Shown in pieces: positions 1-64,000 of a stretch of DNA of 64,000 nucleotides (the stretch's first letter is position 1; every line of letters starts with the position of its first letter). Origin of the DNA: Tribonema minus (taxonomy: Eukaryota; Sar; Xanthophyceae; Tribonematales; Tribonemataceae); assembly GCA_017506865.1 (NCBI GenBank), contig JAFCMP010000235.1, positions 434,001-498,000 of the forward strand, read 5' to 3'. Position numbers and translations under genes: made by a program. Under the pieces are notes generated by a model. It was given only the letters and a program-made list of their open reading frames with translations, was not told the DNA's origin and searched no databases.

Positions 1-60
1 GACGGGCAGCTTGCCCATGCCTATCGCAGCCAGCAGACCCTCGCCTCCGTCCGACTCCAT
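1..60 (-). CDS. Possible 5' end of a gene cut by the window edge
   Basis: Reading leftward from an ATG at 60-58, 20 codons stay open to the window edge, beginning MESDGGEGLLAAIG. The composition looks like protein, but the stretch is too short to recognise and no promoter or homologue is visible. It could equally be an internal exon or chance. Nothing supports a function. Confidence 0.2.
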   Translation of the reverse strand, partial: MESDGGEGLLAAIGMGKLPV

Positions 61-1760
61 GTGCACGGCAGTCTCAGAATAATTCTTGTGCCTGGCGCAG
101 GTGTGCTCTTCGCACTAATCTGTTGAACCAGAAGGCTAGCTCACCGCGAAGGAAACTAGATAACGTTGAGTCGGTGATGATCTTGATACGGTCAGCTGTG
201 CAGTGAGCGCGCGACGCTTTGCTACAAGACTGGGAAGGCGCGTCCTTTCCGCCCATCGTCAGGGCGCATTAGCAGGTAGCAGGCGCTTTAAAAGCTTTGT
301 GGGCAAAAAGTGGTTATTAATTCTCCATTGTACTTTGGTGAAATGATGGCAAATGACCAGTCCCCAACTGCAGCTCGTAGTGGGGTTGTCTAATGGCGCC
401 GCAGCTGGGTCAGGCGGCGCGCGCCCAGGCATGTTAGCATGGGTAGCAGGGTCGGTGGCTCGCCCCGGACCGACTGTACACGCCTGCGCCACCACGGTCA
501 CGTACGGCACGGTCGCGCAGCGAGAGGCGTCAGCTGTGTGATGCTCGCAGCGATTGATGCCCTATGTTCCATCGCGACGCGTCCGCCGCAGCGCGCGGCA
601 CGCACTGCCAGAGAGTGTCGTTGCACCCGCCCTTGCATGCATTTTGTCGCACCTCACATGGGCTGCTGGTATTCGGCACTGCCCTGATGTGCTCACCACT
701 CAGCAATTTCAAGGGCGCTGTCGCTGTCGCCGCCGGTCTCGCTGCCGCATCAGCACCTCCGCCATGGCCAGCGTCGCTGCCGCTCGTGTGAGGACCCGCA
801 GCAGCAGCGGCGCCCTTTGCGACGCACTCGGTGCAGCACACTACTGGAGCGCACGCGGCACACCTGTGACAGCAGCGGCAGCAGCGATGCAGGCTACAAA
901 GTGGCAGCGCCGCTGCATCTACCACTACTGTGGCCCAGTGCTGCTGCTGCTGCCGTTCAGCGCTGTTGCTGCCGCGCTCTAAAGCGACGGCAGCGGCGGA
1001 CGCTGCGAATTGTCCGCAATTGGCTGCCCTCGGCTGCTGCAAGTGTGGACTGTGTCAGCGCCTGACAAGAGAGAGGGCTGCAGCTGCAGTCATTCTCCTA
1101 CATAGTGCTGGCGTAGTAAGCACTTGGCAGCGGCAGCGGTGAAAGCGCAGCAGCCTGTCGCAAAATGGGTGTTGACCGTGGGCAGCACGGTCAGCTCGAT
1201 CGCGTGCATCTGCTGAGCTGCAGTCAGCCTGATTCGTGATGCCACTTGTGCATCGCTCTTGATGCCAGCATCATTTGTTTGGCAGTTCTCGGTCTCCCCG
1301 CTCCCTGCGCCAGCTGTCCCCCTCTCTTCGGCTCGCAACGCTGGTCATTCAAACCGTCGGCTGTGCCTGATGAACTCGCAATGTGCACCAGCATGGGATT
1401 GTCATAACCAACAGAAAACGACGATGACCAACAAAGAAAGAAAATGAAGGTCGTGATCACAACTTGCTTCAAGCGCAAACGCGGCGCCCATCGATTCAAT
1501 TTGCCACACTTGTGGGAACTTCATTGTGTATCGGACCTGCTTGCGGAATGTCAAGCTGCTGCAGTGCGCGCTGCGCAACACACACATCATCAGTACCCCC
1601 CCCCCCCCCCCCCCACACACACACACCCCCAGCCTGCCCCATTGGAGCACTGCCATGACAGCGTGATTCTCTGAACTGTTGCGTCCCCTGGTATACAACA
1701 TGAAACTGACATGTAACTGACATACAACATACAATCTTCGTTGCCGCCACTGCGGCAGCC
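61..1760. other. Intergenic or non-coding, no gene recognised
   Basis: No open frame here looks like a conserved protein. The sequence is rich in GCTGCTGC and CAGCAG runs at 730-1130, which create long apparent frames on both strands. A pure C tract followed by CA repeats lies at about 1597-1627. The right end is the 3' flank of the NAC-beta gene. Confidence 0.5.
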
Positions 1761-4700
1761 CTACTTGCCAGCAACTTCTTCAAAGTTCTCCACCTGCAGC
1801 GCGCGGCAGATGCGCAACAGAAGGCGTGTCAGCGACCAGCTGAATCGTGGCACGGAGTCCACCCCACTGCCGCAAGTATGGACACAAGCTGCATCACAGC
1901 ACCACATTTGCCAGGGCAAACAGAAGCGTCACTCGATACCGCAGAGCCCACATACAATTTACTCGCACTACTACTACTTGAAGTACACTGCTCTGGCAAG
2001 CCAATGCGGCATGGTCCACGCATGGCGGAAGAGGCGCAAGGCAACATAATACAGAATTGAGGCTCCCATGTCATGAGCTTTCCACTCAACGAACACGCAT
2101 TCGTGGTACAGCAGCTCCGGCTCCCCGATCACTTGCTGAACCCGCGACGCGTGCAGCACCGAAGCGAATTCGCGTGCGCGTGCGTTCTGCCAATTTCAAC
2201 AAGAACCTCAAGACTCAAATTTCAAGAAGAGACTCACCAGGTCGGGCGCGTCCTCGTCCTCCTCATCCAGCTCCTCGATCGTCGCGCCGCCCGCGCCGTG
2301 CATGCCGCCGCTGCCGCCGCCGCCGCCGCCTAGGTTGGCGCCGCCCATGGCCATCGCCCTGAGCGTGGCCAAGCTCTCGGGGCCGAGCTCGCTGGCGACG
2401 CCCGGCAGCATGTCCTGGAGCTCTGCGGCGCAGGCAGGGCGTTGAAGTCGGACACACGAGTGAGACCTTCAGGCAATGCCTTCTTATACCTCTTGATACA
2501 TGAAGTATGTTTCAAGTAATGCCTACCAAGGTGTTGACTGTGTAGAGCCCTCGCGTCTAGTGATTTGTCTCTAATTTGTGATGTGGCGGAGCTGTCGTGG
2601 GGGCGGTATACAGGGCGGTGCTGTGCATACCTGCCCACATGCTCACGGACGCAGCATGGTACGTAGCAACGTCGAGGCACAGCAGGCAGGTGCATGTGGG
2701 CTGGTACATGGGTACTTTCAGGGCAACCGCAAAGGCGCCCCGCTTCAAGGGCCACCGACAGCGATTCTGTGACACATTGACCCTATATATTTATAAAAGT
2801 AGAAAGCCAGCACAAACACATGTAAACAAACACCCAAGTCGCCAACAACATAGTGCTCCATACAGGCGCGGTGTAGAGGCAGACAAGCGCGCTACTTACT
2901 TCGGGTCTCGCAGTTGCCACTGATGACGTACAGGTTGGACTGGGTGTTGGCCTGGATCTGCAAGGCGACAGCCGACGCAGCAAGCAGCCGCTGGCGTGAC
3001 TCAGCATTGTCAACAATGCGCAGTGCGGTGATAACGTATCGGCATGCCGCAGACCATCAGCGTTCTGCGCATATTCCACATGCAGGCGCAACCACCGTTG
3101 CGCGCAGGTTACGCCGAGGCGTAAAGCGTCGCATGCCGCACGCAAAGGCAGGTGCGCAACTTCCCTGCACACGGCCGGCAGGCGTGGCAATGCGTACAGT
3201 CTGTGCGCTGCGGGATGAGACGCGCTTGTCAGCAGGGACAGGCGCTGTGCACGTGCATATGAGCGCTGGGCAAGCATGAAGGGGGCATGTAGGTAGACAT
3301 GCCAGTCGTCAGGTATTTGTAGTACATGCATGCTTGTAGAGGTACATACACAGGCGTGTTCACGCTACAGCCTTTCACGCGGCGGCGCGGCGCGCGGCGG
3401 CGCTGCTGCTGCGCGCACGCATCCGCGCGCAAGCCCATCACCAAGAAGGCATGCGTGCGTGTACGCATGGCTGAGCGCTGTGCATACGCAGTAAATTGAG
3501 ATGATGCTGTGGTGACCTGGGCTTTACCGCTGAACAATAACGCTTGTGCACACTTGGCAGGGTAGCGCCACCTTCTGAGGCGGGATACCACAGTGCCTAC
3601 CGCCCTCAATCCCGCGCAATATAGATGACCGTACTGCGGTGTTGGCACGGTGACGCATATGCTGATAGCCTGCACTTGCCGCGGCGACGTTTCGGACAAG
3701 GCGGTACCAACAATCTGGCGCGAGAGTGACTACAGTATATGCACGAGTTCAATTGGTGCTCTGTGACACCAGGCAGGCATGCACTTGTGGATCTACGCGA
3801 AGACTGAGCAGCCTTGAGAACCGCGCCTGCAAGCGGCAGGCGGCAGGCTCGACCAGGCTACAACTACAACTACACGACCAGCACATAACATGACTCATGG
3901 CTAATTGCCGCAGCAGCGGTGACCACGGTCAGACTATTGGTGCAAGGCATTCAATTTAACGGCTAACCACACCTTGTCACCTGGAGCTTTACAATCCTTT
4001 GCTCTGTTGCCATATTCATGAAAAAATATGCTGCATAGTATGGGGCACGTCACAATCGCAAGTGCTCACCTTTGGGTTGACAAAGTGGATGACCTCGCCG
4101 TTGTCCTGGAACATGTTGACCTCCTCGATGGCGGAGATGGCAACGACGTTGAGCTTCTTGAGCACTGTCGTCAGCCTCTTGTCCTCTGCAGGCGAGCACG
4201 CAAGCGAGATTACAGCAGATATCGCTTGGCCATGGGCTTTTCATAGTGTTGTTGATAACTCATGAGGGGGGGTGGGGTTGAAAGTGTTGCAAATGAGACT
4301 CTCCTCATAGATCGACTGAGAATTGCATTCATGCAATCCGAAGACCATGGATGCTGTCGGCCTACAAGTGAAAACACAAAAAAGCACAGTATCATGACTG
4401 CTTCATAATGCTCAAGCACGCGTGCTCCAACATATGCCTTGCTAAGGAGGGCAATGGACACGTGACGCCGCAGGTTGTGAACACAGGAATTGTAGGACGG
4501 TGACGCTGACGCCCAGTGTTGCTTAAAAGCGCCATCATATCGGTGGTGCGGGCATGACACAATCACCAGCTCGTAAACGGATTGCACACACACACGGGCA
4601 CACAGTAAGTGCTAACATCAAGTTCAAGTGCTGAGAGCGAAGCGTTCCTCGTAGCAAATCCAACCCCGATGCACGCTTTCTCAAACGCGCTTGAGGCGCG

Positions 4701-5592
4701 TACGCAGCAGCGATGCTCAGCGCACGCACGCTCACCCGAGCTCGTCGTCTTGTGAACGGCCTTCTTCTTGCGTCGCGCACCTGCGCGCCAGCAATGCGTG
4801 CGGTTGAAATTGTGAGACTGAGGCGGCCAGCGAGATCGCGGGACCGGTGGCTCAAGCAGTCGCCGCGGCACCAGTGACCTGCGCAGACGGTGCGTACACA
4901 TCAATAGGGCTGGCGTATGACTGAGGAGAGTGAGCACCAGGCCCCAGCACGCAGTACGTCACGCCTGTTCGTCGCTTTCGCTGTGCGCCATGCTTGACTG
5001 TGGCCACTGCGTCGCATTGGCTTTGAGCACTGTGTTGTATGCGCGAACTGGCACTATCAATAGACCACCATCTTCATCACACCGAGGCAGAAAGGGCATT
5101 ACGTGCATGGATGGCGTTTGAGACTCGAGCGCTGTTCAGCGAGTCGTGATTCATGATCGCTGACAGACAGAGCAGAATTGCTTCCGGTTGGACACGCAGG
5201 GAGCACTCAGCGCAGTGCCCCCGACCAATCCACAGCCGCACACTTTGAGTTGGCGCTCTTCTTGGAAGTGCCAAGGGGTCCCTTGCCCCCTTGCGTCTCC
5301 GGAGGGCTAGTACTAGGGCTAGGGTTGGGGTGAGTTTCTTTTGGCGTGCATTTGCGCCTCTGAACACGCTCTGTGTGTGTGCAGGAAGAAGCAGTCGGCC
5401 AACACCTATCTCATAGAAACAAAAGAGAAAAGTCGCAAAAGAAGTCCCCTGCGTACCTCCCACTGTCGCACTCGTTCCGCCCCCAAACCTCTTGGCAATC
5501 ATTTTCTGCCGTGACTCCTGCATGGCGGCGTCCGCAGTTCTTGCCGTATCCTGCACCATGGCTGTGTTCCGAAGTTCGTTGCACACGGACAT
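1761..5592 (-). CDS. BTF3: Nascent polypeptide-associated complex subunit beta (BTF3-like)
   Basis: The beta subunit of the NAC heterodimer binds ribosomes at the tunnel exit and shields nascent chains in the cytosol. I assembled six exons with matching phases: 5457-5592, 4736-4780, 4070-4185, 2900-2957, 2238-2422 and 1761-1793, giving about 190 residues against the usual 150-165. Exon 2 carries the ribosome-binding motif RRKKKAVHK (residues about 48-56). Exons 3 and 4 give the NAC domain with the family signatures [17 protein letters not shown] and [10 protein letters not shown]. Exon 5 has LQDMLPG, then a glycine-rich stretch and an acidic tail. The 33-bp last exon encodes [10 protein letters not shown] and stop, joining EDAPDL to give the classic PDLVENFE ending. 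The first ATG is at 5592; one at residue 12 is also possible. It faces the SpeD gene head to head. Family assignment is secure; splice sites are inferred from phase and consensus. Confidence 0.93.
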
Positions 5593-6221
5593 TTGCGTAG
5601 ATGAGTGACAATTAGAAATGACATTATGCCAGTGTCGTAAGCTGGCTATTCACTACTGCAGCTCACTGAGGCTCATAAAGGGGTAGCGTGCATGTTGCAC
5701 ACACGCCATTCAGTCGATGGCATGTTGAACGTGAAGGCATAGGTGAGATATTCGGAGCACTTCAGACTCTCGCTGATCATCAGCTGATACGGCAGCTGGA
5801 ATGTATACATTGAGGTAGCTCATGGCTGGATCTGATTCTGGCAGCAGCTGTCGCCGCCGCAGGGCTTGCACAAGACAGTGCTTGAGTTCGCAGGTGTGAC
5901 CTCTGCACATGGATGCAAGCACCGTCCACCACACCCACGCATCGATTGGTCTACAGAGTTAGAAATAGGTGCAAGCGCAAGCGCAAGCGCGCAGTAGAGC
6001 CGTCTCACCTTCGTCCTTGGAGTTGGCGTTCGTCCTTTGTTGGTGGATCTTTCCACCCAAAAATCAACTTCAACTGAGTTCGGCTCTTGTTGAGTTTCCA
6101 GCCACACTGCAAGGCTAGAGCATGATGCTCTGACTGCGTGCTGCATTACTGGCAGCGCGACTGAAGCTCGCTGCGCAATCCTACCGCCTCAATTGCAGCA
6201 GGTGTCTGGCAGCAACCAAGC
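5593..6221. promoter_or_regulatory. Divergent intergenic region between NAC-beta and SpeD genes
   Basis: The 629 bp between the two start codons must hold both 5' untranslated regions and promoters, possibly a shared bidirectional promoter. I see no TATA box or other clear element. A short CAAGCG repeat lies near 5970-5988. No coding sequence is recognised. Confidence 0.45.
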
Positions 6222-7338
6222 ATGCTGCGCCAGATCTTGGTGCAATCCTTGGTGGGGTTGCTGGTCTGCTGTCAGCCTGCAGCTGCATTTCTCGCTACAC
6301 CAGCGGGATTGAGATGTCCATGTCTGGCAGGCTCACTAGAAATGCAAGACACCCAGCAGCTTACAGAGCCTATGCAACCTGAACCACAACACCTGGACAT
6401 GCGAGTGCCGATCCAGAGAACGACGGTGCCGCAGTCATCACCGCTCATCAGGGCCCACGGGAGCCACATTATGCTGGATTTTACAGAGTGGTGGATGCCG
6501 CCAGAGGAGGGAGCGGAAGCTGTCATGGAGCTGGTCAGGGCCGCCCTTCGGGAGGAGGGAGTACGCGAGGTGCATCACAAGGTACAGAGCTGTGTTGCTG
6601 GAGCTGTTGCTGATTGTGGAGCTGCCGAAATGCTTCATAATTTTGGTGCATGCAGTTATCCTTGAGTTTGTTGCATGCAGCTATTATTGAGCTTGCTAGT
6701 CATTCTTGAGTGTTGTGCTCACTATTGCTGGTTGCTGGTGAACCACGGGACCTTTGAAAAAAAGCAACTCCAGCCCTGGAGCCTCGTGTGGTGCAGCAAT
6801 GCGGCCGTTGTGCATGCAAGGCGCCCAATTTGAATCACCATTACATTATCACCGCTGGCGGCTGCGCCCTATTTCGCAGTCGTGACTGCGCAACCTAATG
6901 CTCAACACTCTCAGAGCCTTTGAGTCAAAGTCAGTCCATCGCAGCCTTGGCATGCACACATCCTTACACAACCGCCAGTGCGACCTAGCGCCGCCCCACC
7001 TAGTATTGCTACTCGCCTCCTCAACTCCCTCCCCCCCTCTGCCGCCCCCCCCCCCCCCCCCCCCCCCGCCGCTGCACGCGCGTGCGCAGGCGGTCGTGCT
7101 CGGCACGCGCGGCGAGTCACCGCCCGGCTTCACCGCGGTCGTCCTCATCGACGAGTCGCACGTGACGGCGCACTGCTACGCGGACCGCGGCTGGCTCGCG
7201 CTCGACGTCTTCACGTGCGGCGGCGCGAGCACCGCGCGCGTCGCCGCGGCGATAGAGGCCGGCGTGCGGCGCCTGAGCCCGCGCGCAGTGCTGCAGCAGC
7301 GCGCCTCCGCGCCGCGCTTCGTGCACCGCGTCGACTGA
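6222..7338 (+). CDS. speD: S-adenosylmethionine decarboxylase proenzyme, bacterial SpeD type, signal-bearing
   Basis: It is predicted to decarboxylate SAM to the aminopropyl donor for spermidine. Exons 6222-6581 and 7090-7338 join in phase 0 to give 202 residues. Residues 1-22 form a hydrophobic leader ending in AAA before Phe23, then a low-complexity linker to about residue 78. The core matches bacterial SpeD such as that of Bacillus subtilis: REVHHK before the junction, then PPGFTAVVLIDESHVTAH and LALDVFTCGG. The pyruvoyl-forming serine is Ser143 in ESH, with His148 and Cys163 in the expected catalytic positions. The intron ends in a long C run at about 7044-7067 before the acceptor. Most eukaryotes use a larger, unrelated-looking AdoMetDC, so this looks like a bacterial or plastid-ancestor type sent to an organelle. 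Some SpeD relatives act as ornithine or arginine decarboxylases, so the substrate is inferred. Confidence 0.88.
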
Positions 7339-8981
7339 CGCGACGCGGTTCCGGGCGCGCAGGCGATGCGCGTGTGGGCTGCTTGCTGCGCGCGGCGGCT
7401 ATGAGGGGGGGTGGGGGTTTGGGGAGGGGAGGGGAGGGGAGTCTGAGCGATGTTGCGCGGTGCTGCAACAGCGCGCCTCGGCGCCGCGTTTTGTGCACCG
7501 CGCCGACTGACCGTGGCTTGCGCGCGCGCGGGGATGGCGGCGGCGCGCGGTCAGGCGCTTGGCGTACACACTGTGCAAGCGAGAATTTGGAGCTGCTGCG
7601 CGTACAGCCACTATGTGGGGGCGGGGGGGGGGGGGGCTGAGCCATGCCAGGAGGCGTGGCAGCAGCGGATCTCGGCACCGCGCTCGACGGACTGCGCTGG
7701 CTGCACACGCGCACGCACGGCGAGCCCGTGTGTGTGGCGACGGCGTTGCCATCGGTCATGTGGGGCGGCGTTCAGCGTACGAACAGCGCTTGAGCGTTGT
7801 TGTTGTGTGTGCGGCGGATATGCGCTGCTGCAGTGCCGTCGTACGCGCCACACGACGTGCACTGCGCCGGCTGGCATTCAACCCGGGGGCGTCGGCGCCA
7901 GCTTTGCGGTAAACCGAGGAACGGAGGCAGTGGCAGCGCGCAGCCGGGCTCGTGCGGCAAACCGATGGCGCATGAGCGCTGCTGCTCTGTGTCGCTGTCG
8001 GGATGTCCAGCACCTTGCATCATGCATGCTGCTGGGCGCAAGACACGGACGGCGCAGTGGCAGCGAGTGCGCAGGCGCAGCGCGGCCGCCGGGCCGCTGC
8101 AAAGTTGAGCGCTGCTGCGCCATCGCGCGCCCCACGGCACGGCACATGGCAAGCGGACTGCGCCACCGTGCGCCGCGCTAAGTGGTCATGTTGCGCGGCT
8201 TCATGCCGTGTCAACTTGCTGAGCACTGTGGTTCACATTTACCGTGCGTGCTTTAGCAGCTGTGCCAACAGGTGTTCTGCGCCCGTGCAGACTGTCTATC
8301 TGCCAGCGAGTAGCAGAATGCAGTGCGTCACTTCCACACTGAGCCCACGAGCTCACTGGTGGCTGGTAGCCATTTCACCCCCTATAAGTCAAAGCGCCCG
8401 CCGGCGCGTCGGTGAGCATATCCTTTTAGCCATAGCTCGCACTCGACATACCGCTGATGGCGACTTTTCGATAGTGCTTATGAGCACCTCGTTGTTGACG
8501 CGTTCCCCAAGCACAAATCACATGGCGATCTGCCGCTACGTCCAGGTGATGTTTGACCTTGTGTCAGCCACGCAGGCAGCGATTAAGCGATGTTCGTCAA
8601 TAACCAACAAATGCATTATTTGATGTCTTCTGTCCAGCATTTTCCTTCTGTTGCTGCTTTCCTTGGGCACTCATTCAGATGGCGCGCTTATTGCGGCAGC
8701 CGGTGCCGACCTCCTCGCCCCCCCACACCAACCCCCCCCCCCCCCCCCACCCCGACAGCACCAACTTTTTAACCCGCTACACCTGCCCGTCGCCACACTG
8801 TTTGGCCATGCCACATGTTTGTAACTCATCACATGCACCCACTTGACGCAGGCATGCACGCGCTTGAACTGCCTGTGCGTGGTCAGACTCGTTCCTAGTG
8901 TGGTGAGTGGCGACGCCGAGTCACTCGCGCCGCCTGAGGTGCTGTCATTCGATCATCGGCACAACAACCTAGCACGACACC
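7339..8981. other. Intergenic region with degenerate copies of the SpeD exon end
   Basis: No gene recognised. It holds two decayed copies of the SpeD final exon (listed separately), G runs near 7404-7440 and 7619-7637, and a C run near 8720-8750. Long frames across 7450-8180 on both strands are GC-driven artefacts. Confidence 0.55.
7448..7512 (+). repeat. Echo copy of SpeD exon 2 tail
   Basis: GTGCTGCAACAGCGCGCCTC and the following bases through CGCCGACTGA repeat the end of the SpeD coding exon (7288-7338), including the stop codon, with a handful of substitutions. A third, poorer copy is at about 7655-7695. They are about 155 and 365 bp downstream of the original. Confidence 0.8.
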
Positions 8982-11900
8982 ATGGCACCCTTTACTTATG
9001 TTGTGGGGCTGTGCGTGAGCTTTGGAGCCTGCGCACATGCGTTCACCTTTTCTTCCGCACCGGCCACCACTGCTGCACGCAGAACAACAGGCAAGTTGCA
9101 TTTGAATTTCGTCTGTGCGGCTGCCGGGTGCAACCAGCCATACCGTCACCTCAAGTCACGCTCTGTGGGTCTCGCTTCATTCTTTATATCGTGGCAGGTT
9201 TCTATTTCGTGCCGCCAGCACCTTCACTCGCCAGGGTTGTTGTCGTGGATGTGACTCAGGCGACATTCAACTTGCCTGCCAGGAGAAAAGCAACTGTTGT
9301 TGAGGAGAAACGTAAAGCCGCTGAGAAGTTTTGTGGCTTATTGTCCTTCACCTCGTTCGACGTCATGGCCTGCTCATCGTGTACTGCCTCTGCGATCACA
9401 CTGTTGCAGGCGCTCGTGCACCCAGACACATGCCTCTGGGATCTTCTTCAGTTGAAACTGCAGCATCGCTGGACACTTCCGCACCGGTGGACACCCCTGC
9501 ATCGGCGGAGCCATCGGCGGAGATAGCAGTGGGCATGTTCTCAGGCGACAGGCTGCCGGCACCACAACAACCGGAACAGGTCAGTTGCTGAGCATGTGTG
9601 TGCTCTTCAGGCTGCTTGCTTTTGCAGTGGTGTTTCAGAAACAATCATTTGTTTACTGTTACCGGTCATGTTTCGTGCTGATGCTGCACAGATCCGGTAT
9701 CTGACTTAGCAGCATAATCCAGGTGTCGTTGTATTTTGTACAGGTGCTGGCTGGATTGCTGGAACCCGCAGCTGTGCGTGTGGACTTCAGCACCACTGCC
9801 TTCACTTATTCCACCACTGCAGCTCACTAAGAGCTCACAACGCGTCGCTCACAGAAGCCCACTCACTACACATTTTCGCCAACACAGCGCTGTGCTATGT
9901 GCAAGTGCACCTCTGATCATGAGACGACTGCAACTCCACAGTGATCTGCACAGCTTGCGGGCTTTCTCAGCGCGCTTCTCTGTGCGGCGCCTTGTCACAG
10001 GCGGCGGAGCTGCGGACGTACATCAAGTGCGGCAGGTGTTCAGCGGTCTATCTGGTTGCGCCGGAGGTGAGCCCTGGAGCCGAGCTTGATTCGTCCTCGC
10101 TACGCGCAGCACAGCAGCGCTTGGGTGCGCGCACTGGGCCAGTTCTGGTCACTGCGGCTGGTGCACATGCCGCCATGATGCGTGCTGCACAGCACATCTG
10201 CAACAGAACAACATCGCCACTTACTCGTTATTACAGCACCACGTGTACTGTAGGTGTTCACACACTGTTGAAGATCTGCATGCGGCTGTGTGCAGTGGTT
10301 TCGTCCTGCTGCCCACCCATCCGAGTGTACTTGTTGCTGGCGTGTGCGCGTGGGCCAACTTCATCCTGAACCTCAACTCCTGGTCGTGTCATCTCTCCGC
10401 AGTCCATGGGCGAGCGCGGACGGCGTGTCAAGTGCTCTGTTTGCGAGCACGCGTGGTACCAGTCCGCGGAGCGCGTGTTCAGGCTGGGCAACGGGTTCTC
10501 CACGCAGGCGAGTGTGCTGCTCACAACGACACATATACATATACATATGAAAAACAAATCAAAAGATTGTAGAGCTCTAGGCGACAAGGGATGGTTAGCC
10601 GCAAGTGCCTTCCACCAATAACCGTGGTCGCCGCTATATATAATTCAATCGATCAGAGCAGAGCGCTGGCGGAAGGGTGCATGAGTTGCCACGCTACTTT
10701 GTTCACAGGCACATACTCCAGATCTTCAAACACTTCAGAGGCATATATATAACGTCGAAGCATGTATCGATAGGCCACTTTAAAAGCACATGCATCATAC
10801 TTCAAAGTATATCATCAACAGGCTTTGTAGTAGTGGGCAATTTGGGCCGGTCGCAAAAACATGGCTGGTTGGACGACTGCTGCGGCTTGTTCACTCCCAG
10901 AATTGCATTGATCACTATAAGCGGTATGCTGTTGTGTTGTAAATGTGTAAGCCAATACGCACTGTATAATTCAACATCGATGCAAGCTGGTAAGGCACCA
11001 CCGCATATGTTATGCAGAATACATCATCATGGCAGTAGGGGGTGCATCTCAAGCCCGTGCTTGTTCTGCAGTATGCAGCAGCGACAGTCGTTCATTGACA
11101 TACACTGATTTCAGCCCGACTCTCCAACTTGCGTTTCACCCGATGTTCAATGCGCACTTTCCGCAGGACTTTGCGGAGGAAAAAATAGCGACGATCAGGG
11201 CGAATCTGGAGGCTGGGCTTTGTGCAAATGGAGCGCCCAGGAGCAGCGGGCGTAAGGGGGAGATGACCATGTTTGTTGGTGAGCATTTCGGCGGTTCTAC
11301 TGGTTCGCTTTATGGAGTGTGTATCGCCTAAAGATAGCTAGCTGTGCTGGGGTAAGGCAGTTGTGCCTTTCATTGAGATGTTTCGCTTATGGTAATGTGT
11401 GTGTGCTGTGGGGCAACGCGCGCAACTCGCTGCAGGCTGTATCAACTTGAGGTTCACAAAGACAGCCACTTGAACGATTTTACTGCAAGCATGCACAGCC
11501 GTGCCTGGTGGTTCTAAGTACATAAATTGCAGGTGTTCCTAGTTGCACCTTGAAGCATTGAAGAGCAAGGTTGGCGCGAGTGGCGCATTCATCAGCTTTA
11601 AGCGCAGGGGGATTTTTTTGCGCACTGTGCAGCGCGCCTCTGTCTGATGCTTGCGTACATCACAGCTGCATCATGTGTGCGCTGAAAAGCTTGACATTTG
11701 AAACTCCGAACTCGCATTGTGAAACTTCAACTTGCTATGTTGACGATTGCAAAATCAATTGCAATATCAACGGGCAAGTTGCAGGGTTGACACCTGATGA
11801 GCGAGCTTCGGTTTCCACACCACCACAACTTCAAGTTATCAACTTCAACTCTTGTGTAAATCATCTATGGGCGAGTTGCAGTGTTGACACCTGATCAGTT

Positions 11901-14578
11901 GCAGTGTTTCACACCACTTGACGGTATGACAGCAGTGGCGTACAAAGTTTGACTGAAATAGATGCTGATACCATGTGGTGAATGGTCTGCTCCATCAACT
12001 GTATAATGCTAGTGTACGCAGACGTCTGCAGATGTCTGCTGATGCGTCGATATCACCACGGAGCTCACTGCGGCCAGCCTCCAGTTGTTGCGTACCATAT
12101 CACGCCTCCTCTTTCACCACAATCATGCTGCATTCGTCGTAATGTGCGGTATTCCTCTTTGGTAGCTGCTGACTGCGCAACGGCGCGACTACCGAGTTTA
12201 CTCCAGTCTGCTCACTTCACATTAGCAGCGGGGGACGTCACATAGCTGCGGAGCAGCACCTATCAGCGGCATAAAACGCAACTGTGCTTTGCAGTCACAT
12301 TTATTCTGGCTTTGTCGGTGATTTTTTCAATGACTCTTCAAATCATTCTTTGTGCTTGTCGAAATTGGTCAAAATTGAGCATGCTCTCCAATCATGATGA
12401 CAACAGCATTGGCGATGAGTCATCGCCGATGACCATTGACTGTCGACCGTTGACTCTTACGGAGCAGCGTCGTTCGCATCTCCGTCAAACTGCACACACA
12501 CACCCTGAAGGTGCCCTTCCAGTGCTTGAAGTTGCTTGAAGTTGTAGTCACACTTCAACAAGGTACAGGGTCACTTCATTCACCCATCGTCACAGGAGCC
12601 CCTCCGCTGCTAACGACGTCTTCCACTCATCCATTCACTCGTGCCCACAATCTGAATTCGTCGCAGGCAACCTCCCCTTCAGCTTCAATGAGGCTGCGCT
12701 GGCGGAGCTGTTTGCGCCCCATGGCGAAGTCGTGGCGGCGACGGTCGTGACGGATGACACGGGCCGCTCCAAGGGATTCGGCTTCGTAGAGGTAACCGTG
12801 GCCACACATCTGTAATACTGTTTCGGTGAACAGTGCAGTTGAAGTTGTACCTATTTGCGAGGTCGTGTCGGCGACGGTTGTGACGGACGACAGGGACGTT
12901 CCAAGGGATTCGGCTTTGCAGAGGTGACCGTGGCCACATATCTTAAATGTTTTGGCGAACATTTTATCTAGAGCAGTTGGAGTTGTACCTGTTGGACGGC
13001 CACTGCAATACTGACTCAATTCTCACGCTCCTCAGCCAACTCAGCCAGTTAGAGTCATAGTTTCACCAGCTTTTGATATTCAGTTCTGCAAGAGGCGAGC
13101 GCAGACGTCAACACAACGTGCACACGAGCATACTCGACAGCACACATGGACGTGCGTGCGCGCACCGCCGTCATGTACTCCCAAAGCGCATCACACAGGT
13201 TTGCCTGCACAAGGCAGTAAGACACCGCAGCACTCGCGCCGCCATAGTAACATCAGTGCTCGCGAGTGCGGGTGCTGTGCCGTCGCCGTTTGTCGCGTTG
13301 AGACATGCCAGCACGCTGCATGCAATAACATCTTCCCGGGGCCAGACGTTGTTGAAGTTCATTCCGTAAGGTCCGTCATCGTTCGCGCAGGCCTAGCGAC
13401 GATTCCTGGTTTGCGGGGAGCACCATGCATGCACTTAAGCATTGACGTGGGCGCAGCCACTAAGGGGCGTAGCCTTGAATCCTGCTACAGGGCATCTGCC
13501 AGAAGGTCTTTAGTGTGCGCACCAACCACAGTGCGCCCTACTACCAGGAGGTCGTCTTGGTAGACGGTTCTTCTCAAAGCATAGTCGCTGCTGACAATAT
13601 AAATCGTTGTTAATAATGGTTGTTGTCACAGGCCTGCAGGTTGTCGTTGGCGGTCCGTCCAGTACTCGGTACATACCCCAGCGTTATTGCCGTAACTGTC
13701 CTGTTTGTGACGCGCTTGCGTGCAGGTGGCAGCAGCACCCTCTCTGCCCGCTCGTGATTGAATCATGCTTCACTTCCTACTTGAGAGTGCCCATTGGGCA
13801 TGCGCATCAACTGGTGTTGTCACACCTGCTCCTGTGTGCCGCAGCACCATGTGCCTGTGCTGAGCGCCGCCTTACGTGCCTCGTGTCTATGCTTCTTTTG
13901 CGCCGGCAGATGGGCAAGAAGGCGGAGGGGCAGGCCGCGCTGGCGACATTGCATGGCCACGAGATCAATGGGTCAGTGCTCAGCTTGCGCGCGCTTGCTC
14001 ATACCTTGTCGGTCTGGAACGACCGTGCCTTGACCAGCATTTGCATGCATCTCCTCACCAGAGTTACCTTCAACACTTTTTGCTTTTCGGGACTGGCTAG
14101 AATCGCGCTAGGTGTCCTGTACTACAACAGTTTGGGAAGTCAGTCACAATGGAAGTTATTTTCTTCGCTCAGCACTGACACAGGTATGGGACCAAGGATT
14201 GTATCGTGCGCCCAGGTGTTGTCGATCCAACGCATCTCGGTACCTGTGCGACAGTTGTATCGACAACACCTGGGCGCACAGTATACACAAACAGCATGTG
14301 CGCCAGGAAGTGCACATGCGCCTTGTTGGCCCTCCATATGCTCTGTGTTGGGCGTAAATTGCAAGCAAGTTCAGCAGGATGAACACATGTGAGCCTTTGC
14401 TCTATGTGTAGGTAGCTTGTGTTGATATGCGCATCGACATGGACGCGAAGCCATAGTAATGGTCAATGCTGTGTGTGCGCTTGCAAATCAGAATTCACAC
14501 CTCACTGCCCGTGTATTTTCTGTGTTGCGATGCAGGCGGCCAATCACGGTCCGCGATGGCAACGCTCCGCGGCATTGA
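8982..14578 (+). CDS. Predicted plastid RNA-binding protein: MJ0042-type zinc ribbon plus RRM
   Basis: Eight exons join in phase: 8982-9090, 9410-9579, 10001-10066, 10403-10507, 11167-11278, 12667-12791, 13910-13971 and 14536-14578, giving 263 residues. Residues 1-20 are a signal peptide ending AHAF, then a Ser/Ala/Thr-rich leader typical of a bipartite plastid transit peptide. Residues 101-131 form a zinc ribbon: IKCGRC, then GRRVKCSVCEHAW, with CxxC pairs 103/106 and 126/129, as in the bacterial MJ0042 finger family. Residues 183-259 are an RRM with RNP2 (MFVGNL) and RNP1 (SKGFGFVE), closing with INGRPITV. Introns 1 and 4 start with GC (AG|GCAAGT and AG|GCGAGT). The protein probably binds plastid RNA; its targets are unknown. 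The domain pairing is unusual as far as I know. Confidence 0.85.
10545..10640 (+). repeat. Dispersed ~105-bp repeat, copy 1
   Basis: It lies in intron 4 of the RRM gene, starting about 37 bp after a GC donor. It shares AGTGCCTTCCACCAATAAC and an ATCAAAAGAT core with copies near 18000 and 27190, all on the plus strand. No coding capacity or terminal inverted repeat was seen. It may be a SINE, a MITE-like element or an introner-type insertion. Confidence 0.75.
12856..12991 (+). repeat. Echo copy of RRM exon 6 tail and donor
   Basis: It is a tandem duplicate of about 12724-12851. It covers the second half of the RRM exon (TCGTGTCGGCGACGGTTGTG here), the donor region, and about 60 bp of intron down to GTTGTACCT. 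The copy has lost the reading frame but keeps a GT after GCAGAG. Confidence 0.85.
14207..14278 (+). other. Long hairpin with perfect 20-bp stem
   Basis: TGCGCCCAGGTGTTGTCGAT (14207-14226) is the exact reverse complement of 14259-14278. A 32-nt centre can itself partly pair through CAAC/GTTG, and GTAT flanks extend the fold. It sits in the last intron of the RRM gene. It could be a small-RNA precursor-like hairpin or a compact inverted-repeat element. Confidence 0.8.
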
Positions 14579-15122
14579 GCCCGCTGCACACTGGAGACCT
14601 CTGTGTAACTTTGAAAATAATGCACAATTTTGATGATCCAGCCGGCCCAATGTATGGCGCACATCCACCCCCACAGACTCTGTGTTTGGGTTGAACACAC
14701 CGCACCGGCTGCAAGCACTATTGTCCGCGTGTGGGGTATGCTACTAAATATACTGATGGACTTTGGCAGACTATTGAGGCAGCTGCTTGCATTATGTGTT
14801 TTGTGCTGCTGCGCGGGCTTGCTTTGCTTTTTTTGCTTTGCCAGCATGGCGCCCGCCTGCTTGTGTTGTAAGTATTGCGCACGGTGGTGTTGGGGTGACG
14901 TCTGACGTTCCAGCCTGTTCACATCGCCTCATCCTGCAGTTATGTTCGTTGTGCATGTCAGTAGGAGGCCAGCTTGCAATATCTTGATGTTGCTGGTTGT
15001 TGTTGTGCATGCTGCTCCAAGCCCAAGTAACGTAACCGCGTACATTGTCTAAAGGTAAGTCACAACTTGAGGTTTCCACGTGAAACTTCAAAGGGGGGAA
15101 TCGTGCCTCAGTTCTTTGTGAC
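14579..15122. other. Intergenic, tandem gene pair
   Basis: The 544 bp separate the RRM gene stop codon from the first in-frame ATG of the MMADHC-like gene. It should hold the terminator of the first and promoter of the second. No specific signal is recognised; T-rich and G-rich patches occur at 14810-14840 and 15091-15098. Confidence 0.4.
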
Positions 15123-18100
15123 ATGCAAGCAATCAGCAGTAGACCTGAGATGCTGCGAGGCAGTAGCGCGGAGATGCGAGGCGCACAGCAACAGCTGCAA
15201 CGAAGACGCACTATCGGCCTGGAGACGCTGCAGCGACCTCGGATGACGAAGTGAGACAGAGTCTGTCAGGCAGTGTGCTTTACGCCATGACGCCACATGC
15301 ACATGCATGACGAGTCTCTGGCGCTGTCTGGTCCTTACGCTCTGCAGGGAGGGGCTGGAGGTGTCTGTGCACACGTGCCCGCGGGCCTTACAGAGGGAGC
15401 TGACTCACGTGTTCAGAGGCACGGGAGTGGACCTCACGGGTTGCCTGGCGGTGCCCACCAATCAGAAGGCCGGTACGGACCTGGTCAATATGGGGAGCGA
15501 TGTGGACATCGAGAAGGACAGGCTGCTCAACGTGGTAAGCTGATAGGAAACAGAACTGCAAGAGTGTTCACGACACGAACTGACGCGTGCCGACGCTGCT
15601 CACAGCATTGACAACTGGTGATGATAGTTTCGAGACACATTGCATTTATCACCATGTTGGACGAGAGGTCACCATGCGAGATCCTCCTGCCATGTAGTCG
15701 CACGTGGTCACAGAGTGTGCTTCAGCATCCGGTGATGTTTTCAGGCATGACAACTTTGGTTTGAAGCTCTGCGTTGAGCACTCGCAGGGTGTATCGTTCA
15801 CGGCAGAGCAAGCACTCAATTCGTGCAAGGACTGGCGAGGTGATCGTTCATGTGAGATGGTTCAATGCTCGACATGTAGGCTCCCTCAATTTAGGTCATC
15901 CCAGTTAAGTTTCAGTTGCACAGGCATGCACACTTACACAGTATACCGCTGTACCATTGCCAGCGTGCCGACGCGTGCAGTACCATGCACTGAGAGGCGC
16001 ACTGCTGCTCTTGTCAAGCGCTACCACAGCGAGGCGAGTGTTCATTATGCCTTGTGCCAAAGGCAGAGCACAGAAACGGCCTTTCGGGAGGGTTACAAAA
16101 ACTATCAGTGGAACATTGAGAACAGCGCACTGCGGCCCAGTGTTACCAATTTTGTGCCCCTGGGCTGGCATTGAGCGCCTCACAGATACTTAGGCTGGTG
16201 AAGCCTGCCATAAAACCACGCAGACGTCTAGGCTTATTTCCTTCGGCGCTGGCTCCTTCAGCTAACCAACCGCTTCGTGCAGCCCAAGCACGGCAACGAC
16301 TGCGTACGTCAGCCAGCCACAACGCAACAAGTCTTGCCCGGCCGCTGCCATGCCATCAGCATGGCAGGGGCAAATCCTCTGGTCGTCCAGTGCATGACAG
16401 CGACACTAATGCAATGTTTGTGGTGGGATTCTGTTTCTGAAACAACAGAAGGATCCGGCACTCACTGTGCCTCACCGCATGGACCGATGCTCTTGTGGCC
16501 GCTGCGGCAGCACCAACAGAAATATCTGGCACTCACTGTGCCCACCGCATGGACCGATGCCTCTGTGACCGCTGCTGCACTGCCGCAGTTTGTGGATTTT
16601 GCGGCGTGGCTGTGCAGCACCTTGAGAGAGCAGGGCTTCTGGGCGGACTACATCGACCCCTGCTCAGGGCTGCCGGTGAGCGCGCGGGCTGTTCACAAAA
16701 GTATTGAAGTTTTAATATGGAGGTATCAAATTGAAACCCTCAATGTTGAAGATTCACTGGGCTACGTTGACCCTGCTCAGGGCTGCCAGTGAGCGCGGGG
16801 CCTTTTTTGATAGTTTGAAGTGTCAATGTTGAAGTATCATAGGTGAGCAGGCTTCTGGGCGGACTACATCGACCCCTGCTCGGGGTCGTCGGTGAGCGCT
16901 GGGGTAAACCGGTGAAGTACCACTGTTGAAGTAACGGTTGCAGAGTTTGAAGTCTCAGTGCTGAAGTAACTGAGAGTCATTCTGTAGCACTGGGCTACGG
17001 CGTCCGTGCTCGGGGCTGCCGGTGAGCGCTAGGGTGTGTGAAAAGCTTTGAAGTATCAATGTTGAAGTATCACTGCACTCGGGGCTGCTCGTGAGCGCAC
17101 ACTGCTTCGCGCTTTCCTGTTGGAGGCAGCACTGTTGAAGCGGCAGAATTGACCTGTGCTTAGGACTGCCGGTGAGCGCTGGAGTTTTTCCCATTGTTGA
17201 AGAGTCAATGTTGAATTATCATCGGTGAGCATGGGTTTGTTTGCACATGTGTTGAAATATCGGTGTTGAAGTATCAATGCAGTATCACTGGGCTACGTTG
17301 ACCCAGCTCAGGGCTGCTGGTGAGCGCTTACACAGCTGGGGCTTTGTTGTGGATGTGGGAGTTATGACGTAGCACTGCTGATGTAGCACGGTGTGCCGTC
17401 TGTCAGTACATTACATGCGGCGATACTCAAGGGTTGCAGAGCGGGCACGGCGACAGCATTCCTGTTGACTCACGGCCGAGGCGGCAATGCTGACCAGTGG
17501 CGAAATTTGCCCCCCAAGTTCACAGCCGTGCATACACTTAGCCGCAGCCACCACAGCAAGGCGTGCAGAAGTTGGTTTCAGTCGTGGCAGACCGACTGGG
17601 CAGTGCGCATGGCGGCACAAAAACTCAGCGTCGACGGCGCGCTGGCAGAGAGCAGCGCTGCGTATGCCACTCTGTGTGAGGCGGGCAGAAGGGTACCACT
17701 AGACTAGTGCACCTGGCGACTGGAAGCACATTGTCGGCAGTGCACTGGAAGTGCGCGACTAGGCTCGCATGCTCCAAGCAGGAAAGCATACCGGTGCCGG
17801 CGGTTCGCTGGCGGACAGCGATGAGTCAAATCCTCTACTTTGAAAAAGTATGTTGGATGTCAACTTCAAATGATGACGCCCCCATCCTTCCGCGTCGTCG
17901 CCTCGACCCTGCTACCTTGCGCAGATGCTGTCCGGCGGGAACAAGGTGTACAGCGAGGTGGAGGGCATGCAGCTGCTGCTACAGTACCAGGCAAGCAGTG
18001 ATAATAATGGAAACGGATCAAAAGATCGTAGAGCGCTAGGTGACGAGGAGTGCATAGCCCCAAGTGCCTTCCACCAATAACTGCGGTTGCCGCTGCTGCA

Positions 18101-19024
18101 GCAGTTGGTCACGAGTGAAACAGTGCCACCATTATAATGTAGAAGTACTTATTTGTATGACTACCACAACTGGAGTTGTATGCATGTAGTCAGGGTGCAC
18201 GTCACGCAACTGCTGTCGCGTGCATATGGTCAGGGTTTGACTTAAGGGTGGGTCAGGGCACAGCATGCCTGAGAGCTGCCGTGTGCAGCTGCAGTACCAC
18301 GTAAAAAAACACCCATGTTAGACCGCTGACCCGACCGCAGGAGGTGGTGTCACCGTGCGCATGGTCAGATTTCGGGTTGAAGTTGGGGTTAGGGCACGGC
18401 GCGACTGGAAGCTGCAATGTGCTCACTCGTCGTAGCTGTCAGTACAGTTGTGACAACAGCTCCATGCACGTGACCAAAGAGGAGCGAGAGTGGGCACATG
18501 CTTCGTGGGCTGTGAAGGCCGCTTCACGGGGATTGTCGCGCTCGGCCCCTGAGTCGAGTGCCAAGTGCTGGTGGTCTGCTGTGAAATGCTGGCACTGCGC
18601 ACGCGGATGCCGGCGGGTTGCCGTGTGGGACACCCCCCCCTTTGTCTGCTAGACATCTGTTGCGAAGTTCGCAAATTTGAACGCGGAATCATGTTCAGGG
18701 TGCTGGTGAATCCAAAAGTGGGGCTTGCACCGTGCGTACCCCCCTGCTCCTCACACCTCTTCACAAATCCAGAGCACAAGAAATCGAATGCGTGCGTGTT
18801 TGGATGGATTGCGCATGCCAACGACCCCCCTGTTACCCCCCCCCCCCCTCCCCGTCCGTATGCAGGTCATGAATGCGGGGATGTGCAGGGTGCTCCTGCA
18901 CCCCACGTGGGGCTCACACGTGTACCCCGCATCGTGCTTCACCACGGCGCCGATAGAAGCCGTAGAGCGCGTGCTCGAGGGCAAGTACCACGACGAGTTT
19001 GCGGAGCAAGAAACTGCCACGTAA
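15123..19024 (+). CDS. MMADHC: MMADHC (CblD) homologue, cobalamin trafficking protein
   Basis: The human family member works with CblC to route cobalamin to methionine synthase and methylmalonyl-CoA mutase. Five exons join in phase: 15123-15250, 15348-15534, 16589-16675, 17925-17990 and 18866-19024, about 208 residues. Conserved blocks follow the human order: LEVSVHTCP (human VECAIQTCP), DIEKDRLLNV, LREQGFWADYIDPCSGLP (human LRAEGYWADFIDPSSGL), then GMCRVLLHPTWGSHV (human GCCKVIRHSLWGTHV). Cys163 aligns with human Cys261, reported to ligate cobalt in the CblC-CblD complex. The Arg-rich, acid-poor N terminus could be a mitochondrial leader, but exon 1 rests only on phase and donor consensus; a second ATG is at 15150. 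Intron 4 has a GC donor (CAG|GCAAGC). Intron 3 holds a large array of exon-tail copies. Confidence 0.9.
16745..17330 (+). repeat. Array of MMADHC exon 3 tail and donor echoes
   Basis: The exon 3 end (16629-16690, ...CGACCCCTGCTCAGGGCTGC, then CGGTGAGCGC) is repeated in decayed form at about 16756-16800, 16848-16900, 16987-17033, 17077-17100, 17150-17182 and 17287-17327. Each copy retains GTGAGCG or a close variant. Copies are separated by GTTGAAGTATCAATG-like spacers, giving a loose period near 100 bp. Exon and donor are thus copied together. Confidence 0.88.
17995..18112 (+). repeat. Dispersed ~105-bp repeat, copy 2
   Basis: It begins within about a dozen bases of the GC donor of MMADHC intron 4. 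It shares ATCAAAAGATCGTAGAGC and AAGTGCCTTCCACCAATAAC with copy 1, and CGCCGCTGCTGCAGC-like 3' sequence with copy 3. Confidence 0.78.
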
Positions 19025-20088
19025 GAGGAGCGGCGAAACTGTCACAGCCACAGCCTTCGATGGTGCTACTGCAGTGCTCCACGAATGTACCTCCGCGCGC
19101 ACCCAACATGGGGGCCCCCTTGCAGCAGGCAAGGAACCGGTGATATTCAGTAAGAGGGCGCACTCGGGGGGGGGGGAGGGGGGGGGGGTTCTCTATGGGC
19201 TTCAGTCACCCTCGGCGTGCATTAGGATCTCTCCCGATCAGCTGGGCCATTGCCTCCACCCCCCCCTGCATCTGATTGCGTCCTCTCTGCCGCACGAATC
19301 GCATTGCATTACCGATGGCCGCTGCATAGCGCCGCCACTGCCGCCTTGTGCGGCGTGCAGCCAGCCAGCGTCGACGTGTGTCTCACGTGGTGAAGGTCTC
19401 AGAGTTCAACATTGAAGTAGCAAACTTCAATAATGAAGTAGCACAGGCCACGCGCAGGCAACTTCCTGCTCCGCGTGCATGCTCCGCGTGCATGCCCGGT
19501 CCAGCTGCCATAGAACGGGAAAAAATGACGAAGATTTTGTTGTGCTGCAAATGGTTCTGGTGCTCCGTGTCTGCATTGCTCAGTCGGTTGTGGCAGCGCT
19601 CAATGCTTGCAGTGCGTGCACACCGCGCAGCTGGTGGGCAGAGGGGGAAGGGGGGTCGCTCACAGATGTCTTGCGCACTACAAATCTGCAGCAGATGGAC
19701 AGAAGCGTTTTGCAATGATGTGACCCATGGTGCGCACTATGATGGTTGGGGGGGGGGGGGGGGGGGGGTCGCGCATCGATGTCTGTCGCGTTACAATCTG
19801 CAGCAGATGGACAGAAGCGTATTGCCATGATGTGCCGACTCAGATCGCCACGCATACAGTAGCGCTGTTGTTGCATACACATACAAGCAGCACACCAGCA
19901 CCCAATGCGCAGCGCATCGCACAAATGTCAGCATTTGTATGTGTGTGCATTGTAACAGAACAGCCTGCAAGGTCTATGCACTGAGCGGCTCGACCTGCCC
20001 AAGTGCGCACACCGTTGCTGTGTGCGCCAGCCAGCGCCCTCTGTGATGGCACCGCAGCGCTGCGCCGCAGCAATTACAGCTTTTATGA
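19025..20088. other. Convergent intergenic region
   Basis: It lies between the MMADHC-like gene and the end of the minus-strand F-box gene. G runs occur at about 19167-19188 and 19748-19770. A short tandem duplication containing CTGCAGCAGATGGACAGAAG occurs at about 19685 and 19798. No gene recognised. Confidence 0.5.
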
Positions 20089-23000
20089 TCAATTAACGGC
20101 GGCGCTGCTGCTGCCCGCTACGGCTGCTGAGCCGTTGCTGCCGCTGCTGCTGAGCACTGCTGTGGCAGTGGCCTTGCGCTTCTTCTTTGCCGCGGCGCCT
20201 GCGCTCTGCTGCGCCTTGCGCTTCTTGGGTTTGGCCGCAGGGTTTTTGTGCGTGCGCAGGTGCGCCTGGGAGCGCGCGAGCAGTACGTGGACAGAGGCGA
20301 CGGTGTTGAAGTGCTGTGTTGTTGAGTGGTGTTGGGCCACCTGTGTCCCCTGCTGCACGCTGCCGGCGCTGACAGAAGCGGGGTGGAAGTGTTCATGCAC
20401 CCCCTATCTTGCATGTGAACAGAAGCGCGCAAATGCGGCATCGCAGCGCGGCGCTGCGAACGCAGTACGGGCCAAAGGCAAACGCGCGCTTCGCGCATGC
20501 CACATTGATGGGCAGCGCGGGAGCAGCAGGCGTACAGGCAGCTCATCACTCAAGCCGGCTGCAGGCGGTCGTGCTCCATCTGACCTACGAAAATGCAGGC
20601 CCACCTCTTGCGCTGCACTGCCTTCAGGAGACTCCGCGCGTGCAACGCCAGCGCACAGCTGAACACCATCAGAGACACAGGCGATGCCCCGTTCCACGCT
20701 AACGCGACATGCAAAATCGCTGCGGCGGCGCCGCTGCTGCTGCTGCTGACCTACGTACCTTGAGGCTCCGTGGATTCGGCGCCAGCGGTGCGCAGCTGAC
20801 ACACGCCAACGAACACCATCAAAGACACAGGCGACGCCGCTTTCTACGTAAACGCGGCATAACAAACGCTGTGGCGGTGCTGCTGCTGCTGCTGCTGCTG
20901 CTCTACATACCTTAAGGCTCCGCGCGTTTGAGGCCAGCGCGCAGCACTCGAGCAGCGGGCACACAAGCGGCTTGGCCGCCGCCGCCGCACGCCCCCGCCG
21001 CGGCTGTGCAGTCAGCATGGCCTTGTGCGCCGCACGCTTTGCCGCGTGGCGCCGCTTGTAGAGCTGGCACCAGTCGGTGTCCTGACGGAATGGAAGGGGA
21101 GAGGGGGAGGGCATCGGTTCGTGAAATGCGCTCTCGTGACATTGTGAGATGTGGCCTCTGTGAACGTATGAATCTCGCGCTGGCACGTGGGTGTGCTGTT
21201 GCGTTCGCTCGACCAGCTGTTCGTGTCTGAGGGCTCACTGCCATAGGCTGCGAGGCGGGCTTCATCGCGTGACTTGATGACACGCACGCTTTACACCAGC
21301 CTACGCTGTCGAAATAAAACTAGCCATGGCAATGACGCTCCATAACTTAAGCTAGGCAGAAAGAAGTTGCGATGATCTAAAGGCGGCTCCAAAGAGGCCA
21401 TCGCTGGAATAATCGCGAGAAGAAGTCAGCGACATCAACTGCTACAAGAACGCCAACTCCCGCAGAGACTCACCGTTGTGGGCGCCGCCCACGCAACGAG
21501 CCACGGCCTGCGCCCCGCCCCCTTCCCCCCCACGCCCCTGTCCCCCTCGAAACCCCCCGCATCCCCCTCCCCTGCCGCCGCCGCCGCCTCCTCCTCCGCC
21601 ATGGCGACAGCAGCGTCCGCCGCAGTAGCAGTCGGCAGGCAGCGCAGCTGCCACCGCGTAAAGAAGGCCGCGCGCCACACGTGCTGCAGGCGCGTGAGCG
21701 CACGCCACTCGGCGCTCACGCACGCGAGGCGGCACAGGCGCTTGTGGCCGAGGTACGAGAGCGCGAGCGCGGCGGCGTCGAGCGGCAGGTGCGCCAGGTT
21801 GATGAGGAAGCCGCGCGGCTCTGCACGGCGCGGGTGAGGGAACCGTGAATGAGATGGTGCGCGACTGCAGGGATGGACAGAACGGGGCAGCGAACGAAGC
21901 GCGGCGCTGTCGTCGTGGCTCGTGGCATCGCACGTGGCACCGAAACACCGGTGGCACCGCATGTTACTGCCGTCAGCAGGCGCGCGAGATTGGTCAGGGT
22001 TTCACGACCCTGCGCCGCGCATTCTCGCACGCAGCGCAGGCAAGAGCATTGCGGGGCGAGTATGTCCTCGGTGGGGTGCGTGATGAGGCCCTGCTTGTGC
22101 GATTACCTACATGTTGCAGAAGCTGCAAGTCAACGCGGAAGTCGTCGCAGTCAGGTTGCATGCCGCATGGCCACCGACCGCATATCGCGCCTGTCTGGCC
22201 ACGCAGCCCAAACTGCAGCAGCGGCACGCGTATCCTACTATACATACATATATGCATAACTGCCCCCCAATACACTCACCGACTTCCTCCTCCTCCTCGT
22301 AACCAGCGTCGTCGGCTGCGTCTGTGTCCTCCCCGCTGCCGCCGTCGCCGCCGCGCAGCAGCAGCGGGGGCGGCGGCACGAACGGCCGTACCGCCGCCCA
22401 CGAGCGCGGCGCCAGCGCCGCCATGTGCGAGGCCTGCAGGACGCGCAGCCCGCATGCGGCGCACGGCGCCCCGAATGCCGCTGAGCAGCAGCCACCTGCA
22501 TGATCTTCGCCGCCGCTGCTGCCGCTGCTGCTGCTGCTGCTGATGGTCGCGTCGATGCGCAGCGCGCGCAGCAGCGCGCGCACGCCGCGCGCGAGCGGCC
22601 GCGGCAGCGCGCGCAGCGGCGGGGGCCGCAGCGGCGGCGGCGCGGCGGCGCAGAACGCCATGTCCAGCACCGCGGCGAGCGGCGCCAGCAGCTGCGGCGG
22701 CTGCGGCGGCGGCGGCGCGGCGCGCGCTGCGCTTGCAGAACTGAAACCGCCGCTGCCGCCGCCGCTGCTGCTGCTGCTGCCGGCGGAGGCGTGCAGCCAC
22801 GCGCGGCGCGTGAGCAGCACCGCCGCAGCGTGCAGCAGCGCTCTATGCGCGCGCGCAAGCGGCGCGGCGGCGGCGGCGGCAGCATTGCCGCCGCTGCTGC
22901 AGAAGGTGCCGCCGGCTATGTGATGCGGAGCACGACTCGACTCGTGACTCGCCCCGGAGAGCACTGCCTCCGCGTCCACGACGCACTCCAGCAGCCACCT

Positions 23001-26000
23001 GTCATATGCAGCGGCGGCCCGCGGCGCAGGGCAGCGGCAGCACGGGTCAGGCCAACAGGCCGAGAGTAGTCGCTGCCGCAGGAGACGCAGAGTGCATTCA
23101 ATTGGAGGCGTCACACGCGCGCCGGACGCAGGCGCATTGCAGCAACCAAGCAGCGTAGACATGACACTTGCAGGCGTGACGTGCGCGCCATGTACATACA
23201 TACCATCACTGAGGCACGCGCATTCGGAAGTGCGCGACACGGATGCAGCGCGTGTGCGCGCGCCGCGTGCAGCACGGCTTTGCGGCGCTCGCCGCAGCGG
23301 CCGCGCCGCACTGCGGGCTCCAGCCCGTGACGTCGAGATATGACACTTGCAGGCGTGACGTGCGCGCAATGTACACGCGTGCCCTTACTGCGGCAAACGC
23401 GATTGGAAGAAGCGACACAGACGCAGCGCATGGGGGCGCGCCGCGTGCAGCACGGCTTTGCGGCACTCGCCGCAGCGGCTGCGCCGCACTGCGGGCACCA
23501 GTCCCGTGACGTCGAGATATGACACTTGCAGGCGTGACGTGCGCGCAATGTACATGCGTGCCCTTACTGCGGCAAACGCAATTGGAAGAAGCGACACAGA
23601 CGCAGCGCATGGGGGCGTGCCGCGTGCAGCGCGGCTCCGCAACACTCGTCGTAGCGGCAGCGCCGCACTGCGGGCACCAGCCCCGTGACGTCGAGCAGGC
23701 GCGACTGCGCCGCGTCAGGCGCTTGAGGCGCTGCCGCAAATGACGCCGAACGCTCACGACCGCGCTCGCATGAAGCATTCACGCTCGCCATGCCCGGTGA
23801 CGCGCGCCGCCGTCTGATGCCGAACCAGAACACCACCCCCCACGCCCGGCAATGCGCGCCGCCGCCTGATGCCGCACAAACACACATTTGCACACGCGCC
23901 GCGCGCAAACGCCACTTTTGCTCTCACCTCAGGTGCGGCACCGCGCGCACGTCCGACACCACCCCCGTGCAGCACAGCAGCCCGCAGTACGCCCCCAGCC
24001 CCCTCACCAGCCCCCCCAGGCTGCGCTCGCCATCCCCCGCCGTCAGCCCTGTCTGCCCGCCTTTTGCGCTGCTGCCGCCGCAACCGCTACGAGCTGCATC
24101 CAGCAGCTTGGCAAAGTGCGCGCTGCACAGCTGCTGCAGCGCGGCGACGCCACCGCTGCCGCTGCTGCCGTGTGCAAGTGAGGCAGTGCCCCACAGCAGG
24201 AGCTCTGCCGCTGCGAGTGCCGCCGAGTCCTGCACGACACAACACTGGGGACATCAGCTGACAATCAAGGATAGCAATTGCGACGGGCACTCACAGCTCT
24301 AAAAAATGCGCATAGCATAGCATGTTGCACGGCAGCAGGTGAGTTGCCGCGGCCGTCAACACGCGCGGAAGGCGTGCGGATGGGCAGGCAGCGCCATGCA
24401 CTTTACCATGCATATGCGATGCCTACATACTGTATACCTTGTACACGTCAAAGGCCGCCACCCGGCCTGGTTGTGAGTCATGATCGCCACACAACACGCG
24501 CAATACCGCCTCAGCAGCGCTTGACATTGTCAAAGCAACGGCCAAGCTTGTTCCGTCAGCGTCAGACCGACAATAAGCACCGTTACCTCCCCATCACCCT
24601 CAGACAAATAGCCAACAGGGCAAACGCACCTGCGAGGGGCCGTCGGCGCCGACGCCGCAGCCAAGCGCGGAGCACATCGGGTGCAGCTGCCGCAGCGGCG
24701 CTCCCGCCACCGCCGTCCGCAGCGCGCCCGCGACCGCCGCATCCACCGCTGCCGCCAGTCGTGCGCGGCCACCGCCTCCGCCGCTGCTGCCGCCGCCGCC
24801 GCTGCGCGCCCGCACGAGCCACCGCAGGAACAGCGCCAGCGCAGGGTCGCAGCGCAGCGCCGCGGGTTCCGCGGAACGGCGCCGGGAACCGTCCTGGGAG
24901 AGCGCGGCGCGGCGGCAGCACGCCTCCGAGCAGATGTGCGCCAGCAGCGGCGGCAGAAGGTGCCGGGCCAGCGGCACTCCGCTGCTGCTGCTGCCGCCGA
25001 TGCTGCCGCCGCCGCTGCCGCTGCTGCTGCGCGCGCGGCGCGGCGCCACGGGGACGGGCCTGGACGCCAGCGAGAGGAGGCCTGCGCGGGGGGGGGCAGG
25101 AGCGGCGGGAGGGGGGGGGGGGCTGTGAAGGGCAAGACGGGTGCGCAGTGCAGCACGGGCGGTCTCCGTCTGCTTTTAGGGTTAGGGTTAGAGCCTGCTG
25201 CGCACAACCGAGGCGCTGGCAGAGCAGCAGCAGCAATCGACGGCGGCGGCGGCGGCATGTGCGCGCTTGTACCGAGGCACGCGCCACGTCGCTCGAGTAC
25301 TGCTGGTGGGCGCAGCTGCATGCAGATGTCTGAGCTGCTGCAGCGCGGCACAGGAAATCTGAGCACGGAGGAGATGATGCTTTGCGGCGTTGCTTGCGGC
25401 GCGAACCGACTGGGCGCTACTGACACCAGGCTTACCGCTAAACAGGCATGCACTGATGCTCTTGCACCTCTGGCGTGCACGAGAGCCCCGCGCACCTTTG
25501 ACGAGCCAAGTGCCGCCGTCGCCGCCGCCCGCGGCCCCCCTTCGCGCTCCGCACGTTCGGCCGCGCTCCTCATCGTGATCATCATATGGCAGCGTCCCGC
25601 GCGCGCCGCCGCCGCCGCTGTCGTCCGCGTGCGCCGACAGCGAAGGCGGCTCCTGGCGCTGCGGCGCCGCGGCGGCGGCAGCAGCAGCAGCGAGGCACTC
25701 CGCGACGCTCAGGCGGACGCGCTGCCACGGCAGCGCCGGGCACGCGGCCATGACCTGCGGCAGTTACACCCAATGGAACCGACGGTGAACTGTCAGCTGC
25801 CATGCCCATGTGCAGTGGCGCATGCTGCCGGGTAATTCAACTGCGTTATCAGGCGAGTCGCACCAGCTCCAACTTCAACTTCAACCGCAGTTGGAGACAT
25901 TGAGCTACTCTGTTCCACAGCATGGAAGCGCTCAGTGGCAGCTACAACTTCTATTACCACGCATACAGTACACTGCTATCATGGACTACAGAGTGTGGCA

Positions 26001-28521
26001 GTGCTCAGCAGCATGCAAACAGCGGCGCTCACCTGATGGGCGAGGTCCACGAGCACCGTGGCCGCCTTCCGCGGCTGCACCGACATGGTGCGGCAGCGGC
26101 AGCAGCAGCAGCAGTAGCAAACAAGGAAAGGCCATCAGCGGAGCACGAAAAGCGCGTCGCGACACAGGTGCAGCATGTCTACGGCTACAGGCTGTGCGCG
26201 CGTTCCGCAATGGAGGCAGAGGGGTGCCGATGTCAAGCAGTTGTTTCTTGATACCGCGGTGGCGTGCTGACATGCTTCCGCGTCCGGGCGCATCTGACGC
26301 TTTCTGATGACTCAATGATGCGCGCCCTGGCTGCATCAGTGCCACAGTGCACATGAAGAACTGCGCACAGGGTGCCATGCGCTGTGCGCAATGGCCGCAA
26401 CACCGCAGGCGCTTCCTACAACGCCGGGCGCCAGCAGTCCGCGACAGGCAGCAGTGCTCCCACAAACGCCCTTCGCTGTCCACAAACTAATGGGCACCAT
26501 GAGCTACCTCACATCAACCCCCCCATACATCGTAGAAGGAGTTCCCGATAGCCGCTGCAGGCAGGAGACAGGGCTCCGCAAAACGGATACTTGAGCATGA
26601 TGTAGATGCAGGGCCTGCGCTCATGCGGCAATATACATACCAAACGACCACCGATGCCGTAGGCGTCGTGGCAGCAAGCTCCACAAGATCAACACCTTCA
26701 GAAGTAGGTATGTGTGTAAAACCGAAGAGATACATACCGGGAGCGTGGACACGTCCAGCTGCGCCATATAGGGCCTCGACTCATGCGGCAATACGTACCG
26801 AACGACCGCTAATGCCTAGGCGTGGTGTCACCAACCTCCACAATACCAACTAGTTATGTATATCGAGCTAAAGGCATACGTACCGGGAGCGCGGACGCGT
26901 CCAGCTGCGCCAGCAGCTCCCACGCCGCGTGCAGCACAGCATCAACTAGGGATGTATATGGAACAAAGCGATACATACCGGGAGCGAAGATGCGTCCAGC
27001 TGCGCCAGCAGCTCCCAGGCCGCGTGAAGCACGGCCGGCGCTGCGAAGCAGTTGCGCCAGACCAGCTCCACCACCGCCGCTGCTACCTCGCCCGTCAGCC
27101 CGCTGTCGCACGCGCTCGGCGTCGCCCTGCGCCGGCAGCAGACGGCGTACGAGAGCGGACATGCGCGATTACGACAAAATCCACATGTATATATATGGAA
27201 ATGAATCAAGAGATCGTGGAGCTCTAGGGGGCAAGGTGTGATTAGCCGCAAGTGCCTTCCACCAATTACCGTGGTCGCCGCTGCTGCAGCCATCGGCCAC
27301 GAGAGTCAATCGCACGCGCTCGGCGTCGCCCTGCGCCGGCAGCAACGCACAATGAGGGAGCAAACATGTGGGATGCTGGCAAGTTCAGGAAACGATGCGG
27401 AAAACTCGAGGATCTGGTCATGGCAGACAGAGTGCACCGCCGTCGCGGCGACATCGGCGCCACGCTCCACGCAGACAGTGTTTCAGCCATGCGCACATCG
27501 TTGGTGATGGCTGCACTAGTGTTTCAGTCATGCGCACATGGTTGGCGACCGCAGCGCTGCTAGCGGTGCGGCAAGCAGAGGGAACTTGGGCTTGTGGCGC
27601 ACTGGCGCGTTTCATGCGGAAGCGCACAGCGCCCGCCCAGGCGGCGGCAGCTCGCTCTGAATGCCAGGCTGTGCAGAAAACAAGGTGGCAAAAGAACCGT
27701 GCCTCTTTCCACTGCTGCAGCTGAGTGCAGCTGACTGCCACACCACACCTCAGCCAACACGATGCAATTATTTGTGCTCAATGCAAATATATGGCGTGCA
27801 AATTGCGTACATAAACAGAACACTGGTAAGGGTACCAGCGCAGCGTCAACACTTACCATAGACATGTGCGGTGCGTGAGCGCCACGCGCAGGCCGGACGT
27901 GTCGTAGGTCACTGTGCCGCTGCCGTCCAGCTGCAGTGCCGTATGCAGCAGGATGGCCTGCCACCGGCGAAGAAGAGAAACATGTTACTAATGCAATGGT
28001 ATGAGCGAGACGGGGTCTGCAGCAGTGATCAGCACAAACCAGTGAACGCTGCAGGTGATTCCTCGTGATACCGCCTGCCACAGTGTGGGCGGAATGACGT
28101 TCTGCAGTGGAAACTCAGCAGCCAGATGACGCACAAGAGCGTCTGCTTTCTCAAAATCAAAGCGATTCTTCAGGCATCCACAGAAATCACGACAGTGATA
28201 TCGTCCGGACTAAGCAGATCATCTGCAGGTACAAACTTGCAGATCACACGTGATCGTGGCTGCTGCAGACAACCAATAGCTACTGGAAAAGTTTCCATCC
28301 ACCGTAACGAATAGTAATGCATCACTCACATCGAGTGTCGCTCCGAGCCGTCTTCGCCATTCCAGCTTCCACCCATCCCCAGGCTTCAGGCTTGGGTCAG
28401 CTGGGGCCATCCAAGGCCGCTGGTCCTGCTGCATCGTCATGTGCACGTGCCTGTAGAAGCCAAGGTCTCCGGCAAACCGCTCCAGAGGGCCATCGGCGCC
28501 ATCGCCTGGCCGATCGGGCAT
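20089..28521 (-). CDS. Large F-box and C2H2 zinc-finger protein, Ala-rich
   Basis: Eleven exons join in phase: 28330-28521, 28072-28209, 27857-27957, 26979-27126, 25496-25754, 24630-25081, 23928-24229, 22280-22998, 21474-21820, 20911-21081 and 20089-20265, giving about 1,001 residues. The N-terminal part (DLGFYRHVHMTMQ, FEKADALVRHLAAEFP, AILLHTALQLDG) is unrecognised. The middle is helical and rich in Ala, Ser and Gly homopolymer runs. Residues about 776-826 are an F-box (LAHLPLDAAALALSYLGH, then VSAEWRALT and VWRAAFFTRW). At 927-949 a C2H2 finger, CPLLEC then HLRTH (C-x4-C-x12-H-x3-H), is split by the last intron, followed by basic PKKRK and KKKRK tracts that look like nuclear signals. It may be a substrate receptor of an SCF ubiquitin ligase in the nucleus; this is inference. 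Two adjacent genes are possible, but phases favour one. Echo copies surround several exons. Confidence 0.72.
20625..20840 (-). repeat. Two echo copies of the zinc-finger exon tail
   Basis: Downstream on the minus strand of exon 20911-21081, its end (CTGCGCGCTGGCC to CGGAGCCTTAAG|gtatgt) recurs at about 20756-20800, still with AAG|gtacgt, and more weakly at about 20635-20670. Each copy is followed by a CAG-type triplet run and a GCCGC-rich block, so the repeated unit spans exon tail, donor and intron start. Confidence 0.82.
23162..23697 (-). repeat. Three tandem copies of a 179-bp unit
   Basis: Units start at 23162, 23341 and 23520 with TGACACTTGCAGGCGTGACG, and end near GTGACGTCGAG. Identity is high with scattered substitutions. 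They lie in the intron between exons 23928-24229 and 22280-22998 of the F-box gene. Part of the unit (minus strand GGGGCTGGTGCCCGCAGTGC) faintly resembles the preceding exon tail, so this may be an amplified echo. Confidence 0.88.
25177..25191 (+). repeat. Short interstitial telomere-like tract
   Basis: TTAGGGTTAGGGTTAG occurs in an intron of the F-box gene. It is two and a half units of the TTAGGG repeat. Confidence 0.7.
26735..26945 (-). repeat. Two echo copies of exon 26979-27126 tail
   Basis: The exon tail coding WELLAQLDASSLP plus donor (CTCCCG|gtatgt) recurs at about 26895-26942, coding VLHAAWELLAQLDASALP with donor gtacgt, and as a shorter piece at about 26735-26765 with donor gtatgt. 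The first copy is open and nearly intact. Confidence 0.86.
27178..27305 (+). repeat. Dispersed ~105-bp repeat, copy 3
   Basis: This is the longest copy, in an intron of the minus-strand F-box gene and therefore antisense to it. It shares AGCCGCAAGTGCCTTCCACC with copies 1 and 2 and GCCGCTGCTGCAGC followed by GGCCACGAG with copy 2. Confidence 0.78.
27310..27346 (-). repeat. Echo copy of the head of exon 26979-27126
   Basis: CTGCGCCGGCAGCA with GCGCTCGGCGTCGCC repeats the acceptor and first about 20 bases of the exon (27100-27140). It sits upstream of that exon on the minus strand, so acceptor and exon head were copied into the preceding intron. Confidence 0.78.
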
Positions 28522-29464
28522 CGCTGCGTGTGTTTGTTGACGGCTTCCGACTCTTGAGGTTGGGGAGTCACCGGTATGAAGTCCCAGGTTCAAGTCTCCA
28601 CTAACCTTGACTTCAGGACGGCCCCCCCCAAAAACCGCCCGCCAAGCCGTAACTGTTCCCCGTCCTCAGCTTGCGCTTGTCCCCAAAGGCGCACAAGAGG
28701 CTCAGGGACATGGCACTGCTTGGTGCCACGACGGGCGCGAAGTTGTGTGCATCCCGCCACTAGTGATATCGATGCAACTCTGCAACGCGACGATTAGCAC
28801 GCACACATCACGACGAGCACCGGCAACCACAGTTGACAGTTGTGCGGTGAGCCAGAGAGCAAGGCGAAGCAGGCACGCATTGGAGAAGGGGAGACCTCAA
28901 AGAAAAGTGTCCCAAACAATTCTGGTCACTATACATTTAGAGGCCACAGTAGCAATGCGGACGTGGCATCACCAGCCACACTGATCGCAGCTCCGCAAAA
29001 GCAGTGCTCATGAGACAATTGTGCTGCGCACGCGACCGATGATTACAAAGGTCTCACGGCAGACTGCTGCACCGTTGCCGCTGGGGCTACTGCCGGCACC
29101 AAGTGACAGCGCGCTGCGACTACGGCTGTGCTAAACTACAACTACAGCGGCGCAGTGGCGCTGCCGGCCTGACACCAATAGGCATCGCTGCTAGTGCTGC
29201 GCCAGGCGTGTCACATGCTTCAGCAGCATGGTCTAAGGGACTCGAGCGTGGTCGTGGTGCGGCGATATCGCGTGCGTCGCAAGCGGCGCTGCCGCTGCTG
29301 CAGCCGCTGCAGGGCAACAAGGGGTCTGTACACATGCAGCGGCGGCGGCGCTGGCGGTGGCTGTGAACTGATGCGGCAGCCGCGGCAGTGCAAGTGTCTT
29401 CGAAACGGTATTGATTGCCAAGGATTTGCTGAGCGCTGATTCAGTGGGGAAGCGCCGCGCCCCC
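28522..29464. other. No gene recognised
   Basis: This is the 5' flank of the F-box gene. Open frames on the plus strand (28607-28984) have no recognisable protein features. A GCTGCTGCAG-rich patch lies at 29290-29320. Confidence 0.45.
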
Positions 29465-32335
29465 CTTGCTCACTTGTCCCCTCGGTGATGCTCGCAGCGG
29501 GGTACATGCAGGGCGCCACAGGAGAGAGGTGCGGCAGCGCCGGTATCAGCGAGCAGCATGGGGTTACGTATGTACTGATTATGATATGAGCATGTGCGTG
29601 CGCCGACACGCTGCGGCAGCGCAGCACGCAATGCGCTGCGAGGGATGCCTTACGTTAAAACACAAGGGTATCATGATGATCAATCACTGCATGAATGAAC
29701 AGAGCGTCATGCAGCACAATGCGTCTCGCAGCGTGGTGGCGCAGACGACAAGCGTACAACTGCTGACCGGTGGTACACACGTAAATCAATCAGAGGTGCG
29801 CGGCGGCACGCGCTGCTAGCCAGGCGGCCACCGAGCCCCCATCTATCCTATCTATCAGGTCACGCGGCGGCACCCGTCGCGTATACCTACATACGCACAT
29901 GGCATGGGCGCCGCCTCGCCCCTATCAACAGCTGCGCCACCAAACTAACTTATCAACTAGGGGAATGGTCACTTGCCATCGCTTCAGGCAACGAAGTAAT
30001 GGGCAAGGTCACCCCCGAACTAGTACTTCAACTTGAAGTACCTCGCGCGTGCAGAAGAGAGAGTGACCCGAGTATAGTGTAGGGATGGCCTGGCAGCCAC
30101 CGCCAGACCATGCGCTGTCGCAGTTCGGATGCCCACAGAAGGGCACCGACAAACCAGCACACTATGACAGCGCGCAGCAGGATCGGCTAAGATCACATAG
30201 GAGCTCTTAAACCGACACAGCTGAGAGCGCATGCCCAGACGCTGAGACCACACGGTGAGTGCAGGCCAACGCAGCAAGCAGCGCTCCCGGCAGCGCCCGC
30301 ACAACAGTCGACGACAAGCGAAGTTGCGAGATCGCGCGAGCTACTACTTCAAGTTGAAGCTCGCGCGCCCTCAGCGCCCCCCCGTCCCGGGCCATGAACG
30401 GAAGAAGCCCAGGTCACGCGCATGCGGCCGGTGTGCACGAGTCACAGCACCTGTTGCCGATGCGCCAGTTGAACAATACTTCCTCATGAACGTCATTTCC
30501 GATACGTTTGGGCCCCCGCCTGCGAATCAAATGCGGCAACGTGCGCCTCAACTTCCCCCTCACCCCCGCCTCTATGCCCCCGCTACTCTCTCTTCCCGCA
30601 GGCACCCAGCTTACACAACCTACTCTTACACAACCTACTCTTATGCTACCGCGGACGGCGGCGCTTGAGCAGCACTTGCCTGAAGTGCCATCGGTGTACA
30701 GACCGTTGCAGCGGAAGGCCGAGAGGTGCCCTTTGCGCGTGTGACGGCCATGTAGAGCTCCCTGGAGATGCAGCTGCCATTGGCGCGATGTGTGCTGATG
30801 ACGATCAAGGCATGGCTCCTGGTGGCGTGCTGCTGGCTCGAAAAACCAAGCGCCTTGACTTGCATTGCATATGACAATGATGGCGGCAGTGATGGCAGCT
30901 TCGTGAAGGGTCTTGTGGTAGCTGTGGCGTAGCTGATGAAGTCAGGTTATCATCGCCTCCCATTGCTCACTTGTCCTCGGTGTGCTCGCAGCGGGTGACA
31001 TGCAGGGCGTCACAGGAGGAGAGGTGCGGCAGCGCCGGTGTCAGCGAGCAGCATGGGGGGTATGTATGTACTGAATATGATTTGAGCATGAGCATGCACC
31101 AGCACTTTCTAGCAGTGCAGCACGCGACGCGCTGCGAGGGAATCCGATGCCTCGCGATAAAACACAGGGCATCAATCACTACGAGCATCACAAAACATGA
31201 TGCATCTGGCAGCGCCGTTGTGCGTACCTGGTGGCGCAGTCAACATGTGTACAACCGCTGACCGGTGGTACACGCGTAAATCAATCAGAGGTGCGCGGTG
31301 GCACGCGCTGCTAGCCAGGCGGCCACCGGGCCCTCATCTATCCTACCTATCAGGTCACGCAGCGGCACCCGTCGCGTATACCTACATACGCACATGGCAT
31401 GGGCGCCGCCGCGCTCCTATCAACAGCTGCGCCACCAGACTAACCTACCAACTAGGGGAACGGTCACTTGCCATTGCTTCACGCATGGAAGCAATGGGCA
31501 AGGCCACCCCCGAACTAGTACTTCAACTTGAAGTACCTAGCGCGCGCGGAAGAGAGAGGGACCCGAGTATAGCGTAGGGATGGCCTGGCAGCCACCGCCA
31601 GACCATGCGCTGTCGCAGTTCGGATGCAAACAGAAGGGCACCGACGAACCAGCACACTATGACAGCGCGCAGCAGGATCGGCCAAGATCATACTTAAGCT
31701 CTTGAACCGACACAGCTGGGAGTGCACGCCCAGATGCTTGACCTACACGGTGTGTGCAGGCCAGCGCAGCAAGCAGCGCTCCCGGCAGCGCACGCACAAC
31801 AGTCGACGATAAGCGGAGTTGCGAGATCGCGCGAGCCACTACTTCAAGTTGAAGCTCGCGCGCCCTCAGCCCCCCCCCGTCCCGGGCCATGAAGGGAAGA
31901 AGCCCAGGTCACGCGCATGCAGCCGGTGCGCATGAGTCGCAGCACCTGTTGCCGATGCGCCAGTTGAACAACCCTTCCTCATAAGCGTCTTTTCCGGTGC
32001 GTTTGGGCCCCTGCCTGTGAACCGAATGCGGCAACGTGCGCCTCAACTGCCCCCTCGCCCCCGCCTCTATGCCCCCGCTACTCTCTCTTTCGCGCGGGCA
32101 CCCAGCCTACACAACCTACTCTTACACAACCTACTCTTACGCTACAGCGGACGGCGGCGCTTGAGCAGAACTTGCCTGAAGTGCCATCGGTGTACAGACC
32201 GTTGCAGCGGAGTGCCAAGTGACGCCCTTGTGCGTGTGGCGGCCATGTAAAGCTCTCTGAAGATGCAGCTGCCGTTGATGTGATGAGCGCTGATGCCGGT
32301 CAAGGCGGCCTCCCTTGGCGCACGTTGGTGACACT
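29465..32335. repeat. Tandem duplication of a ~1.4-kb segment (offset about 1,494 bp)
   Basis: Segment 29465-30845 is repeated at about 30962-32335 with high but imperfect identity. Landmarks present in both: TTGCTCACTTGTCC, GAGGTGCGGCAGCGCCGGT, CTAGTACTTCAACTTGAAGT, GACCCGAGTATAG, ACACAACCTACTCTTA and TGCCATCGGTGTACAGACCG. Each unit contains two near-palindromes around TTCAAGTTGAA and a GCGCGAGC/GCTCGCGC stem. Frames across the unit are interrupted differently in the two copies, so I call no gene. It may be a dimer of a non-autonomous element or a segmental duplication. Confidence 0.88.
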
Positions 32336-33555
32336 TAGAGCACTTCGTCATGAGCTGCGTATGATGGTGATGCAGCGTCGACGACATGGGCGGATGGCGC
32401 CGTCGCCCAGGTGAAAAGGGCGCGCAAAACGGCAACGGCGGCAGCAGCGCGAAGGCAGCAGATTGCAGGTTGCGCTCCTTGGTCGGCATTTTGCTGCCTT
32501 GCACGGCCGTGCGTGGAGCTCGCCTGCTTGGCGACAACGCGGGAGCGCGGATGGCAGTATCAGCGAGAGCACAAAGCAACCTATATGCGCGAGGCGCTTA
32601 CAAGTATATACGGCGGCGGCGCATAGGCATCAGGGTGAACTTGCACAGTCACTTTGTTGCATGATTTTGCTGCAAGCACTTGATTGCCCAGGAAGATGCG
32701 TTGCGGCGTATTCTACCGCCGTTGTTGTGTACTTGCCTGTATGCTCTCGTCACGGGGTGTGTGTGTGTGTGTGTGTGTTTCCAAAGTCAACTCCCGCAAG
32801 TCTGAAAGCAAAACAGTGCCGTGTCGATCGCGGCCTTGCTAGCCGATGGTGCGTGTCCACGCTCGTCTCGCCGTGCACGTCTCGCCGCACACACTCGTTT
32901 GTGCTTGAGGGTCGTGAGGTGGATGAGTGCGCGAGTGCGAGAGTGTGAGCTCTCCTGGCAGGGCCTCGGAGCTGGGCTTTGACACAAAACTTTTTTTTTC
33001 CTGGCCTAATTCGGCAAATTTTTAGCTGTGTGGGTTTGAGGGGAAAAAAAGGAAAAAAAAGGGGGAAGAAAAGAGGGAAAAAGAGGAGATTTCGGCTAAA
33101 ATTCGCTGCCGCCGCCGCGGGCGTACTCGCCGCGCGCAGCGCGGCTTCAGGCCTAAGATTTGTCAGCGTCTGGTGTGCAGAGTCATGAAGACATGCGGCA
33201 CAGCACATGTGGCAGCCGCTGCAGGGGCACAGCTGCAGAATCGTGCAAAAGCAGCACCAATCTGCCATATTGATGGTGCCACACGTGCCCACAATGGTGA
33301 GAGTCCATGGCTGTATGAAGCATTTATGCACAAAATCTGCTATGTGCATGTTCAATGCACACTGCACAATGCACATCACCAATGCAATAAAAGTGATCAA
33401 CGTATTTGCAGAATCAGAATCCTGCTCACTTCTAGGGCATTTGACAGGCAACTTTGAAGTTTCAACCCTCAGGCATGGTCCCTGCCAGTAGCACATCTGC
33501 GCCATTGCACAGAGATAGGTGTCCACATGTTATGGGTTCTGATAAACAAAACATG

Positions 33556-34785
33556 CTATGCAAACTCACTAGCTACACAGTAGCAAGAGCACCTTGCAAG
33601 CCAACATGCACCCCAAGAGAAAGCCAAGGTCAGTGTGCCGTCGCCCCGACAAACAAACTTGCGCGCCGTGCAGCGCCCACTCAAGCCACCGGGCATGGTA
33701 GGATGTGACAAATCCAAGTGCTGCGAAGTGTTTGTGTACCACCGCCGCTGCCAGCTGCCTGCAAGCGATGCATGTGCGCATTGCATCCAGATGCAATGGG
33801 CGGCGCTGCGAACGCGCGCGCCGCCGCATGATGCGGCGTCGCTGGCTTCACGTTGAATGGGCATATCACTAATGCGCACAACACCAAGCTGTACTGCATG
33901 TGCAGCAACGCTTGTGATCACCGCGGCTAGCTGAGCCTGAGAATGCATGAGCCGCAATGTATGACATTCAATTGCCGCCTGCATCCATGGGCAGCGGCAA
34001 TGCTGCATCAGCAGTGAAGAATATGCCACTCTCGCTGGCTGCTTAAGGTGGCAGATTGAGTGCGCACCACCGGCTCCGTGAATAGCCACGCACATGGCGC
34101 CGCCGCCGGCTTCAATTGGCGGCAGCACGCGTGCGCGCCGCCAGCTGCATCGTCATGTGTGTTTGCGTTGACGCCAGCGTAAATGGCGCAGCATAGGTTT
34201 TGCGCCGCCACTGAGCTTGATGAGCGGCACAGGTTCACCATCAATTGCCAGCTACGCGCCAGTACTAATTGGCGACACGCAGGCATGTCACGAGCAGCAC
34301 ATGCGAGCTGTCAAGTGACTGGAAAGGTGCGCAGGCATCATGACAGGCGCCAGAAGAGCATGCCAACTATGCTGCAATCGCGCTTGCTCGCCTGTGGAAA
34401 ATCAGTATGCAACAGCTCGCCTCTGAGACGTCAATGCAGGCCCACAATCTTCCAGTCCAGCTCCTGTGACAGCACCTCCTTCGTTGGCTGCGCCTCCAGC
34501 AGGAGCACCTCACTGCGCAGCAGCTTCCACAGCGCAATCGCATGCTCATGTGCCATTTTGATCCTTTTCCATGATTGCCAGCACTTGATATCCTCCCTGG
34601 CATCAAAGCCGCAGCTGCGCTCCTTGAGCGACGCCGCGCCGCCCGGCAACAACCAGTTGAAAGCTGCTGCGCACGCCGTCTTCTGCAAGGCTGGTGCATC
34701 TTCAACTGCAGCAAACTGAAGCATTGCCAACATCTGCTGCCTGTTTGAGGCGCCAGCAAGAACGCTAGCCCCCAGCTGCCGCAGC
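33556..34785 (-). other. Unidentified open frames, possible remnant of a gene or mobile element
   Basis: Two protein-like stretches lie on the minus strand. One at about 34431-34785 contains RQQMLAMLQFAAVEDAPALQ and AREDIKCWQSWKRIKMAHEH; another at 33556-34128 is about 190 residues. The residue mix (Trp, Lys, Glu, long helices) differs from the Ala/Arg-rich noise around it. I recognise no family, catalytic motif or terminal repeats. It looks broken rather than whole. Confidence 0.3.
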
Positions 34786-35153
34786 GCGGCTCAAAATTGG
34801 CGTTCTTGAAGTGGTATATCCGCCGCCAGGGCTGCCATGCGATGCAACAAGGAGCGTCAGCACTTGCTCAACCCCCTTTCAATCATCGTTCTAGAGGAGG
34901 AAGCCTCCTTCAGCTTCTGCTACTCAAACTGCAAGTCAGTGCCAACTTTACCCAAATTTTGCTCCAATTTCGTGTCCCATCATCTGCCCCATCATCTTTT
35001 TGCCCCACGCGGCTGAAATACTGCCTCTCCCAATTCCTTTTTCATTTCCTTTTTCATTTCCTTCTTGTTTTTTGTCGTCAAAACAGCCCCAAAATCACAA
35101 AATCAACTGCACTAGCTAGGGTTAGGCCTAGGGTTGGGACGCATTCCTAGCAC

Positions 35154-35179
35154 TAGGGTTAGGGTTAGGGTTAGGGTTA
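35154..35179 (+). repeat. Interstitial telomeric repeat
   Basis: Four uninterrupted TTAGGG-type units, with more degenerate TAGGGTTAGGCC-like sequence 40 bp upstream. This is far from any end in the window. Confidence 0.9.
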
Positions 35180-35707
35180 AGAAGGAACTTCACAGGATTT
35201 ACTGGAAAGTGGCGCATTGGATGCAGCTCGGTAAGTGCTATCAGATGCACTGCTCAGAAGGCAGATGCGAGCACAAATACAGCACTTAAGAGACAATTCC
35301 TTATTTCCTTTTTGGCTCTGAAATGCCCCCTATTTCCTGCAAAAAGTCCTGCACGTTTTGTGTCAGAGTCTCAGAGACTCCTGCAGGCTCACGCAAATGG
35401 TGCATACATGTGGCTACCTCTAAAGTGATATATTATCTGAAAATCTCCGATCCCCAGTCTGTGACATGAATGTCATTTTCGTACCTATGTATACCCATGA
35501 GAGCGCTGATCTCAGCCAAACAAACGAGAGAGAGAGAGAGAGAGAGAGAGCAGGGGGCTGCGCAAGCATGCTGAGTCGCTGCAAACGACCAACCACTTGC
35601 TTGCAGTGTTGTTGGCAAAAAACGCTTTTAGAAATTATCGACAGCGCCATCACTTGAGAGTCATGACTAGTCAATGACACATGATACAGTGGGTCAAGGC
35701 ACACATT

Positions 35708-35868
35708 GACATTGGGTATTCCCAACGAGTATTCGAGTGACATACATTGACATTGGGTATTCCCACCGAGTATTCGAGTGACTTGTGTCACCGCCGAGGT
35801 TGGTCAACTGTTGGTCAACCGCCGCAAAGAGGAGCTGCCTGGTCAACCGCCGCAAAGAGGAGCTGCCT
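35708..35868 (+). repeat. Two short tandem duplications
   Basis: A 41-bp unit beginning GACATTGGGTATTCCCA is repeated at 35708 and 35749. A 28-bp unit beginning TGGTCAACCGCCGC is repeated at 35812 and 35840. Both are nearly perfect. Confidence 0.88.
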
Positions 35869-36084
35869 GACCATTAGAGAGCATCAGCGAGTATACACAT
35901 ATACTTTCTTTCAAGAAGCACACATAAAGCACTCACGAAATGCCGTCCGACCCTTTCCGGTGGCATTCCGACTTTTGTGGCCGGCCAAAACAATCATTTG
36001 GCTAGGATATCCTACTATTACAGTAGTAATGTGCAACAAAGGCACAAACATTGTTGTAACATTGTTCACAAAACCATGTAAGTA

Positions 36085-36600
36085 CATTATGGAGAGGGCT
36101 TTTCGCGCCCCTTGCGAAGCGAAATTAATAAAAGTACATAACTGCACGGCGTCAGCTCATGAGTACTACTCACACCTGGCTGCGTGAGCCCACCTTAGTT
36201 GTTTCTATGGTGTGCGCGCGCTGACTGGCACGGTGGTGCCCCTGGGCTGGCGTGTTGTTACCCGAGATGCCACAGCGCAGACTAGGCTGCTGCGTTGACG
36301 CAAGCTTTTCGAGTGCATAGGCAACCCGGCCTCCCTTGGGCCTTTATAAATACAAGTCCATACGTACATAACGTACTCTGGCCGTGTCATGACACACATG
36401 GCAGAATCCAGGGGGGGGCGGGCACATGGAGGAGGACGTAGGGGAGGACCCCGAGATGCCATTTGGCGGCGGCTGCGTTTGAGTGGTTGTCGTTGCGACA
36501 CTTTCAGACTGTCATACGACATGTAGATTCCTTACAGCTAGATGCCAATCATCTGGGCTTTTTCGCGCCCTGAGCGAGAATTAATAAAAAGTACATTATG
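36085..36600. repeat. Dispersed repeat ending in GGGCTTTTTCGCGCCC...AATTAATAAAA
   Basis: GCGCCC...GCGA..AATTAATAAAAAGTACAT occurs at about 36092-36140 and again at 36552-36598. The longer second copy (about 36455-36600, including ATGCCATTTGGCGGCGGC) is found inverted at 60540-60690. A shared A-rich end suggests one mobile family, perhaps non-autonomous. Confidence 0.78.
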
Positions 36601-36745
36601 GTATCATCCATACTTTCCTTGTTATGCGCTCTGTCGCTCGGTAGTTTGGTGAGCGCGGATAAGGGCCCCGGGACCCTGAGCACGAGCGGTTCAAGCCTAT
36701 AATCACCATGATGCAGTAGTACATGCACCCTGCCAACAAGAGACC

Positions 36746-38273
36746 ATGACAGAGAATTCCATTGACGAGGTGTGGGGGCGGCTCAGGGCTGCTCGTGCTG
36801 CTGCGGAGCAGAGGAAGAGAGCGGGCGAGGCTCCCGCTGCTGCGCAGGATCAGGATCAGGCGGGGCGGGCGCTCGAAGACGGCGCTAAGCTCCGTCCTGA
36901 CGACGACGCATCCCGCGCACCAAAGAAAGCGCGACAGAACGCAGCGCCTGAGTTGGAAGCGGAGCCTGTCGCTGCTTTTGGTCGTGCTGCGGGTGAGGGG
37001 GCTCAGAGCGACGCCGCTGCCCGTGGCGACGGTACACAGCTTGCCACGAGCCACGGCCGTCTGGCGAGCCGCAGAGTTCTACCGATGCCGATGTCGTAGG
37101 ATGCAGCAAGCAACTTGAAGCCACTTCTGCAAACGGTGTCGCTGCTCCATCACCGAAGGCAAAAGGTGTAGCACGGCCGCAGCTGCATGAGGCAGCTGCC
37201 AAGATACCCAGCAGTGCTGCCCATCAGCTTCTGCTGTCAGTCCGTTCACTGACTGGCAGCCCCACATCAAAGAGATCTACCAGAGGGAGGTGGTCTTTGT
37301 GGATACAGCGCAGGCAGGCCTGCTACACCTGGAGATGTGCGGAGCACCACCTGCTGCACTGTTCCCGGCGCACAAGGCGCTCATCCTCGAAAAGGTCGCC
37401 ATGGGCAGGATGGTGTTCTCAGCGGTGAACGCTCTCGGCATGCACGCCCACGGGGAGGTCGACCTGCACGGACTGCGACCAATCGGAGCCAAGGTGCGCA
37501 CCACCCTACCAACCCACATGTATTGGAAACTTGTACGACAATTTCAGAAGTCAGACAGAGGTAGCTGAGGATTCACAAGTGCCGCTGTGAGATGTAAATT
37601 TGAAACACATCATCAATTTGCATAGAAGAGCACATTGCAAACTCGCGCCCTTGCAGCGTCACGCAGCATGCTCAAGGGCTAGCACTATGCGGGGCGATTG
37701 GCGGCAGTGTACACGCAAGCCCAGCAACACCACTACCGTCCTGCAATAAGGCTTGTATAGTGCACGATCATCATGATGCTGATGTTCTGATTCGCAGCAC
37801 ACGCAGCCTGAATGCGGCATTGTGCACCGGCGCCACCTCGAGCCAACGCGCACTCTGACTCGCTGCTGCAGTGGCTAAAGCTACAGCGCACACGCACACG
37901 CTCTGCACTGCAGCTCGTGCTCATGGAGGTGGTGGAGCCGCTGCTCGTCCGACGGGGCCGCTTGGTCCTCGTCACGGGGCATGGAGTACACAGCCCCAGC
38001 GGCATGTCCATCATCCGGTCGATCGCGAAGGACCACTTTCAGGGGCACCCTCTGGGGTTTACGTGCGTGCAAGCAACCAACCCGGGGCGGCTCGTGCTCC
38101 AGGTTCCAAGGGGCGCTTTCGGCAGCGATCGCTACCCCCCACCGCTTTGGCGCAAAGGGGTTGCAGACATGGTGGCAGCGGGTGTCTTTCACGCTCAGGC
38201 ACGCATTCAGCACGCCGCTGCTGCAGCGTACTGCCGCGGGGACCTGGGAATTGAGTGGATGCAGGGCATCTAG
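36746..38273 (+). CDS. Smr-domain protein
   Basis: Smr domains are small nucleic-acid-binding or nuclease folds found in MutS2 and in organellar PPR proteins. Exon 1 starts at the ATG 36746 (MTENSIDEVWGRLRAARAA) and runs to about 37031. It is charged, disordered and carries a basic PKKAR motif. Exon 2 (about 37228-37493) begins near FTDWQPHIKEIY and ends HGEVDLHGLRPIGAK. Exon 3 (37914-38273) begins LVLMEVVEPLLVRRG and continues LVLVTGHGVHSPSGMS with a TNPGRLVLQV strand. Exons 2 and 3 join in phase 0 and recreate the Smr signature: a DLHG motif, then about 25 residues later TGHGxHS. The tail of about 45 residues to the TAG at 38271 has no known motif. The exon 1 to 2 junction is uncertain; phase 1 donor GACG|gtacac with acceptor CATCAG fits. 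Targets cannot be read from the sequence. Confidence 0.78.
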
Positions 38274-40339
38274 TTGCCACCGTGGACACGCGCTGTCAAG
38301 CTCAGAGCGCGGCGCACGGCAGCGCTCAACACGCCAGAGGTTGCTAGGCTGCCCCTCGCTGGCACAACCGCATTCTACTGCAAATCTCGCTGACGCGGCA
38401 ACGGCTGGATGGCCAACAGTGCTCCGCCAGGTCGAGGCGTACAGGCCGTCGCAGCCACTGCCGCCGCAGCGCAGTGGCCTTGCTTCGCATGCAGCTCCAA
38501 GGCGGCACCCACAAGCAGCAGCATCAGCGGCATCAGCACCAGCGGCATCAGCACCTGTGGCATCGCACCAGCAGCATCAGCACCAGCGGCATCAGCATCA
38601 CCAACCGCCGTCGTCGCGCCACGTGCGCAGCGGTGCAAGATTCCATGTCTGGCGTTCTTCATGTCTGACGATCTGCTGAGGGCCGGCCGCAATGCTCAGC
38701 TAGCAGCGACAGCGTCGCTCACTGCAGCCACTGCGACAGGCGCTTCCGCAGGCGGTGGAGCCCTGCTTTTATCAGTTGAAGTTTCTAGACTTTAGTCTGA
38801 GGGTGATGCCAGAGGCTTTGATAGCACGCTGGATCACTGACCTTACTGGCAGTCCTAATGAATGGCTAGCATTTACCATTTAGAAATCGCCATTGCGACT
38901 GCTGCCACATCGTCTGCTCTCGTCCACGTTTTGCTATGCTACGTGTTGAGATTACCAGTGGTGTTCACACCTGCCCTGTATTGCAGCCAGATGCACAGAG
39001 GACTGTTCGTGGACAATGAAGTGCAGCATTGCAAGTCAAGATTTGTTGAAGTCCAGCAATGAAATGACGTGTGTCTGCATGGCACACGCTGGCTTGCCAT
39101 TGAAGACAGAAGCGCACAACCATGTTGAAGTATGCTAGTTCACTGGCTGTGCATGTTTGATGTGGACTCATATTATTGAGCCGGTGGTCTGATCAGTGAC
39201 TTTGCCAGGTGTGCACAGTAAGCAGTGCATGCATGCCAGTGCTTGCAGCAAGGTGATGGTGACTGTGGTGCCGAGCCCACTGCATGTGGAGGTGTGCGGC
39301 TGACCGCCACTGCATGCTGTTCAGTGTATGGTCAAGCGTGCGGCATAAGGCTTGTGACGATACGCAACAAACTGTCGACGCCAACAACATGAAAAGCTTG
39401 CATCAGTCCGCACGCGCAACGGTACGGTAACGGGTACCACGGTGCTGATACGAGCAACACATGAGAGACAGGCATTCACGCAAAACCATCATCGACGGCG
39501 CTGCAGCTGCTTGCAAAACGCTTGGTATTGAGGACACACTGGCGCAGTTGGGGCGAAGCCGGCAGCGCAATGCACACAGCTGCGGCGTGTAGGGCTGTCG
39601 CGCTTGCGCCAGCAACCAGCACGCACGCGCCGCCCCCCCTCTGCTGTACAGTCTGGCGCACCTAGACCCCAAGCGCCGCACCTGCACTTCACATGCCTCA
39701 GGTTGCTGCTGCGCGACAGTGCAGATAGCAGAAGCCGACGGCGCACATGTGCGCTGCGCATGCGGCTGCGACACGGAACATCCACGCGAGAAGCGCGCGT
39801 GCTCGTTTGCCTGCGCCGCACGCCTGCGTGACTGCCGCCGCAAGGGCTGCATTTTCCCGTATGCCCCCCCCCCCCCCCCCCCCCTGCATGCGCGCTGCGC
39901 AAACGCACGCGCGCCCCCACATGCTGTCTGTGAGCAGACGGACCTTTGCTCATTGAAGAAGCGGTAGCCAAGAGGCTTCTCACCGCACACGAGCAAGTAT
40001 GCACCGCCGCAACTAAGCTGCCGAACTACACATGAACCGCTTGCCCCTGGTGCCCCACCGCCTGAGCCAACTGATGATGCAATGACTTGAGGTTGGCTGT
40101 ATGCACGCACTCCCATCAAAGCGTGCGGCTTCAACTGACGGTTTTTGCTGCCCGAGCACACAACTCGTCAGCCTATGGAGCAACCACCCCTGAGGCGCCG
40201 GAACTCAAAGTGAAAGCCCACTAGCATTGCAGTGCCTTGCAGCCCCAAAACTGCGCTCCTCCGGCCCAACCCGCAGCGCGCACGTACACAGCGCGCACCC
40301 CCCACCCCCCCCCCCACCCCCCCTTCTTGAACTTCAACT
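38274..40339. other. Intergenic, with minisatellite
   Basis: It is convergent between the Smr gene and the unidentified minus-strand gene. A minisatellite built on AGCAGCATCAGCACCAGCGG occupies about 38512-38605. C runs occur at about 39867-39887 and 40297-40322, the latter ending just outside the minus-strand gene's stop codon. Frames through 39403-40161 are GC artefacts. Confidence 0.5.
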
Positions 40340-43300
40340 CTACAACTTAATCATACGCTCCTCCTGCCCCTTGCCGAGCTTGATGCGCAGCCACTTGGCG
40401 TACTTGGCGTAGTGGCTAGAGAGCACCGCATCCGTCTCATTTGGTATTGAGAGGGCGAACTCCTGCCAGACCTCAGGGGGCGCCCCCGCGGGCGCGCCGT
40501 CGGGCGTCAGCTGCACCTCCCTGGGAATGAGGGTGGCAGCGAGCAGCAGAGGGTAGTGAGTGGCAGCGAGCAACTGGGCATAGTGTTTCAGGTATGTGAA
40601 CCCATTGGCGGGGATCTGCGGTCGTGTTCGGAGTGTGTGGCAAGGCAAGATGGCAGCGAGTACCAGTGATGAGCAGCAGAGGGCGTGTGTGTGGCAGTGA
40701 GCAGCGGCGGGCGCAGATGGCAGCGAACAGGTGCAGTGACAGCGAGCAGCGGCATTAAGCGCGTCCCCGTGGGCGCACCCTGCGGCGTCAGCTGCACCTC
40801 CCTGGCGGGGGTCGCGCGGTGGCAGTGCGCAGCGGAGGACGCGTGTGTGGCAGTGACACCGATCGCGTAGACTGTTTCACGCCCTGAGCGAGCATTGCTG
40901 ATGAGTACAACTGCGGAGGACGTGTATACGATCCTCTCCACCCCTCGTACACCTTCAGTGAGCAGCGGTTGGTGCAGAGATGGTAGGTAGCGAGGCGAAC
41001 GGACAGCAATGGCAGTGAACAGCGGCATGTGGGGATGGGGACGGCAGCAAGTAGGTGCGGGTTGCAGTGAGCTGCAGCGGAAGGCGCGCGCGGCAGTCAG
41101 CAGAAGCAGCCGCAAGAAATCTATCTACTGTTGTGTGCGGCAAGGCCTGCGGGTGCGTGGCAAGGCAGTGGGGGTGCGGACGGCAACGAGCACGTGCAGG
41201 TGGCAGCGAGCAGCGGCGGGTGCACATGGTAGGTAGCGAGAAAAGCGGTCAGCAGCAGCAGTGAACAGCGGCGCGTGCAGACAGGTTGCGGTGAGCTGCG
41301 CCAGAAGGCGCGCGCGGCGGGCTAGCAGCAGCGGGCGCACATGGCAGCGAGCAGCGGCATATGGCAGCGAGCAGCGGCGAATGCAGATGGTCGTGAGGCG
41401 AATGGTGGGACAGTCGCAGTTTGCACTGGCATGTGACAGTGGCTGTGAGAGCAGCGGCGGGCGCAGATGGCAGTGGGCAGGTGCGGGCGGCAGTGCTCGG
41501 CAGCGGGCGCAGGCGGCAGCGAGCACCGGCACGTGCAGCTGGCAGCGCGCCGATGGCGGTGAGCAGCGGCTGGGGTGTGCGATCGCAGTGAGCAGCGGCG
41601 GCGCAGATGACAGCGAGCACTTGGCGGCCGCGCGCTGTCATGAAAGTTACCAATGATTAAAAGTACAACCTCGGCGCTTTGTCACGAGGTAGGCGTTGAC
41701 TTCAAGAGCACGCTTGACTTCAACCGTCTCGGCTATTGCGCGGCCTAACTGAGAACAGCTGAGTACAACTTCGGAGAGCGTGTATGCAGTCCTCTCCGCA
41801 CCTCGTGCGCGTGACCTGCGCATCGTGTTCCGACTCGTATACAAGTACCGTGACTACGTACACTCGGGACTAACAAAATGTCTATACTTCCGGATACGCA
41901 TGCGCATGCAACTACACATCCGCTCCGCTCCTCGTGAGCGTGAGCTGCATGTCGGGGAATGTCCATAGTTCATCGTACACGTGCACATGCAACTACAAAT
42001 CCTCTCTCCGCACCTCGTGAGCGTCAGCTGCATGTCGGGCAATGTCTATACCTTGCACTGTCTTCACTTCAAGGCAAGTGTATGCATGCGACTATAAACC
42101 CTTTCCGCACCTCGTGAGCGTGAGCTGCATGTCGGGGTGCAGGACCAAGTCGCTCTCCACGTACTTGCGCATGAGCGCGAGGTCGGGATCCACGCGCACG
42201 CGCGCGCCGTGCGGCCACCCGCGCGTCTTGGACCACGTCTCGCGCCGCCGCTTGCCGCCCTCGCCGCTCCACGACGCGGCGCCTGCGGACAGCGCAGCGG
42301 TATATGCATCTTTGGTGTGTCACGCATGCGCGGTGAGCGATTTGTGTGCAGGCGGCGGCGCTCTCCTGCGCGCGCTGCGCTGATGCCGGCGCCCCACCGG
42401 CAGCGCGCGTTTGATGCTCTGCGCGACTTCACAACGCGCTCAGACGGCGCTGCGCTTAACTGCTGCGATGCCGGCGCCACAGCAGATGGTGGCAGCAAAG
42501 CGGCGCCAACTTCCATCAACTTCAACATTCACTTCTTCTTGCTTGTAGCATCGCTGAATGGCGGCAACGCTAAATGGCGGCAAAACCTCAGTGCCGATGG
42601 TGCCGCCACCGCGGCGTCGGCGCTGCACGCGAGGAGCGCCTTTTGTGGTGCTCCTGGCTTTACCACTGAGCTAAAAAGCTCGTGCACACTTGGCAGGGTA
42701 GCCGTCCCCTTCTGGGGTTCCAGGAGACCACACTTTTGCAGGCGGTCGCGGTCGGCTGCGCTTCGGACCCCTCAGTGCCCCCAAAGGACCTGGTGACTGC
42801 AGCGGCGTCAATGACGACGCGCACAGCTGCCATCGACTTCGACATGCACATCTTGGCGCACAACTTCTGATTTTCGAGTGTAAGGGGCTATCGAAGATGT
42901 GGTTCCTGACCCCTTGCTGTTTGGACTTACAGTAGGGGCTCCACCCTTCCTTGAAGTATCACCCAACGGTTGTGCCTTGATCTATACCCGCGATTACCCC
43001 TTACCACAACTGCCAGCAACTTCAACACTCACTTCTCGAGAGAGAGACTCGCCGCCGATGGTTCAACATGCGCTTCTGTCGCCATGCGCGCCATCGCGCT
43101 CAGTTTTGACAAAAACTCTCCGCCGATAGTGCCCGCGGCGGCGGTCGCTGCGGCGGATCCGCAGCACGCGGTGAGCGCCCTGTGCAGGCGGCCGAGATCT
43201 ACGGCGGCGAACAACTTCAACATTCACCTCAAGTTGTTTGCACGTAACCGCTTCTCAATTTCTGAGCAGAGACTCACCGCCGATGGTGCCCGCGGCGGCC

Positions 43301-46300
43301 GTCGCAGCCGCCGAGCCGCCGCACGCGGTGAGCGCCCTGTGCAGGCGGTCGAGATCCGCGGCGGCGAGCGTGACGTCCACGTCGATGACGGCGCGCACCG
43401 CAGGCATATTCAACTTCAACTTCTCTGAGAAAAAAAAAAACTCACCGCCGATGGTGCCCGCAGCGGCAGTCGCGGCGGACGACCCGCCGCACGCGGTGAG
43501 CGCCCGGTGCAGGCGGTCGAGGTCCGCGGCGGCGAGCGTGACGTCGGCGTCGATGACACAGCGCACCGTGAACTCGCGCGCCTCGAAGGCGACGCCGGGC
43601 GTGGCGTGGTCGCGCGCGAGGTCCGCCGCCGCCGCCGCCGCGAGCGCCACGCTGCTGAGCTTCTGACCGTGCGTGAGGTGGCTGAGCTTGGCTGCGGCGG
43701 CGGCGGCGTGTAGCGTGCCGGGGGGGGGGGGGGGGAGCGCAACGTGCGTCAAAGAATGAAGAATTGCGTGTACGGTGCTGACAGAGTTGAGCTGAAGTGC
43801 TGAAGAGGAAGGTACGTCTTCAAGAAGCTCAGCGAAATTTTAGGTCACACAAAATGCTGATTTTTGCCGCCGCCGCCGCTGCGAGCGCTGCGCTGCTGAG
43901 CTTCTGGCCATGGGTGAGGTGACTGAGTTTGGCTGCGGCGGAACAAGGGCGTACCGTGCAGATAGAGTTCACCTGAAGGGCGCGACACGTGCACGGCGCC
44001 AATCCCTGAAAATGCACTGCGAAGAGCGCAGAAGCGCTGCGTGCGTGCCCAGAGCGAACGTGCACGGCGGTGCCCTGCGGCCAGCATCTTGCGCATCTCT
44101 AGCCGCCGCCGCTGCGCGCGCACCGTAGAAATGTACATGGAATCAAAACATCTTATGCCTGACCTGGCTGAGCGTCACCATGAGTCGTAAGCGTCGGTCA
44201 TTGACCACACGGCTCATCCTGATCGCGCGGGGGCTCGGCAGCGCTGCAACACCCCCCCCCCCCCCCCCCCTCCTCCCCCCCACATGCAGTTACACCGCCA
44301 CTCACAGCGCTCGCTGGCCGCGACGCTAGAGACGGCGCCGCTGCAGCCAGCTCCGAAGCGACAACCAATACCGCACCCGCACGCATTGCACGCGTGCGCC
44401 CCAGTGCACGTGTGCGCGCTACAGTCCAGAACCGCCCCCATCACTACCACCACCGCCGGACACCAAGCTCACTGGCAGCAGTGCCGGCGCCGACGCCGCT
44501 GCGCCGGTGATGCGGCAACAACAGGCCCGGCCGCGCATCACGCACGGTACGCCCACCTCCCCTCTGCGCACCCCCGGATACGCACACTCAAACACACACA
44601 CGCCTACACCGCCACTCACAGCGCTCGCTGGCTGCACCGCTGGCGATGGCGCCGCTGCAGTCGGCGCGCTGCCGGCGCAACACGGAGCCCGGCCTGCATC
44701 ACGCACACCTCCACACACGCACACTCACCGCGCTCGCTGGCCGTGCAGACGGAGACGGTGCCGTTGCAGCCGGCGTGGCGGTGCGCGGCCTGCGCCTCGG
44801 GGATGCTCTTGACAACGCCGAACGCGCCCGGCCGCACGCACGCCGAGTTCAGCGAGCACTGGAAAACGCCCACGCCCCCCGAGGGGCCTGAGGCGTGCAG
44901 CAGCGGCGGCGGTGTGCATGCGCAGAGCTGTGAGCGGATGCGATATGAGGGTGATGAAAGTGACCGGATGGCATTCGGTGAGCGACAGGGGGGGGGGCGA
45001 GGGGGTAGACTGGCGGCCCTCTTGCGATACAGGGGGCACTGGTAGTCGCCCGCGCTCGAGGCGCCTGAGGCGTGCAGCAGCGGCGGCGTATGTGAGAGCT
45101 GTGCGCAGATGTCAGTTCCAGGTAAATGACAGGACAGCACGCGGTGGACAGCGGCGCCGGCTTACTGGGACGGCTCTTGAACTCGGGGTGATACTGTTAA
45201 TATTTCAGCGAAAGCGTGCAGGGCGGGGGGGGGGGGGGGGGGTTGTCAGCGCTCAAGCACATGGCTCAATGCCACGCATGCAGCGGCGTGTTGCTGCAGC
45301 GATCTATGTAATGTGCTGCAGGGGGGGAGGTGAGCGGGGGGTGAGCGGGTACATTGCGGCCCCTCTTGCAACACAGAGAGTTTACTGGTAGCCGCCCGCG
45401 GTGGAGGCGCCTGAGGCGCGCAGCAGCGGCGGCGTTGTGAGCGTGCGCAGAGCTGTGTGCAGATGTGAGGTCCAGGTAAATGACAAGACAGCATTGGGTG
45501 AGCGACAAAAGAGCGCGCCCGAACCAGAGCACACTGAAGTGGGATGCGCAAGCAAGATTGGCATGGTACGCGCTGCTCGTGCTCTGCTTAGAGTTGCCCT
45601 ACCCTGAACCCCAAGGTGGTACGTGACTATGACGGGCACTGGTGGTAGCTCATGTGATAGCTCATGTGTTGAGCGCTGAAGCACGCGAGTAATGCCCAGC
45701 GAGAGGTGTGAACAACGCCCCAGCTGACCGCTAGTCGTGCGCTGCCGCAAGGGCAGGGGCAAAACTAGAGGTGGGGGTCAAGGCTCGGCTGCAGCGGCTC
45801 GGGCGGGCGCCGCGGCAATTGGTTGTGCAGGCGAACAGCGTGCTCTGCAGCACAGGCGCTGCGATGCACGAGCCCTCTGCGCCATGCGGGAAGCACATGG
45901 CCGTGCTTACGCTGTCGGTGCGCTGCGTGCGATCTCGAGCTCCGCGTTAGAGGTGGCGTCGAAGGCTTGTCGAGATGTGCGCATCAGCACACGCGGGCAA
46001 GCTGCAGGCGTAGTGCCTTCGTGTCCCATAACTTGCTTTACTGATGGATCTATGGTCATCGTGCAAGAAGAGGGCCTGATCGCCTGACCCTCCGCACCTG
46101 TGGCAAAACACTGCAAGCATTGTGAAGGCGCCCCTGCTCCAAAACTGTAGATTGACCACCATCAGACTTGGCTGCGTTGAGTGATGTGGTCGCCAATTGA
46201 GCGGCGGCTGCCCTGCACCTACATACTGTAATTTGAGGCTGCCTCTCTGTTATCATGAGCTACCTCTGCAACAACGTTGTGCGCTCGCCCCCAGCGACGC

Positions 46301-46591
46301 AAACAAGACGGAAGCGCAGCGGGACGCAGGAGCTACCTCTGCAACAACGTTGTGCGCTCGCCCCCAGCGACGCAAACAAGACGGAAGCGCAGCGGGACGC
46401 AGGCACTCAGAAATTGCCGCTGCGAGCCAGTACCTACATACACCCTCGCCCTCACCTGGCTCCTTTCTCTTCTTCATGAACAAGCCGCCGGTGTCCAGGG
46501 GGACCCCCCCATCCCGAGCAATGCCGCTGCTGGCAGGGGCCTGGGCGGCAACTGGTGCCTGCACAGTGCCGCTTTCCTTGTTACCGTCCAT
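40340..46591 (-). CDS. Unidentified multi-exon protein-coding gene
   Basis: Exons supported by phase and consensus: 46456-46591 (start ATG; MDGNKESGTVQAPVAAQAP, ending FMKKRKEP), 45911-46001 (PRVLMRTSRQAFDATSNAE), 44729-44858 (CSLNSACVRPGAFGVVKSIP), 43446-43691 (KLSHLTHGQKLSSVALAAAA and FTVRCVIDADVTL), 42111-42282 (KRRRETWSKTRGWPHGARV and DPDLALMRKYVESDLVLHP) and 40340-40520 (LTPDGAPAGAPPEVWQEFA, ending RIKLGKGQEERMIKL). The last four join cleanly. Exons 2 and 3 do not match in phase, so a small exon between them is missing from my model. About 280-300 residues in all. No signal peptide or membrane segment is evident. I recognise no family. Several junctions have echo copies on one or both sides. 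It is divergent from the PAPS transporter gene. Confidence 0.68.
40560..41625. repeat. Irregular minisatellite in last intron of the unidentified gene
   Basis: Many variants of GCAGCGAGCAGCGGCGGGCG and GCGCAGATGGCAGTGA recur through about 1 kb. A partial copy of the last exon's head (GTCAGCTGCACCTCCCTGGC at about 40786-40805) is embedded, upstream on the minus strand of the real exon at 40520. Confidence 0.8.
41790..42045 (-). repeat. Three echo copies of exon 42111-42282 tail
   Basis: The exon end (GACATGCAGCTCACGCTCAC, then GAG|gtgcgg) recurs at about 42003-42036, 41927-41960 and more weakly at 41795-41830. Each is followed by a variant of GGAGAGG. They lie downstream of the exon on the minus strand. 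Confidence 0.87.
43120..43400 (-). repeat. Two echo copies of exon 43446-43691 tail
   Basis: The tail coding LDRLHRALTACGGSSAATAA, then AGTIGG and donor gtgag, recurs at 43268-43400, still open and coding VIDVDVTLAAADLDRLHRA, and shorter at 43120-43213. Both retain donor gtgag. A copy of the exon's head (LSHLTHGQKLSSAALAAAA) lies upstream at about 43868-43935. Confidence 0.88.
44290..44690 (-). repeat. Echo copies of exon 44729-44858 tail
   Basis: The end of the exon, coding GCNGTVSVCTASER before the donor, recurs as decayed copies near 44620-44680, 44450-44500 and 44300-44365. The last codes GCSGAVSSVAASER and keeps a gtgagt. Copies of the region just before this exon (GCCGCTGCTGCACGCCTCAG) lie upstream at about 45057-45085 and 45408-45435. 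Confidence 0.82.
46257..46402 (+). repeat. Perfect 73-bp tandem duplication
   Basis: The unit 46257-46329, beginning GAGCTACCTCTGCAACAACG, is repeated without a visible change at 46330-46402. It lies in intron 1 of the unidentified gene. Perfect identity implies a recent event. Confidence 0.93.
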
Positions 46592-47234
46592 GTCTGTAGA
46601 GAGAAATGGTGGCTCCTCTCCCCCTCCCTAAGCTCATCCACTCGCGGCGCCAGCCGCCGCTAGCCCGCCTGCCAAGCTGATCACGACGCCGTGCAATCCG
46701 GTCCGCCGCACTCCGTGATCGCACGAGCTGGTCGTTGAAATGATGGCAGGAGATGACGATGCGAACATGAGACGCAGTGCAGATTTCGCGAGTAAACACA
46801 CAGCACGTAGGTGAAGCAACTGCGCCTGCGGATTGATGTTTGAAGAACTGCAGGAGCTGCACCTGCAAGACGTGACAGCCTCGTTTGAAAATTACATCAC
46901 GCAGCAGTAGGTAGGGCGGCAACGCTTTCACCAACAGAGCACGCTGTCATGACGATCTGAAAAGATGTGGCACGATTCAAAAGCACGAAACTCGATTCGC
47001 TAGAATTGGATAGGATGTCAGTTTCACTCACCGCAGATGCAATAGAGATTGTCCTGACGCCTCCAGGGGGGCAACAGTAGGAGTTGGCAAGCAGAGCTTT
47101 CGATGTCCCGAAGCTCGCCTAATGTTTGAAGTTCTCCTCATGTTTTGAAGTTCAAAACGTTGGAAAAAGCAACGTGAATTCCCGGTGCTCCTGCCAAGCC
47201 GTGCACAGCTGAGAGCGCCTCTGCGGTTGGCCTG
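46592..47234. promoter_or_regulatory. Divergent intergenic region
   Basis: The 643 bp between the start codons of the unidentified minus-strand gene and the PAPS transporter gene must hold both promoters. No TATA box or other motif is clear. Confidence 0.45.
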
Positions 47235-50200
47235 ATGCAGCAGCACGCCTCGCTGCTGCTGAGGCGGCTGCAAGGGGTGCAGAACTTTGTAAGTGATCCA
47301 ACAGCAATCTCGGGGACGGGTGCCGGGGCAGGGCTGCTGGCTAGCGATCCGGCAGCTGGAGATATACTGTTCGAGCTCGCCACCAATTTCCTGCTCTACA
47401 CGGCGCTGGTGCTGATAACCTATCTGGTGGTCAAGCTCTACGTGGAGAGCTCGCCCGACAATCCCCTCTTTGACGAGGAAGTGAGCTATGGGAGGCTGCC
47501 GTCCACGCACAGCGGAGTGGATCTCAAGTAAGTGCAGAGTAGGCATATTTTCGTTTCCGTTCATGAAACGCAACTGTCAAGTTGTGCACATGTCTGGACT
47601 TCAAGCGCCCCACTTGCTCTCACAAACTGCATTCATCGCTGGACGGTCATCCCTAGCTCATGCCGATGTCGCATGACACAATCGTTGATGTCTGATACAT
47701 TTGCGGTGCGTCATCCTAAGCATTCTAAGCAACTACTGCCGCTGATGATCAGCCATTTGCCTGAAGCTGCCTGCTGTCGCTGCTATCTGCATGCCAGCAG
47801 CCTTTCGGCGGTGGAGCTGCGCACCATGGATGGAAGTGGTCGGAAAGGTAACGGAATTCATTCATGATTGATGAGGCTGGAGTTGAGGGGCCTCATGCCA
47901 TACGCTGATCCCGTGTCTATGTACTTCAGCAGGCGAATGCGCTTTTATTCGCATGCTGCAGTATCAAGTGAGGCCTTGCTCTGTACAGTGGTCACCAACG
48001 TGCACTGATTCAGCAGGCAACAGGGCGGCTGTTGCTGCTGCGCCAAGTGATCGTTGCTGCGCCTGCAGCGCCGATGCAAACGCAATGAATTGAAGCGAGG
48101 CAAGTTGTACTGGGCTCCATCATGCTGGTCAGGCACCTACGATTCATTTATATGCCGTCTATGGCAGCAACAGCTCCTGCTGCTGCCGCTGCGGCGACGA
48201 TGGCGATGGCGACTGCAGCTGGTGTGCTGGCACCGTGTTGTGAGCACCGCGCAGAACACCGTCCATGGCTCGCTCCGCATTGATGCAGACCAAACACATG
48301 AATGCTTCTCGAGCAGACATCGCTTGCATGCATTGGGGCGCTTGCGTGCGTGCCACTGAAGCGCATGCTCTCGCGCACGCTGGCGTTCCCCGCTGCATGT
48401 CACAGCGCGGCGCCGCGCATTGCGCGCAGTGCGCCGCCAACCTTGCACCAGCTGGCCCTCATCAGAAGCAACACACTAGCGCTTTGCCTTATTGCATCCT
48501 ATGCTGCCTCAAGTCCTCACTCAGGGGGGTACTTGACACCAACCGCGCACCAACTCGCCATTATCAGAAGCAACGCACCAGTGCTTTGCCCTTTTACATC
48601 TGATTCTGTCTCAGAGTCTCGCACAGAAGCATACTTGATGCCATCGCTCATCAGTATGGTTCGCTGTTGCGCGCTGCCCCGCAGCCCGGACGAAGGGCGG
48701 CCCCATGCAGCCGCCCTCGCGCAGGCGCAGCCTGCTGGACTTTGAGGAGGTATGTACTTCGAGTTGAAGTATGTGTGGCCTGTACGGAGAGGCGCGCTGC
48801 GCGCCGCGCTTGCACCCGCAGCGGCACATGCTCTCATTCTATAAGATTATGAGCAAACATAAAATGAGTAGCACACAAGTACCGATTCTATAGAATTATG
48901 GTGCTTCAAAGTATTTCAATTCCCTACGGTTGGGGTCTCACAGCGCCCAAAGCAGCGCCAACAAAGGCATCGCATGCACCTGCCGCTGTCCAGGCTTCAA
49001 CTGTAATAAATTGTGACGATCGTGAGCTGATGCTTGCCGTTTCTGTGCGCTCGCGCGCGCGGATGGGCGCTGAGCGATGACGTGCGCCCTCACCTCAACG
49101 CTCAGCGAGTGCAGTGTGCAGCCGCCGACACCTCACAGTATCGCTGCGCTGTCACTCTGGGGGGTGCGCGTCACGGAGACGCGTCGCTGCGGCGGTGTCG
49201 CGTCGCGCTGCGCTGCCGCCGCCGCCGTGTGCACGCGCGCATGTGGCGGACGACGGCGTGCGCTGCCCCCGTGCTTGCATGCAGCGCTCAGACTGTGCCA
49301 CCTGAAGTTTGGTGCATTGCGTGCTTGACATTCGCTGCGTTGCGCAGCCACAGCCATGCCTCTTGATCATTCGCCTCTCAGCGGCGCTGCGGGCGCAGTG
49401 TTTCCACGCGCGCGCGTCTGCGCGTGTGTGGCGCCAATGCGGTGTGCAGGCGGCTGATGACGCGGTGTTCGCTGTGCTGATTGTCGTGACGAGCGCGCAT
49501 AGCTGCATGTGTCATTGCTCAGCGCTTGCGTGTTTCCGCGGTTCGTGGTAGGCTCTGCAACCCTCAGTTGATGCCTCGTGTGGTAAAGGGATCCGCAATG
49601 TACGAATTTGCTCAGGGGGGCGCTGCTCCAGCGATGTCGCCATGATTCATGCTCAGCGTGTGCCACGAGCAGCGCTCAGCAAGCGCAGGACGCATTGCGC
49701 TGCTGCAGCGGGCTTTGCTGTATGGCAGGCCCGCTATGGGACCTCTGTGGCGTTCCGAGCATGCAACGCCCGTGCCGTGGTGCCGCGCTGCACTCACCGA
49801 GCGCTGCCACCGCACAGTATGCTGAGTTCAGGCCTCGTCCGCTGTTGCAGCGCTCATCGCACACCACATCCCTCACGCTGGCGCAGTTTTTGCAATGTGA
49901 AGCACTGGCTCGTGGGCGTCGCCGCCGTATCGCCACGTTCGCAGCCCCATACTGATCGTGCATACGCGCTGCGCTGCGGCGCAGGCGTCCCTCTGTCGAC
50001 GGCGCGTGTCGCAAAAGGTTCCGCCATGTACAAATGTGGCGTACCTGGAAGCACCATAATCTTCACGCGGAATCGTCACACCGACTCCAATACGTTCAAA
50101 CCCGCAAAGCGCATGCCGGCGTCGCGCTGCGCAGGCGGCGGATGATGAGGTGCTGCCGTAGTGTACAGGCGTCGCCGCTGTAGCAGTGCTCATCACACAC

Positions 50201-53200
50201 CGCGACGTGTCGTATGTCCGCATCCCCCTACTGATCGTGCGCATGCGCTGCGCTGCTGCGCAGGCGGCGGACGACGAGGTACTGCCGCCGCGCAGCGAGG
50301 TCATCAAGAAGCTGGCGGGGCTCGGGCTGGGCCTCAATGTGACCTTTGTCCTGTGGGGCGTGCTGCAGGTGCGGGAGAGTCACTGCCTACTGTTACGCTG
50401 GTATGCACGCGCACTCTGAATACCTACCCCAAACGCATACCTACGTGATCGAGGACTGCGCGCGCATGGGGCTCAGCTCATGGCACATGCGGCATAGCAT
50501 GTACATGGCATTCGCCAATGCCAGTCGGGCACATGGCGACGCCTTCCTCGTAGTATAAGTACGCTTCAATCGGTGCCGCCTCCGGCTTGCATCGCTCGGA
50601 ATCTCACCTCACGCCACTTTGCTTCCGCGGTGCGGGCGGAAGCGCTCGCGGGCCGATGGTCGTTGCAATCGCTGCGTGGAGCAGCGCACGCGACGGTGAC
50701 GGGCGCGCTGATGGCGCAGACCTCTCGCTCTCGTGTTGAGCAGTGCTGCGTGCCACCGCACATGCAGAGCTGCTGCGGTGCTGTGCTGAAGCGGCGCGCC
50801 GCGCGCGTGGCGCCGCCCGCGCTCTTGCGCGTGCACGAGACTGGGGGCGCAGGCAAATCGGCGCCGGCCATGCGCTCTTCGCAAGCGCCCTCCCTCATCG
50901 TGTCTGCCTTCCTGAGTGGCGCGAGTCGTGTGATCGCACCTTGATTTCAACTGCAACCCCAACGGCGTGCGTCTGCACAGCATGGTCGCCTGCGCCCGCG
51001 CCAGGCAGCATCTGGTTTCAGTGCTGCTCGAACTCGTTTCGCTGTGTACGTTCCAGTGGGCCCGTAGGACAGGCTTGGTGAGCGCTGATGCAGTTCCCCC
51101 TGCCGCTGCGCTGCCGTGGTCCCCCCTTTCAGGAGCGCATCTTGAAGATGGAGTACGGCCAGGGGGACTTCTTCACGTACAGGCAAGCGGCGCGATTGTG
51201 TACTTCAAGTTGAAGTAGCACGCACCGAACCTCACAGCGCTGGTGAAGGGCTCTGTAGCAGTCACTGCTGCCACTGGTCGAGGGTAGAGAACAAACGCAG
51301 TGAGCCGTGAGCCACCAGAGCATGGGCGCGCAGCGTGCGCTCTCACTCCACTCGCAGTCAGAGCATGTCAACGCTTAATGCGCGGCATCCAGCCACTCAG
51401 GATGAGGATTAAGCTAGCGTGTAGGGCTTCGGGTAAGCGTCGCACACCAGGCTGGTGTTGACATTGACTCCTGGCCCGCAGTTCATGCGGCGGCGGCGGC
51501 GGCGGCGACGAGGTCGATGCCGCTCAATGGGGCGCCTGCGGAGCGGCCGTACGCGCGTTCTGAGTGTTTCCAGCGGCAACGGCCCCACTCGTAGCCCTGC
51601 GTCTGTCACATGCGTGCTGAGCACTTCTTCTCATTTGCCGCTGCCGCTGCTGCTACCGCAAGGCGTTCGCCTGCCAGTAGTCTTGTGTGTGTGTGCTGAG
51701 CACTGCTTCCACTGCTCCGCTTTCGCCACTAGCTATGGCTTGCTTTTTTTCATGTCCGCAGCAACACACCGCGTCCACCCGGCCCCGTGCGTACCCTGAC
51801 AAATTTCTTTTTCGTGCTCAGCACTGCCTCTTCTCTGCCGCCGCTGCCGCTGCCGCAACTACGGCCCAGTGGTCACCCTGCGACATTCTGTGCCTGCGCT
51901 CGCACTTGCACTTCATTTTACACCGTACCCCTCTCAGCCTGTGCGTGGCCTCACACTTCTCGCGTGGGGGTGCTGAGCACTGCTTATTCGCTCCGCCGCC
52001 GCTGCCGTCACCGCCGCAGCTATGGCCTGGTGGTCACCAGTTGCGCGCTGGCACCGCTCTCACCCCGTTTCACAGCGTACTCCGTGCATAGCCTCACACC
52101 TCTCGCATTTGTGCTGAGCATCGCTTATTCACTCCGCCGCTGCCGCAGCTACGGCCTGGTGTTCACGAACCGCGCGCTGGGGCTGCTCTTCTTGGGCGGC
52201 ATGCTGTACTGAGCGCTCGTTGCCTCGCACCTGTCGCATGTGGGTTTTGAGCACTGCTTCTTCGCTCTGCTGCCGCTGCCGCAGCTACGGCCTGGTGTTC
52301 ACAAACCGCGCGCTGGGGCTGCTCTTCTCGGGCGGCATGCTGTACTACACGCGGCCGACGTGGTCCAAGGCGCTCGCGTACGAGTACTCGCTGCCGTCCG
52401 TGACCAACATGCTGAGCTCGTGGTGCCAGTACGAGGCGCTCAAGTTTGTCACGTTTCCCACGCAGGTGAGCCGGACGTAAGCTCACCTTCTGATGATTAG
52501 AAGTAAAAGTTTCTACATCTCGCTGCCTTCAGTCTTCAACGTGCTGAGCTCGTGGCGCCAATACGAGGCGCTTAAACTCCAAACCCAAGTGAGTCACGGG
52601 GAGCGTGGATCAGTTCAAGTTTTTATTGAAGTCTGAGTACTCACTGCCCGTCCGTCACCAACATGCTGAGCTCGTGGTGCCATTATGAGGCGCTCAAGTT
52701 TGTCACGTTCCCCACTCAGGTGAAATATTTGTTTGAGCTGAAGTTGGTGTTACTTTGAATCTCTGTACATGCTCGCTGCCGTCCGTTACCAACATGCTGA
52801 GCTCGTGGTGCCAGTACGATGCGCACAAACCCGTCACGTACTTCAAGTTGATTGCGCGTGCGCACCGGGGTAGGCAGCACATCAGGTGACGTTGAAAAGC
52901 TTTGTTGCAAAGCGAAGCCCCACAAGCTGGTGCATCAGTTGAATTTGAGGTTCCAGTGCCCTTCATTGCCGCCACCTTTCTGGCATTCGGTAGCCAATCG
53001 TCAGGTCCTCGATTATGCTTTGCCATTCATGCTCAACTCGTGGTGCGCCGCGCGCTGTCCCGGCTCTGCAGGTTGTCAGCAAAGCGTCAGTTGAAGCCGC
53101 TGTTCTCACACCCCTGTAGGTCGCCACCAGAGTTGTTGCAGTCGGGTGCGGTTGTAACGCGCGGAGTTGCGCATGACACCCAAACTGAATTCACGGCGCA

Positions 53201-56200
53201 CCGTGTGCCGCGCGCCGGTCGCCGCAGGTTTTGACCAGCAAGGCGTTCAAGAATGGCTGAATTTGAAGTTGAATTTGAAGTTGTGGTGCCCTTCCATGTG
53301 CTATTTGTGGCAATCAGTAGCCAGTTGTCAGGGCGTCAAAATCCATGTTGTGCGCCGCGCGCTGTGCCGTTTCTGCAGGTTCTGAGCAAGGCGTTCAAGA
53401 TTGCACCGATCATGCTCATGGGGCGCATGCTGGGGAACAAGTCGTACCCGCTGTACGACTACTGCGTGGCGGGGACCATTGGGCTCGGTACGCAATGCGC
53501 GCTTATGATTATGTACTTGTGTATGCGCAACTCATGTCGTACGGCCACTTTGTGCGGATCAGAAAGAGGCGCTCCGCAAATACCCATAGTCAAATCGTGA
53601 TTTGAGCCGGACAATCGGGCTCGGTCCTGCTTGGTATGCGATGCGCGCTTTCAATTTCTATGTACTTCTGTGCGCGCACCTCATTTGCCTACAGTCCCCT
53701 CATGTAGGTCAGCAGGAGGCGCACCACAAATTGCAGGATTTGAGCCGGACCATTGGGTGACTTCTGAAACTCGCAACTCGTGGCCCAGGCCGCTCATGCG
53801 GCTCGACAACGGGTATTACACAATTGCTGGGTTGAACAAGGCACTGTGTTGTCTCACCCCAACTGTAGTGGCTCAGTTTTGCAGTAATCAGCTGACTGCG
53901 TAACCCCAGCAGAGGGCAGAGGACTTGTGCCGCACTCACACAGCGCATTCGCCTCTTTCCAGTCAGATTGAAGTTGAAGTTTTTGCGGGGACAGCGCACC
54001 CTTGCACTAGCATGCCAGGAGTGTATGTCTCGCGCATGCACGCGTACGCTGTGCCCACCCTGATGTGCCTCGAGGCGGCGCGGCATGCATGCGTTCTGTG
54101 TTGCACCCTTTGCGTTCTGCGTTGCACCCTTACCGTCGCCGCAAACAGAAAGCGCACCTGCCTTGAGCCAACGTGCCAAGGCCGCCTGTCTCACATGTGT
54201 CAGGGCTAGGCTGCCGCGTGCTCCCCAAGCGTGGCGCTGCTATGTGCTCAGATCCTGTTGTGCCCCAAAGGTGGCGCGGCATGTGCTCCATGTTTTACCC
54301 AGCCCTGACGCCAAGAACTATCTTAAAAAATTGCTGCGGACAAAAAGCACACCTGCCTTGAGCCGACGTGCCAAGGCGCCTGTCTCACATGTGTCAGGGC
54401 TAGGCTACCGCGTCCCCCCAGGTGTGGCGCTGCTACGTGCCCGGGTTTCCCTCATCCTGTTGTGCCCCAAAGGCGGCGCGGCATTCGTTATGTTTTGACT
54501 CAAAGCCCTAACGCCAAATATTCATGCAGAGGCAGCGCGCACCTCGAACTGGCGTGCTAGAGCCATCTCTGTCACACGTGTGTGCATCCACATCAACATG
54601 AGCCTTCAGGTGTAGCGCTGTTTGCGACGAGCGTGCTCTTTGAACTGCTGTAGCGTGCTAGGGCCGTCTGTCTCAAATGTGCGTACATCCACATTGACAT
54701 GCGCATTTTAGGTGTGGCGCTGTTTGCGACGATTGTGCTCTTTGAACAACTGTAGCGTGCTAGGGCCGTCTGTCTCACATATCAACATGCGCCTTCAGGT
54801 GTGGCGCTGTTTGTAACGAGCAGCAAAGTAGTTTGCTACATAGGACCGTCTGTCTAACATGTGTATATGTCCATATCAACATCACGTGCCTTCAGGTGTG
54901 GCGCTGTTCGTAACGAGCAGCGAGGGGCTACGCCTGGGGGCGGACAGCTTTGGCCAGCAGGGGGCCGTGGGGTGCGGCATCATGCTGCTGGGACTCTACT
55001 TGGTGTTCGACTCTTTCACCAGCCAGGTAAGGAGTCGACTCGCTGACTAACCGGGTAGACTGTGCGTGGTCGCACTCACAGTGTGACTCATTTCACCAGC
55101 CAGATGGGGAGTTGACTTGGTGTTTGCCTTGATCCACTGGTCAGGCAGACTTTACTTGGAGTGTGAATCGTTCACCAGCCAGGTAGTCATGTACCTGCCA
55201 CATGCGGCAAATGATTTTGCAGCATGCTTTGTGCATCTGTTGCGCGGTCTGTCCTGGCTCAACCATGATCTGTCATGACTCATATGGCAGAACATCCCCG
55301 AATTAGACGCACTGCAAGTACGTTTGCAAGCGCTGAGAATGACCGGTGGGGCGCAGACTCTGCAACTTGTTGTGTATGCTCATGTCGTGAATGTGCGCAT
55401 CGCTGTTGCCCGTATGTGTAGTCATGTACTTCAACTCGAGTATCAAAGGTACGTAGGTATGGAGAATGCCATCGGGGGCTCGCCACGACGCCCGCGAATC
55501 GCCGCAACTGCCTGTTTGTACACTGCAAATCTGCGGGTGGGAGCTTCTGTTCGACTGCTATCAGTATGCACTGACACCTGCGGGGTACCTCCACAGTTGG
55601 GTCAACCCACACCCTAAAGCTGCCCCGCGCTCCTGCCGCTGACGTCCGCTGACCGCGCCGCCGCTGCTGCGGCCTTTGTGCCCCCCCCCCCCTCCCCCCC
55701 TCCCCCTTGCTAGTTCACTGGCTTGTCTGCCTGCCGCAGCTGTGTGTGTTTTTACTCGTGCTGGGCGTTGCGAAGCAAGCAGTGTAGCGCGCGCCGCTGC
55801 ACACCTCTGGGCTCTTTGCTAACTTTACATTCCAAGACCTGTTCCCCTTCTGCTCCCTCCCAGGCTCTTTTCATGAACCTCATATTCTAATGCCTGCCCC
55901 CCCCCCCCCCCTTCCCCCCCCCCCCCTCTGTTCCCCTGCGTGCAGTGGCAAAGCCGCATGTTCACCAAGCACCGCGACCTGAGCCCGATCCAGATGATGT
56001 TTGTCATGAACGCGTTCAGCACCGTGTTCAGCCTCGTGACGCTCGTGCACGCGGGGGAGCTCGTGCCGTTCTTCAACTTTGTGGGCGCGCACCCGGAGAT
56101 ACACCTCCACTTCATCGCGTTCAGCCTGCTGTCCACCGTCGGTGAGTGGTGACGTGCTGCTGAATGAAGTTCTCCTTGAAGCGGTAGGTGTTGACCCGCC

Positions 56201-58229
56201 TGGTGACGGGCGTCACGTGTCCGTTGGTGATAATGGTGCATGTGGGCAAGCTCGTGCCGTTCTTTGACGTCGTGGGCCCTAATTGAATAACTTGCAGATC
56301 CACCTCTACTTCATCGCCTTCAGCCTGCTGTCGACTGTCGGTGAGTGGTGACGTGCCGCTAGTTGAAGAATACTCTGTGCGCTCACACTAGTTGATTAAC
56401 ATGGTGAGGCGCGCACCCGGAGATCCACCTCCAGTTCATCGCCTTCAGCCTGCTCTCCACCGTCGGTGAGTGGTGACGTGCCGCTACTTGAATGTTGTGT
56501 GCGCCCACCCTAGTTGAAGAACATCGCGGCGCGTGCACCCGGAGATTTACCTCCACTTCGCCGCCCTCAGCCTGTTGTCCACCGGCGATGGTGTTTGCCA
56601 TCAACATGGAGGGCCCATTGCTTCGTGACTACATCTGGAGCACTAATGGTACCTCCTCTGCTGCGTGCCGCCGCAATGTAGGTGCTCCAGCATTCTCAAT
56701 ATTGCTCTCGAGCATTGATGACACTTCCTCCTGCTGCGTGCCGCCGCGACACAGGCCAGCTGCTCAGCTTCCACACTATCTGCAGCTTCGGCGTGGTGGT
56801 GTTTGCCATCATCGCAGTATGGCCCATTGCTCCAAGCATCCTATTTACCACTTGAGCACTGATTACATAGACAACACTTCCTCCTGCTGCGTGCCGCCGC
56901 GACGCAGGCCAGCTGCTCATCTTCCACACTATCTGCAGCTTCGGCGTGGTGTTTGCCATTATCACACTATGGCCCATTGCTGCAAGCATCCTCGTCATTG
57001 CTCTCAAGTACCGATTGCACTTCCCATTGCTGCCAGTCGCCGCTGCCGCTGCTGACACGCACGCCAATTGCTCTTCTTCCACGCTATCCACAGCTTTGGC
57101 GCAGAGGTGTATGCCATCGTCACAGTAAAGCCCACTGCTTCGCGCATCGTATTCACCACTTGAGCACAATTTTTTTTATTACACTTCCTCCTGCTGCGTG
57201 CCGCCGCAATGCAGGCCAGCTGCTGATCTTCCACACGATCCGCAGCTTCGGCGCGGTGGTGTTTGCCATCATCATGACGGTGCGCATCGCGCTGAGCATC
57301 CTCGTGTCGTGCCTCATGTACGACCACGCCATCACCGAGATGGGCTCGCTGGGCATGATCCTCGTCTTCTGCGCCGTGTCGTACCGCATACAGGTACGTA
57401 CGTACTTGTATCGGATACCTACATACCTTAAGAAGTACATACCTACCTGAGATGGGCTCGCTGGGCATGATCCACGACTTCTGCGCCGTGTCGTACCGCG
57501 TACAGTTATGTACGTAGGGTACACACATGTTGAAAACCCACCCACTTCAAGGAATACCTACCTACCTGAGTACGGGTTACCTTATTTTGGTAAGACGGGG
57601 GGAGGGGGGGTACTATACAAAGTAGGTAGACCCTCTTGAACAGGGTACCCCTGTCTTAGCATCCTTCCAAGCTTCATGTTGACAAGGTTCCCCCGTCCTC
57701 TACTAATTTGCGCCCGAGAGCAGGCGGCGACAGCCGATCTGCTGGTCAATATATACTTGTAAGTATACAAGTATAGTTCACTACGTAATGCTTCGCCAGC
57801 GTGGCGCTGCACGACTGCTGCAAAGTAATCGTATTTGCCGGAAGGAGACAGGACCGGCGCACTGCGCAGTGTCCAAACGTGCGCGCGAGCCGCGCCTGTT
57901 TTTATGCAGTGCAACGTTCAAAGGCTGCATGGGTCCAAACTATGAAAAAGGTTCCAGCCGCAGCGTGTTCATGCACGCAAAATTGCCACGACCTGGAATA
58001 GTTTTTTGCAGGCCCATCAGAGGTTGCCCCCCTTTCACCCCCCCGGAATCTTCTTCTGGCAGTGCAAACTCTAGCACCTCAAAGGAGGCCCTGCCCCCCC
58101 CCCCCCCCCCCCGCCTGTCTCCTCTCGCAGCGCAAAATGCAGGGGCAGCGCCTGGTCAAGTGGCGCGGCATCGACGACTCCAAGGCGCCTGAGGTCATAC
58201 ACGAATGGCACGAGCACTTGGACTTCTAG
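47235..58229 (+). CDS. PAPST1: PAPS (3'-phosphoadenosine 5'-phosphosulfate) transporter, SLC35B2 type
   Basis: It is predicted to carry the universal sulfate donor into the Golgi for polysaccharide and protein sulfation. Ten exons join in phase: 47235-47527, 48725-48749, 50264-50368, 51133-51182, 52285-52465, 53379-53487, 54896-55026, 55946-56141, 57215-57393 and 58131-58229, giving 455 residues against 432 in human. An extra N-terminal membrane segment ([20 protein letters not shown]) precedes the transporter core. Family blocks in order: [104 protein letters not shown] and a hydrophilic tail ending WHEHLDF. Exon 2 is a 25-bp microexon. Intron 4 uses a GC donor (AG|GCAAGC). Nearly every intron carries echo copies of the adjoining exon boundary. 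Family call is strong; location is inferred from homologues. Confidence 0.93.
49435..50160 (+). repeat. Echo copies of PAPST exon 3 head
   Basis: The acceptor and first bases of exon 3 (GCGCAGGCGGCGGACGACGA) recur in decayed form at about 50112-50158 (GCGCAGGCGGCGGATGATGA), 49975-49995 and 49447-49485, each within a longer similar block containing GTGCTCATC and CGCTGCGCTGC. Confidence 0.78.
51640..52212 (+). repeat. Echo copies of PAPST exon 5 head
   Basis: The copy at 52149-52209 matches the first about 60 bases of exon 5 (52285-52345) with about two changes before diverging. Older copies start near 52020 and 51859, and a trace near 51640. Each is preceded by GTGCTGAGCACTGC and a CCGCTGCCGCAG acceptor-like stretch, so intron end and exon head were copied together. 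Identity falls with distance from the exon. Confidence 0.9.
52500..52870 (+). repeat. Echo copies of PAPST exon 5 tail
   Basis: Three copies of the exon end (AACATGCTGAGCTCGTGGTG, then TACGAGGCGCTCAAGTTTGT) lie at about 52525-52595, 52637-52723 and 52775-52840. The middle copy keeps CACTCAG|gtgaaa. Confidence 0.9.
53040..53255 (+). repeat. Echo copies of PAPST exon 6 head
   Basis: Decayed copies of the acceptor and start of exon 6 (CTGCAGGTTCTGAGCAAGGC) lie at about 53050-53090 and 53205-53252. After the exon, partial copies of its tail (ATTGGGCTCGGT) occur near 53610 and 53748. Confidence 0.78.
54190..54850 (+). repeat. Echo array of PAPST exon 7 head
   Basis: At least five decayed copies of the acceptor and start of exon 7 (CCTTCAGGTGTGGCGCTGTT) occur at about 54220, 54418, 54605, 54708 and 54795. 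They are linked by repeated CTAGGGCCGTCTGTCTCACA and CCACATCAACATG blocks. The period is about 100-190 bp. Downstream, the exon tail TTTCACCAGCCAG recurs near 55090 and 55172. Confidence 0.88.
56290..56590 (+). repeat. Three echo copies of PAPST exon 8 tail and donor
   Basis: The exon end (CTTCATCGCGTTCAGCCTGC to GTCG|gtgagtggtgacgtg) recurs at about 56297-56355, 56405-56480 and 56525-56590. The first has its own acceptor-like TTGCAG, an open frame and donor gtgagt, with the same entry and exit phases (0 and 1) as exon 8. It could in principle be spliced as an alternative exon. Confidence 0.9.
56640..57180 (+). repeat. Echo copies of PAPST exon 9 head
   Basis: Copies begin near 56690, 56752, 56907 and 57040. 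Each carries TTCCTCCTGCTGCGTGCCGC before an acceptor-like AG, then a version of GCCAGCTGCTCATCTTCCAC and GGTGTTTGCCAT. A copy of the exon tail lies downstream at about 57448-57512. Confidence 0.9.
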
Positions 58230-59350
58230 CTCGCTCCGCCCCGACCGCGTGCCTCTGTACATATGTGTGCCAGATGCGCCTTGCGTGCGCCTCTCCCCCT
58301 TGTGGGGAGACTGATGCGAGGGACTGCAGGCGGGCGCGGCGGAAGCGTTGCCCTGCAACACGCTCATCGCTGCGCTACTGAGTCCGGCTCCATGAAACAC
58401 AGTCAACCCAGAGTTGCGCAATGCGCAGCGCAGCTTTGCTGCGGCCGCAGCATTGCTCAGCGCCAGTCTATCAATGCACTGCCGCGGCGGACCCCCCGTG
58501 GGGAATTGGGTTTCAACTGACACTGCTGCTGAGTGCTGCTGCTGCACCTGCTGCTGCTGCTGCTGCACCTGCTTGGCGTGCCATGTGTGCGGTTGCTGGC
58601 TGCGTCATGTTCTCGCGGCATGGCGTCTCATCGGCCTGAAGTTCACAAGCCAGCGATACTCTTAGGCGCGCCTGAAGTTCCCGTGCCAGCAATACTGTTA
58701 GGCGGGCCAGTAACATCAAGATCCCTCGATGCAATCCCAGCTTTTCTAGCCTCGCTGTGTTCAGCAGTCGTGCTGCGGTGCACATGACGGTTTTACGAAT
58801 AAACTGCTCACGAGTTCGCAATGGAGCCGGCGGCACGCACAGCATCACTGCAGACATGCAAGTGACATGAGGCATGTCTGCTGGTTCACACGGATGACAT
58901 GCTGTTTATTGGGCCCCTTGCTGTCTGCATCCCAATGTCTATACTGTGTCACCGCCATGGGGAACGGAATGCATACTGCGCAGACGAGCCTTGTGCCGCA
59001 AATGTCAAGAACCCGTGGCAGCGCTCAACTGATAATACAGCGCCTGCACCTCCGTCAGCGCGGGCACAGCGCGGCGCGCTTTTTGGCAAAAGTCACACTT
59101 GACTCATCCAGACCCGCTGCGGCAGCGGCGCTCACGCCACTGGGCGGCAGCGGCAGCGTGCGGCGCGCTGCTTCCTTCCTCTCCCGCTGCTGCTGCTCTG
59201 CCTACCGTGCCTATCCCCGCCCCTTCAAGCGGCTGTTTGGTACGCGCCTGTGCAGTACGCACCGCGCCGCTGCTGCTGCCGTACGCCGCGCAGGCGCCCG
59301 CCGCCGCCGTGCTGCGCCGCAGCAGCACTGCCGCCGCCGCCGCTGCTGCG
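58230..59350. other. Convergent intergenic region, no gene recognised
   Basis: It lies between the PAPS transporter stop and the STIMATE-like gene stop. CTGCTGCTG runs occur at 58525-58575. Frames at 59100-59350 on both strands are Ala/Arg-rich artefacts. Confidence 0.5.
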
Positions 59351-62300
59351 TCACCGCTCCTTGGGGCCGTCCCCCGCAGCAGCGGCGCCGCCTCCGGCGT
59401 CGGCGGTTTCGCCCCTCTCCGTGAGCGACGGCTTGCGGCGATCGGCGCATGCGACGACGGTCGCGCCGCCGCCATCGCGCTTGTACTCGTTGAGCGTAAC
59501 GATAGCGGCGGCGTGCGCCGCTGCTGCCGCGGGCTTGTGCGGGAGCGCGCAGCAGCCGGCGTCGCCCTTGCCGCAGGCCACCGCCCCCTTGGCGTCGTGC
59601 GGCGGCGGTGCAGCGGCTGGCTTCTTCATGAGGCTGCGGTGGCGGCGGCGGCAATTGGCGGCGGCGGCGGCGGCGGTGAAGGAGGCGTGAAGCGAGCTAG
59701 TGCTGTCACGGTCTCTGCGCCACTGCGCGAGCATCAGAGATTGAGAGTTTGCGATTTGCGTGCTTTCGTTCACTGCATCTGCGCTTTTGAGAGCGCGTGC
59801 GTTGACCGAACAGGCGGCGTCGGTCCTGGCGCATGTAAGCAGTGCAATGCCGCTGTGCAGCGCATTAAGGTGCTCCATGAGGACGCACCGGCGGAGCTAC
59901 GTGATGGACTCGTTGATCGTTCGCGCACACAGTTGCGCTGAAGTAATATGCATTCAAGACACTTTGAAGTGTTCACAAGATGCAGGTAGATTGTGGTAGC
60001 GAGCTTGGCATCCACCATCTTTTGTGCCCTTTTTTTTTTTTTTTTTTTGGCCCTAAGCAATAAATAATCAACAACACGTACTGGTTCTGCGCAAACTATA
60101 TCTGCATGCTGTGCTGCCTTGCAGATACAGTCATGCTCTGGTGCTGCCAGCAGACTGCGCAGTGCGGACGTGCCTCATTGAACCTTAGACTCGCAAGTGC
60201 TTCTCATTGAGTTCTCAAGAATGCCTATGTATGACGTGCAGACATACAGTATGCTGCATCTACAAGCCCTTCAGCAAGCGCTCAACTGCTAACTCTGAGA
60301 GCAATAGAACCAATGCTGAGATTGACGCCCCGACATTGGATTGCGGGGGCCCATACCAGCGACCCGACCTTGCTCCCATGAACGAACTCACATGTCGTAT
60401 GTATGTCGAGCATACCTACGGTACACTGCATCTGCAAGCCCTGTTTCAGCAGAGGCTAAACAAATCACCGTGAGAGCTTGAGGTCACAATGGGTGCTCGA
60501 CATTGGAACAGTGAGAGGCCCAGGCCAGTGACTTGACTGTACTGTTCATTAATTATTGCTCAGGGCGCGAAAAAGCCCAGATGAACGGCATCTGACTTGA
60601 CGCTTGCTGTACGGAATCTACACGTCGTGTGACGGTCTGAAAGTGTATCAACGACAGCCACTCAAACGCCGCCGCCGCCAAATGGCATGACTTGACTGTA
60701 CTTGCACGACTGAACTCACATGTTGTCCATCATCCAGAACTGCAGCGCGTTGAGTATCCATGGGCAGCTGCGGCGCGGACGCAGCAGCAGCGCGGCGCAA
60801 AACGGCGCATTGCAGTCAGAAGCGTTGTGTGAGCGCGCGTGTGCTGCAATGTGGCATGGCACTGACAGTGCAGTTGTGTTTCCATCGATGCCTGCACACA
60901 TGCTTGCTGATTGGGAGCATTTCGGGTTGAGCATCGCCACTTGTTGCTGTGTATGCTACAGTGCTCCTTCAAAGCATGAGGGTTGAGCGAAATTGCGCGG
61001 GTGGCAGTGTGCAAGATGCAGAAAGAAAGCCCCCAAGAATGGTTGTTGCTGAGTCGCGGCGTCAGTCGCAACAGCAGCGCACAGACATGATGAAGACGCC
61101 AGAAGTACAGCAGCGGCAGAGGCAGCATCATGGTGTAGAGTTACAGTCATGGGCTGCCATCATAGGCACGATCTGGTGAACACGACCCCTGATAGCACAA
61201 GCCTTGAGTCAGCAGGTGGCTTCATGCGTGCTTCGTCCACAAGAGATGTGCTGATGATATGGCAAGGCGAACACACTGTGACAGCACCGCTCCCTGCCTC
61301 ACTGCAGCAACGCTCACGCGATCGTCGCGACACAGACGAACACATCACTCACGCGGCGGCGCAGTCAAGACGAACGCGCGCACGCAATCATTGCGATGCG
61401 AACGAACACATCACTCAAGCGGCGGCATTGATGAGATGGCAAGACAAACGTGCAAACGACAGCGCTCAGCCAATCGCGGCGCGGCATTAACAACTGAGGT
61501 GAATGTTCAAGTCTAAGTTCAACATAGAATACTTTAAGACCTGAGGTTAGAAAAAGTGTCCACACTCAGTTTCGTAATTTCCAGGCGTGTCTGACACACC
61601 CATAGAGTCTAACATCACAAAATATAACGATGGTGCAAAAGTGCAGCGCTCACATGATCATGACGATGGTGAGCTCGGCCTCCGGGAACTCGCGCACGGG
61701 CGCGAAGAGCACCGCGCTCACGTCGCTGAGCACTGCATCGCCCGCCAGCACCACCAGGGTGATGACCGTCTTGACCGCGACCACACTGCACGCGCAGACG
61801 AACGCGAACATCAACATGGTGAAGAGCACGGCGCTGACGTTGCTGAGCACTGCGTCCCCCGCCAGCACCACCCGGGTGATGACCGTCTTGACCGCGACCA
61901 CGCTGCACGCGCAGATCAACAATGACGGCAACATGGTGGTTGACTTACTTGCAACAACCTGCTGAGAATGGCCGTTGCATACAAGTGATGAGGGCTGATA
62001 CTGGCGCCAAACACTAGGATATGAGCGAGGCCCATATTGCACAATTTTATTGTCATGACATACAGTGTTTTGATCGTCGCGAGCAGCGAGTGCTTGCGTC
62101 CACAGAGGTGCTGAGATGGGGTCAGAGTAAGGGCTAGGTGAGCGCTGGTACCGGACGAATAACAACGGCAACATGATCATCCAAGGGGCGGTAGGTTCCC
62201 TTTATTGCAGGGTGTCTCTAGACCAGCAGGGGTTCGGTTTCGGCGCTAGCCCTGACCCTAGCAGCGTGCACGTGGTGTATGACGCTGCCGCGCTCTATAC

Positions 62301-63479
62301 GCTACACCAGGGTGAAGACGGTTTGCGATGGTGCGTAAGTGGACAAATAGAAACCGCCTTTCAGTGAATCGACCATCGTGGCGCAATCAATTCAGCGTTG
62401 TGACGCAGCTGGCGCCAGTGCGCTCGCAAACTTGGGTCCATTAAGGTGCCGAGACGGGGTCAGGGGTAGGTTAGGGTTAGGGTTAAGGTTAGGAGTAGAA
62501 ACTGCGCACTTCAATTGCCTCGGCAGAGCAAACGCAGAGCGCGGGGTTAGGGTTAGGGTTAGGGTTAGGGTTAGTCAACACCCTCACGAACTCATCGCTA
62601 AAAAGGCACCAAGGCAGGCCGCCAGTTGCGGTGTGAAGGCAGCCGCAATACATAGTCCTGTGCACAAGTCAAACGCGTCGTGCATTTGCTGTTCCTCGTC
62701 TTTAAATATGTAGCAGGCTATCAGCGCATTGACTTGCTTCTGGCAAGTGTGATTGGGTCACAGCTTCCGCAAGGCGCAGCTAACCGTAACCCTAAACCTA
62801 AGAGTGAGTGACTGGAGGAATGACTTAAGTGAATGTATGACGCAAGCAAATGTGAGTCTTGGGTTACTAGAGTGTTCCGCACCCGCAAATCCGTTGAAAA
62901 ATACGGCAGCATGACCTGCTGATCCAGTCGGCCTGTGCTGTTGGCAGATGGCTAATGATGCGCGCGCCCCGGCTGCAGCACCAGCGATGCCTTGACGTGA
63001 TCAACGAAGTTCGTCTTTCAATGCCTGTGACGTGATGTACATACTTCAAGTAGACGCGGGTGTGCCAGTTTCACGGCCGCCCCACGTCCTGGATGCGCAC
63101 CTTGCGTCCAACCGCTGGGATGCTCAGCAGCGGTACGTTCGGCTCAAAGCGCTGCACGCTTGTGTGACCGTCTGGGATTGCAGTCGAGGCTGGTGACCAG
63201 CTCAGGTGAGATTCGGGATGAGGGTCAGGGTTGGGGTGTCCAAGCCCTGCACATGCGAAACCCAGAACCGCAACATGGCAGCACACTTCCCCGAGACGCT
63301 CGTACCGGAGCGACGCTTGAGCACGGGTACTGGTATGTGGCGTTGTAACACGCGCACTGCATACATACATACTCCCACAAGCGTACCTCAACATGTAGAC
63401 CCCCATCTGCGCGACGAACCACTGGAATCTGGGCGGGTTGCCGTAGTCGCCGGAGATGGCCAGGCTCGGCCAGTTATAC
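59351..63479 (-). CDS. STIMATE/TMEM110-family membrane protein, 3' part
   Basis: In animals this family regulates STIM at ER-plasma membrane junctions; fungal relatives are vacuolar membrane proteins. Four exons join in phase 2: 63387-63479 (GDYGNPPRFQWFVAQMGVY, matching the family's GxYGxPP loop and following Q), 61654-61785 (AVKTVITLVVLAGDAVLSD and EFPEAELTIVMI), 60720-60767 (CPWILNALQFWMMDN) and 59351-59633. The exon 3 to 4 joint recreates the family's C-terminal NALxFWxxDNxLMKK pattern. The final 94 codons are Ala-rich and end at TGA 59351-59353; a GT just before allows further splicing. At least three hydrophobic segments are present. The N-terminal exons are not found in the remaining 520 bp, so the 5' end is partial or off the window. 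Family call rests on remembered motifs. Confidence 0.68.
60205..60475 (+). repeat. Imperfect tandem repeat in a STIMATE-like gene intron
   Basis: Two versions of a block containing GTATG..GCATCTRCAAGCCCT and CAGCAR..GCTMAAC lie at about 60228-60290 and 60400-60465, roughly 170 bp apart. Confidence 0.65.
60540..60690 (-). repeat. Dispersed repeat, inverted copy of 36455-36600
   Basis: Its reverse complement matches 36455-36600 over about 140 bp, including ATGCCATTTGGCGGCGGC, ACACTTTCAGAC and CATCTGGGCTTTTTCGCGCC. It lies in the intron between exons 60720-60767 and 59351-59633. Confidence 0.85.
61801..61930 (-). repeat. Echo copy of the head of exon 61654-61785
   Basis: GTGGTCGCGGTCAAGACGGT and about 70 following bases repeat the exon start, preceded by the same GCGCGTGCAG acceptor, 117 bp upstream on the minus strand. 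The two copies lie in one continuous open frame, so the real exon boundary had to be chosen by donor position and phase. Confidence 0.9.
62465..62576 (+). repeat. Interstitial telomeric repeats
   Basis: About four imperfect units lie at 62468-62495 and five perfect TTAGGG units at 62544-62574. Further degenerate pieces in the other orientation (CCCTAA) lie at 62787 and 63801. Confidence 0.9.
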
Positions 63480-63620
63480 CTACATACCACGGAAAGGTGA
63501 GCAGCGAGGGGGGGGGGGGGAGCATCGAGCATGCGCGCCGTATGAGGCTGCAGGGGTGTGTGGATGAACGGAGTCTGGTGCGACAGTCGGCAGTGTGGCT
63601 GGGTGCAATGGCTCAATGCG

Positions 63621-63909
63621 AGGCACCCATGCCGTGGCCCTACAGAAGCAGCTGTTGATTGCAAGCCCCGCTAGACCCGCGCTTTGTGGTCATATTGACC
63701 CTATTCCTCGCTATCGTTTTGCTCAGGTGAGTCGACGCATCAGCACAGGCATCATGAGTGAACCCCTGCATCATGAGTGAAGCCCGAGCCCTTGGCCCAA
63801 CCCTAACCCCAACCGTGCTTTGTGCTTCATCTGTTTTGTGTGACTTGGTGTTACGTCTTGTCAAGCCCAACCCTGCGCCTGCCGCAGCTCCAGTTGCTCC
63901 TTGACCCCC
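63621..63909 (+). CDS. Possible plus-strand exons at window end
   Basis: A stretch ending TTTGCTCAG|gtgagt at 63726 and a 24-bp stretch 63886-63909 between CTGCCGCAG and gtaagc have good splice consensus. One frame of the first codes a hydrophobic run, DPRFVVILTLFLAIVLL; another codes KQLLIASPARPALCGH. I cannot tell which is real, or whether both are chance. Confidence 0.25.
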
Positions 63910-64000
63910 TGGTAAGCACGATGTCAGTTCTTCTTTGCACCAATTTTTTCAATTCTAGAAGCCACCTTCGGCTACACCTCCATACCTCATGCGTGCACGC

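What the first reader, a model, noticed from the sequence alone, without database searches (positions are those of the whole stretch)
7448..61930. Splice-junction echoes: introns contain tandem decayed copies of the exon boundary next to them
In seven genes, the intron before an exon holds copies of acceptor plus exon head, and the intron after it holds copies of exon tail plus donor. Copies number one to six, recur about every 100-190 bp, and keep GT or AG at the right place while the frame decays. The functional exon is always the outermost copy on the coding side. This looks like intron growth by repeated local duplication across splice sites, a process I do not know as a described class. 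It could create cryptic splice sites or alternative exons, and it would confuse gene finders and assemblers.
Basis: partly seen in the sequence, partly recalled or inferred. Interest (0 to 1): 0.92.

Follow-up and report, generated by a model that had tools for sequence, protein, structure and literature searches.

The report
Introns grown from copied splice junctions
In this stretch of a probably algal genome, several genes have introns built in good part from worn tandem copies of their own exon edges, which suggests that introns can lengthen by repeated local duplication while the protein stays intact because splicing keeps using the outermost copy.

Summary
In 20 introns of seven gene models, 14 of 40 exon-edge segments match their own intron strongly; introns of other genes give 0 of 648 and the wrong-side control 0 of 22. 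A looser search finds 44 echoes at 18 of 48 junctions. They are uneven: 12 of the 14 strong cases lie in two genes, and half of the introns have none. Echoes are direct, local, decayed, and lie on the intron side. GT and AG are kept about as often as the rest of the copy. Best reading: serial small tandem duplications hit gene edges; those inside exons are purged, those crossing a junction survive because the outermost site stays in use, and introns grow. A simulation gives the same anchoring if introns began near 300 bp. It does not explain why local repeats cover 30% of intron bases but 8.5% of the unannotated rest. Single boundary-crossing duplications are in print; I found no report of serial arrays as intron material in ten searches of an open-licence library. 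No RNA, relative or genome was available.

The parts
50264..57393 (+). SLC35B-like (UAA family) transporter gene, seven exons modelled: 50264-50368, 51133-51182, 52285-52465, 53379-53487, 54896-55026, 55946-56141, 57215-57393
   Evidence: spliced protein hits UAA 2.5e-41, residues 26-314; model
49937..50287 (+). copies of acceptor of exon 1 (50264)
51613..52346 (+). ladder of copies of acceptor plus exon head, exon 3 (52285); identity 0.91, 0.81, 0.78, 0.84, 0.76 from near to far
52382..52839 (+). copies of exon tail plus donor, exon 3 (52465)
52937..53403 (+). copies of acceptor plus exon head, exon 4 (53379)
53483..53731 (+). copy across donor of exon 4 (53487); only 5 exon bases in the aligned pair, weak
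54145..54921 (+). copies of acceptor plus exon head, exon 5 (54896)
54992..55185 (+). copies of exon tail plus donor, exon 5 (55026)
56045..56590 (+). copies of exon tail plus donor, exon 6 (56141)
56585..57305 (+). copies of acceptor plus exon head, exon 7 (57215); here a farther copy is the more similar one
57337..57570 (+). copy of exon tail plus donor, exon 7 (57393)
15348..19021 (+). MMADHC-like gene, exons 15348-15534, 16589-16675, 17925-17990, 18866-19021
   Evidence: Pfam MMADHC 8.4e-27; aligned to PDB 5a4r residues 3-150
16628..17328 (+). copies of exon tail plus donor (16675), six by eye, five by alignment cut-off
12724..12993 (+). zinc-ribbon/RRM gene, one copy of exon tail plus donor (12791), about 133 bp unit
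7283..7536 (+). AdoMet decarboxylase: copy of the end of the coding sequence with stop codon; not a splice junction
40340..44858 (-). gene R, exons 44858-44729, 43691-43446, 42282-42111, 40520-40340; open frame across the joins, no Pfam hit
44850..45507 (-). copies of acceptor region of gene R exon 1 (44858)
44291..44775 (-). copies of exon tail plus donor (44729)
43625..43941 (-). copy of acceptor plus exon head (43691)
43099..43568 (-). copies of exon tail plus donor (43446)
41790..42137 (-). copies of exon tail plus donor (42111)
40480..41619 (-). copy of acceptor plus exon head (40520) near 40801, within a low-complexity CTGC-rich intron
20661..20945 (-). probable donor copy in the F-box gene, judged by eye
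26610..27035 (-). probable donor copies (..CTCCCG|GTATGTA), gene without family hit, judged by eye
23157..23695 (-). 179-bp unit, three copies, possible donor array; functional exon not established
61704..61938 (-). 117-bp unit, two copies in one open frame, weak STIMATE match below the Pfam cut-off; acceptor copy or coding duplication, unresolved

Best explanation
Introns of some genes here lengthened by repeated small tandem duplications (aligned offsets mostly about 70-280 bp). A duplication inside an exon breaks the protein and is lost. One that crosses a donor or acceptor leaves a complete junction at the outer edge plus a copy on the intron side; splicing keeps using the outermost donor and acceptor, as expected if exons are recognised as units (exon definition), so the protein is unchanged. 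The inner copy drifts and can be duplicated again. After several rounds the intron is in good part a mosaic of worn copies of its own edges, donor copies first and acceptor copies last. Shown here: the repeats, their orientation, place and decay, and intact spliced models. Inferred: the order of events, neutrality of the copies, use of the outer sites, and exon definition.
For: Own-intron matches 14 of 40 against 0 of 648 and 0 of 22. Local direct hits 73, local inverted 3, all three self-palindromes; no pair with both copies at least 20 bp inside one curated exon. Repeat families at curated genes: 19 of 23 touch a coding edge, one of them by only 5 bp. Nearest copy more like the functional one than the mean of the others in 9 of 11 families, Wilcoxon p = 0.03; 34 of 49 copy pairs fall off with distance. 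Functional-to-echo identity 0.845, echo-to-echo 0.768 over 38 pairs, as if the functional copy alone is constrained; 16 of 40 echoes frameshifted, 4 with a stop. Random duplication with purging of exonic hits gives an anchored fraction of 0.82 from a 300-bp start; observed within introns 15 of 19.
Against: Local repeats cover 29.6% of intron bases but 8.5% of the unannotated rest and hit 1 of 390 segments in 0-6 and 28-34 kb; an unbiased process should mark all non-coding DNA alike, and better detection of exon-anchored copies is unlikely to cover the whole gap. Strong echoes are concentrated in two of seven genes. Two families (SLC35B exon 7 acceptor, exon 6 donor) and part of the MMADHC array do not follow nearest-is-closest. 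The starting intron length is free in the simulation: 500 bp gives 0.51 and 700 bp 0.32. No RNA evidence.
Confidence: 0.7

Rival explanations
1. Junction-targeted duplication: transcription or splicing (for example R-loops or replication-transcription conflict at exon-intron borders) makes these borders hot spots of tandem duplication.
For: Repeats are concentrated in introns against the rest (29.6% and 8.5%); 19 of 23 families at curated genes touch a coding edge.
Against: The junction has no clearly preferred place in the repeat (KS p = 0.10, n = 18); one case is a stop-codon end; chance growth from short introns gives the same anchoring; many junctions have no echo (30 of 48).
Confidence: 0.17
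2. The copies are functional: alternative or backup splice sites, or recursive splicing steps, kept by selection.
For: Donor positions +3 to +8 are 103 of 111 identical, above the exon part at 0.83.
Against: GT and AG themselves are 36 of 42 and 35 of 38, near the rest; frameshifts in 16 of 40; constraint on the functional copy alone and alignment edges can give the donor excess.
Confidence: 0.06
3. Introner-like or other dispersed elements carry the splice sites and insert into introns.
For: A dispersed element of about 110 bp does occur in some introns.
Against: Echoes match only their own exon: maximum 28 in 648 cross-gene comparisons.
Confidence: 0.03
4. Assembly or sequencing artefact that stacked repeated reads.
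For: One repeat outside the finding (46254-46403) is 98.7% identical.
Against: Echoes differ from the functional copy by 5-28% and often by frameshifts, beyond what such errors give.
Confidence: 0.02

Closest known systems
Tandem duplication across an intron-exon boundary in a potato RdRp gene (PMC4974935, abstract and passages seen)
   Same: A tandem duplicate that crosses an existing intron-exon boundary and copies the splicing signals of the parent.
   Different: One event in one gene that made a new intron using a cryptic donor; here many events in several genes, the old intron kept and lengthened.
Internal gene duplication, Gao and Lynch 2009 PNAS (not held; seen only as cited)
   Same: Tandem duplication of parts of genes, including exon-intron segments.
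   Different: As far as the citing passages tell, about whole segments and new introns; serial decayed copies anchored at one junction are not mentioned there.
[quoted passage not shown]
   Same: Tandem duplication creates paired splice sites and added intron sequence.
   Different: There an exonic AGGT supplies both new splice sites; here existing junctions are copied and the outer ones stay in use.
Novel intron positions in Drosophila by intron sliding or tandem duplication (PMC2891723, abstract)
   Same: Duplication of exonic sequence followed by intronisation of one copy.
   Different: Concerns new intron positions, not growth of old introns.

Membership tests
Internal gene duplication (tandem, within a gene) | Direct tandem copies of a gene segment within the gene | tested here: met
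   73 local direct hits against 3 inverted; families at gene edges
Intron gain by tandem duplication of AGGT | A new intron where there was none | not testable with these tools
   no relative or outgroup was available
Intron gain by tandem duplication of AGGT | Duplicated exonic AGGT supplies both splice sites | tested here: not met
   in the anchored pairs that span a splice junction one copy lies on the functional junction and includes intron bases
Introner elements | The same intron sequence in many genes | tested here: not met
   0 of 648 cross-gene comparisons above 28; only this window was searched
Minisatellite array | Regular unit, highly similar copies | tested here: not met
   copies 0.72-0.95 identical to the functional one, spacing irregular
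Duplicated or mutually exclusive exons | Whole exon copy with both splice sites and open frame | tested here: not met
   copies hold one exon edge; 16 of 40 frameshifted; searched around curated junctions only

The most novel reading that the evidence does not exclude
In this lineage exon-intron borders are themselves targets of a recurrent tandem-duplication process coupled to transcription or splicing, and this is a main source of intron length; exon definition shields the protein, so each intron keeps a readable record of past duplications of its own edges.
Probability: 0.17. Interest if true: 0.85.

Novelty: new variant of a known kind. Interest (0 to 1): 0.6.

Why it matters
Where intron sequence comes from is an old question, since most introns have no traceable source. 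Here the source is readable: the intron's own edges. The layout also predicts something about splicing: choosing the nearest donor-acceptor pair across the intron (intron definition) would pick inner copies and break the protein, so such arrays should be tolerated mainly where exons are recognised as units. The copies could also mislead gene finders and RNA mapping.

Tried and rejected
Dispersed elements as the source: no match above 28 in 648 cross-gene comparisons. Extra conservation of GT/AG: 36 of 42 donor bases and 35 of 38 acceptor bases, against 0.83 and 0.81 in the exon part. Donor positions +3 to +8 are higher (103 of 111); I ascribe this to constraint on the functional copy and to alignment edges, which is not separated from selection. 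A breakpoint motif: TTGAAG lies within 15 bp of 26 of 280 repeat edges against 12 expected (3 of 500 shifts as high), GTTGAAGT 7 against 4.0 (93 of 500); weak and confounded because the motif is itself common in the introns.

Limits of the tests. The gene set was not random: I read SLC35B and gene R partly because repeats lay there. The coding scan was seeded with two SLC35B exon stretches, and some of its 27 segments are themselves echoes (for example 56408-56464), so its edge test (20 of 54 in repeats against 8.6, 0 of 1240 shifts) is not independent evidence. The echo search looked on the intron side only, except for the wrong-side control and the same-exon check. One search also lists trivial self-overlaps at distances 21 and 60, which I left out; one search masks them. 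One of the 18 echo junctions (MMADHC exon 4 acceptor) is weak. Outside the curated genes one search lists 18 of 41 repeat families; four of these look like exon-edge copies by eye (20661, 23157, 26610, 61704), the other 14 I did not tie to an exon edge or did not follow.

Related sequences: one scan of viral contigs with part of the transporter found no relative; Rfam at gathering score found nothing in the window. Haptophyte and pelagophyte genome papers were searched for words on introns and repeats (passages only); nothing on junction copies was among the passages shown.

Full report
What is there. The window is eukaryotic in character, 54-67% G+C by 4-kb block, and no genome is held for it. 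A codon-based scan, seeded with two exon stretches of the transporter, gave 27 exon-like segments and more at a lower cut-off. From these, from splice consensus and from reading the sequence I built seven gene models: an SLC35B-like transporter, an MMADHC-like protein, a zinc-ribbon/RRM protein, AdoMet decarboxylase, a NAC protein, and two without a Pfam hit that keep an open frame across the joins (an SMR-like gene, the name being my recall, and gene R). Spliced proteins hit UAA 2.5e-41, MMADHC 8.4e-27, RRM_1 3.7e-18, Zn_ribbon_4 5.2e-09, NAC 7.2e-18 and AdoMet_dc 2e-12; R and the SMR-like protein hit nothing. The MMADHC model aligns to PDB 5a4r from residue 3 to 150, across its joins. Three of the 20 introns begin with GC.

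Are the echoes real? 60 bp of each exon edge was aligned to its own intron: 14 of 40 reach 33 or more (maximum 110). Against introns of other genes 0 of 648 exceed 28; against the wrong neighbouring intron 0 of 22 exceed 22. Ten of 20 introns have at least one; the five below 700 bp have none, nor have five of the 15 longer ones. The cases are uneven: 7 in SLC35B, 5 in gene R, 1 each in MMADHC and ZnRRM, none in NAC, SMR and AdoMetDC. A looser search gives 44 echoes at 18 of 48 junctions. Repeats cover 16 of 48 junctions against 7.0 by circular shift (1 of 1240 as high); 14 of these 16 are in SLC35B and R. In the four most covered introns repeats make up 0.92, 0.76, 0.74 and 0.64 of the length. 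By eye, similar donor copies occur in the F-box gene and in a neighbouring gene on the minus strand.

Anatomy. The repeats are direct and local: 73 hits against 3 inverted ones at the same setting, the 3 being self-palindromes; no pair has both copies inside one curated exon. In the five introns with strong or moderate echoes of both edges the donor copies come first. The ladder before SLC35B exon 3 reads 0.91, 0.81, 0.78, 0.84, 0.76 from near to far. The MMADHC donor has six copies by eye.

How it decays. Codon positions 1, 2 and 3 are 0.861, 0.883 and 0.798 identical; intron bases +9 to +31 of donor copies 0.73, exon bases 0.83. Functional-to-echo identity is 0.845 and echo-to-echo 0.768 over 38 pairs. 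This is what one constrained and one free copy would give. Sixteen of 40 echoes have a frameshift, 4 a stop. GT and AG are kept in 36 of 42 and 35 of 38 bases, so no special retention is shown, although donor positions +3 to +8 are 103 of 111. Farther copies are less like the functional one in 34 of 49 unequal copy pairs; the nearest is above the mean of the rest in 9 of 11 families (p = 0.03). Exceptions are the acceptor of SLC35B exon 7 and the donor of exon 6, and two MMADHC copies that are 93% like each other over 43 bp, which point to duplications of more than one unit or inside the array.

Why at the edges? A simulation placed tandem duplications (unit sizes 71-241) at random over a short intron with 160-bp exon flanks, refusing those inside exons, until the intron reached 1 kb. 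Repeat families touching a coding edge made up 1.00, 0.95, 0.82, 0.51 and 0.32 for starting lengths 100, 200, 300, 500 and 700. Observed within introns: 15 of 19; with gene flanks 19 of 23, one of them by 5 bp only. The junction's place in the repeat does not differ significantly from uniform (KS p = 0.10, n = 18). Anchoring therefore needs no targeting if introns started near 300 bp, a length that I chose to fit. What it leaves open is the contrast between compartments: 29.6% of intron bases but 8.5% of the unannotated rest are in local repeats, and 1 of 390 segments in 0-6 and 28-34 kb. Detection favours exon-anchored copies, since one partner changes slowly, but I judge that this does not give the whole contrast. 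Transposon turnover between genes or a real excess in transcribed DNA are the candidates; neither was tested.

Mechanism. Shown: local direct repeats at gene edges, copies on the intron side, decay of the copies. Supported by homology for SLC35B and MMADHC: the outer copy belongs to the protein. Inferred: several rounds per intron, neutrality of inner copies, and exon definition as the reason why the outermost sites win. This last step is established splicing theory applied here, not tested.

Known or new. A boundary-crossing tandem duplication is in print for one potato gene (PMC4974935, abstract and passages); tandem duplication as a route to new introns is reviewed in PMC3443670 (passages) and proposed for Drosophila in PMC2891723 (abstract). 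Ten searches found no account of serial junction copies as bulk intron material; the library holds open-licence papers only, and two likely sources are not held. The organism is not identified; a red-lineage alga such as a haptophyte is a guess from base composition, a plastid-type leader on AdoMetDC (recalled motif) and CCCTAA-type repeats, which PMC11347835 reports at Phaeocystis chromosome ends (passages). GC donors are also reported from Emiliania huxleyi, there at 56% of curated junctions (PMC4028052, passages), much above the 3 of 20 here.

Noticed in passing
10552-10635 (+), 18007-18115 (+), 27195-27303 (+), 4013-3894 (-): Dispersed element of about 110 bp, 69-83% identical to the 18007 copy. 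Three of four lie in sense orientation in introns, starting 45, 17 and 57 bases after the donor (ZnRRM intron 2, MMADHC intron 3, NAC intron 1); the first two introns have GC donors. Possibly a SINE or introner-like element.
   Followed up: partly
29458-30811 / 30954-32306: Large tandem duplication, offset about 1.5 kb, 84-91% identical, in a stretch almost free of small repeats.
   Followed up: no
whole window: GTTGAAGT/ACTTCAAC is strongly over-represented (30 against about 1 expected); 19 of the 30 lie in introns of the curated genes. Role unknown.
   Followed up: partly
35154-35179 and 62544-62574: Interstitial telomere-like repeats (TAGGGT, GGGTTA).
   Followed up: no
3508-3592 / 42644-42732 and 36456-36595 / 60688-60538: Two further dispersed repeat pairs, 79% and 83% identical, the second inverted; the first lies in introns of NAC and gene R.
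   Followed up: no
46254-46403: Very recent 73-bp tandem duplication, 98.7% identical, not tied to an exon.
   Followed up: no
14206-14279: Palindromic inverted repeat in the zinc-ribbon/RRM gene region.
   Followed up: no
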